A stretch of 43,741 bases of DNA. Source: Xanthobacteraceae bacterium. Lineage in GTDB: Bacteria; Pseudomonadota; Alphaproteobacteria; Rhizobiales; Xanthobacteraceae. Made by a program: the position numbers and the translations under genes. The stretch spans positions 1 through 43,741 of the forward strand of contig JASHOR010000029.1 of NCBI GenBank assembly GCA_030041005.1, in the 5' to 3' direction. Below are positions 1-43,741 of this stretch, one piece after another (within the stretch, counting starts at the first letter, position 1; every line of letters starts with the position of its first letter). The notes beneath the pieces were generated by a model. That model did no database searches. It saw only the letters and a program-made list of their open reading frames with translations, and was not told where the DNA came from.

Positions 1-34
1 GCATTGCCTTTTCGCCGCCGAAGCCGTATGACAA

Positions 35-52
35 TTCAAACGATAGTTTGAA
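35..52. promoter_or_regulatory. Palindromic operator upstream of the TetR gene
   Basis: TTCAAAC-GATA-GTTTGAA is a perfect 7-bp inverted repeat with a 4-bp centre, ending 12 bp before the ATG of the TetR-family gene. Position and symmetry fit autorepression. The right arm and following bases (GTTTGAAAAAT) recur at 780-790, just before the next gene. No binding data are implied. Confidence 0.6.
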
Positions 53-64
53 AAATAGGATCGC

Positions 65-685
65 ATGACGCGCCCCTCTGAGTTGACGCGCGAACGGATC
101 GTCAAGGCGGCCGAGCGGCTGTTCGCCGAGCGCGGCTATGACGGCACCAGCATTCGCGCCATTGTCGCCAAAGCACGGGTCAATCAGGCCGCGATCAATT
201 ATCACTTCAACGGCAAGGATGGGCTCTATCGGGAGGTGTTGCTCGGCGCCTTCCGCAGCCTCACCGAGCATCAGCTTGCGCGGGCGGCGGAAACGCATGA
301 GATGCCGCGCGAGCTGGCCTTGGCTGCGTTCATCCACCGCCAATTGCGGCCGCTGCTGGCGCGCGATGAGGCGAGCAGGCACATTCGCATTTTCAACTGG
401 GAAACCGTTCGTCCTACCGCGGTGTTTCGCAGGTTGCTCACCGAGCAGTCGGCTCCGTTTATGGGCATGGCGACCGATCTCGTTCGTCGCTTCCTGCCGG
501 AGGCCGACCACCGCACGCTCGTGGTCGCTGCAATCTGGCTTATCGGCCAATGCAGCGTTTTCGTGCGTAATCGCGAGCAGTTGGCCAGTGCGCCAGTCCT
601 GCTCGCGCTCGACGAATCGTCTGTCGAGTGGCTGGCGGAGACATTGACCGGCTGGACGATCGGCGGCCTGCGCCCGCGAGGCTGA
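65..685 (+). CDS. TetR/AcrR-family transcriptional regulator (CerR-like C-terminal domain)
   Basis: This 206-residue protein has a classical TetR N-terminal DNA-binding domain at about residues 8-58: ERIVKAAERLFAERGYDGTSIRAIV followed by the recognition-helix region ending NYHFNGKDGLYREVL. The remainder is helical ligand-binding domain; the PLLARDEASRHIRIFNWE and WLIGQCSVFVRNREQL stretches resemble the CerR/DUF1956 type. It should be a dimeric repressor. A perfect palindrome directly upstream suggests autoregulation, and the same half-site before the next gene suggests that gene is also a target. The inducer is unknown. Confidence 0.9.
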   Translation: MTRPSELTRERIVKAAERLFAERGYDGTSIRAIVAKARVNQAAINYHFNGKDGLYREVLLGAFRSLTEHQLARAAETHEMPRELALAAFIHRQLRPLLARDEASRHIRIFNWETVRPTAVFRRLLTEQSAPFMGMATDLVRRFLPEADHRTLVVAAIWLIGQCSVFVRNREQLASAPVLLALDESSVEWLAETLTGWTIGGLRPRG

Positions 686-760
686 AGTCCCGAGGCGCCG
701 GTCCGCCGGGACTTGCCGCAAAAATTCCTTGTTCCCGGCCAGCCCTCGCCAAGAACGCAT

Positions 761-786
761 GTTTGAAATTCAGTCGGCCGTTTGAA
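761..786. promoter_or_regulatory. Two GTTTGAA half-sites ahead of the 815-1486 gene
   Basis: GTTTGAA occurs at 761-767 and again at 780-786 as direct repeats 19 bp apart. The second copy continues AAAAT exactly as in the palindrome at 35-52. They may be secondary sites for the upstream TetR protein, linking the two genes; this is inferred from sequence similarity only. Confidence 0.35.
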
Positions 787-814
787 AAATCGATTGCCAC
801 AGGGAGCACGGCAG

Positions 815-1486
815 ATGCAGCGGTGCGACGCCATGTCGAGGAGTGGGACGGCGCCCCAGGGAGTCCCGATCCTGGTCCGGTTTGTGGGCAAGCTTGTCGT
901 CGAGGTGCTCCCGGCAGCGCTGGCGAGCGTCATCGGCGCGTTGCTCTTCGCGCACTACCAGTTCGGTCCCCACGCCATTCCGGCGATGGCCGGGGGGCGG
1001 GTGGCGGGGAGCGCGCCGGCGTCTGCCGAGATGGTCCAACTCGTCCGCGAAGAGCATGCAATGCTTCGCGACTTCCTCCGCGCCCAGCGGCAGGAGGAGG
1101 AAAAACGTGCCGCTGCCGCCGATGCCGCAGACGCTCGCGCCGCGGCGGAGGCCGAGCTGGCCGAAGCGGCGATGCTCCGCGCGGCGGAACTGCCGGCGGC
1201 CAAGTCGTCCGCCCAGCATGCCAAATCGACGGTCGCTGCCGCATCTCCGGTGAGCATTTCGCCGCCGCCGGCGGCGCTGCCGCCGATCGTGGTCGCCGGC
1301 GCGCAGCCGCTGCCGCCGCCGATGCCACAATCGTTGGTCGGCAAGACCCTGGCCGTGCCCGGTCACGTCGTTGCCGCGACGCTGCGTGCGGTCATGACGA
1401 TCGGCGGAATCCCGTCCTGGATCGGACACCGCTTGGGCGACTCCGTCCTGTATTCCCGCGGATCGCCCTCGAGCGCCTCCTCGTAA
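815..1486 (+). CDS. Hypothetical membrane-anchored protein with Ala/Glu-rich coiled coil
   Basis: No family is recognised. The 223-residue protein has one hydrophobic segment at about residues 18-46 (PILVRFVGKLVVEVLPAALA onward). A Glu/Ala/Arg-rich helix follows that should form a coiled coil (about 70-125, EEEKRAAAADAADARAAAEAE), then a Pro-rich stretch and a short C-terminal hydrophobic region. This resembles inner-membrane proteins with a periplasmic stalk. The ATG at 815 is preferred over an in-frame TTG at 782 because AGGGAG lies 8 bp before it. Putative TetR half-sites lie immediately upstream. Confidence 0.6.
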   Translation: MQRCDAMSRSGTAPQGVPILVRFVGKLVVEVLPAALASVIGALLFAHYQFGPHAIPAMAGGRVAGSAPASAEMVQLVREEHAMLRDFLRAQRQEEEKRAAAADAADARAAAEAELAEAAMLRAAELPAAKSSAQHAKSTVAAASPVSISPPPAALPPIVVAGAQPLPPPMPQSLVGKTLAVPGHVVAATLRAVMTIGGIPSWIGHRLGDSVLYSRGSPSSASS

Positions 1487-1525
1487 GGGCCTGCCCACCG
1501 GCTGCTGAGATAACGGGGCGGGCTC

Positions 1526-2044
1526 CTACAATGAGACCGGTGTACCCATGAAATCGCGTTTGCCGAGTTCCACCCCGCAATGACGCAGGATGTCGTAGGC
1601 GGTAGTGCAGTGAAAGTAGAAATTCGGCAGCGAATTGTTGAGCAGCAGCGATTGCCCCGTGAAGTCTCGCGTAGCGCCGCTCGGAAATGTGATCTTGATG
1701 GCCTTGTCTTCGCTGCCGTCGATCTGCGCCGGCTTGAAATTCTTGACGAAGTCGATCGCCTTGGCGAGCCGTTCCTTGAGGTCGGCGAAGCTCGCTTCGT
1801 TGCCGGGTAACGTCGGAGGCTCGCCGCCGGCAAGGCGGGCGGTGGCGCTGACGGCGTGGTCGCTTGCCGCACGCACCTGGCGGGCGAGCGGAAACATGTC
1901 GGGAAACAGCCGCGCGGAGAGCAGCGCCGAGGGATCGATTTTCTTCGCGTCGCAGTGAGCGGCCGCCTTGTCGAGCACCGCCGACAAGCTGGTCAAATAT
2001 TGCACGAAGATCGGAACGGAAATCTTATACATCGATACGGTCAT
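1526..2044 (-). CDS. DUF1993 family protein
   Basis: The 172-residue product matches the DUF1993 family in length and motifs: an N-terminal MYKISVPIFVQYLTSLSAVLDKA helix, a central ARLFPDMFPLARQVRAASDHA segment, and a C-terminal LPNFYFHCTTAYDILRHCG segment with the conserved FH..TAY..LR pattern. The family is a cytoplasmic DinB-like helical bundle of unknown function. The second Met (MYKIS, ATG at 2032) is an alternative start. It is a single-gene unit on the minus strand, convergent with the preceding gene. Confidence 0.85.
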   Translation of the reverse strand: MTVSMYKISVPIFVQYLTSLSAVLDKAAAHCDAKKIDPSALLSARLFPDMFPLARQVRAASDHAVSATARLAGGEPPTLPGNEASFADLKERLAKAIDFVKNFKPAQIDGSEDKAIKITFPSGATRDFTGQSLLLNNSLPNFYFHCTTAYDILRHCGVELGKRDFMGTPVSL

Positions 2045-2281
2045 AGAGCATCCTCATCGTTGTGCGGTGCGCGCTGGCGACGTCGCCAATTATCGCGCCT
2101 TGAAACGGCGGCACTCCTTCTTTTTACCGCGTGCGCTGCCGTCGTCTTACGCTTGCCGATATGACGACTTTGTGTGCGGCTCGCGATTAGCCCGACACAA
2201 GATCGCCACCATACGCTGTTCGACTCGATTTTCGCAGAAGGACAACCATCTCGGCTGTTCACAGCAAAGAGGAGACCTTCG

Positions 2282-2704
2282 ATGTGCGACTATAGTTTGC
2301 ACCATGTCGCCAGTCGACCCGCCAAAGTGGGGGACAAGCTGGTGAGCACCAAGTTCATCAACACACCGACCGGCGGTTTTTCGGCAGTCGACGATGCAAA
2401 TGTGGCGGTATGCCTGTTGCCCGGGACCGAAATTGCGTTCGAGCAGGATGTCGAATGCGAGGCGGCTCTCGGAATTCTGCCGAACCGGTGCGTCGGCCAG
2501 CGGTTGGCGCGCTTCCGGCAGGTCAATCTGGACCAGCCGTGTGTGCATCACGACGCGTTGGAATTTGCGGACGGCAAGGTCGTGCTGGTGACGCGGTTGC
2601 GCGCGGGCCAGCGGGCAACGGTCCTGCAAATGCCGGCCAATGCCCGTACTGCGGAGATCGCGGCACAAACGCCCGAAACACGCCCGCTGACGGTGGACGC
2701 GTAG
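2282..2704 (+). CDS. Conserved hypothetical protein (MCDYSLHHVASRPAKVGD type)
   Basis: This 140-residue protein begins MCDYSLHHVASRPAKVGDKLV, a signature I recognise from uncharacterised proteins of Bradyrhizobium relatives. Two His and two Cys residues near the N-terminus and middle (CDYSLHH, VECEAALG) might bind metal, but no domain is assigned. The ATG at 2282 is chosen because AGAGGAG lies 7-8 bp upstream; the frame stays open further upstream without a better site. It appears soluble and cytoplasmic. Function is unknown. Confidence 0.7.
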   Translation: MCDYSLHHVASRPAKVGDKLVSTKFINTPTGGFSAVDDANVAVCLLPGTEIAFEQDVECEAALGILPNRCVGQRLARFRQVNLDQPCVHHDALEFADGKVVLVTRLRAGQRATVLQMPANARTAEIAAQTPETRPLTVDA

Positions 2705-3081
2705 GTATCGCGCCCCGCTCGCTCCGAGGCAGATTCGCAAGACCCCCGACAGCGTGCGAGAGCCGGCCCTGCAGGAGCGAACGACGGATTGCCGATCATC
2801 CTGCAGGGACCTGCAGGGAACTGTGGATAAGAACAGCGAATGGACGCGTCTGCTTGACGCGGCCGCGGGGAATTTCGGCAATTTGATGCTAATCGGCAAC
2901 AACCCGCGAATTCCCGCTTGGGGCGTCTTGCGGGTTCCCGGCATCGTCGGTAATCCATCCATTAGGCATGGCGGCTGCGGGTACAGGAACGGAGTGGCGA
3001 GTGCCGCGTTTGCAAGTTTGTGGTTGAAGCGCGCAGGCGGTGCATTCGGTGCAGGCGGCGCCTGCCGCTTGGGAGGTGCTG
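2705..3081. other. Intergenic region, no supported gene
   Basis: These 377 bases contain open frames on both strands, but none has a plausible ribosome site plus recognisable protein. A locally repeated CTGCAGG motif occurs near 2770-2820. The last 12 bases (GGGAGGTGCTG) are the ribosome-binding site of the next gene. Nothing else is seen. Confidence 0.5.
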
Positions 3082-3786
3082 ATGCGTTCTGCCGGTAATT
3101 TTCATCCGGAGTGGGGGTATCTGGCTCCCGCTCCGAAGTTCATGCGGAGCGCGCGCATCGCCGTGGTGGCAACCGCGATCGGCGCCACGGCCGGCGCCGT
3201 CGTGGTGTTTTCGCTGGTTGGACGCCCGAATGCCGACGATCCATCAATTGCCTCGCACGCCTTGGTGATCAGCGCCCCGATTGTGACCGCCCCGGCGACG
3301 GCAGGGGCGGTGGCCGACAAATCTCCCGGCCCGATTGCTGCAGTACCGACATCGCCGGTAAAGACACCGTCTCCGGCGCCAAACGCGCCGGCCGGCGCCG
3401 CGCTCGCAAGCGTGCACTGGAACCCGAGCCCTCCCGCAAAGGCGACACGCGTGCCAGGCGGTGGAGAGGGCGCGCTTGCCAGCGCGGACGAAAATCCCGG
3501 TACGTCCTCGTCGCCGGCACTCACGCCGCCGCCCGGCGATATTGGTGGAACTGCTGCCGGATCGGCGGGTGCCGTCTCTGCAATAGATTCACGCAACGCG
3601 TCCGCGGCTTCCGACAATGCGCCGCCGCGGAGGATCGCAACCCGGCATCGTCGACCGACAAGATACGAAGCGAGCCGACGACAATCCGAGCACGAAGCCA
3701 GGCAACGGTGGCGCGAGGACAGCGGATTTGGTCCGCTTCTTCGCCTTTTCAGCTTCCGCACCGGTTGGCCATATTCCTCGAACTAG
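3082..3786 (+). CDS. Conserved hypothetical single-pass membrane protein, Pro/Ala-rich
   Basis: The 234-residue protein starts MRSAGNFHPEWGYLAPAP, which I recognise from conserved Bradyrhizobiaceae proteins of unknown function. One transmembrane segment follows at about residues 22-46 (ARIAVVATAIGATAGAVVVFSL). The next 140 residues are low-complexity Pro/Ala/Ser/Gly and the C-terminus is Arg-rich and basic. GGGAGGT at 3071-3077 fixes the ATG at 3082. The layout suggests an inner-membrane anchor with a long periplasmic linker. The function is not known. Confidence 0.75.
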   Translation: MRSAGNFHPEWGYLAPAPKFMRSARIAVVATAIGATAGAVVVFSLVGRPNADDPSIASHALVISAPIVTAPATAGAVADKSPGPIAAVPTSPVKTPSPAPNAPAGAALASVHWNPSPPAKATRVPGGGEGALASADENPGTSSSPALTPPPGDIGGTAAGSAGAVSAIDSRNASAASDNAPPRRIATRHRRPTRYEASRRQSEHEARQRWREDSGFGPLLRLFSFRTGWPYSSN

Positions 3787-3844
3787 TGTGGCGGTTCAGA
3801 AGTCCGCATGACGAGGTCGATGCGAACTTCGGAATCGGGACACT
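3785..3844. repeat. 60-bp palindromic repeat, copy 1
   Basis: The left arm (3785-3809, begins AGTGTGGCGGTTCAGAAG) pairs with the right arm (3820-3844) at 20 of 25 positions around a GACGAGGTCG loop. A related element lies at 8799-8872. It starts inside the stop codon region of the preceding gene and could also act as a transcript 3' end. Confidence 0.75.
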
Positions 3845-3950
3845 GGGCTGTCAGAGTGACAGTCGCGGGCGCCGTGTCGGCGCGTGCAGTTCGAAGATCG
3901 AGGCGCAATACCTCGCAAATTAGACCATGATCCGATCGTACGGCGATTTG

Positions 3951-4087
3951 CGTCGTCGTTGCGAGGTCCCCAGTCGGGCGACGAAGCAATCCAAAATCTG
4001 ATTTTTTCGGCGCTGGATTGCTTCGCGCAGCCTGTCAACGGGCCGCGCGACTTCGCGCGGGTCCATTGGCTCGCAATGACGATTCAG
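3951..4087. repeat. GCAATCC/TTGCGAGG-type palindromic repeat, copy 1
   Basis: Short inverted motifs alternate here: TCGTTGCGAGG (3955), ACGAAGCAATCCA (3981), TGGATTGCTTCGCG (4014) and CTCGCAATGACGATTCAG (about 4070). The two central motifs form a hairpin around a T-rich loop and the outer motifs are also complementary, giving a nested structure. A second copy lies at 6415-6497. This fills most of the 316-base gap between genes. Confidence 0.7.
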
Positions 4088-4102
4088 TCTGATCGGACTC
4101 CG

Positions 4103-4342
4103 CTATAGCTGGGGACAAATGGCTTGCGCGCGCGCGGCATCGAGTGCCGCCGTCGCCGCCTCCCAACTGGGCAGACCAACCACGATTTTTCGCCAGCCCG
4201 CGCCCCAGGGGTTGGAGCCGCTGTCCCACCAGCGCTGGCAATAGCCATCCTGGAATTGCACGATGGCAAAATCCGCGCGCGCCGGGGCCGTCGCGACAAG
4301 GCCAAGCGCCACCGCCAATGCGACAAAGGTCAACTGCTTCAT
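4103..4342 (-). CDS. Small secreted protein, paralogue of the upstream gene
   Basis: The 79-residue product has a clear Sec signal peptide (MKQLTFVALAVALGLVATAPARA, cleavage after ARA at about residue 23). The short mature domain begins DFAIVQFQDGYCQRWWDSG and contains two Cys and several Trp. The same DFAxxxFQDxxCxxWxD motif begins the mature part of the neighbouring gene at 4556-4870, so the two are diverged tandem duplicates. Both lie on the minus strand 213 bp apart. The mature part should be periplasmic or extracellular. Function is unknown. Confidence 0.75.
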   Translation of the reverse strand: MKQLTFVALAVALGLVATAPARADFAIVQFQDGYCQRWWDSGSNPWGAGWRKIVVGLPSWEAATAALDAARAQAICPQL

Positions 4343-4555
4343 TGTCAGCTCCTGTTGGCCGGCCGGGGAAAGGTTCTCGGATCATCCCCTCGGCCGCCTG
4401 CAAGCCACACCCTGCCGTAACAGGCTCGCCCGCCGACGACAGGTGCAACAGTGACAAGAAGCAGTCTGGACGCAGAAGGTTCCCGCCCGCAGCCGCCCGT
4501 CACGCTGTGACAGGTGGCTGCGGAGCAGCGGCAACCAGGCTAGACAGGAGGATGG

Positions 4556-4870
4556 CTACGGACGGCACCGGTGCTCGTGCAACGCCAAATGCAAGTGGTG
4601 ATCGGCGGCGTCAAAGGTCCTGAATCGGTCATAGCGGACCCAGACCAGGTGCCGGCTATGATGCCGTCGGTGGTGACTCCACCAGACGTGATGGACCCAT
4701 TCCCGCCTGACCCAATGCACATAGTGTGCGGCGAAGGGGTGAGCCGCGGCGTCGACCCACACGCGGCACCAGTGGTCCTGGAATCTGGCGACGGCAAAAT
4801 CCGCGCGTGCAGGCGTCGATGCCGCGTAAGCAGCCGCCAGCACGCCAATTGCAAAAATCAGGCGTTTCAT
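4556..4870 (-). CDS. Small secreted His/Trp-rich protein, paralogue of the downstream gene
   Basis: The 104-residue product has a Sec signal peptide (MKRLIFAIGVLAAAYAASTPARA, cleavage near residue 23). Its mature start, DFAVARFQDHWCRVWVD, mirrors its tandem neighbour. The rest is unusually rich in His, Trp and Arg (WVHHVWWSHHRRHHSRH), which would suit binding of metal ions or anionic ligands. This His-rich tail is absent from the paralogue. It is secreted and of unknown role. Confidence 0.7.
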   Translation of the reverse strand: MKRLIFAIGVLAAAYAASTPARADFAVARFQDHWCRVWVDAAAHPFAAHYVHWVRREWVHHVWWSHHRRHHSRHLVWVRYDRFRTFDAADHHLHLALHEHRCRP

Positions 4871-4998
4871 ATGTCAGCTCCCCAGTTGTGCCTCCTCAAT
4901 AAATTTGGATAGTACGCGCTCGATAAGGCGGCAAGGCCCACAAGGGCCACGCGTGCTGCACAGGCCGCACGCGCCATTTGCGGAAAGGCAGGACAGAG

Positions 4999-5193
4999 AT
5001 GCCGGAAGTTGTCGTTTACCTGGTGGAGGGTCGCACGCTCGAACAGAAGCGCGGGCTGGTCAAGGACATTACTGCAGCGGTGGTGAAGAATGCCGGAGCC
5101 CCGCCTGAAGCCGTTACCGTCTCACTGATCGAGACGCCCAAAACATCGAAAGCCAAGGGCGGCGTGCTGTTCAGCGAAATGCCGGCGCGCTAG
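4999..5193 (+). CDS. 4-oxalocrotonate tautomerase family protein
   Basis: The 64-residue protein begins MPEVVVYLVEGRTLEQKRGL. Removal of Met exposes the N-terminal proline that is the general base of the 4-oxalocrotonate tautomerase family (2-hydroxymuconate to 2-oxohex-3-enedioate and related enol-keto exchanges). Length and the beta-alpha-beta pattern fit. A longer in-frame start at 4978 would bury Pro1, so ATG 4999 is chosen, with AGGACAG upstream. No catechol pathway genes are adjacent, so the substrate is unknown. A second family member lies at 35241-35435. Confidence 0.88.
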   Translation: MPEVVVYLVEGRTLEQKRGLVKDITAAVVKNAGAPPEAVTVSLIETPKTSKAKGGVLFSEMPAR

Positions 5194-5415
5194 CGCAGCC
5201 AGTTGCCATACAGTCAGGCGCCGCGTTTGCCGGCGCCTGCGATCCCATGCGCAAAATGTGCAAAACGAAACGGTTAGCCGCCGAGATTGTTCGTCGAGAT
5301 GATTGCTCGTTGAAATTCTCGTGAATGCACTGCACAATTTTCTTGCTGCAATGCGATAATGGGCGGATAATTAAAGTGTATTGGCATCGAGGCAACTCAA
5401 GAAGAAAGGTGTCAC

Positions 5416-5742
5416 ATGGATCAGATATGGGACACAAAGGATGGGCGGCGCCGCGTGCGGCGGGATCCGCCGACGGTCGAAGAGGCGGTGCTGGCCGCCC
5501 AGGGATTGACGGATGAACTGAGCGAGCAGATCGAGATCGTGGCGTCGCTCATGGAAATTTCCCCCGACGCGGCGAGGAGCGCTGTGTTGCGGATGGCACA
5601 GCGCAAAGACGTCGATCGTATTACCATTTCCAGCCGCGGCAGCCGTGTCGGCCGGCCCGGCTTGGCTGCACCGCGAGCTGTTGTGGTCGAACGGCGCGCC
5701 CCGCGCCGCGCCCTGTCCGGGCAGTCGAAGCGGTTTGCTTGA
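5416..5742 (+). CDS. Hypothetical small basic protein
   Basis: The 108-residue protein has no recognised domain. A helical stretch at about residues 20-70 (PTVEEAVLAAQGLTDELSEQ and EISPDAARSAVLRMAQRKDV) could be a short helical bundle. The C-terminus is a basic, disordered tail rich in Arg, Ser and Gly. The purine-rich AAGAAGAAAGG before the ATG supports the start. The upstream A+T-rich stretch (GATAATGGGCGGATAATTAAAG) looks promoter-like. Function is unknown. Confidence 0.6.
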   Translation: MDQIWDTKDGRRRVRRDPPTVEEAVLAAQGLTDELSEQIEIVASLMEISPDAARSAVLRMAQRKDVDRITISSRGSRVGRPGLAAPRAVVVERRAPRRALSGQSKRFA

Positions 5743-6096
5743 AGCGCGCGATCCTGGACCCTTTCAGGCCCGGTTTCGCCCCGCCGAGGCGGAGGTAGCG
5801 CCGACCCGGCACGGCGCCGCCTGAAGAGGCCGGCTTCAAAACAAGATGATCGCCATTGCGTCGGCGCCGAGGAGGGCGTGCGCGACCGTCGGGTGCGCCC
5901 GCCGCGGGTTCACCGGCGGCAGATTTCTCGGCAGCAATCGAAGTGTGAGTCGGGCCCCGCCATCCCAGGGGTGATGGCGGCGGACGCCTTCCGCGTGCCG
6001 GCTTCCCCGCCATTCCACGCCATGGGCAACCTCGGATGGAGCCGCCGGTTGAAGTATAATGGCGCAGGGTGTCGGCGCCGAGAGCGGACCGCGACA
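5743..6096. other. Intergenic region ahead of clpS2
   Basis: No supported gene is seen in these 354 bases. A GC-rich stretch with mirrored GGCGGAG/CCGCC words near 5780-5825 could fold and act as a transcript end for the previous gene. The clpS2 promoter elements lie at the right end. Confidence 0.5.
6055..6060 (+). promoter_or_regulatory. Perfect -10 hexamer upstream of clpS2
   Basis: TATAAT lies 36 bp before the ATG. No good TTGACA match is found 16-18 bp upstream (CTCGGAT there), so the promoter call is tentative. Confidence 0.4.
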
Positions 6097-6402
6097 ATGA
6101 CCAAGACCCTCGTCAAACCGCGCACCAGCGTCAAAACCAAGACGCAACGGCCGCCGCTTTACAAGGTGATCCTGCTCAACGACGACTACACGCCGCGCGA
6201 ATTCGTCGTCCTCGTGCTCAAGGCTGTTTTCCGGATGACCGCCGATCAGGCCTACAGAGTGATGATGACGGCGCATACCAAAGGCGCCTGTGTCATTGCC
6301 GTCTATACGCGCGACGTTGCCGAGACCAAGGCAAAGGAAGCGACCGAATTGGGCAAGAGCAAGGGCTATCCGCTGTTCTTTACGACCGAGCCCGAAGAGT
6401 AG
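6097..6402 (+). CDS. clpS: ClpS2-type ATP-dependent Clp protease adaptor
   Basis: The 101-residue protein is a ClpS N-degron adaptor, which delivers substrates with bulky N-terminal residues to ClpAP. The core LYKVILLNDDYTPREFVVLVLKAVF, the substrate-pocket residues N28-D29 and H60 (MMTAHTKG), and the C-terminal VAETKAKEATELGKSKGYPL are diagnostic. The residue corresponding to Met40 of E. coli ClpS (TPMEF) is Arg34, as in the second, narrower-specificity ClpS2 of Agrobacterium. ATG 6097 is chosen because the sequence upstream is not family-like. No clpA is adjacent, so this is probably an orphan second copy. Confidence 0.93.
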   Translation: MTKTLVKPRTSVKTKTQRPPLYKVILLNDDYTPREFVVLVLKAVFRMTADQAYRVMMTAHTKGACVIAVYTRDVAETKAKEATELGKSKGYPLFFTTEPEE

Positions 6403-6414
6403 TCTCGCGGCGGA

Positions 6415-6497
6415 TTGTCATTGCGAGCGAAGCGAAATAATCCCGCGCGAAGTATGGATTGCTTCGTCGCGCGCGCTCCTCGCAATGAAGGTTCAGT
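6415..6497. repeat. GCAATCC/TTGCGAGG-type palindromic repeat, copy 2
   Basis: TGTCATTGCGAG at 6417 is the reverse complement of the CTCGCAATGA near 6478, and GGATTGCTTCGTCGCGCG lies between them. This matches the element at 3951-4087 in motif order. It occupies the space after clpS2 between convergent genes. Confidence 0.7.
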
Positions 6498-6524
6498 GAA
6501 ATGAACCTGGTCTCGGCCTCGTGG

Positions 6525-7118
6525 TCACATCCGATCGTTGTTGCCGGGCATCGGCGCGGGCGGCGGGGTTTTCTCAGGACCAGGCAGAGGCTGCATGTTT
6601 TGTCCGCCGCCTGGCGCGGGAGCTTGCTCATTGCTTGGCGCTGCGAGCGGAGCTCTCGTGTTGGACGGCGCAGAACCAATACGGTGAGGCGAGTTGCGCA
6701 GGCTATTGAGCTTGTCCAGCAGTTCCGTCGCGCCCTGGATGCAATCTTGCAAGGCGAACACCTGGGGACAGGTTATCTCCATGCGAGCCGGGCCGTGCTG
6801 AAAGACGAAACGCGCGGCGTCGGCTGGTGGCGGAGGTGGGGGACGATGCAGGAGGGGCGGTCCGCCCGGTCCGTGACCGTGCACTGCATTGTCGTTATCG
6901 TTTGCCTGGTCCTGCGAATAATGACCGGGCGGCCCCCGATGCCACGGCTGGTTTGACCATCCGTCCTGGGCATCCGCGGGGTCGTTCGTTTCGGGTGGCT
7001 GCAAGGATTGCGAAGAACCTGCTGCATCCTCGGACCAATAAGGCTGCGCGAAGGACAGTTGTGTCGTGGCGCCGATAAAAGTCAGTGCGACGGCGCTTGC
7101 CAGCAGAGTGCGTTTCAT
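6525..7118 (-). CDS. Hypothetical secreted Pro-rich protein
   Basis: The 197-residue product has a signal peptide (MKRTLLASAVALTFIGATTQLSFA, cleavage near residue 24). A hydrophilic Asn/Asp/His/Gly-rich region with a polyproline run follows (HRPPPPPPADAARFVF). A short structured segment has two Cys (ARMEITCPQVFALQDCIQGATELLDKLN), and the C-terminal tail is Pro/Gly/Gln-rich. The CP..FALQDCI segment is the only likely fold, possibly with a disulphide. ATG 7118 has GGAGAAAGGG upstream. It is exported, with unknown function. Confidence 0.7.
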   Translation of the reverse strand: MKRTLLASAVALTFIGATTQLSFAQPYWSEDAAGSSQSLQPPETNDPADAQDGWSNQPWHRGPPGHYSQDQANDNDNAVHGHGPGGPPLLHRPPPPPPADAARFVFQHGPARMEITCPQVFALQDCIQGATELLDKLNSLRNSPHRIGSAPSNTRAPLAAPSNEQAPAPGGGQNMQPLPGPEKTPPPAPMPGNNDRM

Positions 7119-7277
7119 GGCTGTGCCCTTTCTCCAAGCCCGCGACTGCAACGCGGCTTTGTTGCCATCCGTTCCGACTGGCCGCCGCTCCGGCACGCCG
7201 TCGTGTAGGATTCGGTCATTCCGGAGGCGTGCGCCGCGCATCTCCGCCATGCCTTCGATTGTGGAATGCGCTGCGGA

Positions 7278-7526
7278 TCAGTGACCGCTGGAGGGGAGGA
7301 GCAAATCCTCCTCGGCCAGCAATTCGCGCATGTCGCCGGTTGCCTCGATGGCTTCGTCCTCGCTGGTCACCGCCTTGAGGCGCTGCCAAAGTTCGCGCCA
7401 CGGCGCCGGTCGGCCAAGCTGCATCGCTTCGCCGACATAGTCGCGCGCCTCCTTCAGCGTCCCTATCCGTCGCGGCTTGGGCGTGTCCTTGACGATGATC
7501 GGCGGAACGATCGGGAAGTCATCCAT
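7278..7526 (-). CDS. Hypothetical small acidic protein
   Basis: The 82-residue protein begins MDDFPIVPPIIVKDTPKPRRIGTL. A helical region follows (LKEARDYVGEAMQLG and WRELWQRLKAVTSEDEAIEA) with an acidic Leu-rich end. The A...V......G...W..LW..L pattern is loosely like DUF982-type small proteins, but I do not assign it. It lies between a secreted-protein gene and gcrA, all on the minus strand. Function is unknown. Confidence 0.6.
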   Translation of the reverse strand: MDDFPIVPPIIVKDTPKPRRIGTLKEARDYVGEAMQLGRPAPWRELWQRLKAVTSEDEAIEATGDMRELLAEEDLLLPSSGH

Positions 7527-7634
7527 GAAGGCATCGTAGCGTGAAATCGTAGCGTGAAAATGTCTCTTGAGACAGCGACGCCGGCCGCGGATCGCGCGCC
7601 TGCTCGACCTCCGCCCGATCCGACGTCTTCGTGG

Positions 7635-8111
7635 CTAAGCGCTCCGCCGCGCCGGCAGCCGGTAGGCCATCCGCGCATGGCCGGTGCAGTAGGGCAAACC
7701 GGGGACCGACTGGTTGGCGCAGAACAAGAGGTCACCCGCTCTGCGGTCCCCGCTCTCCTGCTCGAGCGGCCAGCGGCATTTGCCGTTGACCAAGTCGAGC
7801 AGCGAGCACGGCTGCGTGCTTTCGATCGGGGCCGGTGCCTTGGTCGCGCCGGTCAGGGGTTCGCCCTCGGAAAACATCAAGCGCATCAAGCGCGAATGGC
7901 TTGATGCGCGCCGGGGGCGCGGGCGCGGCGGGCAGGACCGCCCCGACGCCCCCGGCGGATGGGCCGAGGAAAGGCCCAGCCGGTGGATCTTGCCGATCAC
8001 CGCATTGCGGGTGACGCCGATTTCGGCGGCAATCTGGCTGCAGCTTAAGCCATTGACGACAAAATGACGGAGTTGTTCGACCCGCTCCGGGGTCCAGGTT
8101 TCAATGCTCAT
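7635..8111 (-). CDS. gcrA: GcrA-family cell cycle regulator
   Basis: The 158-residue protein begins MSIETWTPERVEQLRHFVVN with the helix-turn-helix LSCSQIAAEIGVTRNAVIGKIHRLGL, the GcrA signature. In Caulobacter GcrA binds methylated GANTC promoter DNA and the sigma-70 holoenzyme to control cell-cycle genes. The C-terminal domain has the family's Cys-rich part (CSLLDLVNGKCRWPL and FCANQSVPGLPYCTGHA), suggesting a metal site. ATG 8111 matches the family start; the frame is open further upstream without similarity. The middle is Pro/Arg-rich linker. Confidence 0.93.
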   Translation of the reverse strand: MSIETWTPERVEQLRHFVVNGLSCSQIAAEIGVTRNAVIGKIHRLGLSSAHPPGASGRSCPPRPRPRRASSHSRLMRLMFSEGEPLTGATKAPAPIESTQPCSLLDLVNGKCRWPLEQESGDRRAGDLLFCANQSVPGLPYCTGHARMAYRLPARRSA

Positions 8112-8435
8112 AAAACGGCCTCGCGAATGAGGCGGCCGCCACTCGGCCGCCAATCCGGCGAAGGCCGCGCACAACGGGCGCCGCGAACTGCTGCAAAATC
8201 CAGGAAAGGCGCGAAATCGGTGAGCAACGGCACGCGTCTGCATCACCGAGCCGCATCCGCGCCGACCGGATTGCAAGCTCCGCAAGCTTGGAAGATTACC
8301 CGTACGCGGGACTGACCGGGCCGCATCAAAGTTGAGCGAATACCCTCGCCGCGCAGAACGTGGCACGATTCGATTCGCCTGCCAAGAGTTTTAACGATAT
8401 TATAACTAAATTATAATCCGAGGAATTTCCCACCC
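8112..8435. other. Divergent intergenic region between gcrA and an RHH-like gene
   Basis: No gene is supported in these 324 bases. The right 50 bases turn sharply A+T-rich and contain a perfect inverted repeat (8399-8417). The remainder should carry the gcrA promoter, which I could not place with confidence. Confidence 0.5.
8399..8417. promoter_or_regulatory. Perfect palindrome (candidate operator/promoter)
   Basis: ATTATAA-CTAAA-TTATAAT is a perfect 7-bp inverted repeat with a 5-bp centre, ending 18 bp before the ATG of the small RHH-like gene. It overlaps TATAAT-like -10 hexamers on both strands, so it could be both a promoter and an autoregulatory operator. Confidence 0.5.
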
Positions 8436-8660
8436 ATGGCGCGACCGGAAAACCGATCGGACGCGAGGGCCCTGAGCCTGACGCTGCCAATCGAGACCTT
8501 CAATTACCTCGCGTTGCTGGCGGGTCTGGGCAAGCTGGGCCGCACCGAGAATGAAGTCGCCACCCACATTCTGGTGCGCGAGACCTACGCCATGATCGAG
8601 CGGCATTTCCACGAAATGCGCATTCCGGCGCCGGAGGGGGAGGGCGGCGAACGTCCTTGA
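8436..8660 (+). CDS. Small ribbon-helix-helix-like protein
   Basis: The 74-residue protein begins MARPENRSDARALSLTLPIE. A short beta-strand-like stretch (ALSLTLPIETFNYLALLA) and two helices (GRTENEVATHILVRETYAMIE) follow the size and order of ribbon-helix-helix DNA-binding proteins of the CopG/Arc kind. No toxin partner is adjacent. A perfect palindrome just upstream would suit autoregulation by a dimeric RHH protein. The assignment rests on pattern only. Confidence 0.6.
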   Translation: MARPENRSDARALSLTLPIETFNYLALLAGLGKLGRTENEVATHILVRETYAMIERHFHEMRIPAPEGEGGERP

Positions 8661-8798
8661 CAATACGCTGCTCGCTTATGGCGAGCAGGGTCACATTGCG
8701 GCGGTGGAGTGTTGAGCCGACCGCCATTACTCGTCATGATGATGCTGGCGTGCGGAAGAACGAGTATAGAAAATCGGACACTAGCAACTTATTGATCT

Positions 8799-8872
8799 CG
8801 TGTGGCTTTGGTTCAGAACTCCGCATGACGAGGTCGCGGCAGGAATGATGCGGACTTCTGAACCGCCACACT
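8799..8872. repeat. 74-bp palindromic repeat, copy 2
   Basis: The right arm at 8848-8872 (begins ATGCGGACTTCTGAACC) is the exact reverse complement of the left arm of copy 1 at 3785-3809. The left arm here (8799-8826) is slightly diverged. The loop contains GACGAGGTCG as in copy 1. It lies in a 276-base gap and could fold into a long hairpin. Confidence 0.8.
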
Positions 8873-8936
8873 GGTTTGACCTCGCGTCACGGTGCGTACA
8901 CGCCCGTTCCGGATAGACTCGTAAGCGGAGCTTTCA

Positions 8937-9473
8937 ATGTCGGACTCCGACGCGCCCGGCGCAAATCCGAAACCGCATCATGCCGAGGCTTGGCAGAGAA
9001 GCCTCGCCGCGCTGCCGCGCGCGACCTATCGCGCGGGCGAGACGGTGTTGGAGGAGGGCACCAAAACCGGGCGGCTTTGGATTCTGAAGAAAGGTGCGGT
9101 CAGCGTCGTCAAAAGCGGGGTCGAGATCGCCAGGGTCGCCGAACCCGGCGCGGTGTTCGGCGAGATCTCGGCTCTGCTCAACCTGCCGCACGGCGCCGAC
9201 GTGCGCACGCTTGAAGCCTCGGAGTTCCACGTCGCCGAGGCGGACGCCCTGTTGACGCAGCAGCCGGCCGCGCTTCTTTACGTTGCGATGGTTCTGGCTC
9301 AGCGACTAGACGCCGCCAACCGCGGCCTCCTCGAACTCCGAAACGAGATTGCCGCCGGGGCTCCGCCGAGCCTGATCGGCAGAACGCTCGACAAGATCGA
9401 AGCGCTGCTCTCCGCCATCGGCACCGGCTACATTCGCGCCGGCGCTGCGTATTCCATGAACCCGTTCGGATAA
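8937..9473 (+). CDS. Cyclic-nucleotide-binding-domain protein lacking a DNA-binding domain
   Basis: The 178-residue protein carries a CNMP-binding beta-roll at about residues 25-125: RATYRAGETVLEEGTKTGRLW, ILKKGAVSVVKSGVEIARV and GAVFGEISALLNLPHGADV, the last being the phosphate-binding cassette with GE.S. Unlike Crp/Fnr regulators (about 220-240 residues) there is no C-terminal helix-turn-helix; the rest is helical. It may sense a nucleotide and act through protein contacts. In the cassette the usual R-[TS]-A is replaced by HGAD, so cAMP binding may be altered. Confidence 0.8.
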   Translation: MSDSDAPGANPKPHHAEAWQRSLAALPRATYRAGETVLEEGTKTGRLWILKKGAVSVVKSGVEIARVAEPGAVFGEISALLNLPHGADVRTLEASEFHVAEADALLTQQPAALLYVAMVLAQRLDAANRGLLELRNEIAAGAPPSLIGRTLDKIEALLSAIGTGYIRAGAAYSMNPFG

Positions 9474-9558
9474 ACGGCCGACCTGACACGCGCCGATCTC
9501 TGCAACAGCGGGAGCATCGGCGCATCCAGACCCATGCTGCGAAGGCGCGTCCGGGGAC

Positions 9559-10461
9559 CTACCTGATGAACGTGCCGGCATGCAGCTCGTCGAACGCCTG
9601 CTGCAGCTCGGCCTTGGTGTTCATCACGATTGGCCCGTACCAGGCCACCGGCTCCTCGATCGGCTTGCCAGAGACCAACAGGAAACGAATTCCCTGCTCG
9701 CCGGCCTGGACCGCCACCTCGTCGCCGGAATCGAACAGCACCAGCGACCGGTTACCGGTCTGCTCGCGGGAGAGCGTCTCGCCGCCGCCGTCGGTCTTCT
9801 CCGTGAGCACGCCGAACGGCTGCGACGCCGCTCGAAAGCTGCCCGAGCCTTCGAACACGTAGGCAAAGGCGTGTCGTTCCAGTTCGACCGGCAGCGTCTT
9901 GCGCCGTCCGGGCGGCACCCCGACGTCGAGATAGCGCGGGTCGGCCGCGACGCCCTCGACCGGTCCGCGCTTGCCGAGGAAATCGCCGCAAACGACGCGT
10001 ACGCGCGTGCCGTCGTCCTCGACGATCTCCGGAATCTCCGGAGCCTTGATGTCCTGATAGCGCGGCGCCGTCATTTTCAAGGACGACGGCAGATTGGCCC
10101 AGAGCTGAAAGCCGTGCATGCGGCCCACGGGGTCTCCTTGCGGCATTTCCTGGTGCAGGATGCCGCGGCCCGCGGTCATCCACTGCACGTCGCCGGCTTC
10201 AAGTTTGCCGCGGTTGCCGAGACTGTCGCCATGCTCGACGCTCCCGGCCAGCACATAGGTGATCGTTTCGATGCCGCGGTGCGGATGCCAGGGGAAGCCG
10301 GCGCGATAGTCGTCAGGCCGCTCGTTGCGGAAATCGTCGAGCAACAGGAACGGATCGAACTCGCTGGTGTCGCCGAAACCGAAGGCGCGGCGCAGCTTGA
10401 CGCCGGCGCCTTCCATTGTCGGCTTGGAGGTGACGATACGCCTGACCGGTCGAATGGACAT
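9559..10461 (-). CDS. Pirin family protein (bicupin)
   Basis: The 300-residue protein is a pirin. The metal ligands H59 and H61 (WHPHRGIETITYVL), H103 and E105 (GRGILHQEMP) are all present, and the C-terminal cupin ends GKPIEEPVAWYGPIVMNTK, typical of the family. Bacterial pirins include quercetin 2,3-dioxygenases and regulators of pyruvate metabolism; the substrate here is not predictable. ATG 10461 (MSIRPVRRIV) is chosen by family length (about 290). It is a single-gene unit. Confidence 0.93.
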   Translation of the reverse strand: MSIRPVRRIVTSKPTMEGAGVKLRRAFGFGDTSEFDPFLLLDDFRNERPDDYRAGFPWHPHRGIETITYVLAGSVEHGDSLGNRGKLEAGDVQWMTAGRGILHQEMPQGDPVGRMHGFQLWANLPSSLKMTAPRYQDIKAPEIPEIVEDDGTRVRVVCGDFLGKRGPVEGVAADPRYLDVGVPPGRRKTLPVELERHAFAYVFEGSGSFRAASQPFGVLTEKTDGGGETLSREQTGNRSLVLFDSGDEVAVQAGEQGIRFLLVSGKPIEEPVAWYGPIVMNTKAELQQAFDELHAGTFIR

Positions 10462-10674
10462 GACCCGTGCCTCGCTGTGGTTGCCTTGCACAGATGGGAC
10501 GTGCATGGACGACAACAAGAAGGAACATCGCTGATACTGCGAGACTGGACCGCCGATGAGCGTCGCTAACAAGCGGCATGATGCGATCGAGCAGGCGCTG
10601 TTGGGATGACGGGTTCCTCACTTCGCTTGGCCCTGGAATGACGAATCAATGAACTCAATCAGCCGGATTCCTCA

Positions 10675-11637
10675 TTATGATTTTGCGTTTCTCGCCACCA
10701 GCCTGGTCAACTCGCGCACGCATTGAATGAACGTTTGCGCCGCCGGGCTGAGCGAGCGGTTCTTCAAGGTGATGATACCGACAGGGTCGCGAGACACGCG
10801 GAGCTTAACCGGGAGCGCGACCAGCTCCCGGTGCGGGCGGGGCAGCACGAGCGAGAAGCCAACGATAATGCTGAGAAAACGGTTGCTTGCGAGCAATTCC
10901 ATGCGCAGAGGGAGCGCGAGGGCTTCGACCGTCGTTGGCGGCGGCTCCAGTCCGGAGGCGCGAAAGACCGCGGCCTGCAGGGAACCGAAATGGCTGTCGG
11001 GCGGCGCGAAAATCCAAGGCTCGTTGACGAGATCGGCCAGCGCAATGCTGCGGCGTCGCGCCAGAGGGTTTTTGCTCCCGGTCACGACCTTGAGTTCGTC
11101 GTGAAAGAGAACTTCGACGTTGTACTGGTCCGGCGCGCGGGAGCCAAAGCCAATTCGCGAAATCACCAGGTCGGCCTTGCGCGCTTCGAGTGCGGCCAAG
11201 AGCGGCACATTGTCGGCCACGATGGTCTTGAATCGCATGCGCGGGTATTGGCGGGACAATTGCGCGATGGCGGGGGCGGCGATGGCGCCGGCGACCGGCC
11301 CCGTGGCGCCGACCGATACTTCGCTGGCCGTGGGATCGGAGAGAAACTCGATGTCCCTGAGCCCTTGCTGCATTTCGTCGAAGATCGCGGTGCCACGCTT
11401 GATCAGCGCATGTCCGCAAGCCGTCGGCTCTACGCCGGTTTGGCTGCGGTCGAGAAGGCGCACGCCCACCGCGTGCTCCATGTCGGCGATCGCTTTCGAG
11501 ATCACCGGCTGCGAGACGGCCAGCTTCTCCGCGGCCTTGCGCATGGTGCCGCATTCGGCAACGGTCATGAGAATGCGCAGATCGCGCAATTTGAGCCGGC
11601 GGCCGATCCGCTGCAGGTCGCGCTTGGAGGCGGGCAT
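10675..11637 (-). CDS. LysR-family transcriptional regulator
   Basis: The 320-residue protein has a winged helix-turn-helix at about residues 12-72 (LKLRDLRILMTVAECGTMRK, AAEKLAVSQPVISKAIADME), followed by a type-2 periplasmic-binding-like effector domain. ATG 11637 (MPASKRDLQ) is preferred over an in-frame upstream start by family length. It is transcribed away from the 11.8-16.1 kb run of hydrolase, TctC receptor and sulfatase genes, the usual arrangement for a LysR activator of the divergent operon. The co-inducer is unknown. Confidence 0.92.
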   Translation of the reverse strand: MPASKRDLQRIGRRLKLRDLRILMTVAECGTMRKAAEKLAVSQPVISKAIADMEHAVGVRLLDRSQTGVEPTACGHALIKRGTAIFDEMQQGLRDIEFLSDPTASEVSVGATGPVAGAIAAPAIAQLSRQYPRMRFKTIVADNVPLLAALEARKADLVISRIGFGSRAPDQYNVEVLFHDELKVVTGSKNPLARRRSIALADLVNEPWIFAPPDSHFGSLQAAVFRASGLEPPPTTVEALALPLRMELLASNRFLSIIVGFSLVLPRPHRELVALPVKLRVSRDPVGIITLKNRSLSPAAQTFIQCVRELTRLVARNAKS

Positions 11638-11650
11638 AGACGTAAAGCTA

Positions 11651-11690
11651 TCACACCATCGCGAAAAAGAGCTGTTCAACTATCGTGTGA
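11651..11690. promoter_or_regulatory. Inverted repeat between lysR and the divergent genes
   Basis: TCACACCAT (11651-11659) and ATCGTGTGA (11682-11690) are inverted arms matching at 8 of 9 positions, 22 bp apart, starting 14 bp from the lysR start. The arms are further apart than a single LysR recognition box, but the placement is right for a LysR regulatory region. Tentative. Confidence 0.35.
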
Positions 11691-11728
11691 CGGAGCACCT
11701 TGGTCACCGGTGTAGGATGAGCCCGAAT

Positions 11729-11859
11729 GAACGGGCCGGACGACCACGCCGAGGCAAGGAGGAGGGCTTATGCTTACGAAGCGTGCGTTCCTCTCCACCT
11801 TAACGAAGCCGGCTTTACCCGCGGCGAGGCAGGCCAAGAATGGAACGAACCAACTCTGA
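11729..11859 (+). pseudogene. Truncated copy of the 5' end of the TctC receptor gene
   Basis: Bases 11729-11803 closely match 13442-13513, the leader, ribosome site and first codons of the intact TctC gene. Both contain GAACGGGCCGGA(C/T)GACCACGCC, a GGAGG-type site, and a start reading MLTKRAFLST. Here the ATG at 11770 runs for only 29 codons and stops at 11857-11859, overlapping the next gene's start at 11840. No solute-binding domain follows. It looks like a partial duplication or the stump of a deleted receptor, perhaps still serving as a translated leader for the downstream gene. Confidence 0.7.
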
Positions 11860-12157
11860 ATTCACCAACTCTGAACCGTTGGCAAAGAAAATCTGCGACA
11901 ACGTCCACCTGGCGCTGTGGGCAACGCTGACTGCATTCGTGCTGTGGTTCGTCATGTTTGTTGCTCCCGATTTGCCGGCGATCCACGCCCGCGCCGCAGC
12001 GCTGCAGGCGCGGGAAACCGCTGCCGAACAGGATTCGACCTGCGGGAAGATGGGCATGGGACCGCAAAGTCCGATGTACGACCGTTGTATCGCCGGTCTC
12101 GAGGACTATCGCGCCCGGTTAGAGCAGCGCTTCGCCGATGCAAGCGACTTCTTTTAA
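11840..12157 (+). CDS. Hypothetical small single-pass membrane protein
   Basis: The 105-residue product has one transmembrane helix at about residues 23-45 (HLALWATLTAFVLWFVMFVAP) and a soluble C-terminal half with two Cys (STCGKMGMGPQSPMYDRC) and a helix (LEDYRARLEQRFADASDFF). Its start overlaps the end of the truncated TctC stump and has GAGGCAGG upstream, suggesting translational coupling. No family is recognised. It may belong to the unit divergent from lysR. Confidence 0.55.
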   Translation: MERTNSEFTNSEPLAKKICDNVHLALWATLTAFVLWFVMFVAPDLPAIHARAAALQARETAAEQDSTCGKMGMGPQSPMYDRCIAGLEDYRARLEQRFADASDFF

Positions 12158-12319
12158 TGCCGCCCGCTGGGCGCAATCTCTTTGCGGCGCATTCGGTATC
12201 CGAGTCGGTCGCGTATCTGGAGAAGGACGACCCCAAGCAGCGGCGTCCTGATAAGGCTTTCAAAGCGGGGCACTATGGCGTCTGCGAGCGAGCAGCTTTC
12301 GCTTCGACAGGAGGAGGAC

Positions 12320-13342
12320 ATGTTCTTAGCGAGCGGTTTGATTTCTCGGCGTTCCACGCGACGGCAAATACTCGCCATGACCGGCGCAGGTGCGACGGCT
12401 GCGATGACGGCGACAAGTGCATTCGCCCAACAAGAGTGTCGAGTGGGTCCGCCGCCACACAAAAAAGGTCCGCTCGTGTTCCTCAATTACGATCAAGCGG
12501 AGCTGGACGCGGCATATTTTCAGCCCGATTATGAGCCGAACTTCAAGGAGGTTGTGAAACGCTACGCCAGCGATAGTGATATTACGCGCACTCGGCTCGG
12601 ACCACCGCAACGAATTGCTTATGGTCCGACGGATATTGAAAAACTGGATATTTACCGAACCAAACAACTCAATGCTCCTATCTTCGTTTTTATTCACGGC
12701 GGCGCTTGGCGAAGCGGTTTGGCAAAGGAGTACGTTTTTCCGGCGGAGGCATTCGTTCGCGCGGGGGCGCATTACGTGGTCCCGGATTTTGTGTGGGTGC
12801 AGAACGCGGGCGGAAGCCTGATACCCATCGCCGATCAGGTCCGGCGTGCCGTCGCTTGGGTTTACAAGAACGCCAAGAGCTTCGGCGGCGATCCCAGCCG
12901 TCTTTACGTGGGCGGCCATTCCTCGGGAGGGCATCTCACGGCCGTCTTGCTGACCACAGATTGGCAAAAAACCTTCAGCTTGCCGGCGGATACGATCAAG
13001 GGAGGCGTTTGCCTCAGCGGCATGTACGATTTGACGCCGGTGCGGCTGTCATCCCGAAGTTCATTCATTAAGTTCGACGACGCGATGGTGGAGGCGCTCA
13101 GTCCGCAACGTCACATTGATTTGCTGCACGCGCCGCTGATCGTCGCCTACGGAACATACGAGACGCCCGAATTCCAGCGCCAGAACCGGGAATTCGCCGC
13201 CGCTGTGAAAGCTGCCGGCAAGCCGGTCCAACTTGTCGTCGCCGAGAATTACAGTCACTTGGAGATGCCCGGAACGCTGGCCAGCCCCTACGGCGTCACC
13301 GGATATCCCGTGTTGCAAGCAATGGAATTGATGCGAGCTTGA
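12320..13342 (+). CDS. Tat-exported alpha/beta hydrolase (esterase/arylformamidase-like)
   Basis: The 340-residue protein begins with a twin-arginine leader (STRRQILAMTGAGATAAMTA, cleavage near residue 37). The hydrolase domain has the HGG oxyanion-hole motif (H126-G-G), the nucleophile elbow GHSSG with Ser201, and a catalytic His near residue 313 (NYSHLEM). The FGGDPSRLYVGGHSSGGHL and ETPEFQRQ stretches match the kynurenine formamidase/carboxylesterase group. It should be a periplasmic esterase or amidase; substrate unknown. The GGAGGAGGA site at 12311 fixes the start. Parts of its coding sequence look more A+T-rich than its neighbours. Confidence 0.85.
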   Translation: MFLASGLISRRSTRRQILAMTGAGATAAMTATSAFAQQECRVGPPPHKKGPLVFLNYDQAELDAAYFQPDYEPNFKEVVKRYASDSDITRTRLGPPQRIAYGPTDIEKLDIYRTKQLNAPIFVFIHGGAWRSGLAKEYVFPAEAFVRAGAHYVVPDFVWVQNAGGSLIPIADQVRRAVAWVYKNAKSFGGDPSRLYVGGHSSGGHLTAVLLTTDWQKTFSLPADTIKGGVCLSGMYDLTPVRLSSRSSFIKFDDAMVEALSPQRHIDLLHAPLIVAYGTYETPEFQRQNREFAAAVKAAGKPVQLVVAENYSHLEMPGTLASPYGVTGYPVLQAMELMRA

Positions 13343-13479
13343 TTAATGGTTTCCGGCTCACGCGGTTAGGCGGTTAGACGGCTCATGGATGGGCGTCACA
13401 GGAAATCGGCTAGGGAGTCGAGCAGCCGATATGCCACTGACGAACGGGCCGGATGACCACGCCGAAAAGGAGACAGCCC

Positions 13480-14466
13480 ATGCTCACGAAACGCGCATTC
13501 CTCTCCACAGTCGCCATGGCCGGGGCCGCAACGGGATTGGGTTTTGTACGGGCGGCAAAGGCGCACTCATTTCCGTCGAAGCTTATTAGCATCGTGCTGC
13601 CGACAGGGGGCAGTACGCCCCCGGATATCCTTGCGCGGATTGTCGCCAACGCGCTGTCCAACGACGAAGGGTGGAAAGTCATCGTCGAGGACAAGCCTGG
13701 CGGCGCCGAAAGTATTGGTGTCGCCGATGTATTCAAGCAGCCAGCCGATGGCTACACATTGCTCACGGCTGCGACACCCCTTGCGGCGATGCCGGGCCTG
13801 ATGCCGCATACGGCGTTCAATATCGAAAAAGACTTCGTGCCGGTGATTTTGGTCGGCACCGGCTACAATGTACTGGTCGTCAATCCAAAAGTGCCGGTTC
13901 ATTCAGTGTCCGATTTGGTCGCCTATCTGAAAAAGGATCCGGGAAAGCATACTTTTTCTTCGGGCGGTTTCGGCACGCCGGCGCATCTGCTCGGTGAATT
14001 GTTTCTGCTCGAAACCGGCACGAAGGCCACTCACGTCCCCTATCCGGGCGCGATGCCGCAGGCGATTGCGGACCTGGTCAGCGGCGTCAATACCTACCAG
14101 TTCATCACGCTTCTGCCGGTCGTGCAGCTTATCAAGACCGGCAAGCTGCGCGCCCTGGCGGTGATGGGCGATAAGCCCCTTTCCGTGCTGCCGGACGTGC
14201 CGACGATCGTCGAGGCGGGATACCCAAAGCTTGAAGCGGAGGACTGGCAGGGGATGCTGGTCAGATCGGGTACGCCGCCGGAGGCGATCGCGCGCTTGAA
14301 CGAAGCGATAAATAAGGTGCTCAAGAGCGAAAAGGTGCGCGAGTCCTTCGCCAAACTCGGCGTCAACGTGGGCGGCGGAACGCCGCAGCAGTTCGGCGCA
14401 CTGTTTCATGCCGAGGTCGCGCGCTGGACCAGGGTCACCAAGGATGCCCACATCAAGATCGATTGA
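13480..14466 (+). CDS. Tripartite tricarboxylate transporter substrate receptor (TctC/Bug family)
   Basis: The 328-residue protein has an N-terminal export signal (MLTKRAFLSTVAMAGAATGL, cleavage near residue 28). The Bug-family pattern follows: ISIVLPTGGSTPPDILARIV, VEDKPGGAESIGVADVFKQP, DGYTLL and DVPTIVEAGYP. It is a periplasmic receptor for carboxylates or related small molecules in TTT systems. No TctA/TctB membrane genes are adjacent, as is common for Bug orphans. AAGGAG before ATG 13480 favours it over an in-frame ATG at 13453. It probably shares a transcript with the sulfatase-like gene 27 bp downstream. Confidence 0.92.
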   Translation: MLTKRAFLSTVAMAGAATGLGFVRAAKAHSFPSKLISIVLPTGGSTPPDILARIVANALSNDEGWKVIVEDKPGGAESIGVADVFKQPADGYTLLTAATPLAAMPGLMPHTAFNIEKDFVPVILVGTGYNVLVVNPKVPVHSVSDLVAYLKKDPGKHTFSSGGFGTPAHLLGELFLLETGTKATHVPYPGAMPQAIADLVSGVNTYQFITLLPVVQLIKTGKLRALAVMGDKPLSVLPDVPTIVEAGYPKLEAEDWQGMLVRSGTPPEAIARLNEAINKVLKSEKVRESFAKLGVNVGGGTPQQFGALFHAEVARWTRVTKDAHIKID

Positions 14467-14493
14467 TAAAAAGCCCCTCCCAAAAAACGGAAC

Positions 14494-16095
14494 ATGACTC
14501 AACCCAACTTTCTTCTCTTCATCACCGACCAGCACCGTTTCGACTATCTCTCCTGTTCCGGCCACCCGGTGCTGAGGACCCCGCACATCGACTCGATTGC
14601 GGCGCGGGGCACGCGATTTGAAAACTTTTACGTGGCGACGCCGGTCTGCATGCCGAACCGCTCGACTTTGATGACCGGGCGCATGCCCTCGGTGCACGGC
14701 GCGCGCGGCAACGGTTTGCCGCTGCCGCTTTCGTCCAACACCTTCGTCGATGTGCTGCGCGCCGGCGGCTACGCGACCGCGCTCGTCGGCAAGAGCCACC
14801 TGCAGAATTTCACCGGGTTTCCTCCGATACAGAAACGACCGCCCGCGCGGGAAGGTGATCGCCTGCTCGATGCGGAATTCGCCGAGGCAAGAAAGCCGGT
14901 CTCCGATGACGGTCCCTACGACCAGGAGTTTCCGGCGCGCTGGTCATCCGGCCAGGATTTCGCGATGCGGCTGCCGTTCTACGGCTTCGAGCATGTCGAC
15001 CTGTGCACCGGCCACAGCGATCAGGTCGGCGGCCATTATTATGTCTGGCTGAAATCGCGGCGGCCCGATGCCGACGCGCTGCGCGATCCTAAAAATCAGC
15101 TCGCGCACGATTACGTCTGTCCGCAGGCGATCCGCACCGCGATTCCAGAGGAGCTTTATCCGACCAGCTACATCGCCGAAAGGGCCTGCGCATGGCTGGA
15201 TGGCTATGCGCGCGCACAGCGAAGCGATCCGTTCTTTCTGATGGTGTCGTTTCCCGATCCGCACCATCCGTTCACGCCGCCGGGCCATTACTGGTCGATG
15301 TACCGGCCCGACGACATGACGCTGCCGCCAAGCTTCGAGCGCGGCAATCGGCCGCTGGCGCGATCGGTGGCGTGGGCTCTGGCGCAGCGCGAGAACGGCA
15401 AGGCCGACACCAAAAGCCAGACGCCCTTCGCGATCAACGAGCGCGAGGCGCGCGAAGCGATGGCGCTCTCCTGCGGCATGATCGCCATGATCGACGACGC
15501 CATCGGGCGCGTCCTTCATGTGCTCGCGGCGTCGAGGATGAACAGCGATACCATCGTCATCTTCACCACCGATCACGGCGATTATCTCGGCGATCACCGT
15601 CTGCTGCTCAAAGGCCCCGCGCACTATGAGGGCATCACGCATGTGCCATTCATCTGGGCGGAGCCGGGGGCGCGGCCGGCGCGGCGCAGCAATGTTCTCG
15701 GCGGCACGCTCGACATAGCGCCGACGATTCTCGATCGCGCCCGCATTCAACCGTACAACGGCATCCAGGGGATGAGCCTGTTGCCGGCGGTCAATGGCGG
15801 CACGCTCGCCGGTGGGCGGGACAGCATGGTGATCGAAGACGACCAGCAGCGCGCCACGCTTGGCTTCACGTCGCCGCCGCGGCTGCGCTCGCTCATCACC
15901 GCGCGCTATCGCATGACCATCGCCGATGGCGATCCCTACGGCGAGCTGTACGACCGCGCGCACGATCCGCACGAGATGGACAATCTGTTCGACGATCCGG
16001 CTTTTCGCGCGCTGCGCGGCGAACTGATGGAACGGCTCGCCTACCGCGAAATGGAATTGGCCGACCGCTCGCCGCTGCCGAGCGGAAGGGCGTGA
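14494..16095 (+). CDS. Sulfatase/phosphonate monoester hydrolase-like protein
   Basis: The 533-residue protein is an alkaline phosphatase superfamily sulfatase. Metal-binding D12-Q13 lies in LLFITDQHRFDYL. The formylglycine motif is CMPNR (Cys52 to Arg56), keeping the CxPxR core but with Asn instead of Ser/Ala. A second metal site is D360-H361 (FTTDHGDYLGDH). The long insert (residues 110-250) and HHPFTPPGHYW segment resemble phosphonate monoester hydrolases and choline-sulfatase relatives. There is no signal peptide, so it is cytoplasmic. Activation would need a formylglycine-generating enzyme, which is not in the window. Confidence 0.88.
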   Translation: MTQPNFLLFITDQHRFDYLSCSGHPVLRTPHIDSIAARGTRFENFYVATPVCMPNRSTLMTGRMPSVHGARGNGLPLPLSSNTFVDVLRAGGYATALVGKSHLQNFTGFPPIQKRPPAREGDRLLDAEFAEARKPVSDDGPYDQEFPARWSSGQDFAMRLPFYGFEHVDLCTGHSDQVGGHYYVWLKSRRPDADALRDPKNQLAHDYVCPQAIRTAIPEELYPTSYIAERACAWLDGYARAQRSDPFFLMVSFPDPHHPFTPPGHYWSMYRPDDMTLPPSFERGNRPLARSVAWALAQRENGKADTKSQTPFAINEREAREAMALSCGMIAMIDDAIGRVLHVLAASRMNSDTIVIFTTDHGDYLGDHRLLLKGPAHYEGITHVPFIWAEPGARPARRSNVLGGTLDIAPTILDRARIQPYNGIQGMSLLPAVNGGTLAGGRDSMVIEDDQQRATLGFTSPPRLRSLITARYRMTIADGDPYGELYDRAHDPHEMDNLFDDPAFRALRGELMERLAYREMELADRSPLPSGRA

Positions 16096-16121
16096 GGAAC
16101 GCGCGGCCTATTTCTTCACCT

Positions 16122-16136
16122 CCCTCCAGGGGAGGG
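16122..16136. terminator. Short hairpin between convergent genes
   Basis: CCCTCC-AGG-GGAGGG forms a 6-bp G+C stem, then TTAAATAG rather than a long T-run. It sits between the convergent sulfatase and reductase genes. It could end transcription from the left, but the stem is short. Confidence 0.3.
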
Positions 16137-16169
16137 TTAAATAGAAATCTCGCTTCGTGGGCTCGACTG

Positions 16170-17042
16170 TCACCGCTGCAACAGCGCGATCAGGCTCGAC
16201 GTGTCCCAGCGCTTGCCGCCCATTTTCTGAATTTCCGAGTAGAACTGATCGACCAGAGCCGACACCGGCAGATGCGCGCCGTTCCTGCGCGCCTCGTCGA
16301 GGCAGATGGCCAAATCCTTGCGCATCCAGTCGACCGCGAAGCCGTAATCGAATTTGCCGGCCACCATGGTCTTGTAGCGGTTCTCCATCTGCCATGACTG
16401 CGCGGCGCCCTTGGAAATGGTGGCAATGAGTTTCTCGATGTCGAGGCCGGCCTTTTGCGCAAAATGCAGTCCCTCGGCGAGGCCCTGCACGCAGCCGGCG
16501 ATGCAGATCTGGTTCACCATCTTGGCGAGCTGCCCGGAGCCGGAAGCCCCGAGCCGGTTGCAGGCGCGCGCATAGGCCGCGATCACCTTCTCGGCCTTGG
16601 CGAACGGCGCCTCGTCGCCGCCGCACATCACCGTGAGCACGCCGTTCTCGGCGCCGGCCTGGCCGCCGGAGACCGGGGCGTCGACGAAGTCGAAGCCGCG
16701 CTGCTTGGCTTCGGCGTAAAGCTCGCGCGCGATCGCCGCCGAGGCGGTGGTGTGATCGACCACGATCGAGCCTTTGCCGGCGCCGGCGAAGATGCCGTTC
16801 GCGCCCAGCATGACCTCGCGCAGATCGTTATCGTTGCCGACGCAGGCAAACACGAAGTCCGCACCTTCCGCCGCCGCCTTCGGCGTCGGCGCGGTCTTGC
16901 CGCCACCGTATTGCGCCACCCATTTGTCCGCCTTGGCGCCGGTGCGGTTGTAAACCGTGACGGCGTGGCCGCCTTTGTTCTTGAGGTGCCCGGCCATCGG
17001 GTAACCCATCACGCCGAGCCCCACGAATGCGACCTTCGCCAT
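16170..17042 (-). CDS. 3-hydroxyisobutyrate dehydrogenase / tartronate semialdehyde reductase family oxidoreductase
   Basis: The 290-residue protein is a beta-hydroxyacid dehydrogenase. The NAD(P) motif GLGVMG is at residues 8-13 with NRT at 32-34, which suggests NADP. The substrate-binding DAPVSGG is at 121-127 and the catalytic Lys174 lies in GSGQLAKMVNQ. Such enzymes interconvert 3-hydroxyacids and semialdehydes, for example tartronate semialdehyde to glycerate. ATG 17042 (MAKVAFVGLG) is the family start. No glyoxylate or valine pathway genes adjoin it, so the substrate is open. Confidence 0.9.
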   Translation of the reverse strand: MAKVAFVGLGVMGYPMAGHLKNKGGHAVTVYNRTGAKADKWVAQYGGGKTAPTPKAAAEGADFVFACVGNDNDLREVMLGANGIFAGAGKGSIVVDHTTASAAIARELYAEAKQRGFDFVDAPVSGGQAGAENGVLTVMCGGDEAPFAKAEKVIAAYARACNRLGASGSGQLAKMVNQICIAGCVQGLAEGLHFAQKAGLDIEKLIATISKGAAQSWQMENRYKTMVAGKFDYGFAVDWMRKDLAICLDEARRNGAHLPVSALVDQFYSEIQKMGGKRWDTSSLIALLQR

Positions 17043-17099
17043 CGTCTCCTCCATTGATCGATGACGGTCATGGCCCGGCCGGCGGCGGCCCGTCAACCG

Positions 17100-17654
17100 C
17101 TATCCTGGCAACCGCGTGCGCCTGACGCTGCGCGCCGTCCAGCCGGACGGCACCTCGATCGCCATGTCGCCCGGGACCGTGACGGCGAATTCGGCCGGGC
17201 GCCCAAGGACCATCTGCCGGCGCCAGATATTGGCTTGCGGGCATTTGGCGCGAACGGGATCGAGTGCGGCTCGCCAATCGATGCCGCGCGGCCGCGTCAG
17301 CCAGTACGCGGTGGATTGCTGCGGCGGCGGCGTTTCGCCCCCGGCGTGGGCGTAGATGCCGCCATGGCCGTTTTCCATGAGGGCGGCGACGCTGTCGTGG
17401 GACGGCTGCCGCGCGCCGGTCACCGCATAGCTGTTGAGCGGATCCATCGCCCACGACCCTTCGAGCAGGCACCAATCCTCGTATCCCGGCTTGCCGTCCA
17501 GCCACGGCACCGCTTCGATCCGGAACGAGACGGCGGCGATGAAACCCGGCGGCTTTTCCCGGCGAAGCTGAGCCTGGAAATCGAGGATCGCTTCTTCGTA
17601 CCGCGTGCGGTCGACATCCGCATAGGGCCGGTGCCAAAAGATGTAGGCCAGCAT
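17100..17654 (-). CDS. Conserved hypothetical protein
   Basis: The 184-residue protein starts MLAYIFWHRPYADVDRTRYE. It is a mixed alpha/beta soluble protein with no recognised motif, although the N-terminal AYIFWHRP and central EDWCLLEGSWAMDPLN stretches look conserved in type. An in-frame ATG at 17669 is an alternative start. It lies 57 bp upstream of the reductase on the same strand and may be co-transcribed; it is divergent from mrp. No function is proposed. Confidence 0.7.
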   Translation of the reverse strand: MLAYIFWHRPYADVDRTRYEEAILDFQAQLRREKPPGFIAAVSFRIEAVPWLDGKPGYEDWCLLEGSWAMDPLNSYAVTGARQPSHDSVAALMENGHGGIYAHAGGETPPPQQSTAYWLTRPRGIDWRAALDPVRAKCPQANIWRRQMVLGRPAEFAVTVPGDMAIEVPSGWTARSVRRTRLPG

Positions 17655-17773
17655 GGCGGAAGCCTGCATCAACGCGAAGAGATGTCAATCGCCTCGGCGT
17701 TGACCATGGCGGCGAGGGGGTTATGTAAGCCGTCATCGGGCCGCGGCCTTTGCACTGCGTTCGGAGAGTGGAC

Positions 17774-18904
17774 ATGGCGCTGAAAGACGACGTGCTTGCC
17801 GCGCTTGGCAAGGTTTCGAGCCCCGACGGCAAGCCATTGCCGCAATCGGCAACGCTGTCGGACGTCATCGCCAACGACGGCAAGGTGTTCTTCTCGATCA
17901 CGGTCGATGCCGCCGCGGTACAGGCGTGGGAGCCGGTGCGCGCGCGCGCGGAAGCCGTCGTCCGGTCGGTTCCCGGCGTGACCTCGGCGCTGGTCGTGTT
18001 GACCGGCGAGCGAGCGCCGGGCTCGGCAGGTCCGCCGCCGCGTCGGCCACAGCCGGCGGCAGGCCCGCGTCCGCAAGCGCACGGGTCTGGCGGGCCGGCG
18101 CGGGCGGGCATTCCGGGGGTCGAAGCCATTATCGCAGTCGCCTCGGGCAAGGGCGGCGTCGGCAAATCGACGACCGCGGTGAACCTCGCCTTGGGCCTGC
18201 GCGACCTCGGTCTGAAAGTCGGCATCCTCGATGCGGATATCTACGGTCCGTCGATGCCCAGACTGCTCGCCATCCGCGAGAAGCCGGAGACGATCGGCGG
18301 CACGCGGCTCAAGCCGATCATGCGTCATGGCATGCCGGTGATGTCCATCGGCTTCCTCGTCGAGGAAGAGACGCCGATGATCTGGCGTGGGCCGATGGTC
18401 ATGTCGGCGCTCACGCAGATGCTGCGCGAAGTGGAATGGGGTGCGCTCGATATCATGGTGGTCGACATGCCGCCGGGCACCGGCGATGCGCAGCTCACCA
18501 TGGCGCAGCAGGTGCCGCTCAAGGGCGCGGTCATCGTGTCGACGCCGCAGGATCTGGCGCTGGTCGATGCGCGGCGCGGCCTCGCCATGTTCCGCCGGGT
18601 GAACGTGCCGGTGCTCGGCATCGTTGAGAACATGAGCTATTTCCTCTGCCCGCATTGCGGCGAGCGGTCGGACATTTTCGGCCACGGCGGCGCGCGCGCC
18701 GAGGCCGAACGGCTCAACGTGCCGTTCCTCGGCGAAGTGCCGCTCGACATGGAGATCCGCGAAAAATCCGACACCGGCCAGCCGGTCGTCGCCACCGTGC
18801 CCAACGGGCCGCACGCCAAGGCCTTTCGCGAGATTGCCGCGCGCGTGCGCGACGGCCTTGCCGGCGCGAGCCGCCCGGCGCCGAAAATCGTCATCGAGGG
18901 ATAG
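17774..18904 (+). CDS. mrp: Mrp/ApbC iron-sulfur cluster carrier ATPase
   Basis: The 376-residue protein has an N-terminal DUF59/MIP18-like domain (residues 1-80), a Pro-rich linker (80-112), then a Mrp/NBP35 P-loop ATPase. The deviant Walker A SGKGGVGKST is at 124-133, followed by DADIYGPSMPRLL and VVDMPPGTGDAQLT. Cys292 and Cys295 (FLCPHCGE) are the CxxC pair that bridges a Fe-S cluster between two subunits. It is a cytoplasmic scaffold or carrier for Fe-S assembly. ATG 17774 is chosen over an earlier in-frame GTG. It is the last clear gene before the regulon to the right. Confidence 0.95.
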   Translation: MALKDDVLAALGKVSSPDGKPLPQSATLSDVIANDGKVFFSITVDAAAVQAWEPVRARAEAVVRSVPGVTSALVVLTGERAPGSAGPPPRRPQPAAGPRPQAHGSGGPARAGIPGVEAIIAVASGKGGVGKSTTAVNLALGLRDLGLKVGILDADIYGPSMPRLLAIREKPETIGGTRLKPIMRHGMPVMSIGFLVEEETPMIWRGPMVMSALTQMLREVEWGALDIMVVDMPPGTGDAQLTMAQQVPLKGAVIVSTPQDLALVDARRGLAMFRRVNVPVLGIVENMSYFLCPHCGERSDIFGHGGARAEAERLNVPFLGEVPLDMEIREKSDTGQPVVATVPNGPHAKAFREIAARVRDGLAGASRPAPKIVIEG

Positions 18905-19302
18905 GCGTCAGGCAACGGCGACGGTAACGACAGGCATCAGGCCACGGGCCGCCCGCCAAAGCGAAAGATCAGCCCGATCACCTGCGCAAGCCGACGCGCA
19001 GCAATCGCTGCACGAGTGGGTGGCATGGCGAGCGAAAACCATGCGTTGAGGGCTGACGATTTTATGGACTCGCGGCTGCAGCCCGTTCGTCGCCGGACGC
19101 GGCAAGTTCTCTTGCGAATGACCGCCAGATGTGTTCGTGGCTGCCTCCATGCGTCAGAGGCGGCCGAAAGGTCGCTACCAGTGGACAACCCCGAAAGCGC
19201 GGCGTGCGTTCCGTGCGTGGCGATGTCGCAGGGCGCGAAGCTTCGCCTTTGCGAGAAGGGGCAGCGGCTTCGCCCATTCGCTGCGGCCTCCCTCAATCAG
19301 GT
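18905..19302. other. Intergenic region after mrp
   Basis: No supported gene is seen in these 398 bases. Open frames on both strands are compositional and lack ribosome sites or protein-like sequence. Arg-rich frames around 19080-19260 resemble decayed sequence but match no family I recognise. Confidence 0.4.
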
Positions 19303-19392
19303 CTATCCAGCCACACCATAAAGATGGCTGAACAGGCAAACCAGGTTGACGATGCAAGCGGCCGCGAGGGCGACGACCAGCATCCTGTTCAT
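19303..19392 (-). CDS. Candidate 29-residue membrane miniprotein
   Basis: A short minus-strand frame runs from ATG at 19392 to TAG at 19303 and encodes a single hydrophobic helix (MNRMLVVALAAACIVNLVCL, then a short polar end with SHLYG). GGAG lies 6 bp before the start codon. It is too short to judge by statistics. The clean signal-anchor character and ribosome site make it plausible as a small membrane protein, but it could be chance. Confidence 0.35.
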   Translation of the reverse strand: MNRMLVVALAAACIVNLVCLFSHLYGVAG

Positions 19393-19637
19393 CGCGGGCT
19401 CCAGGACTCGGCAAGAGGATCACAAAGAGAATCGCCCGCAAAGCATGAGCGAGACCGCGTTCAGAGTCTCAAAGTTTGTTTTTTCCGGGATTCATCTCTC
19501 GTTTACGAACGGCGATGCGATTCTCGGGGCGCGTTTCCCGGCTCTCGCCATTGCGAGAAGCCCAGCGGACCCCGCTCGCAACATACGTTTGCCGACCTCC
19601 GCGCAAATCGAAAAGCTTCGGCTCAGAGGCCCCGGTC
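19393..19637. other. Intergenic leader region before operator A
   Basis: No gene is supported here. Together with the promoter/operator that follows, this is the gap ahead of the first binding-protein gene of the regulon. A Phe/Ser-coding stretch near 19470-19510 (TTTGTTTTTTCCGG) is locally T-rich. Nothing else is identified. Confidence 0.4.
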
Positions 19638-19677
19638 TTGACAAGACCCGAATAGCCTGATCACGATTTGTGATCAC
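19638..19677 (+). promoter_or_regulatory. Regulon promoter and operator A
   Basis: The -35 TTGACA is at 19638-19643 and a -10-like CACGAT at 19662-19667 (18-bp spacer). The operator TGATCACGATTTGTGATCA spans 19658-19676, covering the -10 and the probable start site. It is the first of six matching sites in the next 20 kb and points to the binding-protein gene at 19739. The geometry implies repression; the GntR protein at 24412-25146 is the likely ligand. Confidence 0.8.
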
Positions 19678-19738
19678 GTCGTTGCGGGAGGACCGCGACC
19701 GGCGCCGTAGGGCAGTGCCGCGGAGAAGGAACAGCACA

Positions 19739-20722
19739 ATGACCGGAAAATGGGTCTCTCATTTCATCGGATGCGCGATCGCAATGTTGCTTGCGCTCTC
19801 CAGCAGCCATGCACAGGAAAACGTCAATGTTAGGTTCTCCTGGAAGCTGAAAGGCGAGTACGCACCGTTCTATCTGGCGCAACAGAAGGGATACTTTGCC
19901 AAGCAGGGACTCAAGGTGCGCCTGGGCGAAGGCGCCGGATCAGAAGCGGCGCTCGGCTCTCTTATTCAGGGACAGGAAGACGTGGTGATTATCCCGGGCA
20001 TCTACGCTCTGTCCGCAGCCAGCAAGGGAATGCCGATCAAAATCATCGCCCTCTATCAGCCCAAGGCGCCGACCGGAATCGTGAGCCATCTCGACAAGCC
20101 GATCATCAAGCCGAAGGACCTCGAGGGTAAGACGCTGGCTTCGACCGTCGGCGACACCACGATGGACTATCTCAAGGTGTTCTGCAGTGAGAACCACGTC
20201 GACTGCGACAAGATCAAGATCGTGATGATGAACGTGCAGGCGCGCCTTCCGCAGTTCATGAACCGGCAGGTGGATGGCATGAGCACCTACTGGAACATTG
20301 ACCTGCCACAGCTCGAGTATAGCACGCATCAAAAATTCGCGCTCCTCGATATGGTCAAATACGGTCAGGTCGTGCCGGGACTTTCGGCCGTGACCAGCGA
20401 CGCCGACATCGCGCGCGAGCCCGATAAGCTCAAGCGCTTTTTGCTCGCCCTCAATCAGGGCTTCGATGCAACCAAGGATGAAGTCCAACCCGCCGCTCAG
20501 GCGCTTCGCGCCGCCTGGCAGGCGGCACCGCCGGAGGAACTGGTCGAAACGCAAGTACGACTTTCGAACGAGACTTTCACAATGCCCGCGGGAAAGGCAC
20601 GCGGCTGGGTGGACGAGAAGGTGTTACAGGCGGCCCTGGGACTGCTGTTGAAATCCGGACAGATCAAGGAAGCCAAGCCGATCAACGTCTACTACAGCAA
20701 TAAGCTGCTCCCCGACCACTGA
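19739..20722 (+). CDS. ABC transporter substrate-binding protein, NMT1/ThiY-like (1)
   Basis: The 327-residue protein has a signal peptide (MTGKWVSHFIGCAIAMLLAL to SSSHA, cleavage near residue 25). The NMT1/THI5-like fold follows, beginning VRFSWKLKGEYAPFYLAQQK. It is a periplasmic receptor; relatives bind pyrimidines, sulfonates, riboflavin or similar molecules. GGAGAAGGA precedes the ATG. It has its own operator and no adjacent permease, so it may use the ABC core at 27.1-28.8 kb. The second receptor at 25712 shares the xRFxWKLKGEYAP opening, so they are diverged duplicates. Confidence 0.88.
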   Translation: MTGKWVSHFIGCAIAMLLALSSSHAQENVNVRFSWKLKGEYAPFYLAQQKGYFAKQGLKVRLGEGAGSEAALGSLIQGQEDVVIIPGIYALSAASKGMPIKIIALYQPKAPTGIVSHLDKPIIKPKDLEGKTLASTVGDTTMDYLKVFCSENHVDCDKIKIVMMNVQARLPQFMNRQVDGMSTYWNIDLPQLEYSTHQKFALLDMVKYGQVVPGLSAVTSDADIAREPDKLKRFLLALNQGFDATKDEVQPAAQALRAAWQAAPPEELVETQVRLSNETFTMPAGKARGWVDEKVLQAALGLLLKSGQIKEAKPINVYYSNKLLPDH

Positions 20723-20788
20723 GCGCAGCGTCTGCTTGCGGCGCCGTTCGGACAAAGACCTTCATAGCCAGGGCGATTTCCGTCGCGC

Positions 20789-20825
20789 TTGACAGGCCGG
20801 ATGTAAGATCACAAGATGTGATCAC
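20789..20825 (+). promoter_or_regulatory. Regulon promoter and operator B
   Basis: TTGACA at 20789-20794 and CAAGAT at 20812-20817 (17-bp spacer) form the promoter. The operator AGATCACAAGATGTGATCA spans 20806-20824. It reads towards the enolase-superfamily gene at 20920 and its downstream creatinase-like partner. Confidence 0.8.
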
Positions 20826-20919
20826 AATCCGCGCGCGCTCGTCCTAAAACGTCGGTCAATCCCGATGCATTGCAGGTGAGCCGTTCGCCGGCGAACCGCT
20901 TCGTCGGCTCCTTCCTTGG

Positions 20920-22095
20920 GTGCTGCTTTTGACCACTTCCAGGATCATTTCGGTCGAGGTCGTTACGGTTCGGCTGCCGCCGCGGCGGGAGCACAAGTGG
21001 ACCGGGCTTACCGAACCCATTGGCCGCTACGTGCTCGTCAGGATGGTGGACGACGCCGGCCGAGTGGGCTGGGGCGAAGCGCCGGCGCTCAAGGATTGGG
21101 GAGGGGAGTTCGGCCGATATTTCGGGGAATCGCCGGCCACTGTTCGCGTTGTGATCGATCGTTATCTCGCACCGGCGGTGACCGGTGCCGATCCGGGAAA
21201 TATCGTCGATCTGCACATGCGCATGGATGCGGTCATTAAGGGCTATCCTTACGCCAAGTGCGCCGTCGAACTTGCCGCCTACGATCTCGCTGCGCGGCGG
21301 GCTGGCCTGCCGGTCCATGCGCTGTTGGGCGGCCATGCCCGCACCCGCATTCCGGTGACCCACTCGATTGGCCTCATTGGCTTCGCCGAGGCGGAAGCGG
21401 AGACCGCGAAGGTCGCCGCAGAGGGCATCAAGACCATCAAGATCAAGGTTGGTGTCGATCCGAAGCGGGATGTCGAGATGGTGCGATTAATCCGCAACGC
21501 GGTCGGGCCGGATGTCGAGCTGTGCGTCGACGCGAATGAGGGCTACAAGACGCCGGGTGAGGCGATCCGCTGCATTCGGCAAATGGAGCAGTACGGACTC
21601 AAATATGCCGAGCAGCCGGTGATGGGGATCGCGCGCATGGCCGAGGTCGCGCACGCCATCGACACGCCGGTAATGGCTGACGAATCCGCGTGGAACGCCC
21701 ATGACGTAACCGAGATCGTCGAACGGCGTGCCGCGGAAATCGTATCAATCTATACGACCAAGCCGGGCGGACTCTACCGGGCCATGGAGGTTGCGGCGGT
21801 GTGCCGGGCCGCCGGCATCGTCTGCAATGTGAATGGCTCGGTTGAAACAGGCATCGGTAATCTGGCGAACGTGCAATTGGCGGCGGCCGCGCAAGCAGTG
21901 ACCTTGTCGTGCGTGGTCCCGGTGTCGACGCCGGCCGAGGAACAGCGCGGTCAGGTTGCGGGAATCTACTACACCGATGACCTGCTCACGCACGGCATGA
22001 AGCTGACGGATGGCACAATCGAGTTGCCGCGCGGGCCCGGCATGGGCATCGACGTCGACCTCGGCAAACTCGCGAAATACACAGTGAAGGATTGA
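20920..22095 (+). CDS. Mandelate racemase/muconate lactonizing enzyme family protein
   Basis: The 391-residue protein belongs to the MLE/dipeptide-epimerase subgroup of the enolase superfamily. Catalytic KxK is Lys174-Ile-Lys176 (TIKIKVG). Metal ligands are Asp204 (VDANEGY), Glu231 (EQP) and the acidic pair D254-E255 (ADES). A third Lys281 (TTKPGG) sits on the sixth strand. These enzymes abstract the alpha-proton of a carboxylate for epimerisation, cycloisomerisation or racemisation. The GTG start has no obvious ribosome site; TTG at 20929 is an alternative. Its partner starts 10 bp after its stop. Confidence 0.9.
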   Translation: MLLLTTSRIISVEVVTVRLPPRREHKWTGLTEPIGRYVLVRMVDDAGRVGWGEAPALKDWGGEFGRYFGESPATVRVVIDRYLAPAVTGADPGNIVDLHMRMDAVIKGYPYAKCAVELAAYDLAARRAGLPVHALLGGHARTRIPVTHSIGLIGFAEAEAETAKVAAEGIKTIKIKVGVDPKRDVEMVRLIRNAVGPDVELCVDANEGYKTPGEAIRCIRQMEQYGLKYAEQPVMGIARMAEVAHAIDTPVMADESAWNAHDVTEIVERRAAEIVSIYTTKPGGLYRAMEVAAVCRAAGIVCNVNGSVETGIGNLANVQLAAAAQAVTLSCVVPVSTPAEEQRGQVAGIYYTDDLLTHGMKLTDGTIELPRGPGMGIDVDLGKLAKYTVKD

Positions 22096-22105
22096 GCGGA
22101 TTTGC

Positions 22106-23239
22106 ATGCGTAAGGACATCATCGAGCGACAGGTCGCGGCGATGAAGGCGGGCGGCTTCGACGCGCTGATCTCCTGCTCTCCCGAGAACTTTGCCTACGT
22201 GGCGGGGTTTGTCGTTCCCTCGCAGCCGCTGATCCGCCATCGTCACGCCATGGTCGCCCTGACCGCGGACGGACGTTGCGGGCTCCTCGGCGTTGACATG
22301 GAAGCGACGACGATTCGCAAGCACGAGCCGGAGGTGCCGAGCTACATCTGGGCCGAGTTCACCGAGGACAGCATGCATGTGCTTGCGCGCATGCTGAAGG
22401 AAATGGGTCTCGCACGGTCGCGGATCGGTATCGAGATGGATTATCTGCCTGCAGGTGACATGGCGCGCCTGCGACAGAACCTGCCTGATGCAGCTTTCGT
22501 GCCCTGCGAATTGCTGCTCGCGCGGCTGCGCCAGATCAAGACCGCGGATGAGGTGGAGCTTCTGCGCCGGTTATCGCGCATTGCCGACCAGTCCATCACA
22601 GATGCGCTGAGGACGGTGCAAAAGGGCAGCTCCGAAATGGACATTGCAGCGGCAATGACCCGCAATGTCTATGCGCTGGGCGCCGAGCAGTTCAAGCTGA
22701 TGATCGTTGCCACTGGTGAGCGCAGTCAATTGCCGAATGTAGGCCCCTCCGAACGCACGCTGCAGGCAGGGGACGTCTGTCGAGTGGAGATCTTTCCATT
22801 GATCGGCGGTTACCACGCCGGAGTGTGCCGCACCGCGGTGGTGCAGCGGCCGCCGGCTCAGGCCGAGGCCATCTGGCAACACCTCGTCGAATGCAAATAC
22901 CTCATGATGGACATGATCAAGCCCGGCGCAAGCTGCCGGGCGATCTATGATGCTTTCATCAAGAAGCTCTCGGCCATGAATTTGCCGCCGATATCATTCG
23001 TCGGGCATGGCATCGGGCTGCACCTGCATGAGGACCCGTATCTCGGCCTGACCCCCAATCTGGGTCGGCAAGGCGATGCCGAACTCGAAGCCGGGATGGT
23101 GCTCGGAGTGGAGCCGCTCTGCTATCAGACCGGGTACGGTTTCGGCATGCAGAACAAGGACATGATGCTCGTGACCGCCAGCGGCTGCGAGTTGCTGTCG
23201 GACTATGCCGACACCGATCGGCTTCTGATTGTGAAATAG
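22106..23239 (+). CDS. Creatinase-like M24 family protein with incomplete metal site
   Basis: The 377-residue protein has the two-domain creatinase/prolidase layout: an N-terminal creatinase domain (about 1-130) and a pita-bread M24 domain. Of the five metal ligands of M24 peptidases, only His301 (VGHGIGLHLHEDP) and Glu336 (GVEPL) are intact. The first Asp is Glu228 (CRVEIF), the second is Gly239 (GGYHAGVCRT), and the last Glu is Lys351 (MQNKDMML). This pattern suggests a metal-independent enzyme like creatinase, which hydrolyses an amidine/urea C-N bond, rather than a peptidase. It is co-transcribed with the enolase-superfamily gene. Confidence 0.85.
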   Translation: MRKDIIERQVAAMKAGGFDALISCSPENFAYVAGFVVPSQPLIRHRHAMVALTADGRCGLLGVDMEATTIRKHEPEVPSYIWAEFTEDSMHVLARMLKEMGLARSRIGIEMDYLPAGDMARLRQNLPDAAFVPCELLLARLRQIKTADEVELLRRLSRIADQSITDALRTVQKGSSEMDIAAAMTRNVYALGAEQFKLMIVATGERSQLPNVGPSERTLQAGDVCRVEIFPLIGGYHAGVCRTAVVQRPPAQAEAIWQHLVECKYLMMDMIKPGASCRAIYDAFIKKLSAMNLPPISFVGHGIGLHLHEDPYLGLTPNLGRQGDAELEAGMVLGVEPLCYQTGYGFGMQNKDMMLVTASGCELLSDYADTDRLLIVK

Positions 23240-23297
23240 CCCGCCGATGTAGCGGCGGCGCGCCGGACCGCCGATCTCGTCTTTGCAACGAGCCTCT

Positions 23298-24410
23298 TTA
23301 ATCCATCGACTGTTCCGCTGCTGAGCGTGCATGGCCTGCAGCCGCTACGGTTTCGAAGGTGCGCGCCAAGCCGTGGCCTGGCAGGTCGCGCGTGATGAAC
23401 ACGATGCGCGAACGATGATCCGCATCGGGCCACCGATCGAGTTCCGCCGGCGGATAAAACACGTGCTGCACGCCGTGTATGACCACCGGTTTTGAGCGGC
23501 CTGCGATATTGAGGAGGCCTTTTACGCGCAGGACTTGCTCGCCTCTGTTGGTGAGCAGCAGAGCCAGCCACTCGGTGAAACGAGTCCAGTCGAGCGGCAC
23601 ATCGGCTGTCAGGCAGAACGTGCCGATCCGATCATCGTGCCGCTTGTCGTCGTGACCGTGGTCTTGCCTGGCGCCGGTGGCGCTTTCGGCGTTTAGCCAG
23701 CGCGCCACGTCGGCGACCTTGCCGCGCTCGCTGAACGGATGCGAATCGAACAGCATGTCGGGCCCTGGGCCCGAGTCGAGCGTGGCCTCGAACAGGGTAG
23801 CCGACGGCGAAAGGGCTTTGAGCCGATCGCGCAGGCGATCGAGGATTGCCGGTTCGACAAGGTCGGTCTTCGTCAGGACCAGGCGATCGGCCATCGCCGC
23901 TTGCTTGACCGATTCGAGATGAGAATCGAGCTGCCCGCCGCCATGCATCGCATCCACAGTGGCGACCATGCCGGTCGCGCAATAGACCTGCGTCAGACTG
24001 GCGTCCGTGAGGAGGGTGTGGATGATGGGCGCAGGATCCGCGAGCCCCGTCGTCTCGATCACCACCCGATCGAACTCGGGAAGCAGCCCGGAGGAGCGCT
24101 TGGCCTGCATATCATCGAGCGTCTCTACCAGATCGTCGCGTACGCTGCAGCAGAGGCAGCCAGAGTTAAGAAGGACGATGTTCTCGTCCACCTTGCGCAA
24201 CAGCAGATGATCGAGCGCGACCTCGCCAAATTCGTTGACCAGGACCGCGGCGGTGCCCATGCGTGGATCGGCCAGCAAACGGCGCAACAGCGTCGTTTTT
24301 CCGCTGCCCAGAAAGCCGGTGATAATCGAGACCGGGATCAACGCGCTCTCACTTACATCTCGGCGATGTCGCTGGTCATCGGCAGGCTCCGTCGAACTCG
24401 ACGGCACCAC
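23298..24410 (-). CDS. COG0523 (CobW/YjiA-type) metallochaperone GTPase
   Basis: The 370-residue protein has Walker [10 protein letters not shown] at residues 32-40, NEFGE at 59-63, the metal-binding CxCC motif at Cys85-Leu-Cys-Cys88, and a TKTDL guanine motif. A His/Asp-rich linker ([13 protein letters not shown]) precedes the C-terminal CobW_C domain. COG0523 proteins deliver zinc, cobalt or similar ions to client enzymes. The GTG start follows the upstream GntR stop by one base, so the two are translationally coupled. With four amidohydrolase-type metalloenzymes in the regulon, a client there is likely but unproven. Its stop faces the creatinase-like gene 58 bp away. Confidence 0.9.
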
Positions 24411-24411
24411 T

Positions 24412-25146
24412 TCAGGCCATCAGCCGGAACGAGCCAAAACGCGCGTTATGTCCGTTGAACGTTGACAGCCGAAGCAGCGATTTTGCGGTTTCGCCGATAT
24501 CGCGCACAATCGCTCGCCGCGCCGCGACAGGCCGCCTGGACTTGATCGCCGCCAATAGATGCTCGTGCTGAACCGCGTCCCATGGCATGTCGCTGTCGGT
24601 GAGCGATGTATAGAGGATCGGGCCAACCTGCAACCACAGTGACTCGATCAGCGGCGCCAGAATTGGCGAACGCGCCGCCGCATAGAAGGTGAAATGGAAG
24701 CGCTGATTCATCTCCAGGCATTCGAGTATCTTCCGCCGCCTGATCGCTTGCTGCAGCCGCGAATTGATCGCGGTCAGCTCGCGGATGAGGGCCGGCGTCG
24801 CATTGGCGCATGCGAGTTCCGCCGCGAGCCCCTCCACCGCCTGCCGAGCGCGGGTCAGGTCCTTGAAGCGCTCGGCGCTCATGCGCGGCACCGCCACCGA
24901 TCGATTGGGCAGAATTTCCAGCGCATTGGCGGCGGTGAGCTGGTGGATAGCCTTGCGGACCGGCATCGGACTGGTGCCGAGCATTTCCGCGAGACGGCGA
25001 AGCGTGATGGTCTGGCCGGGCACAAACACGCCGATCATCAGGCCCGAGCGCAGCCTTTCCAGAACGCGGTCCTGCACCTCGCCCCGATGGCGCTTGGCCG
25101 CCGGCGGGCGACGGACCTCCTCGTCGATTGCAATAAGCGGTCTCAT
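24412..25146 (-). CDS. GntR-family regulator (FadR/FCD type), probable regulon repressor
   Basis: The 244-residue protein has a winged helix-turn-helix at about residues 22-88 ([38 protein letters not shown]) and an all-helical FCD ligand domain. FCD domains often use a bound metal and carboxylate ligands. It is the only regulator gene between 19.6 and 42.5 kb, where six identical-type operators occur, so it is the obvious candidate to bind them. ATG 25146 is clear. The COG0523 gene is immediately downstream. Only a GTGATCAC half-site (25371) lies in its own upstream region. Confidence 0.92.
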
Positions 25147-25544
25147 GCCCCGAATCTGCGCTGATCCGTTCTTTGATTTATCACGAACCCGAGCGTACCC
25201 AGTCTCAACAGCATCACGATCAAGGCCTGTGCCAGATCCCCAACGCGCGTCTTGCTACCAACACGACGTCTAATTTCAAAAGCCGCGCCAACCTTGGCGG
25301 CAATGCATCTCTTTGCTTCGCCCGCCGCGCAGCGCTGGCGCACCCAGAGCGCCGCCCGGCCGGCCCAACTGTGATCACGCTTATTACTCGAAGCGGAACG
25401 GCGGGCGCAAGTCCGACTTCGGCTGGGGCACCGCGTCCTGAGAATCAAGGTGCACGGATCGACAGCGCGAAAGAGCTGGCGGTCAGGCTGACCGTCACAA
25501 GCGCCGCCAGGGTGCTGGGCCCGCCGCGCTACGCGCGCCGTCAC
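25147..25544. other. Intergenic region between gntR and the second binding-protein gene
   Basis: No gene is supported in these 398 bases. A single GTGATCAC word at 25371-25378 matches one operator half but lacks the partner half at the usual spacing. The gntR promoter should lie here, but no clear hexamers were found. Confidence 0.4.
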
Positions 25545-25582
25545 TTGACAGTGCGGCTTGTGTGATCACAAAATGTGATATC
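25545..25582 (+). promoter_or_regulatory. Regulon promoter and operator C
   Basis: TTGACA at 25545-25550 and CAAAAT at 25569-25574 (18-bp spacer) form the promoter. The operator TGATCACAAAATGTGATAT spans 25563-25581; its last two bases deviate from the other sites. It reads towards the binding-protein gene at 25712 with a leader of about 130 nt. Confidence 0.78.
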
Positions 25583-25711
25583 GACTGGTCGATCTCGTTT
25601 CCCGGGCGCGAAGGCCGCATGCGGCGTGACGCGCGGAGGCGATGAGTTCGCTTGGCAGTAGCCACGAGCCGGGTTATCGCGGGCAGCCCATTGCCGCCGA
25701 GGGAGGCAACC

Positions 25712-26728
25712 ATGAAATGCAATCTTCTCGCAAGTCTGGCGCTGGCCCTCGCGCTCGGCGCTGCCGGGTCTGGTGTGCCCGTCGAGGCTCAGCCCGCCAG
25801 TGGACCGCAAACGAGTCCACAAACCAAGGAGCACGTGATTATCCGCTTCACCTGGAAGCTGAAAGGGGAATACGCGCCGCTCTTTGTCGCCCTGGACAAA
25901 GGCTATTATGCGCAGGAAGGCCTCGATGTCGAACTGGCTGAGGGATCGGGCGCCGAAACCGTCGTCAAGATGGTTGGCCTCGGCACCGACCAGATTGCCT
26001 ACGGTCCGGCCACCGTGGGCGCCGAGGCCGTGGACAAGGGATTGCCAGTGCAGGTGATCGCGGTCTATCAGACCCAGGTCCCGATGGCGATCGTCTCGTT
26101 TCCCGACATGCCGCTGAAGACGCCGAAGGATCTGGTGGGCCACACGCTTGGCGTCAGCATCGGCGAGACGTTTGCCAATCTCGTGGAGCCGTTCGAACGA
26201 ATCAACAAATTGGATCCGAGCAGGATCAAAGTCATCCAGATGAACAGCTCGGCGCGCGTCGGTCAATTCATGGCGCGCAAAATCGATTTCATGTCGCTCT
26301 ATCTCACCAACGAGCTGCCGCTGTTCGAGAAAAAGGCCGGCGTGAAGTTCAATGTCCTGAAAGTCTCCGATTTCGGTCTTAAGGTCATGGGCGCAGCCTT
26401 TCTGGTAAATAAGGACTACGCCAAGACGCACGCAAGCACGATGGAGAAATTGCTGCGTGCTACGGCCAGGGGCTATGCGGACGCGAAGAAGGATTATAAG
26501 GGCGCCGTTGCGATCACGGCCAGGCACATGGCGCTGAAGATCGATCCCGAGGTGCTTGACCAGCAGGTCAAGGCAACGATGGATTCCTTGTCCGAGATTC
26601 CCGGCAAGCCGCTTGGCTGGCAGACCAAGGCTGACTGGAAGTCCAATCTCGAACTACTTAAGGCCGGTCATATCATCAACCAGGTCAAAGATCTGCATTT
26701 CTACTACACAAACGCTTATCTGCACTGA
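25712..26728 (+). CDS. ABC transporter substrate-binding protein, NMT1/ThiY-like (2)
   Basis: The 338-residue protein has a signal peptide (MKCNLLASLALALALGAAGS to VEA, cleavage near residue 27). Its NMT1/THI5-like domain opens IIRFTWKLKGEYAPLFVALD and contains ELAEGSGAETVVKMVGLGTD, the usual ligand-site loop. It is a periplasmic receptor for the ABC transporter encoded next. It is related to the receptor at 19739, but clearly diverged, so the two may present different ligands to the same membrane complex. GGGAGG at 25701 supports ATG 25712. Confidence 0.9.
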   Translation: MKCNLLASLALALALGAAGSGVPVEAQPASGPQTSPQTKEHVIIRFTWKLKGEYAPLFVALDKGYYAQEGLDVELAEGSGAETVVKMVGLGTDQIAYGPATVGAEAVDKGLPVQVIAVYQTQVPMAIVSFPDMPLKTPKDLVGHTLGVSIGETFANLVEPFERINKLDPSRIKVIQMNSSARVGQFMARKIDFMSLYLTNELPLFEKKAGVKFNVLKVSDFGLKVMGAAFLVNKDYAKTHASTMEKLLRATARGYADAKKDYKGAVAITARHMALKIDPEVLDQQVKATMDSLSEIPGKPLGWQTKADWKSNLELLKAGHIINQVKDLHFYYTNAYLH

Positions 26729-26886
26729 TCATCTGATCGTCTTGGCGCGTCGTGATTTGTTGGCGGGGGAACCGCAATGGCGATCATCCGCAACCTGCCG
26801 CGGCAACGCCGATGCGACGCTTTGCCGCTGATGCGCGCGTCCGCGTCGTGGTTCGCGCGGTGGTGATTCTGGCGCGATGGTGATTC
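26729..26886. other. Left part of the gap between binding protein and permease genes
   Basis: No gene is supported. The whole 26729-27129 gap is 401 bases and carries operator D plus a 200-nt leader (26926-27129). I looked in the leader for thiamine-type riboswitch core words and saw none. Confidence 0.4.
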
Positions 26887-26925
26887 TTGACAGTGTCGCA
26901 GACTGTGATCACAATGTGTGATCAT
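26887..26925 (+). promoter_or_regulatory. Regulon promoter and operator D
   Basis: TTGACA at 26887-26892 and CACAAT at 26910-26915 (17-bp spacer) form the promoter. The operator TGATCACAATGTGTGATCA spans 26906-26924. It reads towards the permease-ATPase operon and gives it expression independent of read-through from the binding-protein gene. Confidence 0.8.
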
Positions 26926-27129
26926 GTAGTAACCGACGGAATTGACTTGAACCGACCGCACGGATGCCGGCAATCTCCGCGGGTCGGCATGCGCTTTGCA
27001 TCGGACTACGACATCGCGGGTGTCCGGGGACGAAGGGCGGCGGATGTCCGACACGAATGGTCGCTGCGCCCCGTGTCGTAACCAGAACCGTGCAGCTGGC
27101 GGCGGAGAGGCGCAGCGCCAAGTGAACCG

Positions 27130-27951
27130 ATGACGCACACAGAGATTTCGGATCAAAAGCACCAGGAGCGGCGGCAGCGCCGCAAACGTCGGAACGTTCG
27201 GCTGCTTGTGGAATCACTGGCGGCGCCGACCGTGGCGATTATCGTACTTGCGCTCTGGCAGTTCGGAGTGCCTCTCCTCGGCCTGTCGGCATTTATCTTG
27301 CCGACGCCGTTGCAGATCGTCGAGCGCATCGGCACCGATTACAGGCTGCTCCTGAACAACACGCTTGTCACGCTGGTGGAAACTCTGGCCGGCTTCGCCA
27401 TCGCCGCGGTCGGCGGCGTCATCACAGCGTTTGCGATCTTCTATTCACGGCTCTTCGAGCGAGCGGTCTATCCGCTGCTGGTGGCGATGCAGACGATACC
27501 GAAGGTTGCGCTGGCGCCGCTGCTGGTGCTCTATCTCGGCTACGACTTTGCGCCGAAATGCTTTCTCGCCTTTCTGCTTGCGTACTTCCCCGTTGTCATC
27601 GCCACCGTCGTCGGCCTCAAGGCGCTCGACAAGGGCATGGTCGATCTGGTTCGCTCAATGGGCGCCAACGAGTGGCAGACCTTTATCAAAATCCGCCTGC
27701 CGGCGGCGCTGCCCAACATTTTCGGCGGTCTGAAGGTGGCGGTCAGCCTTGCGGTGATCGGCGCCGTCATCGGTGAATATGTGGCCGCCGAGCGCGGGCT
27801 CGGCTACCTTCAGCTGCAGGCAAGCTCGCAGTTCGACACCACATTGAGCTTCGCCTCTCTGATCATTATTGCCGCCATCGGCGTGGTGACCTTCTGGGCG
27901 ATCGAACTCGTCGAACGACGAGCCGTGTTCCAGCGCGAGGCGGCGAAATGA
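27130..27951 (+). CDS. ABC transporter permease (SsuC/TauC/ThiX type)
   Basis: The 273-residue inner-membrane protein has about six hydrophobic helices, starting with APTVAIIVLALWQFGVPLLG, and ends in a cytoplasmic ERRAVFQREAAK. The coupling-helix EAA loop reads GANEWQTFIKIRLPAALPNIF. It is the BPD_transp_1 permease class that works with NMT1-like receptors. The gene overlaps the ATPase start by 4 bp (ATGA), so the two are translationally coupled. It is the only permease gene in the regulon. Confidence 0.93.
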   Translation: MTHTEISDQKHQERRQRRKRRNVRLLVESLAAPTVAIIVLALWQFGVPLLGLSAFILPTPLQIVERIGTDYRLLLNNTLVTLVETLAGFAIAAVGGVITAFAIFYSRLFERAVYPLLVAMQTIPKVALAPLLVLYLGYDFAPKCFLAFLLAYFPVVIATVVGLKALDKGMVDLVRSMGANEWQTFIKIRLPAALPNIFGGLKVAVSLAVIGAVIGEYVAAERGLGYLQLQASSQFDTTLSFASLIIIAAIGVVTFWAIELVERRAVFQREAAK

Positions 27952-28760
27952 ACGCGCTTGTTGGCGCCACCCGCAAACTCAAGGGCGTCGACGTCGCGAT
28001 CACGAATCTGACCAAGATCTATCAAACGCGCGACGGCAACGACCTTCGTGCGCTCGACCCGGTCAGCATCGCGATCACGCCGGGCCAGTTCGTCGCCATC
28101 GTCGGGCCGAGCGGCTGCGGCAAGAGTACCTTGCTGTCGCTGGTTGCCGGCATCTCTCCGCGTACCTCGGGCACCATCCTGATTGATGGCCAAGAGGTTC
28201 GCAGACCGCACCCGAAGGTCGGCGTCGTGTTCCAGACCGATCTGCTGCTGTATTGGCGCACGGTGATCGATAACATTCTGTTGCCGATCGAGATCAAGGG
28301 ATGGGACCGTACGCGTTATACCGCGCGCGCCGACGACCTTTTGGCTCAGGTTGGACTCGGCGGCTTCGCACAGAAGTTTCCGAGCGAGCTGTCGGGCGGT
28401 ATGCGGCAACGGGTGGCAATCTGTCGCGCGCTGGTGCAGGAGCCCGGTCTTTTGCTGATGGACGAACCCTTCGGTGCGCTTGACGCCTTGACGCGGGAGC
28501 AGATGATCAGCGATCTGCAAACGATGTGGCTGAGTGTGAAAAACACGGTGATGTTCATTACTCACAGCATTGAAGAGGCGGTGTTCCTCGCCGACCGGGT
28601 GCTGGTAATGTCGCCGCGCCCGGGCCGCATCGACATCGATTTACACATTCAGATCGAACGGCCGCGCAGCTGGAAGAGTCGGCTGGAATCAAAATTCGTC
28701 GAATACATGACGCAGATTCACGAAATCTTCGAGGCGCGCGGGGTCCTCACTAATAGTTAG
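27948..28760 (+). CDS. ABC transporter ATPase (SsuB/TauB type)
   Basis: The 270-residue protein has Walker A GPSGCGKST at 53-61, Q-loop VFQTDLLLYWRT, signature LSGGMRQR, Walker B LLLMDEPFGALD and the switch His in FITHSIEEA. It energises the adjacent permease. The C-terminal SPRPGRIDIDL stretch is typical of the nitrate/sulfonate/taurine group. It is the last gene of its operon, followed by 138 bp and the convergent decarboxylase genes. Confidence 0.94.
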   Translation: MNALVGATRKLKGVDVAITNLTKIYQTRDGNDLRALDPVSIAITPGQFVAIVGPSGCGKSTLLSLVAGISPRTSGTILIDGQEVRRPHPKVGVVFQTDLLLYWRTVIDNILLPIEIKGWDRTRYTARADDLLAQVGLGGFAQKFPSELSGGMRQRVAICRALVQEPGLLLMDEPFGALDALTREQMISDLQTMWLSVKNTVMFITHSIEEAVFLADRVLVMSPRPGRIDIDLHIQIERPRSWKSRLESKFVEYMTQIHEIFEARGVLTNS

Positions 28761-28898
28761 AGCATGATGTGAGCGTCGGCTTGCTCATCCGCCCGCCTGC
28801 CCGAAAGCGATGACCAAGTTGATAATGGTCGCTTCGCTGCGCGCCCGGCGCACCCGATAAAGCCGACAAAACCGGAATACCCTTCCTCTCAGCCCCGA

Positions 28899-29501
28899 TT
28901 AATAACCGGAAGAGTTGAACACGCTGATGCCGAACCGCTTTTCCAGGGCGCGGCCGAAGCGATACTTCATTTCCGGACCTTCATAGGTGACCGGAGGGGT
29001 ATTGATGTGGCTCGGGTCAGGCTCTACGCGCAGCACCACGAATGTCGGTCCCGGGCCAGCGATAAGGCGGGGCAGTTGCTTCTCCATTTCGGGAACGTTG
29101 TCGATGGTGTGGGTGCTGGCGATGCCCGCCGCGCGGGCGAGACCCGCATAATCGGTGCGTCCGGCGTTGACCATCGGGACGGCACCTACGGTTTGATAGA
29201 CCTGATTGTCGATGACGAAATGTTTGAGATTGCGCGGCGCCTGTGCCGCCTCGGTGAGTAGGCAACCGGGATTCATGCAGAGCGACCCGTCCGAATTGAT
29301 GATCCAGATATTGACGTTCGGCAGCGACAGCGCCAAGCCAAGCGCGAAACTCGCAGCAAAGCCCATCGCCCCGTGCATCTGGAAGCAGTCCTCGGCCTTG
29401 GTCGCATCCCACCATTCGTTTGCGGCGACACCCAGTGCGCAGACTGCAATCGCGTCTCCACGATGGGCGGCCAGGACCCGGATGGCTTCTTTTGCGATCA
29501 T
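28899..29501 (-). CDS. ThDP-binding decarboxylase, C-terminal (ComE-like) subunit
   Basis: The 200-residue protein corresponds to the pyrophosphate-binding half of ThDP decarboxylases. It contains the metal/diphosphate motif SDGSLCMNPG (usual form GDGS...N) and the later Asn in VIDNQVYQT. Size and split arrangement match the beta subunit of sulfopyruvate or phosphonopyruvate decarboxylase. It should pair with the product of the upstream gene, which it overlaps by 4 bp (ATGA), to decarboxylate a 2-oxoacid. The substrate is unknown; no sulfonate or phosphonate synthesis genes are nearby. Confidence 0.85.
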   Translation of the reverse strand: MIAKEAIRVLAAHRGDAIAVCALGVAANEWWDATKAEDCFQMHGAMGFAASFALGLALSLPNVNIWIINSDGSLCMNPGCLLTEAAQAPRNLKHFVIDNQVYQTVGAVPMVNAGRTDYAGLARAAGIASTHTIDNVPEMEKQLPRLIAGPGPTFVVLRVEPDPSHINTPPVTYEGPEMKYRFGRALEKRFGISVFNSSGY

Positions 29502-30004
29502 GACCAGCGTCTCCCCTTTAGCAGCGCCCGGGTCAGAAAGAGAATGAATGGCCGCTTCTGCAGGCGGCACCATTGATACGCATCGGGAATGCAGCCGATC
29601 TCCTCCGGTCGGTCGATCACGCGATAGGGGAAATCGTAGGCCTGCAGAACCGGGATGGTGCGCCGGCCCTGCACCTCCTGATAGATTTGATGGTCGTCTA
29701 TTGATCCGCGCATGCTCACGATGCAGAACACTGGTATCTGGTGGCGCAGATTGAGTGTCGCGAGTTCGCCGGTACAGGTCAAAAGTCCGGTATTGCCAAT
29801 GACCGCCACCGAACGCACGCCGCCGAAGAACGCGCCCGACGCCACCATCACCGCCTCCGACTCGCGCCCGACCGGCACATGCCGAATGTCGTTATCGGCG
29901 TCGAGCCTGCGGATAAGGGGCGCCACCCAATCGTCGGGCAGCGAGGCTGCAAGTCGCACTCCGCATTTTTTCAACTCGGCATGAATCTGCTCACTGACGT
30001 CCAT
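29498..30004 (-). CDS. ThDP-binding decarboxylase, N-terminal (ComD-like) subunit
   Basis: The 168-residue protein is the pyrimidine-binding half of a ThDP decarboxylase. The cofactor-activating Glu sits in VGRESEAVMVASGAFFGG, followed by VAVIGNTGLLTCTGELATL. Length matches the ComD subunit of sulfopyruvate decarboxylase (about 170). GGAGGT precedes ATG 30004 (MDVSEQIHAEL). It lies 150 bp downstream of the Rieske oxygenase gene on the same strand and probably belongs to that transcript. Confidence 0.85.
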   Translation of the reverse strand: MDVSEQIHAELKKCGVRLAASLPDDWVAPLIRRLDADNDIRHVPVGRESEAVMVASGAFFGGVRSVAVIGNTGLLTCTGELATLNLRHQIPVFCIVSMRGSIDDHQIYQEVQGRRTIPVLQAYDFPYRVIDRPEEIGCIPDAYQWCRLQKRPFILFLTRALLKGRRWS

Positions 30005-30154
30005 CGTACCTCCAAAAGAGCAAGCCAACGGGCATGCAGAATAGCCGGCGTGCATCCATCACATATGCCTCCGAACATTTCGCACAGCCGCGGAGTCGCG
30101 TACGGCTACCGGCGGTGAAGTCGATGTGAGCATCCCTGTCCGAATGGCTTCGTT

Positions 30155-31192
30155 CTAGGCGACCTGCATGCTCGGTTGTTCCTCGCGCAGCAGTCGCAGA
30201 ACGATGCGCCTTGCTCGAACCGACGGACTGTCCGTAGCCAAAAGCACGGGTTTGAGCGACAGGAGGTCATCGGTATTGCCGATTGCAACCTGTTGCGCTT
30301 CGATCATGGGCTTGTCTTCGTTGTTGAAAATGTTCACGCCAATCTCGAGCAACTGCTTGCTGAGAGCTTCGTCGGATTGCTTGAAGTCGCGCGACATCGC
30401 CCAGAAATAATGGGTAGTCGTTTCCGTCTCGGGCGTGAGCAGATGTGCGGTCGGGATGGAGATGCCTTCGCTTTCCGGCCGCCCCACATCGGTCATTCCG
30501 ACATCAAGCAGCATGACGGCCGGCGCATTCCAGCGCATGCAATTGCGATGATCGCCCAGCTTGTCGGCAGGAAATCCAAGGAACTGGAAATACTTGTTCG
30601 GGTATTGGCTGCGCCGCATGAACCTCGCCCAGACGGTATCGGGATCGGGGTCGCTGGACGGCTCGAATGTGGCTGGCCCCGCCGGGTTGGTAAACATCGG
30701 ATGCAGATACTGCCCGTGCGTGAGGTCGAGCAGGTTGTCGCTGATCAACTGGTAGTTGGCCTTGACGGGGAGGTAACCTTCCACGCTGGCGAACGCTGGT
30801 GATCCGAACTGGGGAAATTGCCGAATCCTGCCTTCGTCGGCGCTGGCCGGATCGCCCATCCAGATCCAGACGATGCCGTCGCGCTCTGCCAGTTTGTACG
30901 ATTTTACCCGCGCCGCCCGCGGAACGGAATGATCGCCGTGCGGATTGAGCACGCAGGCGCCGGTCGCGTCATAGCAAAGACCATGGTAGCCGCATTCGAG
31001 GGTGTCCCCCTTCAGCTGTCCCCGCGACAGCGGCGCGAAGCGGTGGGCGCAACGGTCCGCGAGCGCGACCGCCTGACCGCTTTCGGTTCGGAACATGACG
31101 ACCGGCTCATTGAGCAGGGTCCGCGCGACGAGCTTGCGTCCGATCTCGCGCGACCATCCGGCAGCATACCAAGCGTTTCGGATGAAGGGCAT
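30155..31192 (-). CDS. Rieske non-heme iron oxygenase, VanA-like alpha subunit
   Basis: The 345-residue protein has a Rieske [2Fe-2S] site (Cys48, His50, Cys67, His70 in CAH...CGYH) and the mononuclear iron site D156, H159, H164 (NLLDLTHGQYLHP). N-terminal MPFIRNAWYAAGW is typical of the vanillate O-demethylase/PobA group, which cleave O- or N-alkyl groups or hydroxylate rings. No ferredoxin-reductase (VanB) gene is in the window, so electrons must come from elsewhere. It is divergent from the AtzB-like deaminase across operator E, and is followed by the decarboxylase pair. Confidence 0.92.
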   Translation of the reverse strand: MPFIRNAWYAAGWSREIGRKLVARTLLNEPVVMFRTESGQAVALADRCAHRFAPLSRGQLKGDTLECGYHGLCYDATGACVLNPHGDHSVPRAARVKSYKLAERDGIVWIWMGDPASADEGRIRQFPQFGSPAFASVEGYLPVKANYQLISDNLLDLTHGQYLHPMFTNPAGPATFEPSSDPDPDTVWARFMRRSQYPNKYFQFLGFPADKLGDHRNCMRWNAPAVMLLDVGMTDVGRPESEGISIPTAHLLTPETETTTHYFWAMSRDFKQSDEALSKQLLEIGVNIFNNEDKPMIEAQQVAIGNTDDLLSLKPVLLATDSPSVRARRIVLRLLREEQPSMQVA

Positions 31193-31309
31193 TGAGCGGT
31201 TTCTCCGCGGTCAGGTCCATTGTTGCACGTAACGAACTGAAATGCCGGCAATAGTGTCGCCGGCTGCGCAGTGCACTCCCATCGGCACCGGCTGCGCATG
31301 CGGCTGCGC

Positions 31310-31346
31310 TTGACAATTTGCCGGCGAGATCACAGCATGTGATCAC
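31310..31346 (+). promoter_or_regulatory. Regulon promoter and operator E
   Basis: TTGACA at 31310-31315 and CAGCAT at 31333-31338 (17-bp spacer) read rightward to the deaminase at 31378. The operator AGATCACAGCATGTGATCA spans 31327-31345. The divergent Rieske gene starts at 31192, so the site may also control it, though no good leftward -35 is visible. Confidence 0.8.
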
Positions 31347-31377
31347 AAAAACTTCAGGACAGCAATACTTGCCTTCG

Positions 31378-32757
31378 ATGGAAGCGAGGGACGTGCCGGC
31401 CACGCTCATTCGCGGCGCTGCTGCCATCATGACCGGGCTGTCCGCCGCGCCGCGCTCCGCCGGGCCAGATATCCGCATCCGCGGCAGCGTGATCGCCGAA
31501 ATCGGCGCCCTACACCCGATGCCTGGCGAAGACATCGTCGACGCGACGAACTGCGTCGTCTATCCCGGCTGGGTCAACACGCACCATCATCTGCTGCAGG
31601 CGCTTATGAAGGGCGTGCCCGCTGGCATGAACGCCCCGCTGCGCCAATGGCTGGATGTGGTGCCGTTTGCGTTTCGCATGCGTTTCGACGAGGACATGCT
31701 GCAAACCGCGGCGCTGCTCGGTCTCGCGGAACTCGTTCTCTGCGGCTGTACGACGATTGCTGATTTTCACAACCTGTACTTTCCCGGGATCGCTTTCGAT
31801 TCCTCTGGCGCTATCTTTGCAGCGGCCGATCGCCTCGGCGTCCGCATGGTGCTGTGCCGTGGCTTTAGTGCACGCTCGCGGCCGAGCACGACGCCGCAGC
31901 CGTTGAGCATGCCGCCGGAGACGCTTCCAGCCGTGCTTGCCGATCTCGAAAAACTCACTGCCTCCTGGCACGATCCGTCGCCGGCCGCGCGGCGGCGCGT
32001 GGTTGCGGCGCCGTCAAGCTTAACCCAGTCGGCCGAGGCAGGCGGACTGAAAGAAGTTGCCGCGGCGGCGCGGCGGCTCGGATTGCGGATGCATTCGCAT
32101 CTCGCCGAGAGCCGCGACGACGTGATTTTTTGTCGCGAAAAGCACGGCTTGCGCCCGCTGGAATATGCCGCAAGCCAGGACTGGATCGGTCCGGACGTCT
32201 GGTTCGCTCATCTCGTGAAGCTCGATACAGAAGACATCCGGATTCTCGCCGACAGCGGCACTGGCATCGCCCATTGCCCCGGCAGCAATGCCCGCCTCGG
32301 CAACGGAGTGGCGCGGGTTCTCGACATGCGCAAGGCTGGCGTGCCGATCGGGCTCGGCCAGGACGGCGGCGCGGCCAATGATCCTGGCGACATGATTTCG
32401 GAAGCCCATTTCGCCTGGTATGTGCACCGCGCCGGCGGCGGGCACGACGCGCTTTCGATCGCCGACGTGATCCACTGGGGGACGCGCGGCGGTGCCGAAA
32501 TCCTGGGCTTGGAAAAAGTGGGCGCAATTGCGCCCGGGTTTGAAGCCGACCTCGCGGTCTATGAACTGGACGACATCCGCTTTGCGGCGTTTCACGATCC
32601 GGGGATTGCGCCGGTTGCCACCGGGGTGCGGCCGCGGCTCAAGCGCCTGCTTGTCGGCGGCCGCACGGTGGTCGCCGACGATCAGATCATCGGTCTCGAT
32701 CTCGCCGAGCTGCGACGGCGCGTCGGAGCGGCGGTGCAGCGCCTCATGACAGTCTGA
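31378..32757 (+). CDS. Amidohydrolase, AtzB/guanine deaminase-like (hydrolytic deaminase)
   Basis: The 459-residue protein is a subtype-III amidohydrolase. Metal ligands are His69 and His71 (NTHHHLLQ), His239/His241 (HSHLAES), His278 (AHLVKL) and Asp329 (GQDGGAAND). Layout and motifs resemble hydroxyatrazine ethylaminohydrolase (AtzB) and 8-oxoguanine deaminase, which remove an amino or alkylamino group from a ring. The ATG lies about 33 nt after the predicted start site of promoter E and has little ribosome-site signal. It converges on the minus-strand deaminase 30 bp away. The ring substrate is unknown. Confidence 0.88.
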   Translation: MEARDVPATLIRGAAAIMTGLSAAPRSAGPDIRIRGSVIAEIGALHPMPGEDIVDATNCVVYPGWVNTHHHLLQALMKGVPAGMNAPLRQWLDVVPFAFRMRFDEDMLQTAALLGLAELVLCGCTTIADFHNLYFPGIAFDSSGAIFAAADRLGVRMVLCRGFSARSRPSTTPQPLSMPPETLPAVLADLEKLTASWHDPSPAARRRVVAAPSSLTQSAEAGGLKEVAAAARRLGLRMHSHLAESRDDVIFCREKHGLRPLEYAASQDWIGPDVWFAHLVKLDTEDIRILADSGTGIAHCPGSNARLGNGVARVLDMRKAGVPIGLGQDGGAANDPGDMISEAHFAWYVHRAGGGHDALSIADVIHWGTRGGAEILGLEKVGAIAPGFEADLAVYELDDIRFAAFHDPGIAPVATGVRPRLKRLLVGGRTVVADDQIIGLDLAELRRRVGAAVQRLMTV

Positions 32758-32787
32758 TCCGGAGCGGATGACTTCGCCGTTTCATCT

Positions 32788-34218
32788 TCAGTCGTAAAGC
32801 GTCGTCGTGGTCGGAATGTCGGTTCGCATGAGCCCCGCGCGTTCGATTGCTGCCGCCGCAAGTTCGCGCGCCTTGAGGCGGATTGCCTTCTCGTCCACCG
32901 TCTGCACACGGCCGTTGCGAAACAGCGCCTTGCCGTTAACCCATGTTTCCAGGATCGAAGCGCTCGATGCCGAGAAGACCAGCGCCTGGAGCGGATCGTA
33001 GAACGGCGTCCATTCGATGTGATCGAGATCGAACAGTACGAAATCGGCTTTTTTGCCGACTTCCAGCGAGCCGATCTCGTGGTCCCAGAGCAGCGCTTTT
33101 GCACCATCGATCGTCGCGGCGCGCAAAGCCTGACGTGCGGTAAATACGTCGGGCTTGAGTCGGGCGTCTTTGAACATGCCGGCGACCACCAGCATCTGCC
33201 GCATCAGATTGAGGTTGCCGGCCGCCGAGACACCGTCTGTGCCGAGGCCGACACTCATTCCCGCCGCGATCATTTCCGGATACTTGCCGATGGCGGTCGC
33301 ACCCTTCCCCAGCTTGAACGAGGAGCAGGGGCAGAACGCGACCTTCACGCCGTGCCGCGCCATCATGCCGATCTCGCCTTCCTGCACTGCTGCGCAGTGA
33401 GCGATGACGAGATTGTCGGCAAGCCCGCCGGCTTTTTCAACGCGCGCCACCGGCCAGAGTCCGTGCCTCTGCTCGCTTACCTTGGCCTCCTCGATGGAGG
33501 TAGCCAGATGATAAGTGGTGCCGACCCCAAGCCGCTGCGCGAGCTTGACGGCGCCGACATGCAGTTCGAGCGTGCAGGGCTCCTTACCTTCGATATTGAC
33601 CCAGCAGCGCACCCGGCCTTCGAGCGCCTTGTCGTATTTAAGTACGCACTGTTCGAGCACTTGCAGCGCAGTTGCCGCATCCTTGAAGAAATGGTGCTGC
33701 ACCATCTCCTGGTTCCAGCCGCGAGGCAATTCGGCCGGGGGGTTGTCAGCGGCATGCCGCCCGGTGATGCCGCGAATTCCGGTCTCCGCCATCGCGCGCA
33801 CGACGATGCCGGGATCGTACTGTGACCCCATGTCGAGAAAACATGTTGTCCCTGCCCGCAGCATTTCGGTGATCCCGAGCAGAGCACCCCAGTATTCGTC
33901 ATCCTCAGTGATGAACGCATAGAAGGGCTTGGCCCAATGAAACACCCATGCGCGGGTATTCAAGTTGTCGGGAAACACGGCGCGCGACAGCGTCTCGGAC
34001 AGGTGCACGTGGCTATCGACGAAGCCGGGGCAGATCGCCATCATCCGTCCGTCGATTATCCGCTCGAAGGACGTACGGTCGTGGCGCGCGGCAACTTCGC
34101 GCGTCGGCCCGATGTCGGCAATTCGATCATCGACGACGACGACGCTGGCGTCCCGAAGGACGGTGTCGTTCTTGTCAACAAGAAATGCGACGTTCAAGTG
34201 TTCAATCAAAGTGCGCAT
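32788..34218 (-). CDS. Amidohydrolase, TrzA/SAH deaminase-like
   Basis: The 476-residue protein is a subtype-III amidohydrolase. HxH is His70/His72 (VDSHVHLSETL), later metal or substrate ligands are TYHLATSIEE and IAHCAAVQ, and the Asp lies in GTDGVSAAGN. Relatives deaminate S-adenosylhomocysteine, or dechlorinate/deaminate triazines (TrzA/AtzA). ATG 34218 has GGTGGAG at good spacing; an in-frame GTG lies 15 bp upstream. It is the last gene of the seven-gene operon, 25 bp after the fusion protein gene. It is only distantly like the convergent deaminase at 31378. Confidence 0.88.
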   Translation of the reverse strand: MRTLIEHLNVAFLVDKNDTVLRDASVVVVDDRIADIGPTREVAARHDRTSFERIIDGRMMAICPGFVDSHVHLSETLSRAVFPDNLNTRAWVFHWAKPFYAFITEDDEYWGALLGITEMLRAGTTCFLDMGSQYDPGIVVRAMAETGIRGITGRHAADNPPAELPRGWNQEMVQHHFFKDAATALQVLEQCVLKYDKALEGRVRCWVNIEGKEPCTLELHVGAVKLAQRLGVGTTYHLATSIEEAKVSEQRHGLWPVARVEKAGGLADNLVIAHCAAVQEGEIGMMARHGVKVAFCPCSSFKLGKGATAIGKYPEMIAAGMSVGLGTDGVSAAGNLNLMRQMLVVAGMFKDARLKPDVFTARQALRAATIDGAKALLWDHEIGSLEVGKKADFVLFDLDHIEWTPFYDPLQALVFSASSASILETWVNGKALFRNGRVQTVDEKAIRLKARELAAAAIERAGLMRTDIPTTTTLYD

Positions 34219-34243
34219 TGCCAACTCCACCACTCGTAACCGC

Positions 34244-35239
34244 TCAGGATAGCTTTACCCCCTCCTGAAACAGCTCGACCTTGTTGCCGTCCGGATCGGC
34301 CACGTAGATCGTGAGGCCGTAGATGCCATCATGCAGCTCGTTGAAGAACTTCACGTTGGCGGCCTTTAGCCGCTTCGTCGCCGCGCGCACATCGGTTACG
34401 CGGAACGCCATGTGATCGATTTGCAGAGCGTTGCCGGGCCCGCCACTCGTGAGCGCCAGCCCTTGCTTGAACGGGACGAACGGACGGCCGTCGGCGAGAG
34501 GCGCCGCATTGCGCGGGGTAAAGCCAAGCAATTCCGTATAGAATCGCTTGGAAGCTTCGATATCCCCGACCTGCAACAACATGTGGGCGAAATCGATGAT
34601 CCGGGGCGCGGTCTGCGCGTCGATCCAGGCCTGAACCTCGGCCGCGTTCTGCAGCACGCAAAAATATTGAGCCCAAACCTTTTGTGCCGCGGATTCCCAG
34701 TCGGCGTTCACCCCCGATATGCAGTCGGTTACTGCCACCACGTCGTAGTCGCGCAGATAGGCTTCGCGAATCGTCGTCTCCACGCATGCATTGGTCGTCG
34801 TCCCGGCGATGAAGAGCGTACGCACGCCGAGCTGCCGTAGCAGCAGCTCGAGGCGCGTCTCGTAGAACGCACCGAAGCGGTGCTTGCGCAGGACATAGGT
34901 CGGGTTAAGTGCCGCGAGCCCTTTGAGCTCCTCAATGATCTCCGCATCCCAGCTACCGGCAAGACATGATACCTGCCGCCGCTTGGCCGTGTGCGCCGCC
35001 AGCTTCTTCTGCGCCCGGCTGGCGTCGACCGCGAAATGCTCCTGCACGGTCCAGATCACGGGAATGCCAACCTTCTGGCAACGCTCGATCAGCCGCTTCT
35101 GCTCAGGCACCACGGCCGCCAGCCGGCGCGTGTCCACCCCGGAAATTCCCAGCGTGCCCTTCTCGTGCACGAAGCCGTTCTGCATATCGATCACAAGCAG
35201 CGCAGCGCTCCTGATGTCGATGGCATCGAGCGTCGTCAT
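34244..35239 (-). CDS. Isochorismatase-like cysteine hydrolase fused to a VOC domain
   Basis: The 331-residue protein is two domains in one frame. Residues 10-205 are an isochorismatase-like amidohydrolase with the triad Asp19 (VIDMQNGF), Lys119 (LRKHRFGAF) and Cys152 (TTTNACVETT); this family includes N-carbamoylsarcosine amidase, RutB and biuret hydrolase. Residues 215-326 are a glyoxalase/VOC domain (HMLLQVGDIEASKRFYTELL, QIDHMAFRV, DPDGNKVELF), with likely ligands near His219, His276 and Glu322. The junction is continuous with no frameshift. GGAGAG precedes ATG 35239. Hydrolysis of a carbamoyl or amide bond, coupled to a VOC reaction on the same substrate, is the inference. Confidence 0.9.
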   Translation of the reverse strand: MTTLDAIDIRSAALLVIDMQNGFVHEKGTLGISGVDTRRLAAVVPEQKRLIERCQKVGIPVIWTVQEHFAVDASRAQKKLAAHTAKRRQVSCLAGSWDAEIIEELKGLAALNPTYVLRKHRFGAFYETRLELLLRQLGVRTLFIAGTTTNACVETTIREAYLRDYDVVAVTDCISGVNADWESAAQKVWAQYFCVLQNAAEVQAWIDAQTAPRIIDFAHMLLQVGDIEASKRFYTELLGFTPRNAAPLADGRPFVPFKQGLALTSGGPGNALQIDHMAFRVTDVRAATKRLKAANVKFFNELHDGIYGLTIYVADPDGNKVELFQEGVKLS

Positions 35240-35240
35240 C

Positions 35241-35435
35241 TCAACTCTCCTTCTCATCTATGCCGAGCGTGCCGGCGCGGCCCCAGCTATCCTTGGGAAC
35301 ATCCTGGATGATAACGTGCAGGTGATCCGGCTTGCACTTGGCGTGCTCCACCATGGCGTCAGTGATCGCGCGCACAAGGCGGCGCTTCTGTTCGGTGCTG
35401 CGCCCCGACCACATTTGAACGGTGACTACGGGCAT
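35241..35435 (-). CDS. 4-oxalocrotonate tautomerase family protein (2)
   Basis: The 64-residue protein starts MPVVTVQMWSGRSTEQKRRL, giving the catalytic Pro1 after Met removal, followed by the family's beta-alpha-beta fold (ITDAMVEHAKC, HVIIQDVPKDSWG). Arg11 (SGRS) is the conserved active-site arginine position. AAGGAG precedes the ATG. It lies in the seven-gene operon, one base upstream of the fusion gene start, and likely handles an enol/keto intermediate. Its neighbours favour a ring-cleavage or imino-acid product as substrate. Confidence 0.9.
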   Translation of the reverse strand: MPVVTVQMWSGRSTEQKRRLVRAITDAMVEHAKCKPDHLHVIIQDVPKDSWGRAGTLGIDEKES

Positions 35436-35437
35436 AT

Positions 35438-36139
35438 TCAGGCTCCTTGGGAGTGAGTGGCGCCGCTCTGATCCAGGGCGACGGCATCGATCCACCGTGC
35501 CGCCGGCAGAGAGAATCCGGTGGCGAAGTCGTTGCCGCGTCGGTCCTCGCCGCGCGCGAGCCACAGCGGCCGTTTAGCATAGTTGACGAGCGGCCGCACT
35601 TGCGCGGCACGGCGGTTGGCAAGGCTGCGCGGATTCCGGTCGAACAGCGATGTGGCCGGCATGTAGCGGATGACATACCACGCGCCTTCGTGGCATTTTT
35701 GCAGCACGCTGCCGTGAGATTGAAATCGAGCGATGTCCAGCATGAGAACGTTGCCGCTTTCCATCGCGACCGCGGCGATGACACCGGCGAGAGGATCGAC
35801 CGGCCAGATCGAAGCCTCGTCCAGCGATAGCGTCAGCCGATCGAGGTAGAGCTCGCTGTCCCACAAGACGATATCAGGGCCGAGCACATCTTCGACGCAA
35901 TCCAATAATTCGTGCCTCTCGGCGACGTCGAGAAAGGACCACGCCTGTTCCCTGCACGCGTGATATCCGAACGCGTTGTGGATGCCCGATAGCATGTCCT
36001 GATGCGGCGCCGTGCCGAGCAACGTCCCCGCAGCCTCGCGAAGCGGCTGCAGAACTTTGCCCGGCAGGACCGCGGCGATGTCAACCCAACCGGAATTATC
36101 GAAGTGGGTTTTCTCGGTTGCAATCAGTCGCTTCAGCAT
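35438..36139 (-). CDS. Phytanoyl-CoA dioxygenase-like protein, active site degenerate
   Basis: The 233-residue protein resembles PhyH-family 2-oxoglutarate oxygenases in order: FDNSGWVDIAAVLPGKVL, then RHELLDCVEDVLGPDIVLWD, then VLMLDIARFQSHGS and AWYVIRYMPATSLFDRNP. The iron-binding HxD expected after LWDSELYLD reads WPVD (112-115), so the His is missing; His142 may be the distal ligand. An HQD tripeptide (46-48) is too early. It may be a non-catalytic or differently acting member. ATG 36139 directly follows the hydantoinase stop. Confidence 0.6.
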   Translation of the reverse strand: MLKRLIATEKTHFDNSGWVDIAAVLPGKVLQPLREAAGTLLGTAPHQDMLSGIHNAFGYHACREQAWSFLDVAERHELLDCVEDVLGPDIVLWDSELYLDRLTLSLDEASIWPVDPLAGVIAAVAMESGNVLMLDIARFQSHGSVLQKCHEGAWYVIRYMPATSLFDRNPRSLANRRAAQVRPLVNYAKRPLWLARGEDRRGNDFATGFSLPAARWIDAVALDQSGATHSQGA

Positions 36140-36140
36140 T

Positions 36141-37487
36141 TTAGTTCGGACGGGTGACGCATTGGCCGCGGCCGAAGGCACTCTCGTCGACGTTGCCGTT
36201 TTCATAGACGACGCGACCGCGGGCGATAGTCATGACCGGCCATCCTTTGAGCGTCCAACCTTCATAGATGCAGTGCCCATGTCCCGTATGATGAACTTTT
36301 CGCTCCTCGTCCAAGTCGACGACGACGAGGTCGGCATCGGCGCCAGCGAGCAGAGAACCCTTGCGCGGCCATAGCCCGAAACGGCGGGCCGGATGATATG
36401 AGTTGAGCTGGACGAGGCGCGGCAGCGAAAGACCGCGCTGGTGCACGCCGAAATGCAGCATCAGCGAGAGTTCCCACGGGAAGCTCACCACGCCGGGAAC
36501 TTCCTTCCATAGATCCTCGCCTTTTTTCGGAAAGAATGGGACGTGGTCGGTGCCGAGACTGTAGACGGTCCCGTTGAGTACGCCGCGCCACAGACCTTCG
36601 AGGTCTGACTTGTCGCGAAGAGGCGGTGAAATCTTCGCCTTCATGTCGAGATCGTCGTCATAGCAAGTGCGCGTCAAATAGTGCGGACAGGTCTCCACTG
36701 TGACCTCGATGCCGCGACCGCGCGCCTCGGCGGCGAGTACCGGCCCCATTCCGACCGAGGTGTGGACGAGATGCAGAGGGCATTTGGTCCGCTCAGCCAG
36801 GAACAGCATGCGTTTGATCGTCTCCTCCTCGCAGAAGGCGGGACGAGACTCCGTATAGGCGCCGAGATCCTGCCGGCCGGTGGCTTTCAGTTCGTCCTTG
36901 AGCCAGGACGCAATCCCGGTGTTCTCGCAGTGGACGCTGATGACGCCGCCCGGCACTTTCGCCAGGTGCCGCATCGCCGCATAGACCCAGCCGTCGGTGG
37001 CCGGAACGATGCCGATCGGATTGTCCGGCTCGTAGCCGAAATAGCATTTAAACGAACGGACTCCGGTTTCCGTCACGATCTGCGGAATCTCATGAATGTG
37101 CTCCTCGCGCTGGATTCCGAAATGAAAGCCGAAGTCGATCATCGAGTTCTGTTCGCCGACCGCGCGCCGCTCCTTGTAGAAAGGCACGTACGGCCCGCTC
37201 TTGTTGCGGATGTAAAGGAGAACAGTCGAAACTCCTCCGCTCGCCGCGGCCGCCGTCTCGGTGCGCATATCCTCGTTGTAGGGATAGTTGACGCCGAGAT
37301 GGCAATGCGGATCGATCACGCCCGGCATCACCGCCCGGCCCTGCGCGTCGATGACGCGTTTTGCATCCGGCAGCGCGTCGTCGGCGCCGGTCAATACGAT
37401 CCTGCCGTCGTTTACTGCGATTCCGCCCTCGAAAGTGCCTTCGTGATCGATAACCCGCGCATTTCGAAGGACCAGATCAACTTTCAT
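36141..37487 (-). CDS. D-hydantoinase/dihydropyrimidinase-family amidohydrolase
   Basis: The 448-residue protein has the full binuclear site of cyclic amidases: His61 and His63 (DPHCHLG), carboxylated Lys147 (SFKCYFGY), His186 (SVHCEN), His242 (HLVHTS) and Asp314 (LGTDHVPF). It should open a cyclic amide or imide ring (hydantoin, dihydropyrimidine, allantoin or a relative). Start ATG 37487 overlaps the upstream stop by 4 bp. All catalytic residues are present, in contrast to the adjacent PhyH-like protein. The exact ring is not predictable. Confidence 0.92.
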   Translation of the reverse strand: MKVDLVLRNARVIDHEGTFEGGIAVNDGRIVLTGADDALPDAKRVIDAQGRAVMPGVIDPHCHLGVNYPYNEDMRTETAAAASGGVSTVLLYIRNKSGPYVPFYKERRAVGEQNSMIDFGFHFGIQREEHIHEIPQIVTETGVRSFKCYFGYEPDNPIGIVPATDGWVYAAMRHLAKVPGGVISVHCENTGIASWLKDELKATGRQDLGAYTESRPAFCEEETIKRMLFLAERTKCPLHLVHTSVGMGPVLAAEARGRGIEVTVETCPHYLTRTCYDDDLDMKAKISPPLRDKSDLEGLWRGVLNGTVYSLGTDHVPFFPKKGEDLWKEVPGVVSFPWELSLMLHFGVHQRGLSLPRLVQLNSYHPARRFGLWPRKGSLLAGADADLVVVDLDEERKVHHTGHGHCIYEGWTLKGWPVMTIARGRVVYENGNVDESAFGRGQCVTRPN

Positions 37488-38374
37488 GACTGTTCTCCAC
37501 AAATCGCCTCAATGCGCTTCTTAATGCCCGACCACTGGCTGGCGCCGACGGTGACGGGTGCCCGCGACCCCATGCCGCGCGCCCAGACGAATTTCAGGCC
37601 GAGTTCCTTTGCGGTCTCGCGATCGATGCCGCCAGGGGGCGCAGCGAGGTCGACCAGCAACGCATGTTCGGGCAGCCGGGCAAGCACCCCGCGGCCCACG
37701 ATCTGCGCGGGCACGGTCGAGATGATGGTGTCAAGGTCTGGCGCGATCGAAGGGAGCGCCTCAAGCGGATGAGCCTGCGCGCCCATGACGTGAGCGGCGG
37801 CCCGCTGCACGGGATTGCGCGCCGCAACGTGGGTGTGGGCACCCAGCGCAACCATCCAGCGCGTCACCAGCGACCCAATGGTGCCCTGGCCGACCACGCA
37901 GACCCGGGACCGGTGAATGGTGATATCAGTATTCTCGATGATGGCCTTGAGCATGCCTTCGACGATTGCTGGCCCGCGCAGCAGCATAAGCTCCACGTCC
38001 CACTCATATTCGTGCAGCGTGATCGACAGCGACTGACAGTGCGCCTTCAGCGAGTCGTTGGCCCACCCAAGGATGATGTGAGCGGGTGCCCGCATGCCGG
38101 CGAGCATGGCGCGGTCGGGCACGATCGGCGAGGGTGCGGCCGGCGCGAATAAGGCACCCTCGGCAGACATGCCGGGAATAGGGAACAAGGCGATGTTGGC
38201 GGCTCTAAGCGCCGAGCTTGCATCCGTTGCTCGCGTGACGTGAGCAATGCCTTTTTCCGGCCATGGGAATCCAAAGGCGCGCACATCGGCACCGGTCATG
38301 CCGGCTTGGCGCGCGATTTCCTGCTCTCGCCGGTCGCCGCCCACAATCGCGATCGTCTGCTGCTTCCAATCCAA
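37484..38374 (-). CDS. Dipicolinate synthase subunit A-like (SpoVFA/DpaA) dehydrogenase
   Basis: The 296-residue protein matches DpaA in layout. The N-terminal domain opens IAIVGGDRREQEIARQ. The hallmark linker at 131-154 (GPAIVEGMLKAIIENTDITI) precedes a Rossmann motif VGQGTIG (161-167), and DLAAPPGGID is at 242-251. In spore formers DpaA-DpaB oxidises the lysine-pathway intermediate to dipicolinate; this is not a spore former and no dpaB flavoprotein is nearby. Here it may act on a related cyclic imine or pyridine carboxylate. It is operonic with the opine dehydrogenase-like gene (9 bp). Confidence 0.85.
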   Translation of the reverse strand: MDWKQQTIAIVGGDRREQEIARQAGMTGADVRAFGFPWPEKGIAHVTRATDASSALRAANIALFPIPGMSAEGALFAPAAPSPIVPDRAMLAGMRAPAHIILGWANDSLKAHCQSLSITLHEYEWDVELMLLRGPAIVEGMLKAIIENTDITIHRSRVCVVGQGTIGSLVTRWMVALGAHTHVAARNPVQRAAAHVMGAQAHPLEALPSIAPDLDTIISTVPAQIVGRGVLARLPEHALLVDLAAPPGGIDRETAKELGLKFVWARGMGSRAPVTVGASQWSGIKKRIEAICGEQS

Positions 38375-38383
38375 GGCGGTCTC

Positions 38384-39475
38384 CTATCGTCTTTGCGTCC
38401 GCACGCGCGCCATCAGTTGCGTTGACGTGAGGCCTGAAATACGCATCCGTTCGGCGGTCCGACCATTCGCCCGGAAATCGATGCCGGTCAACGCGCCGCC
38501 CAGCTCGAGCAATGATTCCGCCACCGGCGTCCGCACTCCGGCAATGCGAGCAAAGGCGAGGAATGGCAAAAGTCCGTAGCCGAAATCTTCCAGGTAATAG
38601 CGGTGCGACAGCGAGTCCGGCGCCTTGATCCGGCGGTTCGCCTCGCCACGACTGATCGCTCCCACAAGATCGCGTTCGTCGGCATCGTCCGCAACCGTTC
38701 CGATCGCTTTCATCTCCGCGACGAGCGGCGGCAAGGCATGCCCGAACGCTGAAGCCACCGATCGTCGTTCTTCGTCAAGCGAACCCATGACGCGGGCAAC
38801 ACCCGGTGTCATGGCCTCCACATAGAAGGTGAAGTCACCGCGGCGAGCTTCAACCCAGCTCGCCGCCAGCACCGCACCCGGCGGGTGTAGCACCATGTTT
38901 ACGTTTGACAGGCCGCTGGCAAGCACGTCGTCAACCGGAGCGACAATGTCGAACAATGCGCAGGCGCCTGCGAGCGCTGCGTGCCCGCCAGGCAGAGCGG
39001 CTCCCCGCACGCGTTTAGCCCGTCCGGTCACAGTCACGCGCTCCGGCCGATACTTGCGTGCGACGTATGTCAGCGTTGAGAACTCCGCGATCGGCGGCGC
39101 GCTACCCGCCACCTCGCGAAATGCCTGATCGAATTCCAGGGCGCCGCCGGTGTGCCCCGGATTGAGCACGACCGGAATCTTCGTTCCAAGCTGCGATTTC
39201 GCCAGCAGGCAGGCCAGCTCGCGGTGCGATGAGGTGGGAGCGCAGACGAGCACCAGTTCGGCGCCCTTGACCGCGGCGCCGGCATCGCACGTCATGGCGG
39301 TAAGCCGCGCCACGCCCTCACCGAGAACTCCCTCGTAGGCGAGGCCGCCGGCCGCTTCGAAGTGTTTCAACGTATCGGGAGAACGGTTCCAGAGCGTGAC
39401 CGAGTGACCCGCGCGCGTCAGTTCAACCGCCGCCGCCATGCCGCCGGCGCCGGCACCCATGATCGTTACGCGCAT
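38384..39475 (-). CDS. NAD/NADP octopine/nopaline (opine) dehydrogenase-family protein
   Basis: The 363-residue protein has a Rossmann start MRVTIMGAGAGGMAAAVELT, a central LNPGHTGGALEF, and the all-helical opine dehydrogenase C-terminal domain with SNVNMVLHPPGAVL and RYYLEDFGYGLLPF. The family reversibly joins an amino acid and a 2-oxoacid through a secondary amine. It is the first gene of the seven-gene operon and starts 81 bp from operator F. Across that site lies a FAD-type opine-oxidase homologue. Cleavage or formation of an opine-like substrate is the inference. Confidence 0.9.
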   Translation of the reverse strand: MRVTIMGAGAGGMAAAVELTRAGHSVTLWNRSPDTLKHFEAAGGLAYEGVLGEGVARLTAMTCDAGAAVKGAELVLVCAPTSSHRELACLLAKSQLGTKIPVVLNPGHTGGALEFDQAFREVAGSAPPIAEFSTLTYVARKYRPERVTVTGRAKRVRGAALPGGHAALAGACALFDIVAPVDDVLASGLSNVNMVLHPPGAVLAASWVEARRGDFTFYVEAMTPGVARVMGSLDEERRSVASAFGHALPPLVAEMKAIGTVADDADERDLVGAISRGEANRRIKAPDSLSHRYYLEDFGYGLLPFLAFARIAGVRTPVAESLLELGGALTGIDFRANGRTAERMRISGLTSTQLMARVRTQRR

Positions 39476-39555
39476 TGCTCGCTTGCGTTAGGATGGCTCA
39501 TCGCTCTTGCGCCACGACCGCAACGGACGGGAAAACGGGCGAGGCTCGACTGCAG

Positions 39556-39592
39556 AGATCACATTATGTGATCACAGTTGCTGGGGTGTCAA
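39556..39592 (-). promoter_or_regulatory. Regulon promoter and operator F (divergent)
   Basis: On the minus strand TTGACA (39592-39587) and CATAAT (39568-39563, 18-bp spacer) drive the seven-gene operon. The operator, read on the plus strand as AGATCACATTATGTGATCA, spans 39556-39574. On the plus strand the same bases offer CATTAT as a -10 for the FAD oxidase operon, but no good -35 is seen. One repressor dimer here could silence both operons. Confidence 0.8.
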
Positions 39593-39664
39593 GCATAGGG
39601 CAGCCAAGGCTGGGCGATTCACGCGTTCAGCGTGGATCGCTCTCCGTCAGCCGGGACAGGGTGC

Positions 39665-40795
39665 ATGAGCGATTTGCGAAATGAGTTCGAGTTCGCGGTG
39701 GTCGGCGGCGGGCTGGTGGGGGCTGCGATTGCGTGGGGACTGGCGGGACGAGGTCGCCATGTGGCGATTCTCGATGAGGGGGATATTGCCTATCGGGCAT
39801 CACGTGGAAATTTTGCCTTGGTATGGGTGCAGGGCAAGGGCGGCGGGATGTCCCGGTACGCGGTCTGGACACGGCAGTCGGTAGATTTGTGGCCGAAATT
39901 CGCGGAAGCGTTGCGCACCGAAAGCGGCCTCGACGTCTGCTTTCAGCAGCCCGGCGGACTTCACTTGTTGCTGTCCGAGCGCGAGATCGAAAATCGGGCC
40001 AATGCACTCAAGCGCCTGCACAACGAGGCGGGGAGGGCGCCGTTTGAGTATTGCATTCTCGACCGTGCGACGACGCAGCGAATGCTGCCGCAGATCGGGC
40101 CTGAAGTTGCGGGTGCGAGCTTTTGTCCGCTCGACGGCCACGTGAACGTGTTGCGTCTCCTGCGCGGGCTCCACGTCAGTTTACAGCGACGAGGCGGTAC
40201 CTATTTGTCCGATCGGGCTGTGCAGACGATCGAGCCGAGCGGCAGCGAATTTCGATTGCACACGGCCCACGGCCAGATCGCGGCGGCAAAGGTGGTGCTT
40301 GCGGCTGGCCTCGACAATGCACGTCTTGCACCCATGGTGGGCTTGGATGCGCCAGTCCGACCTCAGCGCGGACAGATCATTGTCACGGAAAAAGTCGCCC
40401 CCTTTTTGCCCTATGTCATCCAGACGGTACGGCAGACTGACGAGGGGAGCGTGATGATCGGCGATTCGGTGGAAGAGGTTGGTTTTGATACTTCTGTGGA
40501 CGGCAAAATTCTCGCGGCCATGGCCAATCGCGCTTTGAAAATGTTCCCTCTCCTCGGCAAGTTGAACGTGTTGCGGTGCTGGGCGTCACTGCGGGTGATG
40601 CCGAAAGACGGTTACCCGATCTATGACCAATCGGAGACATTTCCCGGAGCGTACGTCGCGACCTGCCACAGCGGCGTTACATTGACGCCAGGGCATGCAC
40701 TTTTGCTGCCTGCATGGATCGATCACGATAACCTGCCCGACGAATCTCTCACAGATTTCAGCGCGCGACGGTTCCATGTTTCGACGGCTCAATAA
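39665..40795 (+). CDS. FAD-dependent amine/amino-acid oxidase, opine oxidase B-like subunit
   Basis: The 376-residue protein is a DAO-family flavoprotein with the FAD motif VVGGGLVGAAIAWGLAGRG (13-31). YRASRGNFALVWVQGKGGG follows, and PQRGQIIVTEKVAPFLP and SLRVMPKDGYPIYD lie near the C-terminus. This pattern is the OoxB/NoxB/HcnC type, the catalytic subunit of heteromeric opine oxidase, hydroxyproline dehydrogenase and cyanide synthase. ATG 39665 is internal to a longer frame and is chosen by family start. It overlaps the ferredoxin-like subunit by 20 bp. Confidence 0.9.
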   Translation: MSDLRNEFEFAVVGGGLVGAAIAWGLAGRGRHVAILDEGDIAYRASRGNFALVWVQGKGGGMSRYAVWTRQSVDLWPKFAEALRTESGLDVCFQQPGGLHLLLSEREIENRANALKRLHNEAGRAPFEYCILDRATTQRMLPQIGPEVAGASFCPLDGHVNVLRLLRGLHVSLQRRGGTYLSDRAVQTIEPSGSEFRLHTAHGQIAAAKVVLAAGLDNARLAPMVGLDAPVRPQRGQIIVTEKVAPFLPYVIQTVRQTDEGSVMIGDSVEEVGFDTSVDGKILAAMANRALKMFPLLGKLNVLRCWASLRVMPKDGYPIYDQSETFPGAYVATCHSGVTLTPGHALLLPAWIDHDNLPDESLTDFSARRFHVSTAQ

Positions 40796-41072
40796 GGGTC
40801 CCGAACGGCTCCTTACGATTTTCGTTGATGGTGCCCCGACATCGGCACGTCCGGGCGACAGCGTCGCGGCCGCAATGCTTGCATCCGGGCGCATCGGCTG
40901 CCGCACCACCGCTGTCTCCGGTGCTGTACGCGGACCTTTCTGCCTGATGGGCGTCTGCTTCGAGTGTCTCGTCACTATCGAGGGGGTCGCCAGTCTGCAG
41001 GCTTGCATGATTCCCGTACGCGAGGGGATGCGCATCGAGACCAAGTGCGGCAACCGGACATTCGGCACATGA
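40776..41072 (+). CDS. [2Fe-2S] ferredoxin-like small subunit (HcnA-like)
   Basis: The 98-residue protein is a (2Fe-2S)-binding subunit with Cys56, Cys61, Cys64 and Cys77 (FCLMGVCFEC then QACMIP), the C-x4-C-x2-C-x12-C spacing of HcnA and opine-oxidase small subunits. DGAPTSARPGDSVAAAML is the typical opening. It would pass electrons between the FAD subunits. It overlaps the upstream stop by 20 bp and the downstream start by 4 bp (ATGA), so three-subunit stoichiometric synthesis is likely. Confidence 0.92.
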   Translation: MFRRLNKGPERLLTIFVDGAPTSARPGDSVAAAMLASGRIGCRTTAVSGAVRGPFCLMGVCFECLVTIEGVASLQACMIPVREGMRIETKCGNRTFGT

Positions 41073-42493
41073 TAATTGCCGCAGGAGAATTGCACGATGA
41101 ATACGATGTCGCTGTCATCGGGGCGGGGCCTGCCGGCCTTGCAGCCTCCGCATTTTGCGCGCGTGCTGGGCTCAAATGCGTCCTGTTCGATGACCAGACA
41201 GGTCCTGGCGGTCAGATTTATCGGAGCATCACCAGTTCGCCGCTATCGCGTCATTGCGTGCTTGGCAAAGACTATTGGCGCGGCGAAACAATTGTTCGCG
41301 ATGCGCTTGCAAGCGATGCCCATTATGTCGCCGGCGCAAGCGTATGGGGACTCCTGTCCTCCAATGCGGTCGCGGTCTCCGTTAGTGGCATCACTCGGCA
41401 AATTCGCGCAGCGCGCATCATCATCGCCACCGGCGCCATGGAGCGGCCTTTTCCGATTCAGGGTTGGACGTTGCCGGGGGTCATGACCTGTGGCGCCGCA
41501 CAGATTCTCCTCAAGTCGTCGGCGTTGGTCCCTGAGGGACCGACGGTACTGGCCGGATGCGGACCGCTCCTTTGGCTGCTGGCGTGGCAATATCTCAATG
41601 TCGGGGTTCGCATTGATGCAATTCTGGATACCACGGCGCAGCGGAACTGGCATCGCCTTTTTCGTCATGCCGTTGCGTTCGCGACCTCGTCTTACATGAC
41701 AGAAGGTTTGCGACTGATGTACCAGGTCCGCCGCGCTGTGCGCGTCGTGACCGGTATAGTCGAATTGGGGGCGGAGGGCGGCGAGCGCGTCGAATCTGTA
41801 CTCTGGCGCACGAGGCGGGGGCGTTTCGAACGTCTTCCGTGCAACACGCTTTTGTTGCATCAAGGCGTCGTGCCCAATGTCAATCTTGCGATGTCAGCGA
41901 GGGTGGAACACCGCTGGAGCGATACGCAATTATGTTGGGTGCCGAACGTGGACGATTTTGGCTCGACGACCGCGCCGGCAATTGCCGTCGCCGGCGACGG
42001 AGCGGGAATCGCCGGAGCGGGAGCGGCCGTAGCGTGCGGTCAGATTGCAGCCATCGCGGCCATACGCGCTCTGACGAATAAGGCGTCACACAAGGACGAA
42101 GAGCGGAACGCAAGACGGATGCTGCATCGGTACCAACGTGGCCGCACTTTTCTTGATCTGCTCTATCAGCCGGCGCCGCATTTCCGTCTGCCGCGCGGTG
42201 AAACGATCGTATGCCGCTGCGAGGACGTCACCGCGCGACAGGTGATCGAAACGACGTTACTCGGTTGTCCCGGGCCGAACCAGATAAAAGCGTTTCTGCG
42301 TTGCGGAATGGGCCCCTGCCAAGGCCGTTTCTGCGGCCTCACGATCACCGAACTCATGGCCGAGACGCGCGGATCATCCTGCGCCGAGGTCGGGTATTTC
42401 CACCTGCGCCCGCCGGCCAAGCCGATCGCGCTCTCGGAGTTTGCCGGCCTTCGATCGGATGAAGCCGCCATGAAAGCGGTCGTGCGCGAGTGA
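41069..42493 (+). CDS. FAD/NAD-type oxidoreductase with BFD-like Fe-S domain, opine oxidase A-like subunit
   Basis: The 474-residue protein has a FAD motif VAVIGAGPAGLAASAF (GAGPAG at 18-23), GPGGQIYR, a second dinucleotide region and a BFD-like [2Fe-2S] C-terminal domain with Cys382, Cys384, Cys412 and Cys417 (VCRCEDV, CGMGPCQGRFCG). It is the A subunit of the OoxA/NoxA/HcnB complex. Together the three genes encode a membrane- or quinone-coupled oxidase of a secondary amine such as an opine. Start ATG 41069 gives an ATGA overlap. Transcription probably ends in the 45-bp gap before the convergent FKBP gene. Confidence 0.93.
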   Translation: MIIAAGELHDEYDVAVIGAGPAGLAASAFCARAGLKCVLFDDQTGPGGQIYRSITSSPLSRHCVLGKDYWRGETIVRDALASDAHYVAGASVWGLLSSNAVAVSVSGITRQIRAARIIIATGAMERPFPIQGWTLPGVMTCGAAQILLKSSALVPEGPTVLAGCGPLLWLLAWQYLNVGVRIDAILDTTAQRNWHRLFRHAVAFATSSYMTEGLRLMYQVRRAVRVVTGIVELGAEGGERVESVLWRTRRGRFERLPCNTLLLHQGVVPNVNLAMSARVEHRWSDTQLCWVPNVDDFGSTTAPAIAVAGDGAGIAGAGAAVACGQIAAIAAIRALTNKASHKDEERNARRMLHRYQRGRTFLDLLYQPAPHFRLPRGETIVCRCEDVTARQVIETTLLGCPGPNQIKAFLRCGMGPCQGRFCGLTITELMAETRGSSCAEVGYFHLRPPAKPIALSEFAGLRSDEAAMKAVVRE

Positions 42494-42538
42494 CCAATCG
42501 CCGGCACACGCGATCGTAGATGCTAATGGCGCGGCCGA

Positions 42539-42985
42539 TTATTTGATCGCGAGCAGCTCGACGTCGAACAACAGCGTCGCGTTCGGCGGGATGACGCCGC
42601 CGGCGCCGCGCGCGCCGTAGCCGAGACCGGGCGGAATGATCAGCGTGCGCTTGCCGCCGACCTTCATGGTGGCGACGCCTTCGTCCCAGCCGGCAATGAC
42701 CCGGTGCATGCCGATGGGGAACTCGAACGGCTCGTTGCGATCGAGGGATGAGTCGAATTTTGCGCCCTTCTTGCCGTGCTCATAAAGCCAGCCCGTGTAA
42801 TTCACCACAACGGTCTGGCCGGTGCGCGGCGAGGCGCCCGTGCCGATCTTGGTGTCGATGTATTCGAGACCGGACGGCGTGGTGACGGCGTTCTGGGCAT
42901 CGGCGGATTCGGACAACGCGAATACTCCTGCTGCGGTTGCGGTGAGCGCGGCGGCAAGCGCGCCGCGGCGCGAGAACTCTCGCAT
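42539..42985 (-). CDS. FKBP-type peptidyl-prolyl cis-trans isomerase, Tat/Sec exported
   Basis: The 148-residue protein has a leader with a twin-arginine motif (FSRRGALAAALTATAAGVFA, cleavage near residue 30). The FKBP domain contains YTGWLYEHGKKGAKFDSS, IAGWDEGVATMKVGGKRTL, IIPPGLGYGARG and IPPNATLLFDVELLAIK. It catalyses prolyl isomerisation in the periplasm. It stands alone, 45 bp from the converging oxidase operon, and is not obviously part of the regulon. All active-site aromatic positions look intact. Confidence 0.93.
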   Translation of the reverse strand: MREFSRRGALAAALTATAAGVFALSESADAQNAVTTPSGLEYIDTKIGTGASPRTGQTVVVNYTGWLYEHGKKGAKFDSSLDRNEPFEFPIGMHRVIAGWDEGVATMKVGGKRTLIIPPGLGYGARGAGGVIPPNATLLFDVELLAIK

Positions 42986-43098
42986 GTGCTTCTCTCCTGT
43001 GTGGGGATGGGCGGCAAACTAGCGGAGAATGGCGGCGGAGGCCACCGGGGTTTCGGATACGCCGCGTCTGGCGGCCAGGGGCGGGCTCGCCTCCACTT

Positions 43099-43133
43099 CG
43101 TCATTGCCGGGCTTGACCCGGCAATCCATGCTG
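43099..43133. repeat. REP-like palindrome, copy 1
   Basis: ATTGCCGGGCTTGACCCGG lies within a hairpin at 43103-43125, followed by CAATCCATGCTG. The copy ends 9 bp before the GIY-YIG start codon. The same element recurs at 43538-43573, and a diverged inverted copy lies at 43457-43497. Confidence 0.85.
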
Positions 43134-43142
43134 AGATGCAGC

Positions 43143-43433
43143 ATGAGAAGCTTTTGGGTCTATATCTTGGCAAGCCGGCCGCGCGGGACGCTCTACGTCG
43201 GCATGACGAATGATCTCGTCCGCCGCATCTACCAACATCGGGAGGGCGTGGTCGAAGGCTTCACCAAAACGCACAGCGTGAAAATGCTGGTCTATTACGA
43301 GCAGCACGCCACCGCAATGGCGGCGATCCAACGTGAAAAGAACATCAAGCATTGGTCGCGAAAGTGGAAGATCGATCTTATCCGATCGATGAACCCGGAT
43401 TGGCGCGATCTGTGGGAGGACATCACGCGTTGA
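43143..43433 (+). CDS. GIY-YIG domain nuclease-like protein
   Basis: The 96-residue protein is a single GIY-YIG domain of the UPF0213/YhbQ type: VYILASRPRGTLYVGMTNDL with VRRIYQHREG, then EQHATAMAAIQREKNIKHW, ending WRDLWEDI. GIY-YIG folds cut DNA, but most stand-alone members have no known role. ATG 43143 falls just after a REP-like palindrome, and further copies lie after the stop. This REP-gene-REP layout recurs in rhizobial genomes and hints at a link between this protein and the repeats. Confidence 0.9.
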   Translation: MRSFWVYILASRPRGTLYVGMTNDLVRRIYQHREGVVEGFTKTHSVKMLVYYEQHATAMAAIQREKNIKHWSRKWKIDLIRSMNPDWRDLWEDITR

Positions 43434-43456
43434 CCGTAAGGTCACTTGACGCGGCT

Positions 43457-43497
43457 CCTCAGCATGGACCGCCGGGTCAAGCCCGGCGGTGACGAGG
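43457..43497. repeat. REP-like palindrome, copy 2 (inverted, diverged)
   Basis: CAGCATGGACCGCCGGGTCA followed by AGCCCGGCGGTGACGAGG is the inverted, slightly diverged form of the element at 43099-43133. It lies 24 bp after the GIY-YIG stop and can fold into a strong hairpin that could also end transcription. Confidence 0.8.
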
Positions 43498-43537
43498 AAG
43501 GAGCGCATTAACTCTCGCTGCTTGGGTCTTTCTGAAT

Positions 43538-43573
43538 CGTCATTGCCGGGCTTGACCCGGCAATCCATGCTGA
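43538..43573. repeat. REP-like palindrome, copy 3
   Basis: CGTCATTGCCGGGCTTGACC and the following CGGCAATCCATGCTGA repeat the 43099-43133 element base for base, in the same orientation. Confidence 0.85.
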
Positions 43574-43583
43574 ATCGACATAT

Positions 43584-43741
43584 TCATCGGCGGCGGAACT
43601 TGGCAAAAACCGCCTCGACTTCCGCGTCGGTTGCAAAATGTCCTTGATCGGCATCGCGCAAGCCACGGTCGATGCCGGCCAGTTCCGCATCGGTCGGCTG
43701 GTACTCGCCGCCCTTGAGGTTTTCCTCGATGTCGCGGGCAA
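43584..43741 (-). CDS. Antitoxin-like protein, C-terminal part (cut by window edge)
   Basis: A minus-strand frame enters from the right edge and stops at 43584. The visible 51 residues read ARDIEENLKGGEYQPTDAEL through FATDAEVEAVFAKFRRR. The C-terminal ATDAEVEAVFAKF pattern is typical of small antitoxins of the ParD/RHH and prevent-host-death type in alphaproteobacteria. The DNA-binding N-terminus is outside the window. A toxin gene would normally overlap or adjoin it; the 150 bp to its left hold only repeats, so a partner would have to lie beyond the edge if it exists. Confidence 0.6.
   Translation of the reverse strand, partial: ARDIEENLKGGEYQPTDAELAGIDRGLRDADQGHFATDAEVEAVFAKFRRR

What the first reader, a model, noticed from the sequence alone, without database searches (positions are those of the whole stretch)
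19638..39592. Six matching operators define a 20-kb regulon
Sites centred near 19667, 20815, 25572, 26915, 31336 and 39565 share the form [T/A]GATCAC-N5-GTGATCA (one half of site C is relaxed). Each follows a perfect TTGACA by 11-14 bp and overlaps a CAnnAT -10 at 17-18 bp spacing. Five read rightward and one leftward. The only regulator in the block is the FadR-type GntR at 24412-25146. This is a uniform repressor-promoter design controlling at least 12 genes, and probably up to 18 if the divergent Rieske-decarboxylase and FAD-oxidase units are included.
Basis: partly seen in the sequence, partly recalled or inferred. Interest (0 to 1): 0.9.

Follow-up and report, generated by a model that had tools for sequence, protein, structure and literature searches.

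The report
One repressor's six matching gene switches
Six near-identical DNA control sites mark the promoters of a 20-kb gene cluster for taking up and breaking down an unidentified compound, and comparison with related bacteria ties them to the one regulator gene inside the cluster; it is a clear but fairly ordinary local on/off system.

Summary
Six sites lie at 19658, 20806, 25563 (one mismatch), 26906, 31327 and 39556, each behind a perfect TTGACA. In the 4.9-Mb assembly all 5 exact matches are here. The refined core GATCACA-N3-TGTGATC at up to two mismatches gives these 6 plus 1 other.

The GntR assignment is supported. Of 296 same-family genomes sampled, 8 carry the exact core, and all 8 are among the 20 with a GntR homologue (Fisher 1.4e-9 without the window's own genome). 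In relatives the sites lie beside gntR or upstream of orthologous enolase/M24 or ABC-transporter genes, usually behind a TTGACA-like box. Spacing is rigid: 32 pairs at N3, 3 at all other gaps 0-12.

Best reading: an FCD-domain GntR repressor binds the 10-bp palindrome TGTGATCACA plus a weaker copy 13 bp away, covering the -10 until a metabolite releases it. Thirteen genes lie behind the six promoters. GTGATCAC was already proposed for other GntR regulators (passage in PMC6365646), so this is a new member of a known kind. Binding, repression, effector and substrate are untested.

The parts
19658..19676 (+). Operator A, TGATCACGATTTGTGATCA, behind TTGACA (14 bp before it); promoter of SBP1
   Evidence: weakest of the six against the refined core (1 mismatch)
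20806..20824 (+). Operator B, promoter of the enolase-superfamily and M24 genes
   Evidence: sites upstream of the enolase orthologue recur in relatives
25563..25581 (+). Operator C (one half relaxed), promoter of SBP2, divergent from gntR
   Evidence: a site between gntR and an SBP/ABC operon recurs in L066, L067, L068
26906..26924 (+). Operator D, promoter of ABC permease and ATPase
31327..31345 (+). Operator E, promoter of amidohydrolase AH1, divergent from the Rieske unit
39556..39574 (-). Operator F, leftward promoter of the OpDH-DpaA-AH3-x36-Iso-AH2 genes, divergent from the FAD-oxidase unit
25370..25379 (.). TGTGATCACG, possible weak extra site 224 bp upstream of gntR
   Evidence: 1.08 matches expected by chance in the window, so not established
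24412..25146 (-). gntR: GntR-type wHTH plus FCD domain; the proposed repressor
   Evidence: Pfam GntR 1.7e-12, FCD 5.5e-25; nearest solved chain McbR 4p9f, 1.3e-26; clade alignment
23298..24410 (-). CobW-type GTPase gene directly downstream of gntR
   Evidence: orthologues beside gntR in L066 and L068
19739..20722 (+). SBP1, NMT1/THI5-like substrate-binding protein (behind A)
20929..22095 (+). Enolase-superfamily enzyme (muconate-cycloisomerase-like; start codon uncertain) (behind B)
22106..23239 (+). M24 (creatinase/prolidase-like) enzyme (behind B)
25712..26728 (+). SBP2, NMT1-like substrate-binding protein (behind C)
27130..28760 (+). ABC permease (27130-27951) and ATPase (27948-28760) (behind D)
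31378..32757 (+). AH1, deaminase-type amidohydrolase (behind E); nearest solved chain 2paj
32788..39475 (-). Six genes behind F: OpDH 38384-39475, DpaA-like 37484-38374, AH3 hydantoinase/allantoinase-like 36141-37502, x36 35438-36205 (no family), Iso isochorismatase-VOC fusion 34244-35257, AH2 deaminase-like 32788-34233. One operon is assumed; there is a 180-bp gap before Iso
28899..31192 (-). Divergent unit at E: Rieske oxygenase 30155-31192, two-part TPP decarboxylase-like 29498-30055 and 28899-29573; regulation by E inferred only
   Evidence: no counterpart in relatives' stretches
39665..42493 (+). Divergent unit at F: DAO-type subunit, Fer2_4 small subunit (40776-41072), Pyr_redox/SO_alpha-like subunit; regulation by F inferred only
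   Evidence: no close counterpart in relatives' stretches

Best explanation
The six sites are operators of the FCD-domain GntR regulator encoded at 24412-25146. Shown: the sites, their confinement to this cluster, their position at TTGACA promoters, and their co-occurrence with this regulator and pathway in other genomes. Inferred: a GntR dimer binds a TGTGATCACA palindrome; a second, weaker copy 13 bp away (rigid N3) takes a second dimer or an extra half-contact; the complex covers the spacer and -10 and blocks RNA polymerase; a metabolite of the imported compound binds the FCD domain and releases the DNA, switching on import (SBP1, SBP2, permease, ATPase) and catabolism (enolase-superfamily and M24 enzymes, three amidohydrolases, an isochorismatase-VOC fusion, an opine-type dehydrogenase, a DpaA-like reductase) together. 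The substrate is perhaps a nitrogen heterocycle or cyclic amide (weak). Units divergent from sites C, E and F may be co-regulated.
For: Confinement: 5 of 5 exact hits, 6 of 7 hits of the refined core at up to 2 mismatches, 5 of 6 hits of TGTGATCACA in the assembly; the sixth lies inside an ORF. Family sample: 8 of 8 genomes with the exact core are among the 20 of 296 with a GntR match; the 19 other same-genus genomes have neither a GntR match at E<=1e-40 nor the exact core. Of 12 other genomes with a GntR match of 48% identity or more, 11 have a double site with at most 1 mismatch near gntR or at the enolase gene (in G544 on another contig). Motif-led check in the order sample: 3 places outside this genome match the refined core exactly, 2 of them about 300 bp from a GntR homologue. 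TTGACA: exact at 6 of 6 window sites; exact at 11 of 26 and within one mismatch at 19 of 26 sites in relatives, against 26 and 597 of 8,000 random positions. Rigid N3. No other regulator recognised in the block.
Against: No binding, footprint or expression data. Fifteen of the 19 large relatives' loci were fetched because they hold gntR and four because they hold the motif, so gntR there is partly by construction; only searches are motif-led. One of the 3 motif-led order loci (L027) has no matched cluster gene within 1.5 kb. Homologues without any double site: L070 (52%, contig ends nearby), L080 and L082 (single palindromes only), L083-L085 (38-41%), L040-L045. In 7 of 26 relatives' sites no TTGACA within one mismatch. 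Usual FadR-subfamily spacing is GT-N3-AC or GT-N2-AC (PMC4494728, section 10), here GT-N4-AC. AkgR, reported with the same GTGATCAC motif, is described as an activator (passage in PMC6365646). No operator lies close upstream of gntR.
Confidence: 0.87

Rival explanations
1. The same GntR binds these sites but acts as an activator, or as a dual regulator, rather than as a repressor.
For: AkgR, with the same core palindrome, is described as a transcriptional activator (passage in PMC6365646), and the FCD regulator CitO is an inducer-dependent activator (start of abstract, PMC4746285).
Against: The sites overlap the spacer and -10, with good TTGACA boxes, the place for occlusion. Atu1419, an FCD repressor, has palindromes over the -10 or between -35 and -10 (passages, PMC7797058).
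Confidence: 0.08
2. The operators belong to another, unlinked regulator that recognises the same kind of palindrome, for example one of the seven other FCD proteins of this genome, and the local gntR controls something else.
For: Eight FCD matches occur in the genome. gntR has no strong operator directly upstream of it in the window.
Against: 8 of 8 motif genomes carry this particular GntR group, while the 19 same-genus genomes lack both. Sites lie between gntR and divergent genes in several relatives.
Confidence: 0.04
3. The sites are chance palindromes or copies of a small repeat with no regulatory role.
For: At 3 mismatches the window count is only modestly above expectation (8 against 4.1).
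Against: Exact matches are confined to promoters of one cluster; the sequences around the core differ between sites; design and spacing are conserved in other genera.
Confidence: 0.01

Closest known systems
GTGATCAC-type GntR regulators: AkgR of Rhodobacter sphaeroides and PS417_07240 of Pseudomonas simiae
   Same: Same 8-bp core palindrome GTGATCAC; GntR-type regulators; PS417_07240 sits at the start of the catabolic cluster it is proposed to control (passage in PMC6365646).
   Different: AkgR is called an activator; single palindrome described there; no sequence comparison with AkgR was made here (its paper, PMC4323418, is not held). Here the palindrome is doubled at 13 bp.
McbR/YncC of Escherichia coli
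   Same: Nearest solved chain (4p9f, E 1.3e-26) and best NCBIfam hit PRK11414, far below its cut-off (106 against 225 bits).
   Different: McbR is said to bind AT-rich ATATAT-like sites and dihydrofolate (passages, PMC13343897).
Atu1419 of Agrobacterium fabrum
   Same: FCD repressor of a catabolic cluster using short 10-bp palindromes over the -10 or between -35 and -10 (passages, PMC7797058).
   Different: Palindrome ATGTATACAT, sites 190 or 109 bp apart, tetramer with DNA looping, effector methylene-tetrahydrofolate; here sites are 13 bp apart.
Additional half-sites beside GntR-family palindromes
   Same: Weaker boxes 7-12 nt from the site centre are described for FadR-subfamily regulators (PMC4494728, section 17); the second copy here lies where such a box would be.
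   Different: Here the second copy is nearly as strong as the first and its spacing does not vary.
NanR of Escherichia coli
   Same: GntR repressor with several dimers on adjacent repeats (start of abstract, PMC8012715).
   Different: NanR uses three direct repeats GGTATA; here two palindromes.

Membership tests
FCD-domain (FadR-subfamily) GntR repressor with its local regulon | GntR wHTH plus FCD domain in one protein | tested here: met
   Both domains above Pfam cut-off
FCD-domain (FadR-subfamily) GntR repressor with its local regulon | Palindromic operators at promoters of a linked catabolic cluster, conserved with the regulator | tested here: met
FCD-domain (FadR-subfamily) GntR repressor with its local regulon | Operator of the form GT-Nx-AC with the usual x of 2 or 3 | tested here: not met
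   GT...AC is present in TGTGATCACA but with x = 4; usual spacing from PMC4494728 section 10. AkgR-type GTGATCAC has the same x = 4
FCD-domain (FadR-subfamily) GntR repressor with its local regulon | FCD metal ligands: three His and one Asn/Asp | tested here: inconclusive
   By reading the alignment: Asn-x3-His and a further His present, but the last expected His is Asp in the window protein and in 27 of 28 homologues (all but L045); ligand positions partly recalled, no model was built
FCD-domain (FadR-subfamily) GntR repressor with its local regulon | Binds the operator and represses; released by a small-molecule effector | not testable with these tools
   Needs purified protein and a deletion strain
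AkgR/PS417_07240-type GTGATCAC regulators | Core palindrome GTGATCAC | tested here: met
   motif from PMC6365646
AkgR/PS417_07240-type GTGATCAC regulators | Sequence relationship to AkgR | not tested
   AkgR sequence not fetched; paper not held
Atu1419-type tetrameric FCD repressors | 10-bp palindrome ATGTATACAT with distant paired sites for looping | tested here: not met
   Palindrome is TGTGATCACA, paired at 13 bp; oligomeric state not testable
McbR equivalogs (PRK11414) | Score above the curated NCBIfam cut-off | tested here: not met
   106 bits against a cut-off of 225

The most novel reading that the evidence does not exclude
The operator is a true two-dimer cooperative element whose N3 spacer is the middle of the -10 hexamer, and the regulator, whose nearest solved relative McbR binds dihydrofolate, senses a pterin- or folate-like ring compound and controls a pathway that degrades that class of N-heterocycle.
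Probability: 0.1. Interest if true: 0.6.

Novelty: new member of a known kind. Interest (0 to 1): 0.35.

Why it matters
It gives a well-defined, testable regulator-operator pair for an uncharacterised group of FCD GntR proteins and, through the shared operators, shows which genes of an unknown catabolic pathway are meant to work together. The motif can be used to pull further pathway genes out of other genomes. It does not change how GntR repression is understood.

Tried and rejected
Considered and set aside. CRP/FNR-type sites: the spacing does not fit TGTGA-N6-TCACA (recalled consensus). Chance or repeat origin: contradicted. Reading the 19-bp site as one palindrome for one dimer: possible, but the core then reads AC-N3-GT, the reverse of the GT-Nx-AC consensus, and single TGTGATCACA sites occur near gntR or enolase orthologues in L043, L044, L080 and L082, so a 10-bp unit fits better.

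Led nowhere or weak: the DNA search with the OpDH gene in 41 genomes found only short chance stretches besides itself. Flanking genes (FKBP, Mrp-like) were sought in 20 same-genus genomes to look for an empty site; they lie on different contigs in the genomes where both were listed, so nothing could be concluded. The pathway was not identified; the pterin link rests on AH1 being nearest to 2paj, whose isoxanthopterin deaminase activity is recalled and comes from no call (one search found no paper on it by its titles). In one search my first reading frames for SBP1, DAO, small subunit and PyrR were wrong and were corrected. The first look at TGTGATCACA in print listed 12 papers, judged by title only; searches gave 0, 3 and 9, of which I opened one (PMC6365646).

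Rows left out of counts: searches used the window and 19 loci (15 large stretches plus L098, L099, L101, L104); L070, L082-L085 and L040-L045 were not in them. Five of the 32 N3 pairs come from the four loci fetched by the N3 motif itself. Several relatives are near-duplicates (L069/L071, L075/L077, L098/L099), so counts are not independent. The second GntR match of G669 was not fetched.
Full report
1. The sites are real. The six sites are present at the stated coordinates, five exact and one (25563) with one mismatch. A 2-kb-scale view of composition showed nothing unusual about the block. Across the 4,914,083-base assembly the exact 19-bp pattern occurs 5 times, all in this block; the four one-mismatch places are site C and three elsewhere. 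The letters common to the sites point to a tighter core, GATCACA-N3-TGTGATC. At up to two mismatches this core occurs 7 times in the assembly: the six sites and one place on another contig with two mismatches. The 10-bp palindrome TGTGATCACA occurs 6 times in the assembly, 5 of them in operators B-F; the sixth lies within an open frame on another contig. Against the loosest setting (three mismatches in the window) the count is only modestly above chance (8 against 4.1), so the case rests on the tight matches.

2. Promoter position. Each site follows an exact TTGACA by 11-14 bp, 6 of 6, while 26 of 8,000 random positions in the same DNA have one in a comparable place. Of the 25 sites in the window and relatives that have a TTGACA within one mismatch, 22 put the core hexamer CAnnnT at 16-18 bp from it. 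In promoter orientation the last of the three spacer bases is A at 17 of 25 sites, while the symmetric counterpart (first base T) holds at 8 of 25, as expected if the spacer also serves as the -10. A general consensus scan flagged only two of the six promoters; the sixth promoter was cut off by the scan's end.

3. Which regulator. The block's genes were scanned against Pfam and NCBIfam. The GntR at 24412-25146 (GntR plus FCD domains) is the only regulator recognised; one ORF (35438-36205) has no family match. TetR, LysR and GcrA genes and a cyclic-nucleotide-binding protein lie elsewhere in the window, between 65 and 11679. The genome has eight FCD matches.

4. Comparative test. In a sample of 296 genomes of the same family, 20 have a GntR match at E<=1e-40 and 8 carry the exact core. 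All 8 are among the 20; Fisher 9.5e-11, or 1.4e-9 without the window's own genome. The 19 other genomes of the same genus have neither. In a sample of 385 genomes drawn from the class, only the window's own has the exact core. In 397 genomes drawn from the order, searched with the looser 19-bp pattern, three places outside this genome match the refined core; two (L011, L012) are about 300 bp from a GntR homologue (56% and 43% identical) and one (L027) has none of the window's genes within 1.5 kb.

5. By GntR identity: of 12 other genomes with a match of 48% or more, 11 have a double site with at most one mismatch near gntR or at the enolase gene (in G544 that gene is on a separate contig; in G516 it is 10 kb from gntR). 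The exception, G403, has a short contig. Of 7 genomes below 48%, two have a double site (G592, G514), two have only single TGTGATCACA palindromes (G406, G648) and three have neither (G669, G550, G471). Outside the family, L043 and L044 have single palindromes upstream of their GntR, and L040, L041, L042 and L045 have none.

6. What sits behind the sites elsewhere. In relatives the sites lie upstream of orthologues of the enolase-superfamily gene (L098, L099, L101, L104, L105, L107) or beside gntR and an ABC-transporter operon (L100, L102, L106). TTGACA is exact at 11 of 26 and within one mismatch at 19 of 26 of the relatives' sites, against 26 and 597 of 8,000 random positions; 7 of 26 lack it. 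[quoted passage not shown]

7. How it probably works. An FCD GntR dimer most likely binds TGTGATCACA, which has the GT...AC form of the GntR family with a 4-bp spacing. A second, usually weaker copy lies 13 bp away. Adjacent extra half-sites 7-12 nt from the centre are described for FadR-subfamily regulators (PMC4494728, section 17), so the second copy may be a strong version of these, or a second dimer's site. Covering the spacer and -10 implies repression; this step and the effector are inferred. [quoted passage not shown]

8. The pathway. Behind the sites are two NMT1-type binding proteins with a permease and an ATPase, an enolase-superfamily enzyme, an M24 enzyme, two deaminase-type amidohydrolases, a hydantoinase/allantoinase-like enzyme (nearest solved 1gkr), an isochorismatase-VOC fusion (RutB- and biuret-hydrolase-like), a dehydrogenase nearest to 1bg6 and a DpaA-like reductase. 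Some relatives add a molybdenum hydroxylase and a luciferase-like monooxygenase. This suggests breakdown of a nitrogen-containing ring, with low confidence. The Rieske, TPP-decarboxylase and FAD-oxidase units had no close counterpart in the relatives' stretches searched.

9. Against what is known. GTGATCAC has been proposed as the site of the GntR-like PS417_07240 and noted among AkgR sites (passage in PMC6365646). The nearest solved protein is McbR, reported to bind dihydrofolate (passages in PMC13343897). Atu1419 uses a different 10-bp palindrome and acts as a tetramer (passages in PMC7797058). Searches of the held papers for TGTGATCACA, for TGATCA with GntR/FCD/operator, for GTGATCAC with GntR and for GATCAC with GntR and Rhizob showed no description of this regulon by title or, for the one opened, by passage. 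The verdict is a new member of a known kind.

Noticed in passing
31378-32757: Amidohydrolase AH1 is very close to the solved protein 2paj (E 6.3e-143) and scores above the NCBIfam cut-off for PRK12393; 2paj is recalled as an isoxanthopterin deaminase, hinting at pteridine-type substrates.
   Followed up: partly
28899-30055: Two overlapping genes resemble the beta and alpha subunits of sulfopyruvate decarboxylase but score below the NCBIfam cut-offs: a split TPP decarboxylase of unknown substrate.
   Followed up: no
39665-42493: Three-gene FAD oxidase (DAO subunit, Fer2_4 small subunit, Pyr_redox/SO_alpha-like subunit) resembling opine or hydroxyproline oxidases (recalled).
   Followed up: no
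34244-35257: Isochorismatase and glyoxalase/VOC domains fused in one protein; in several relatives only a stretch of about 120 residues matches, so the fusion seems not to be universal.
   Followed up: no
24412-25146: In the GntR clade the last expected FCD metal-binding His is Asp in the window protein and in 27 of 28 homologues aligned (by reading).
   Followed up: partly
L010, L015, L019, L020, L022, L029, L030, L031: AGATCACCATGCGTGATCT, a match to the loose 19-bp pattern, recurs in many unrelated families of the order with similar flanks, probably a conserved coding stretch; it is not related to this regulon.
   Followed up: no
7635-8366: A GcrA-type cell-cycle regulator gene lies in the left part of the window.
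   Followed up: no
35438-36205: Conserved ORF x36 in the F operon has no Pfam or NCBIfam match but has 40-44% relatives in L066 and L067.
   Followed up: no
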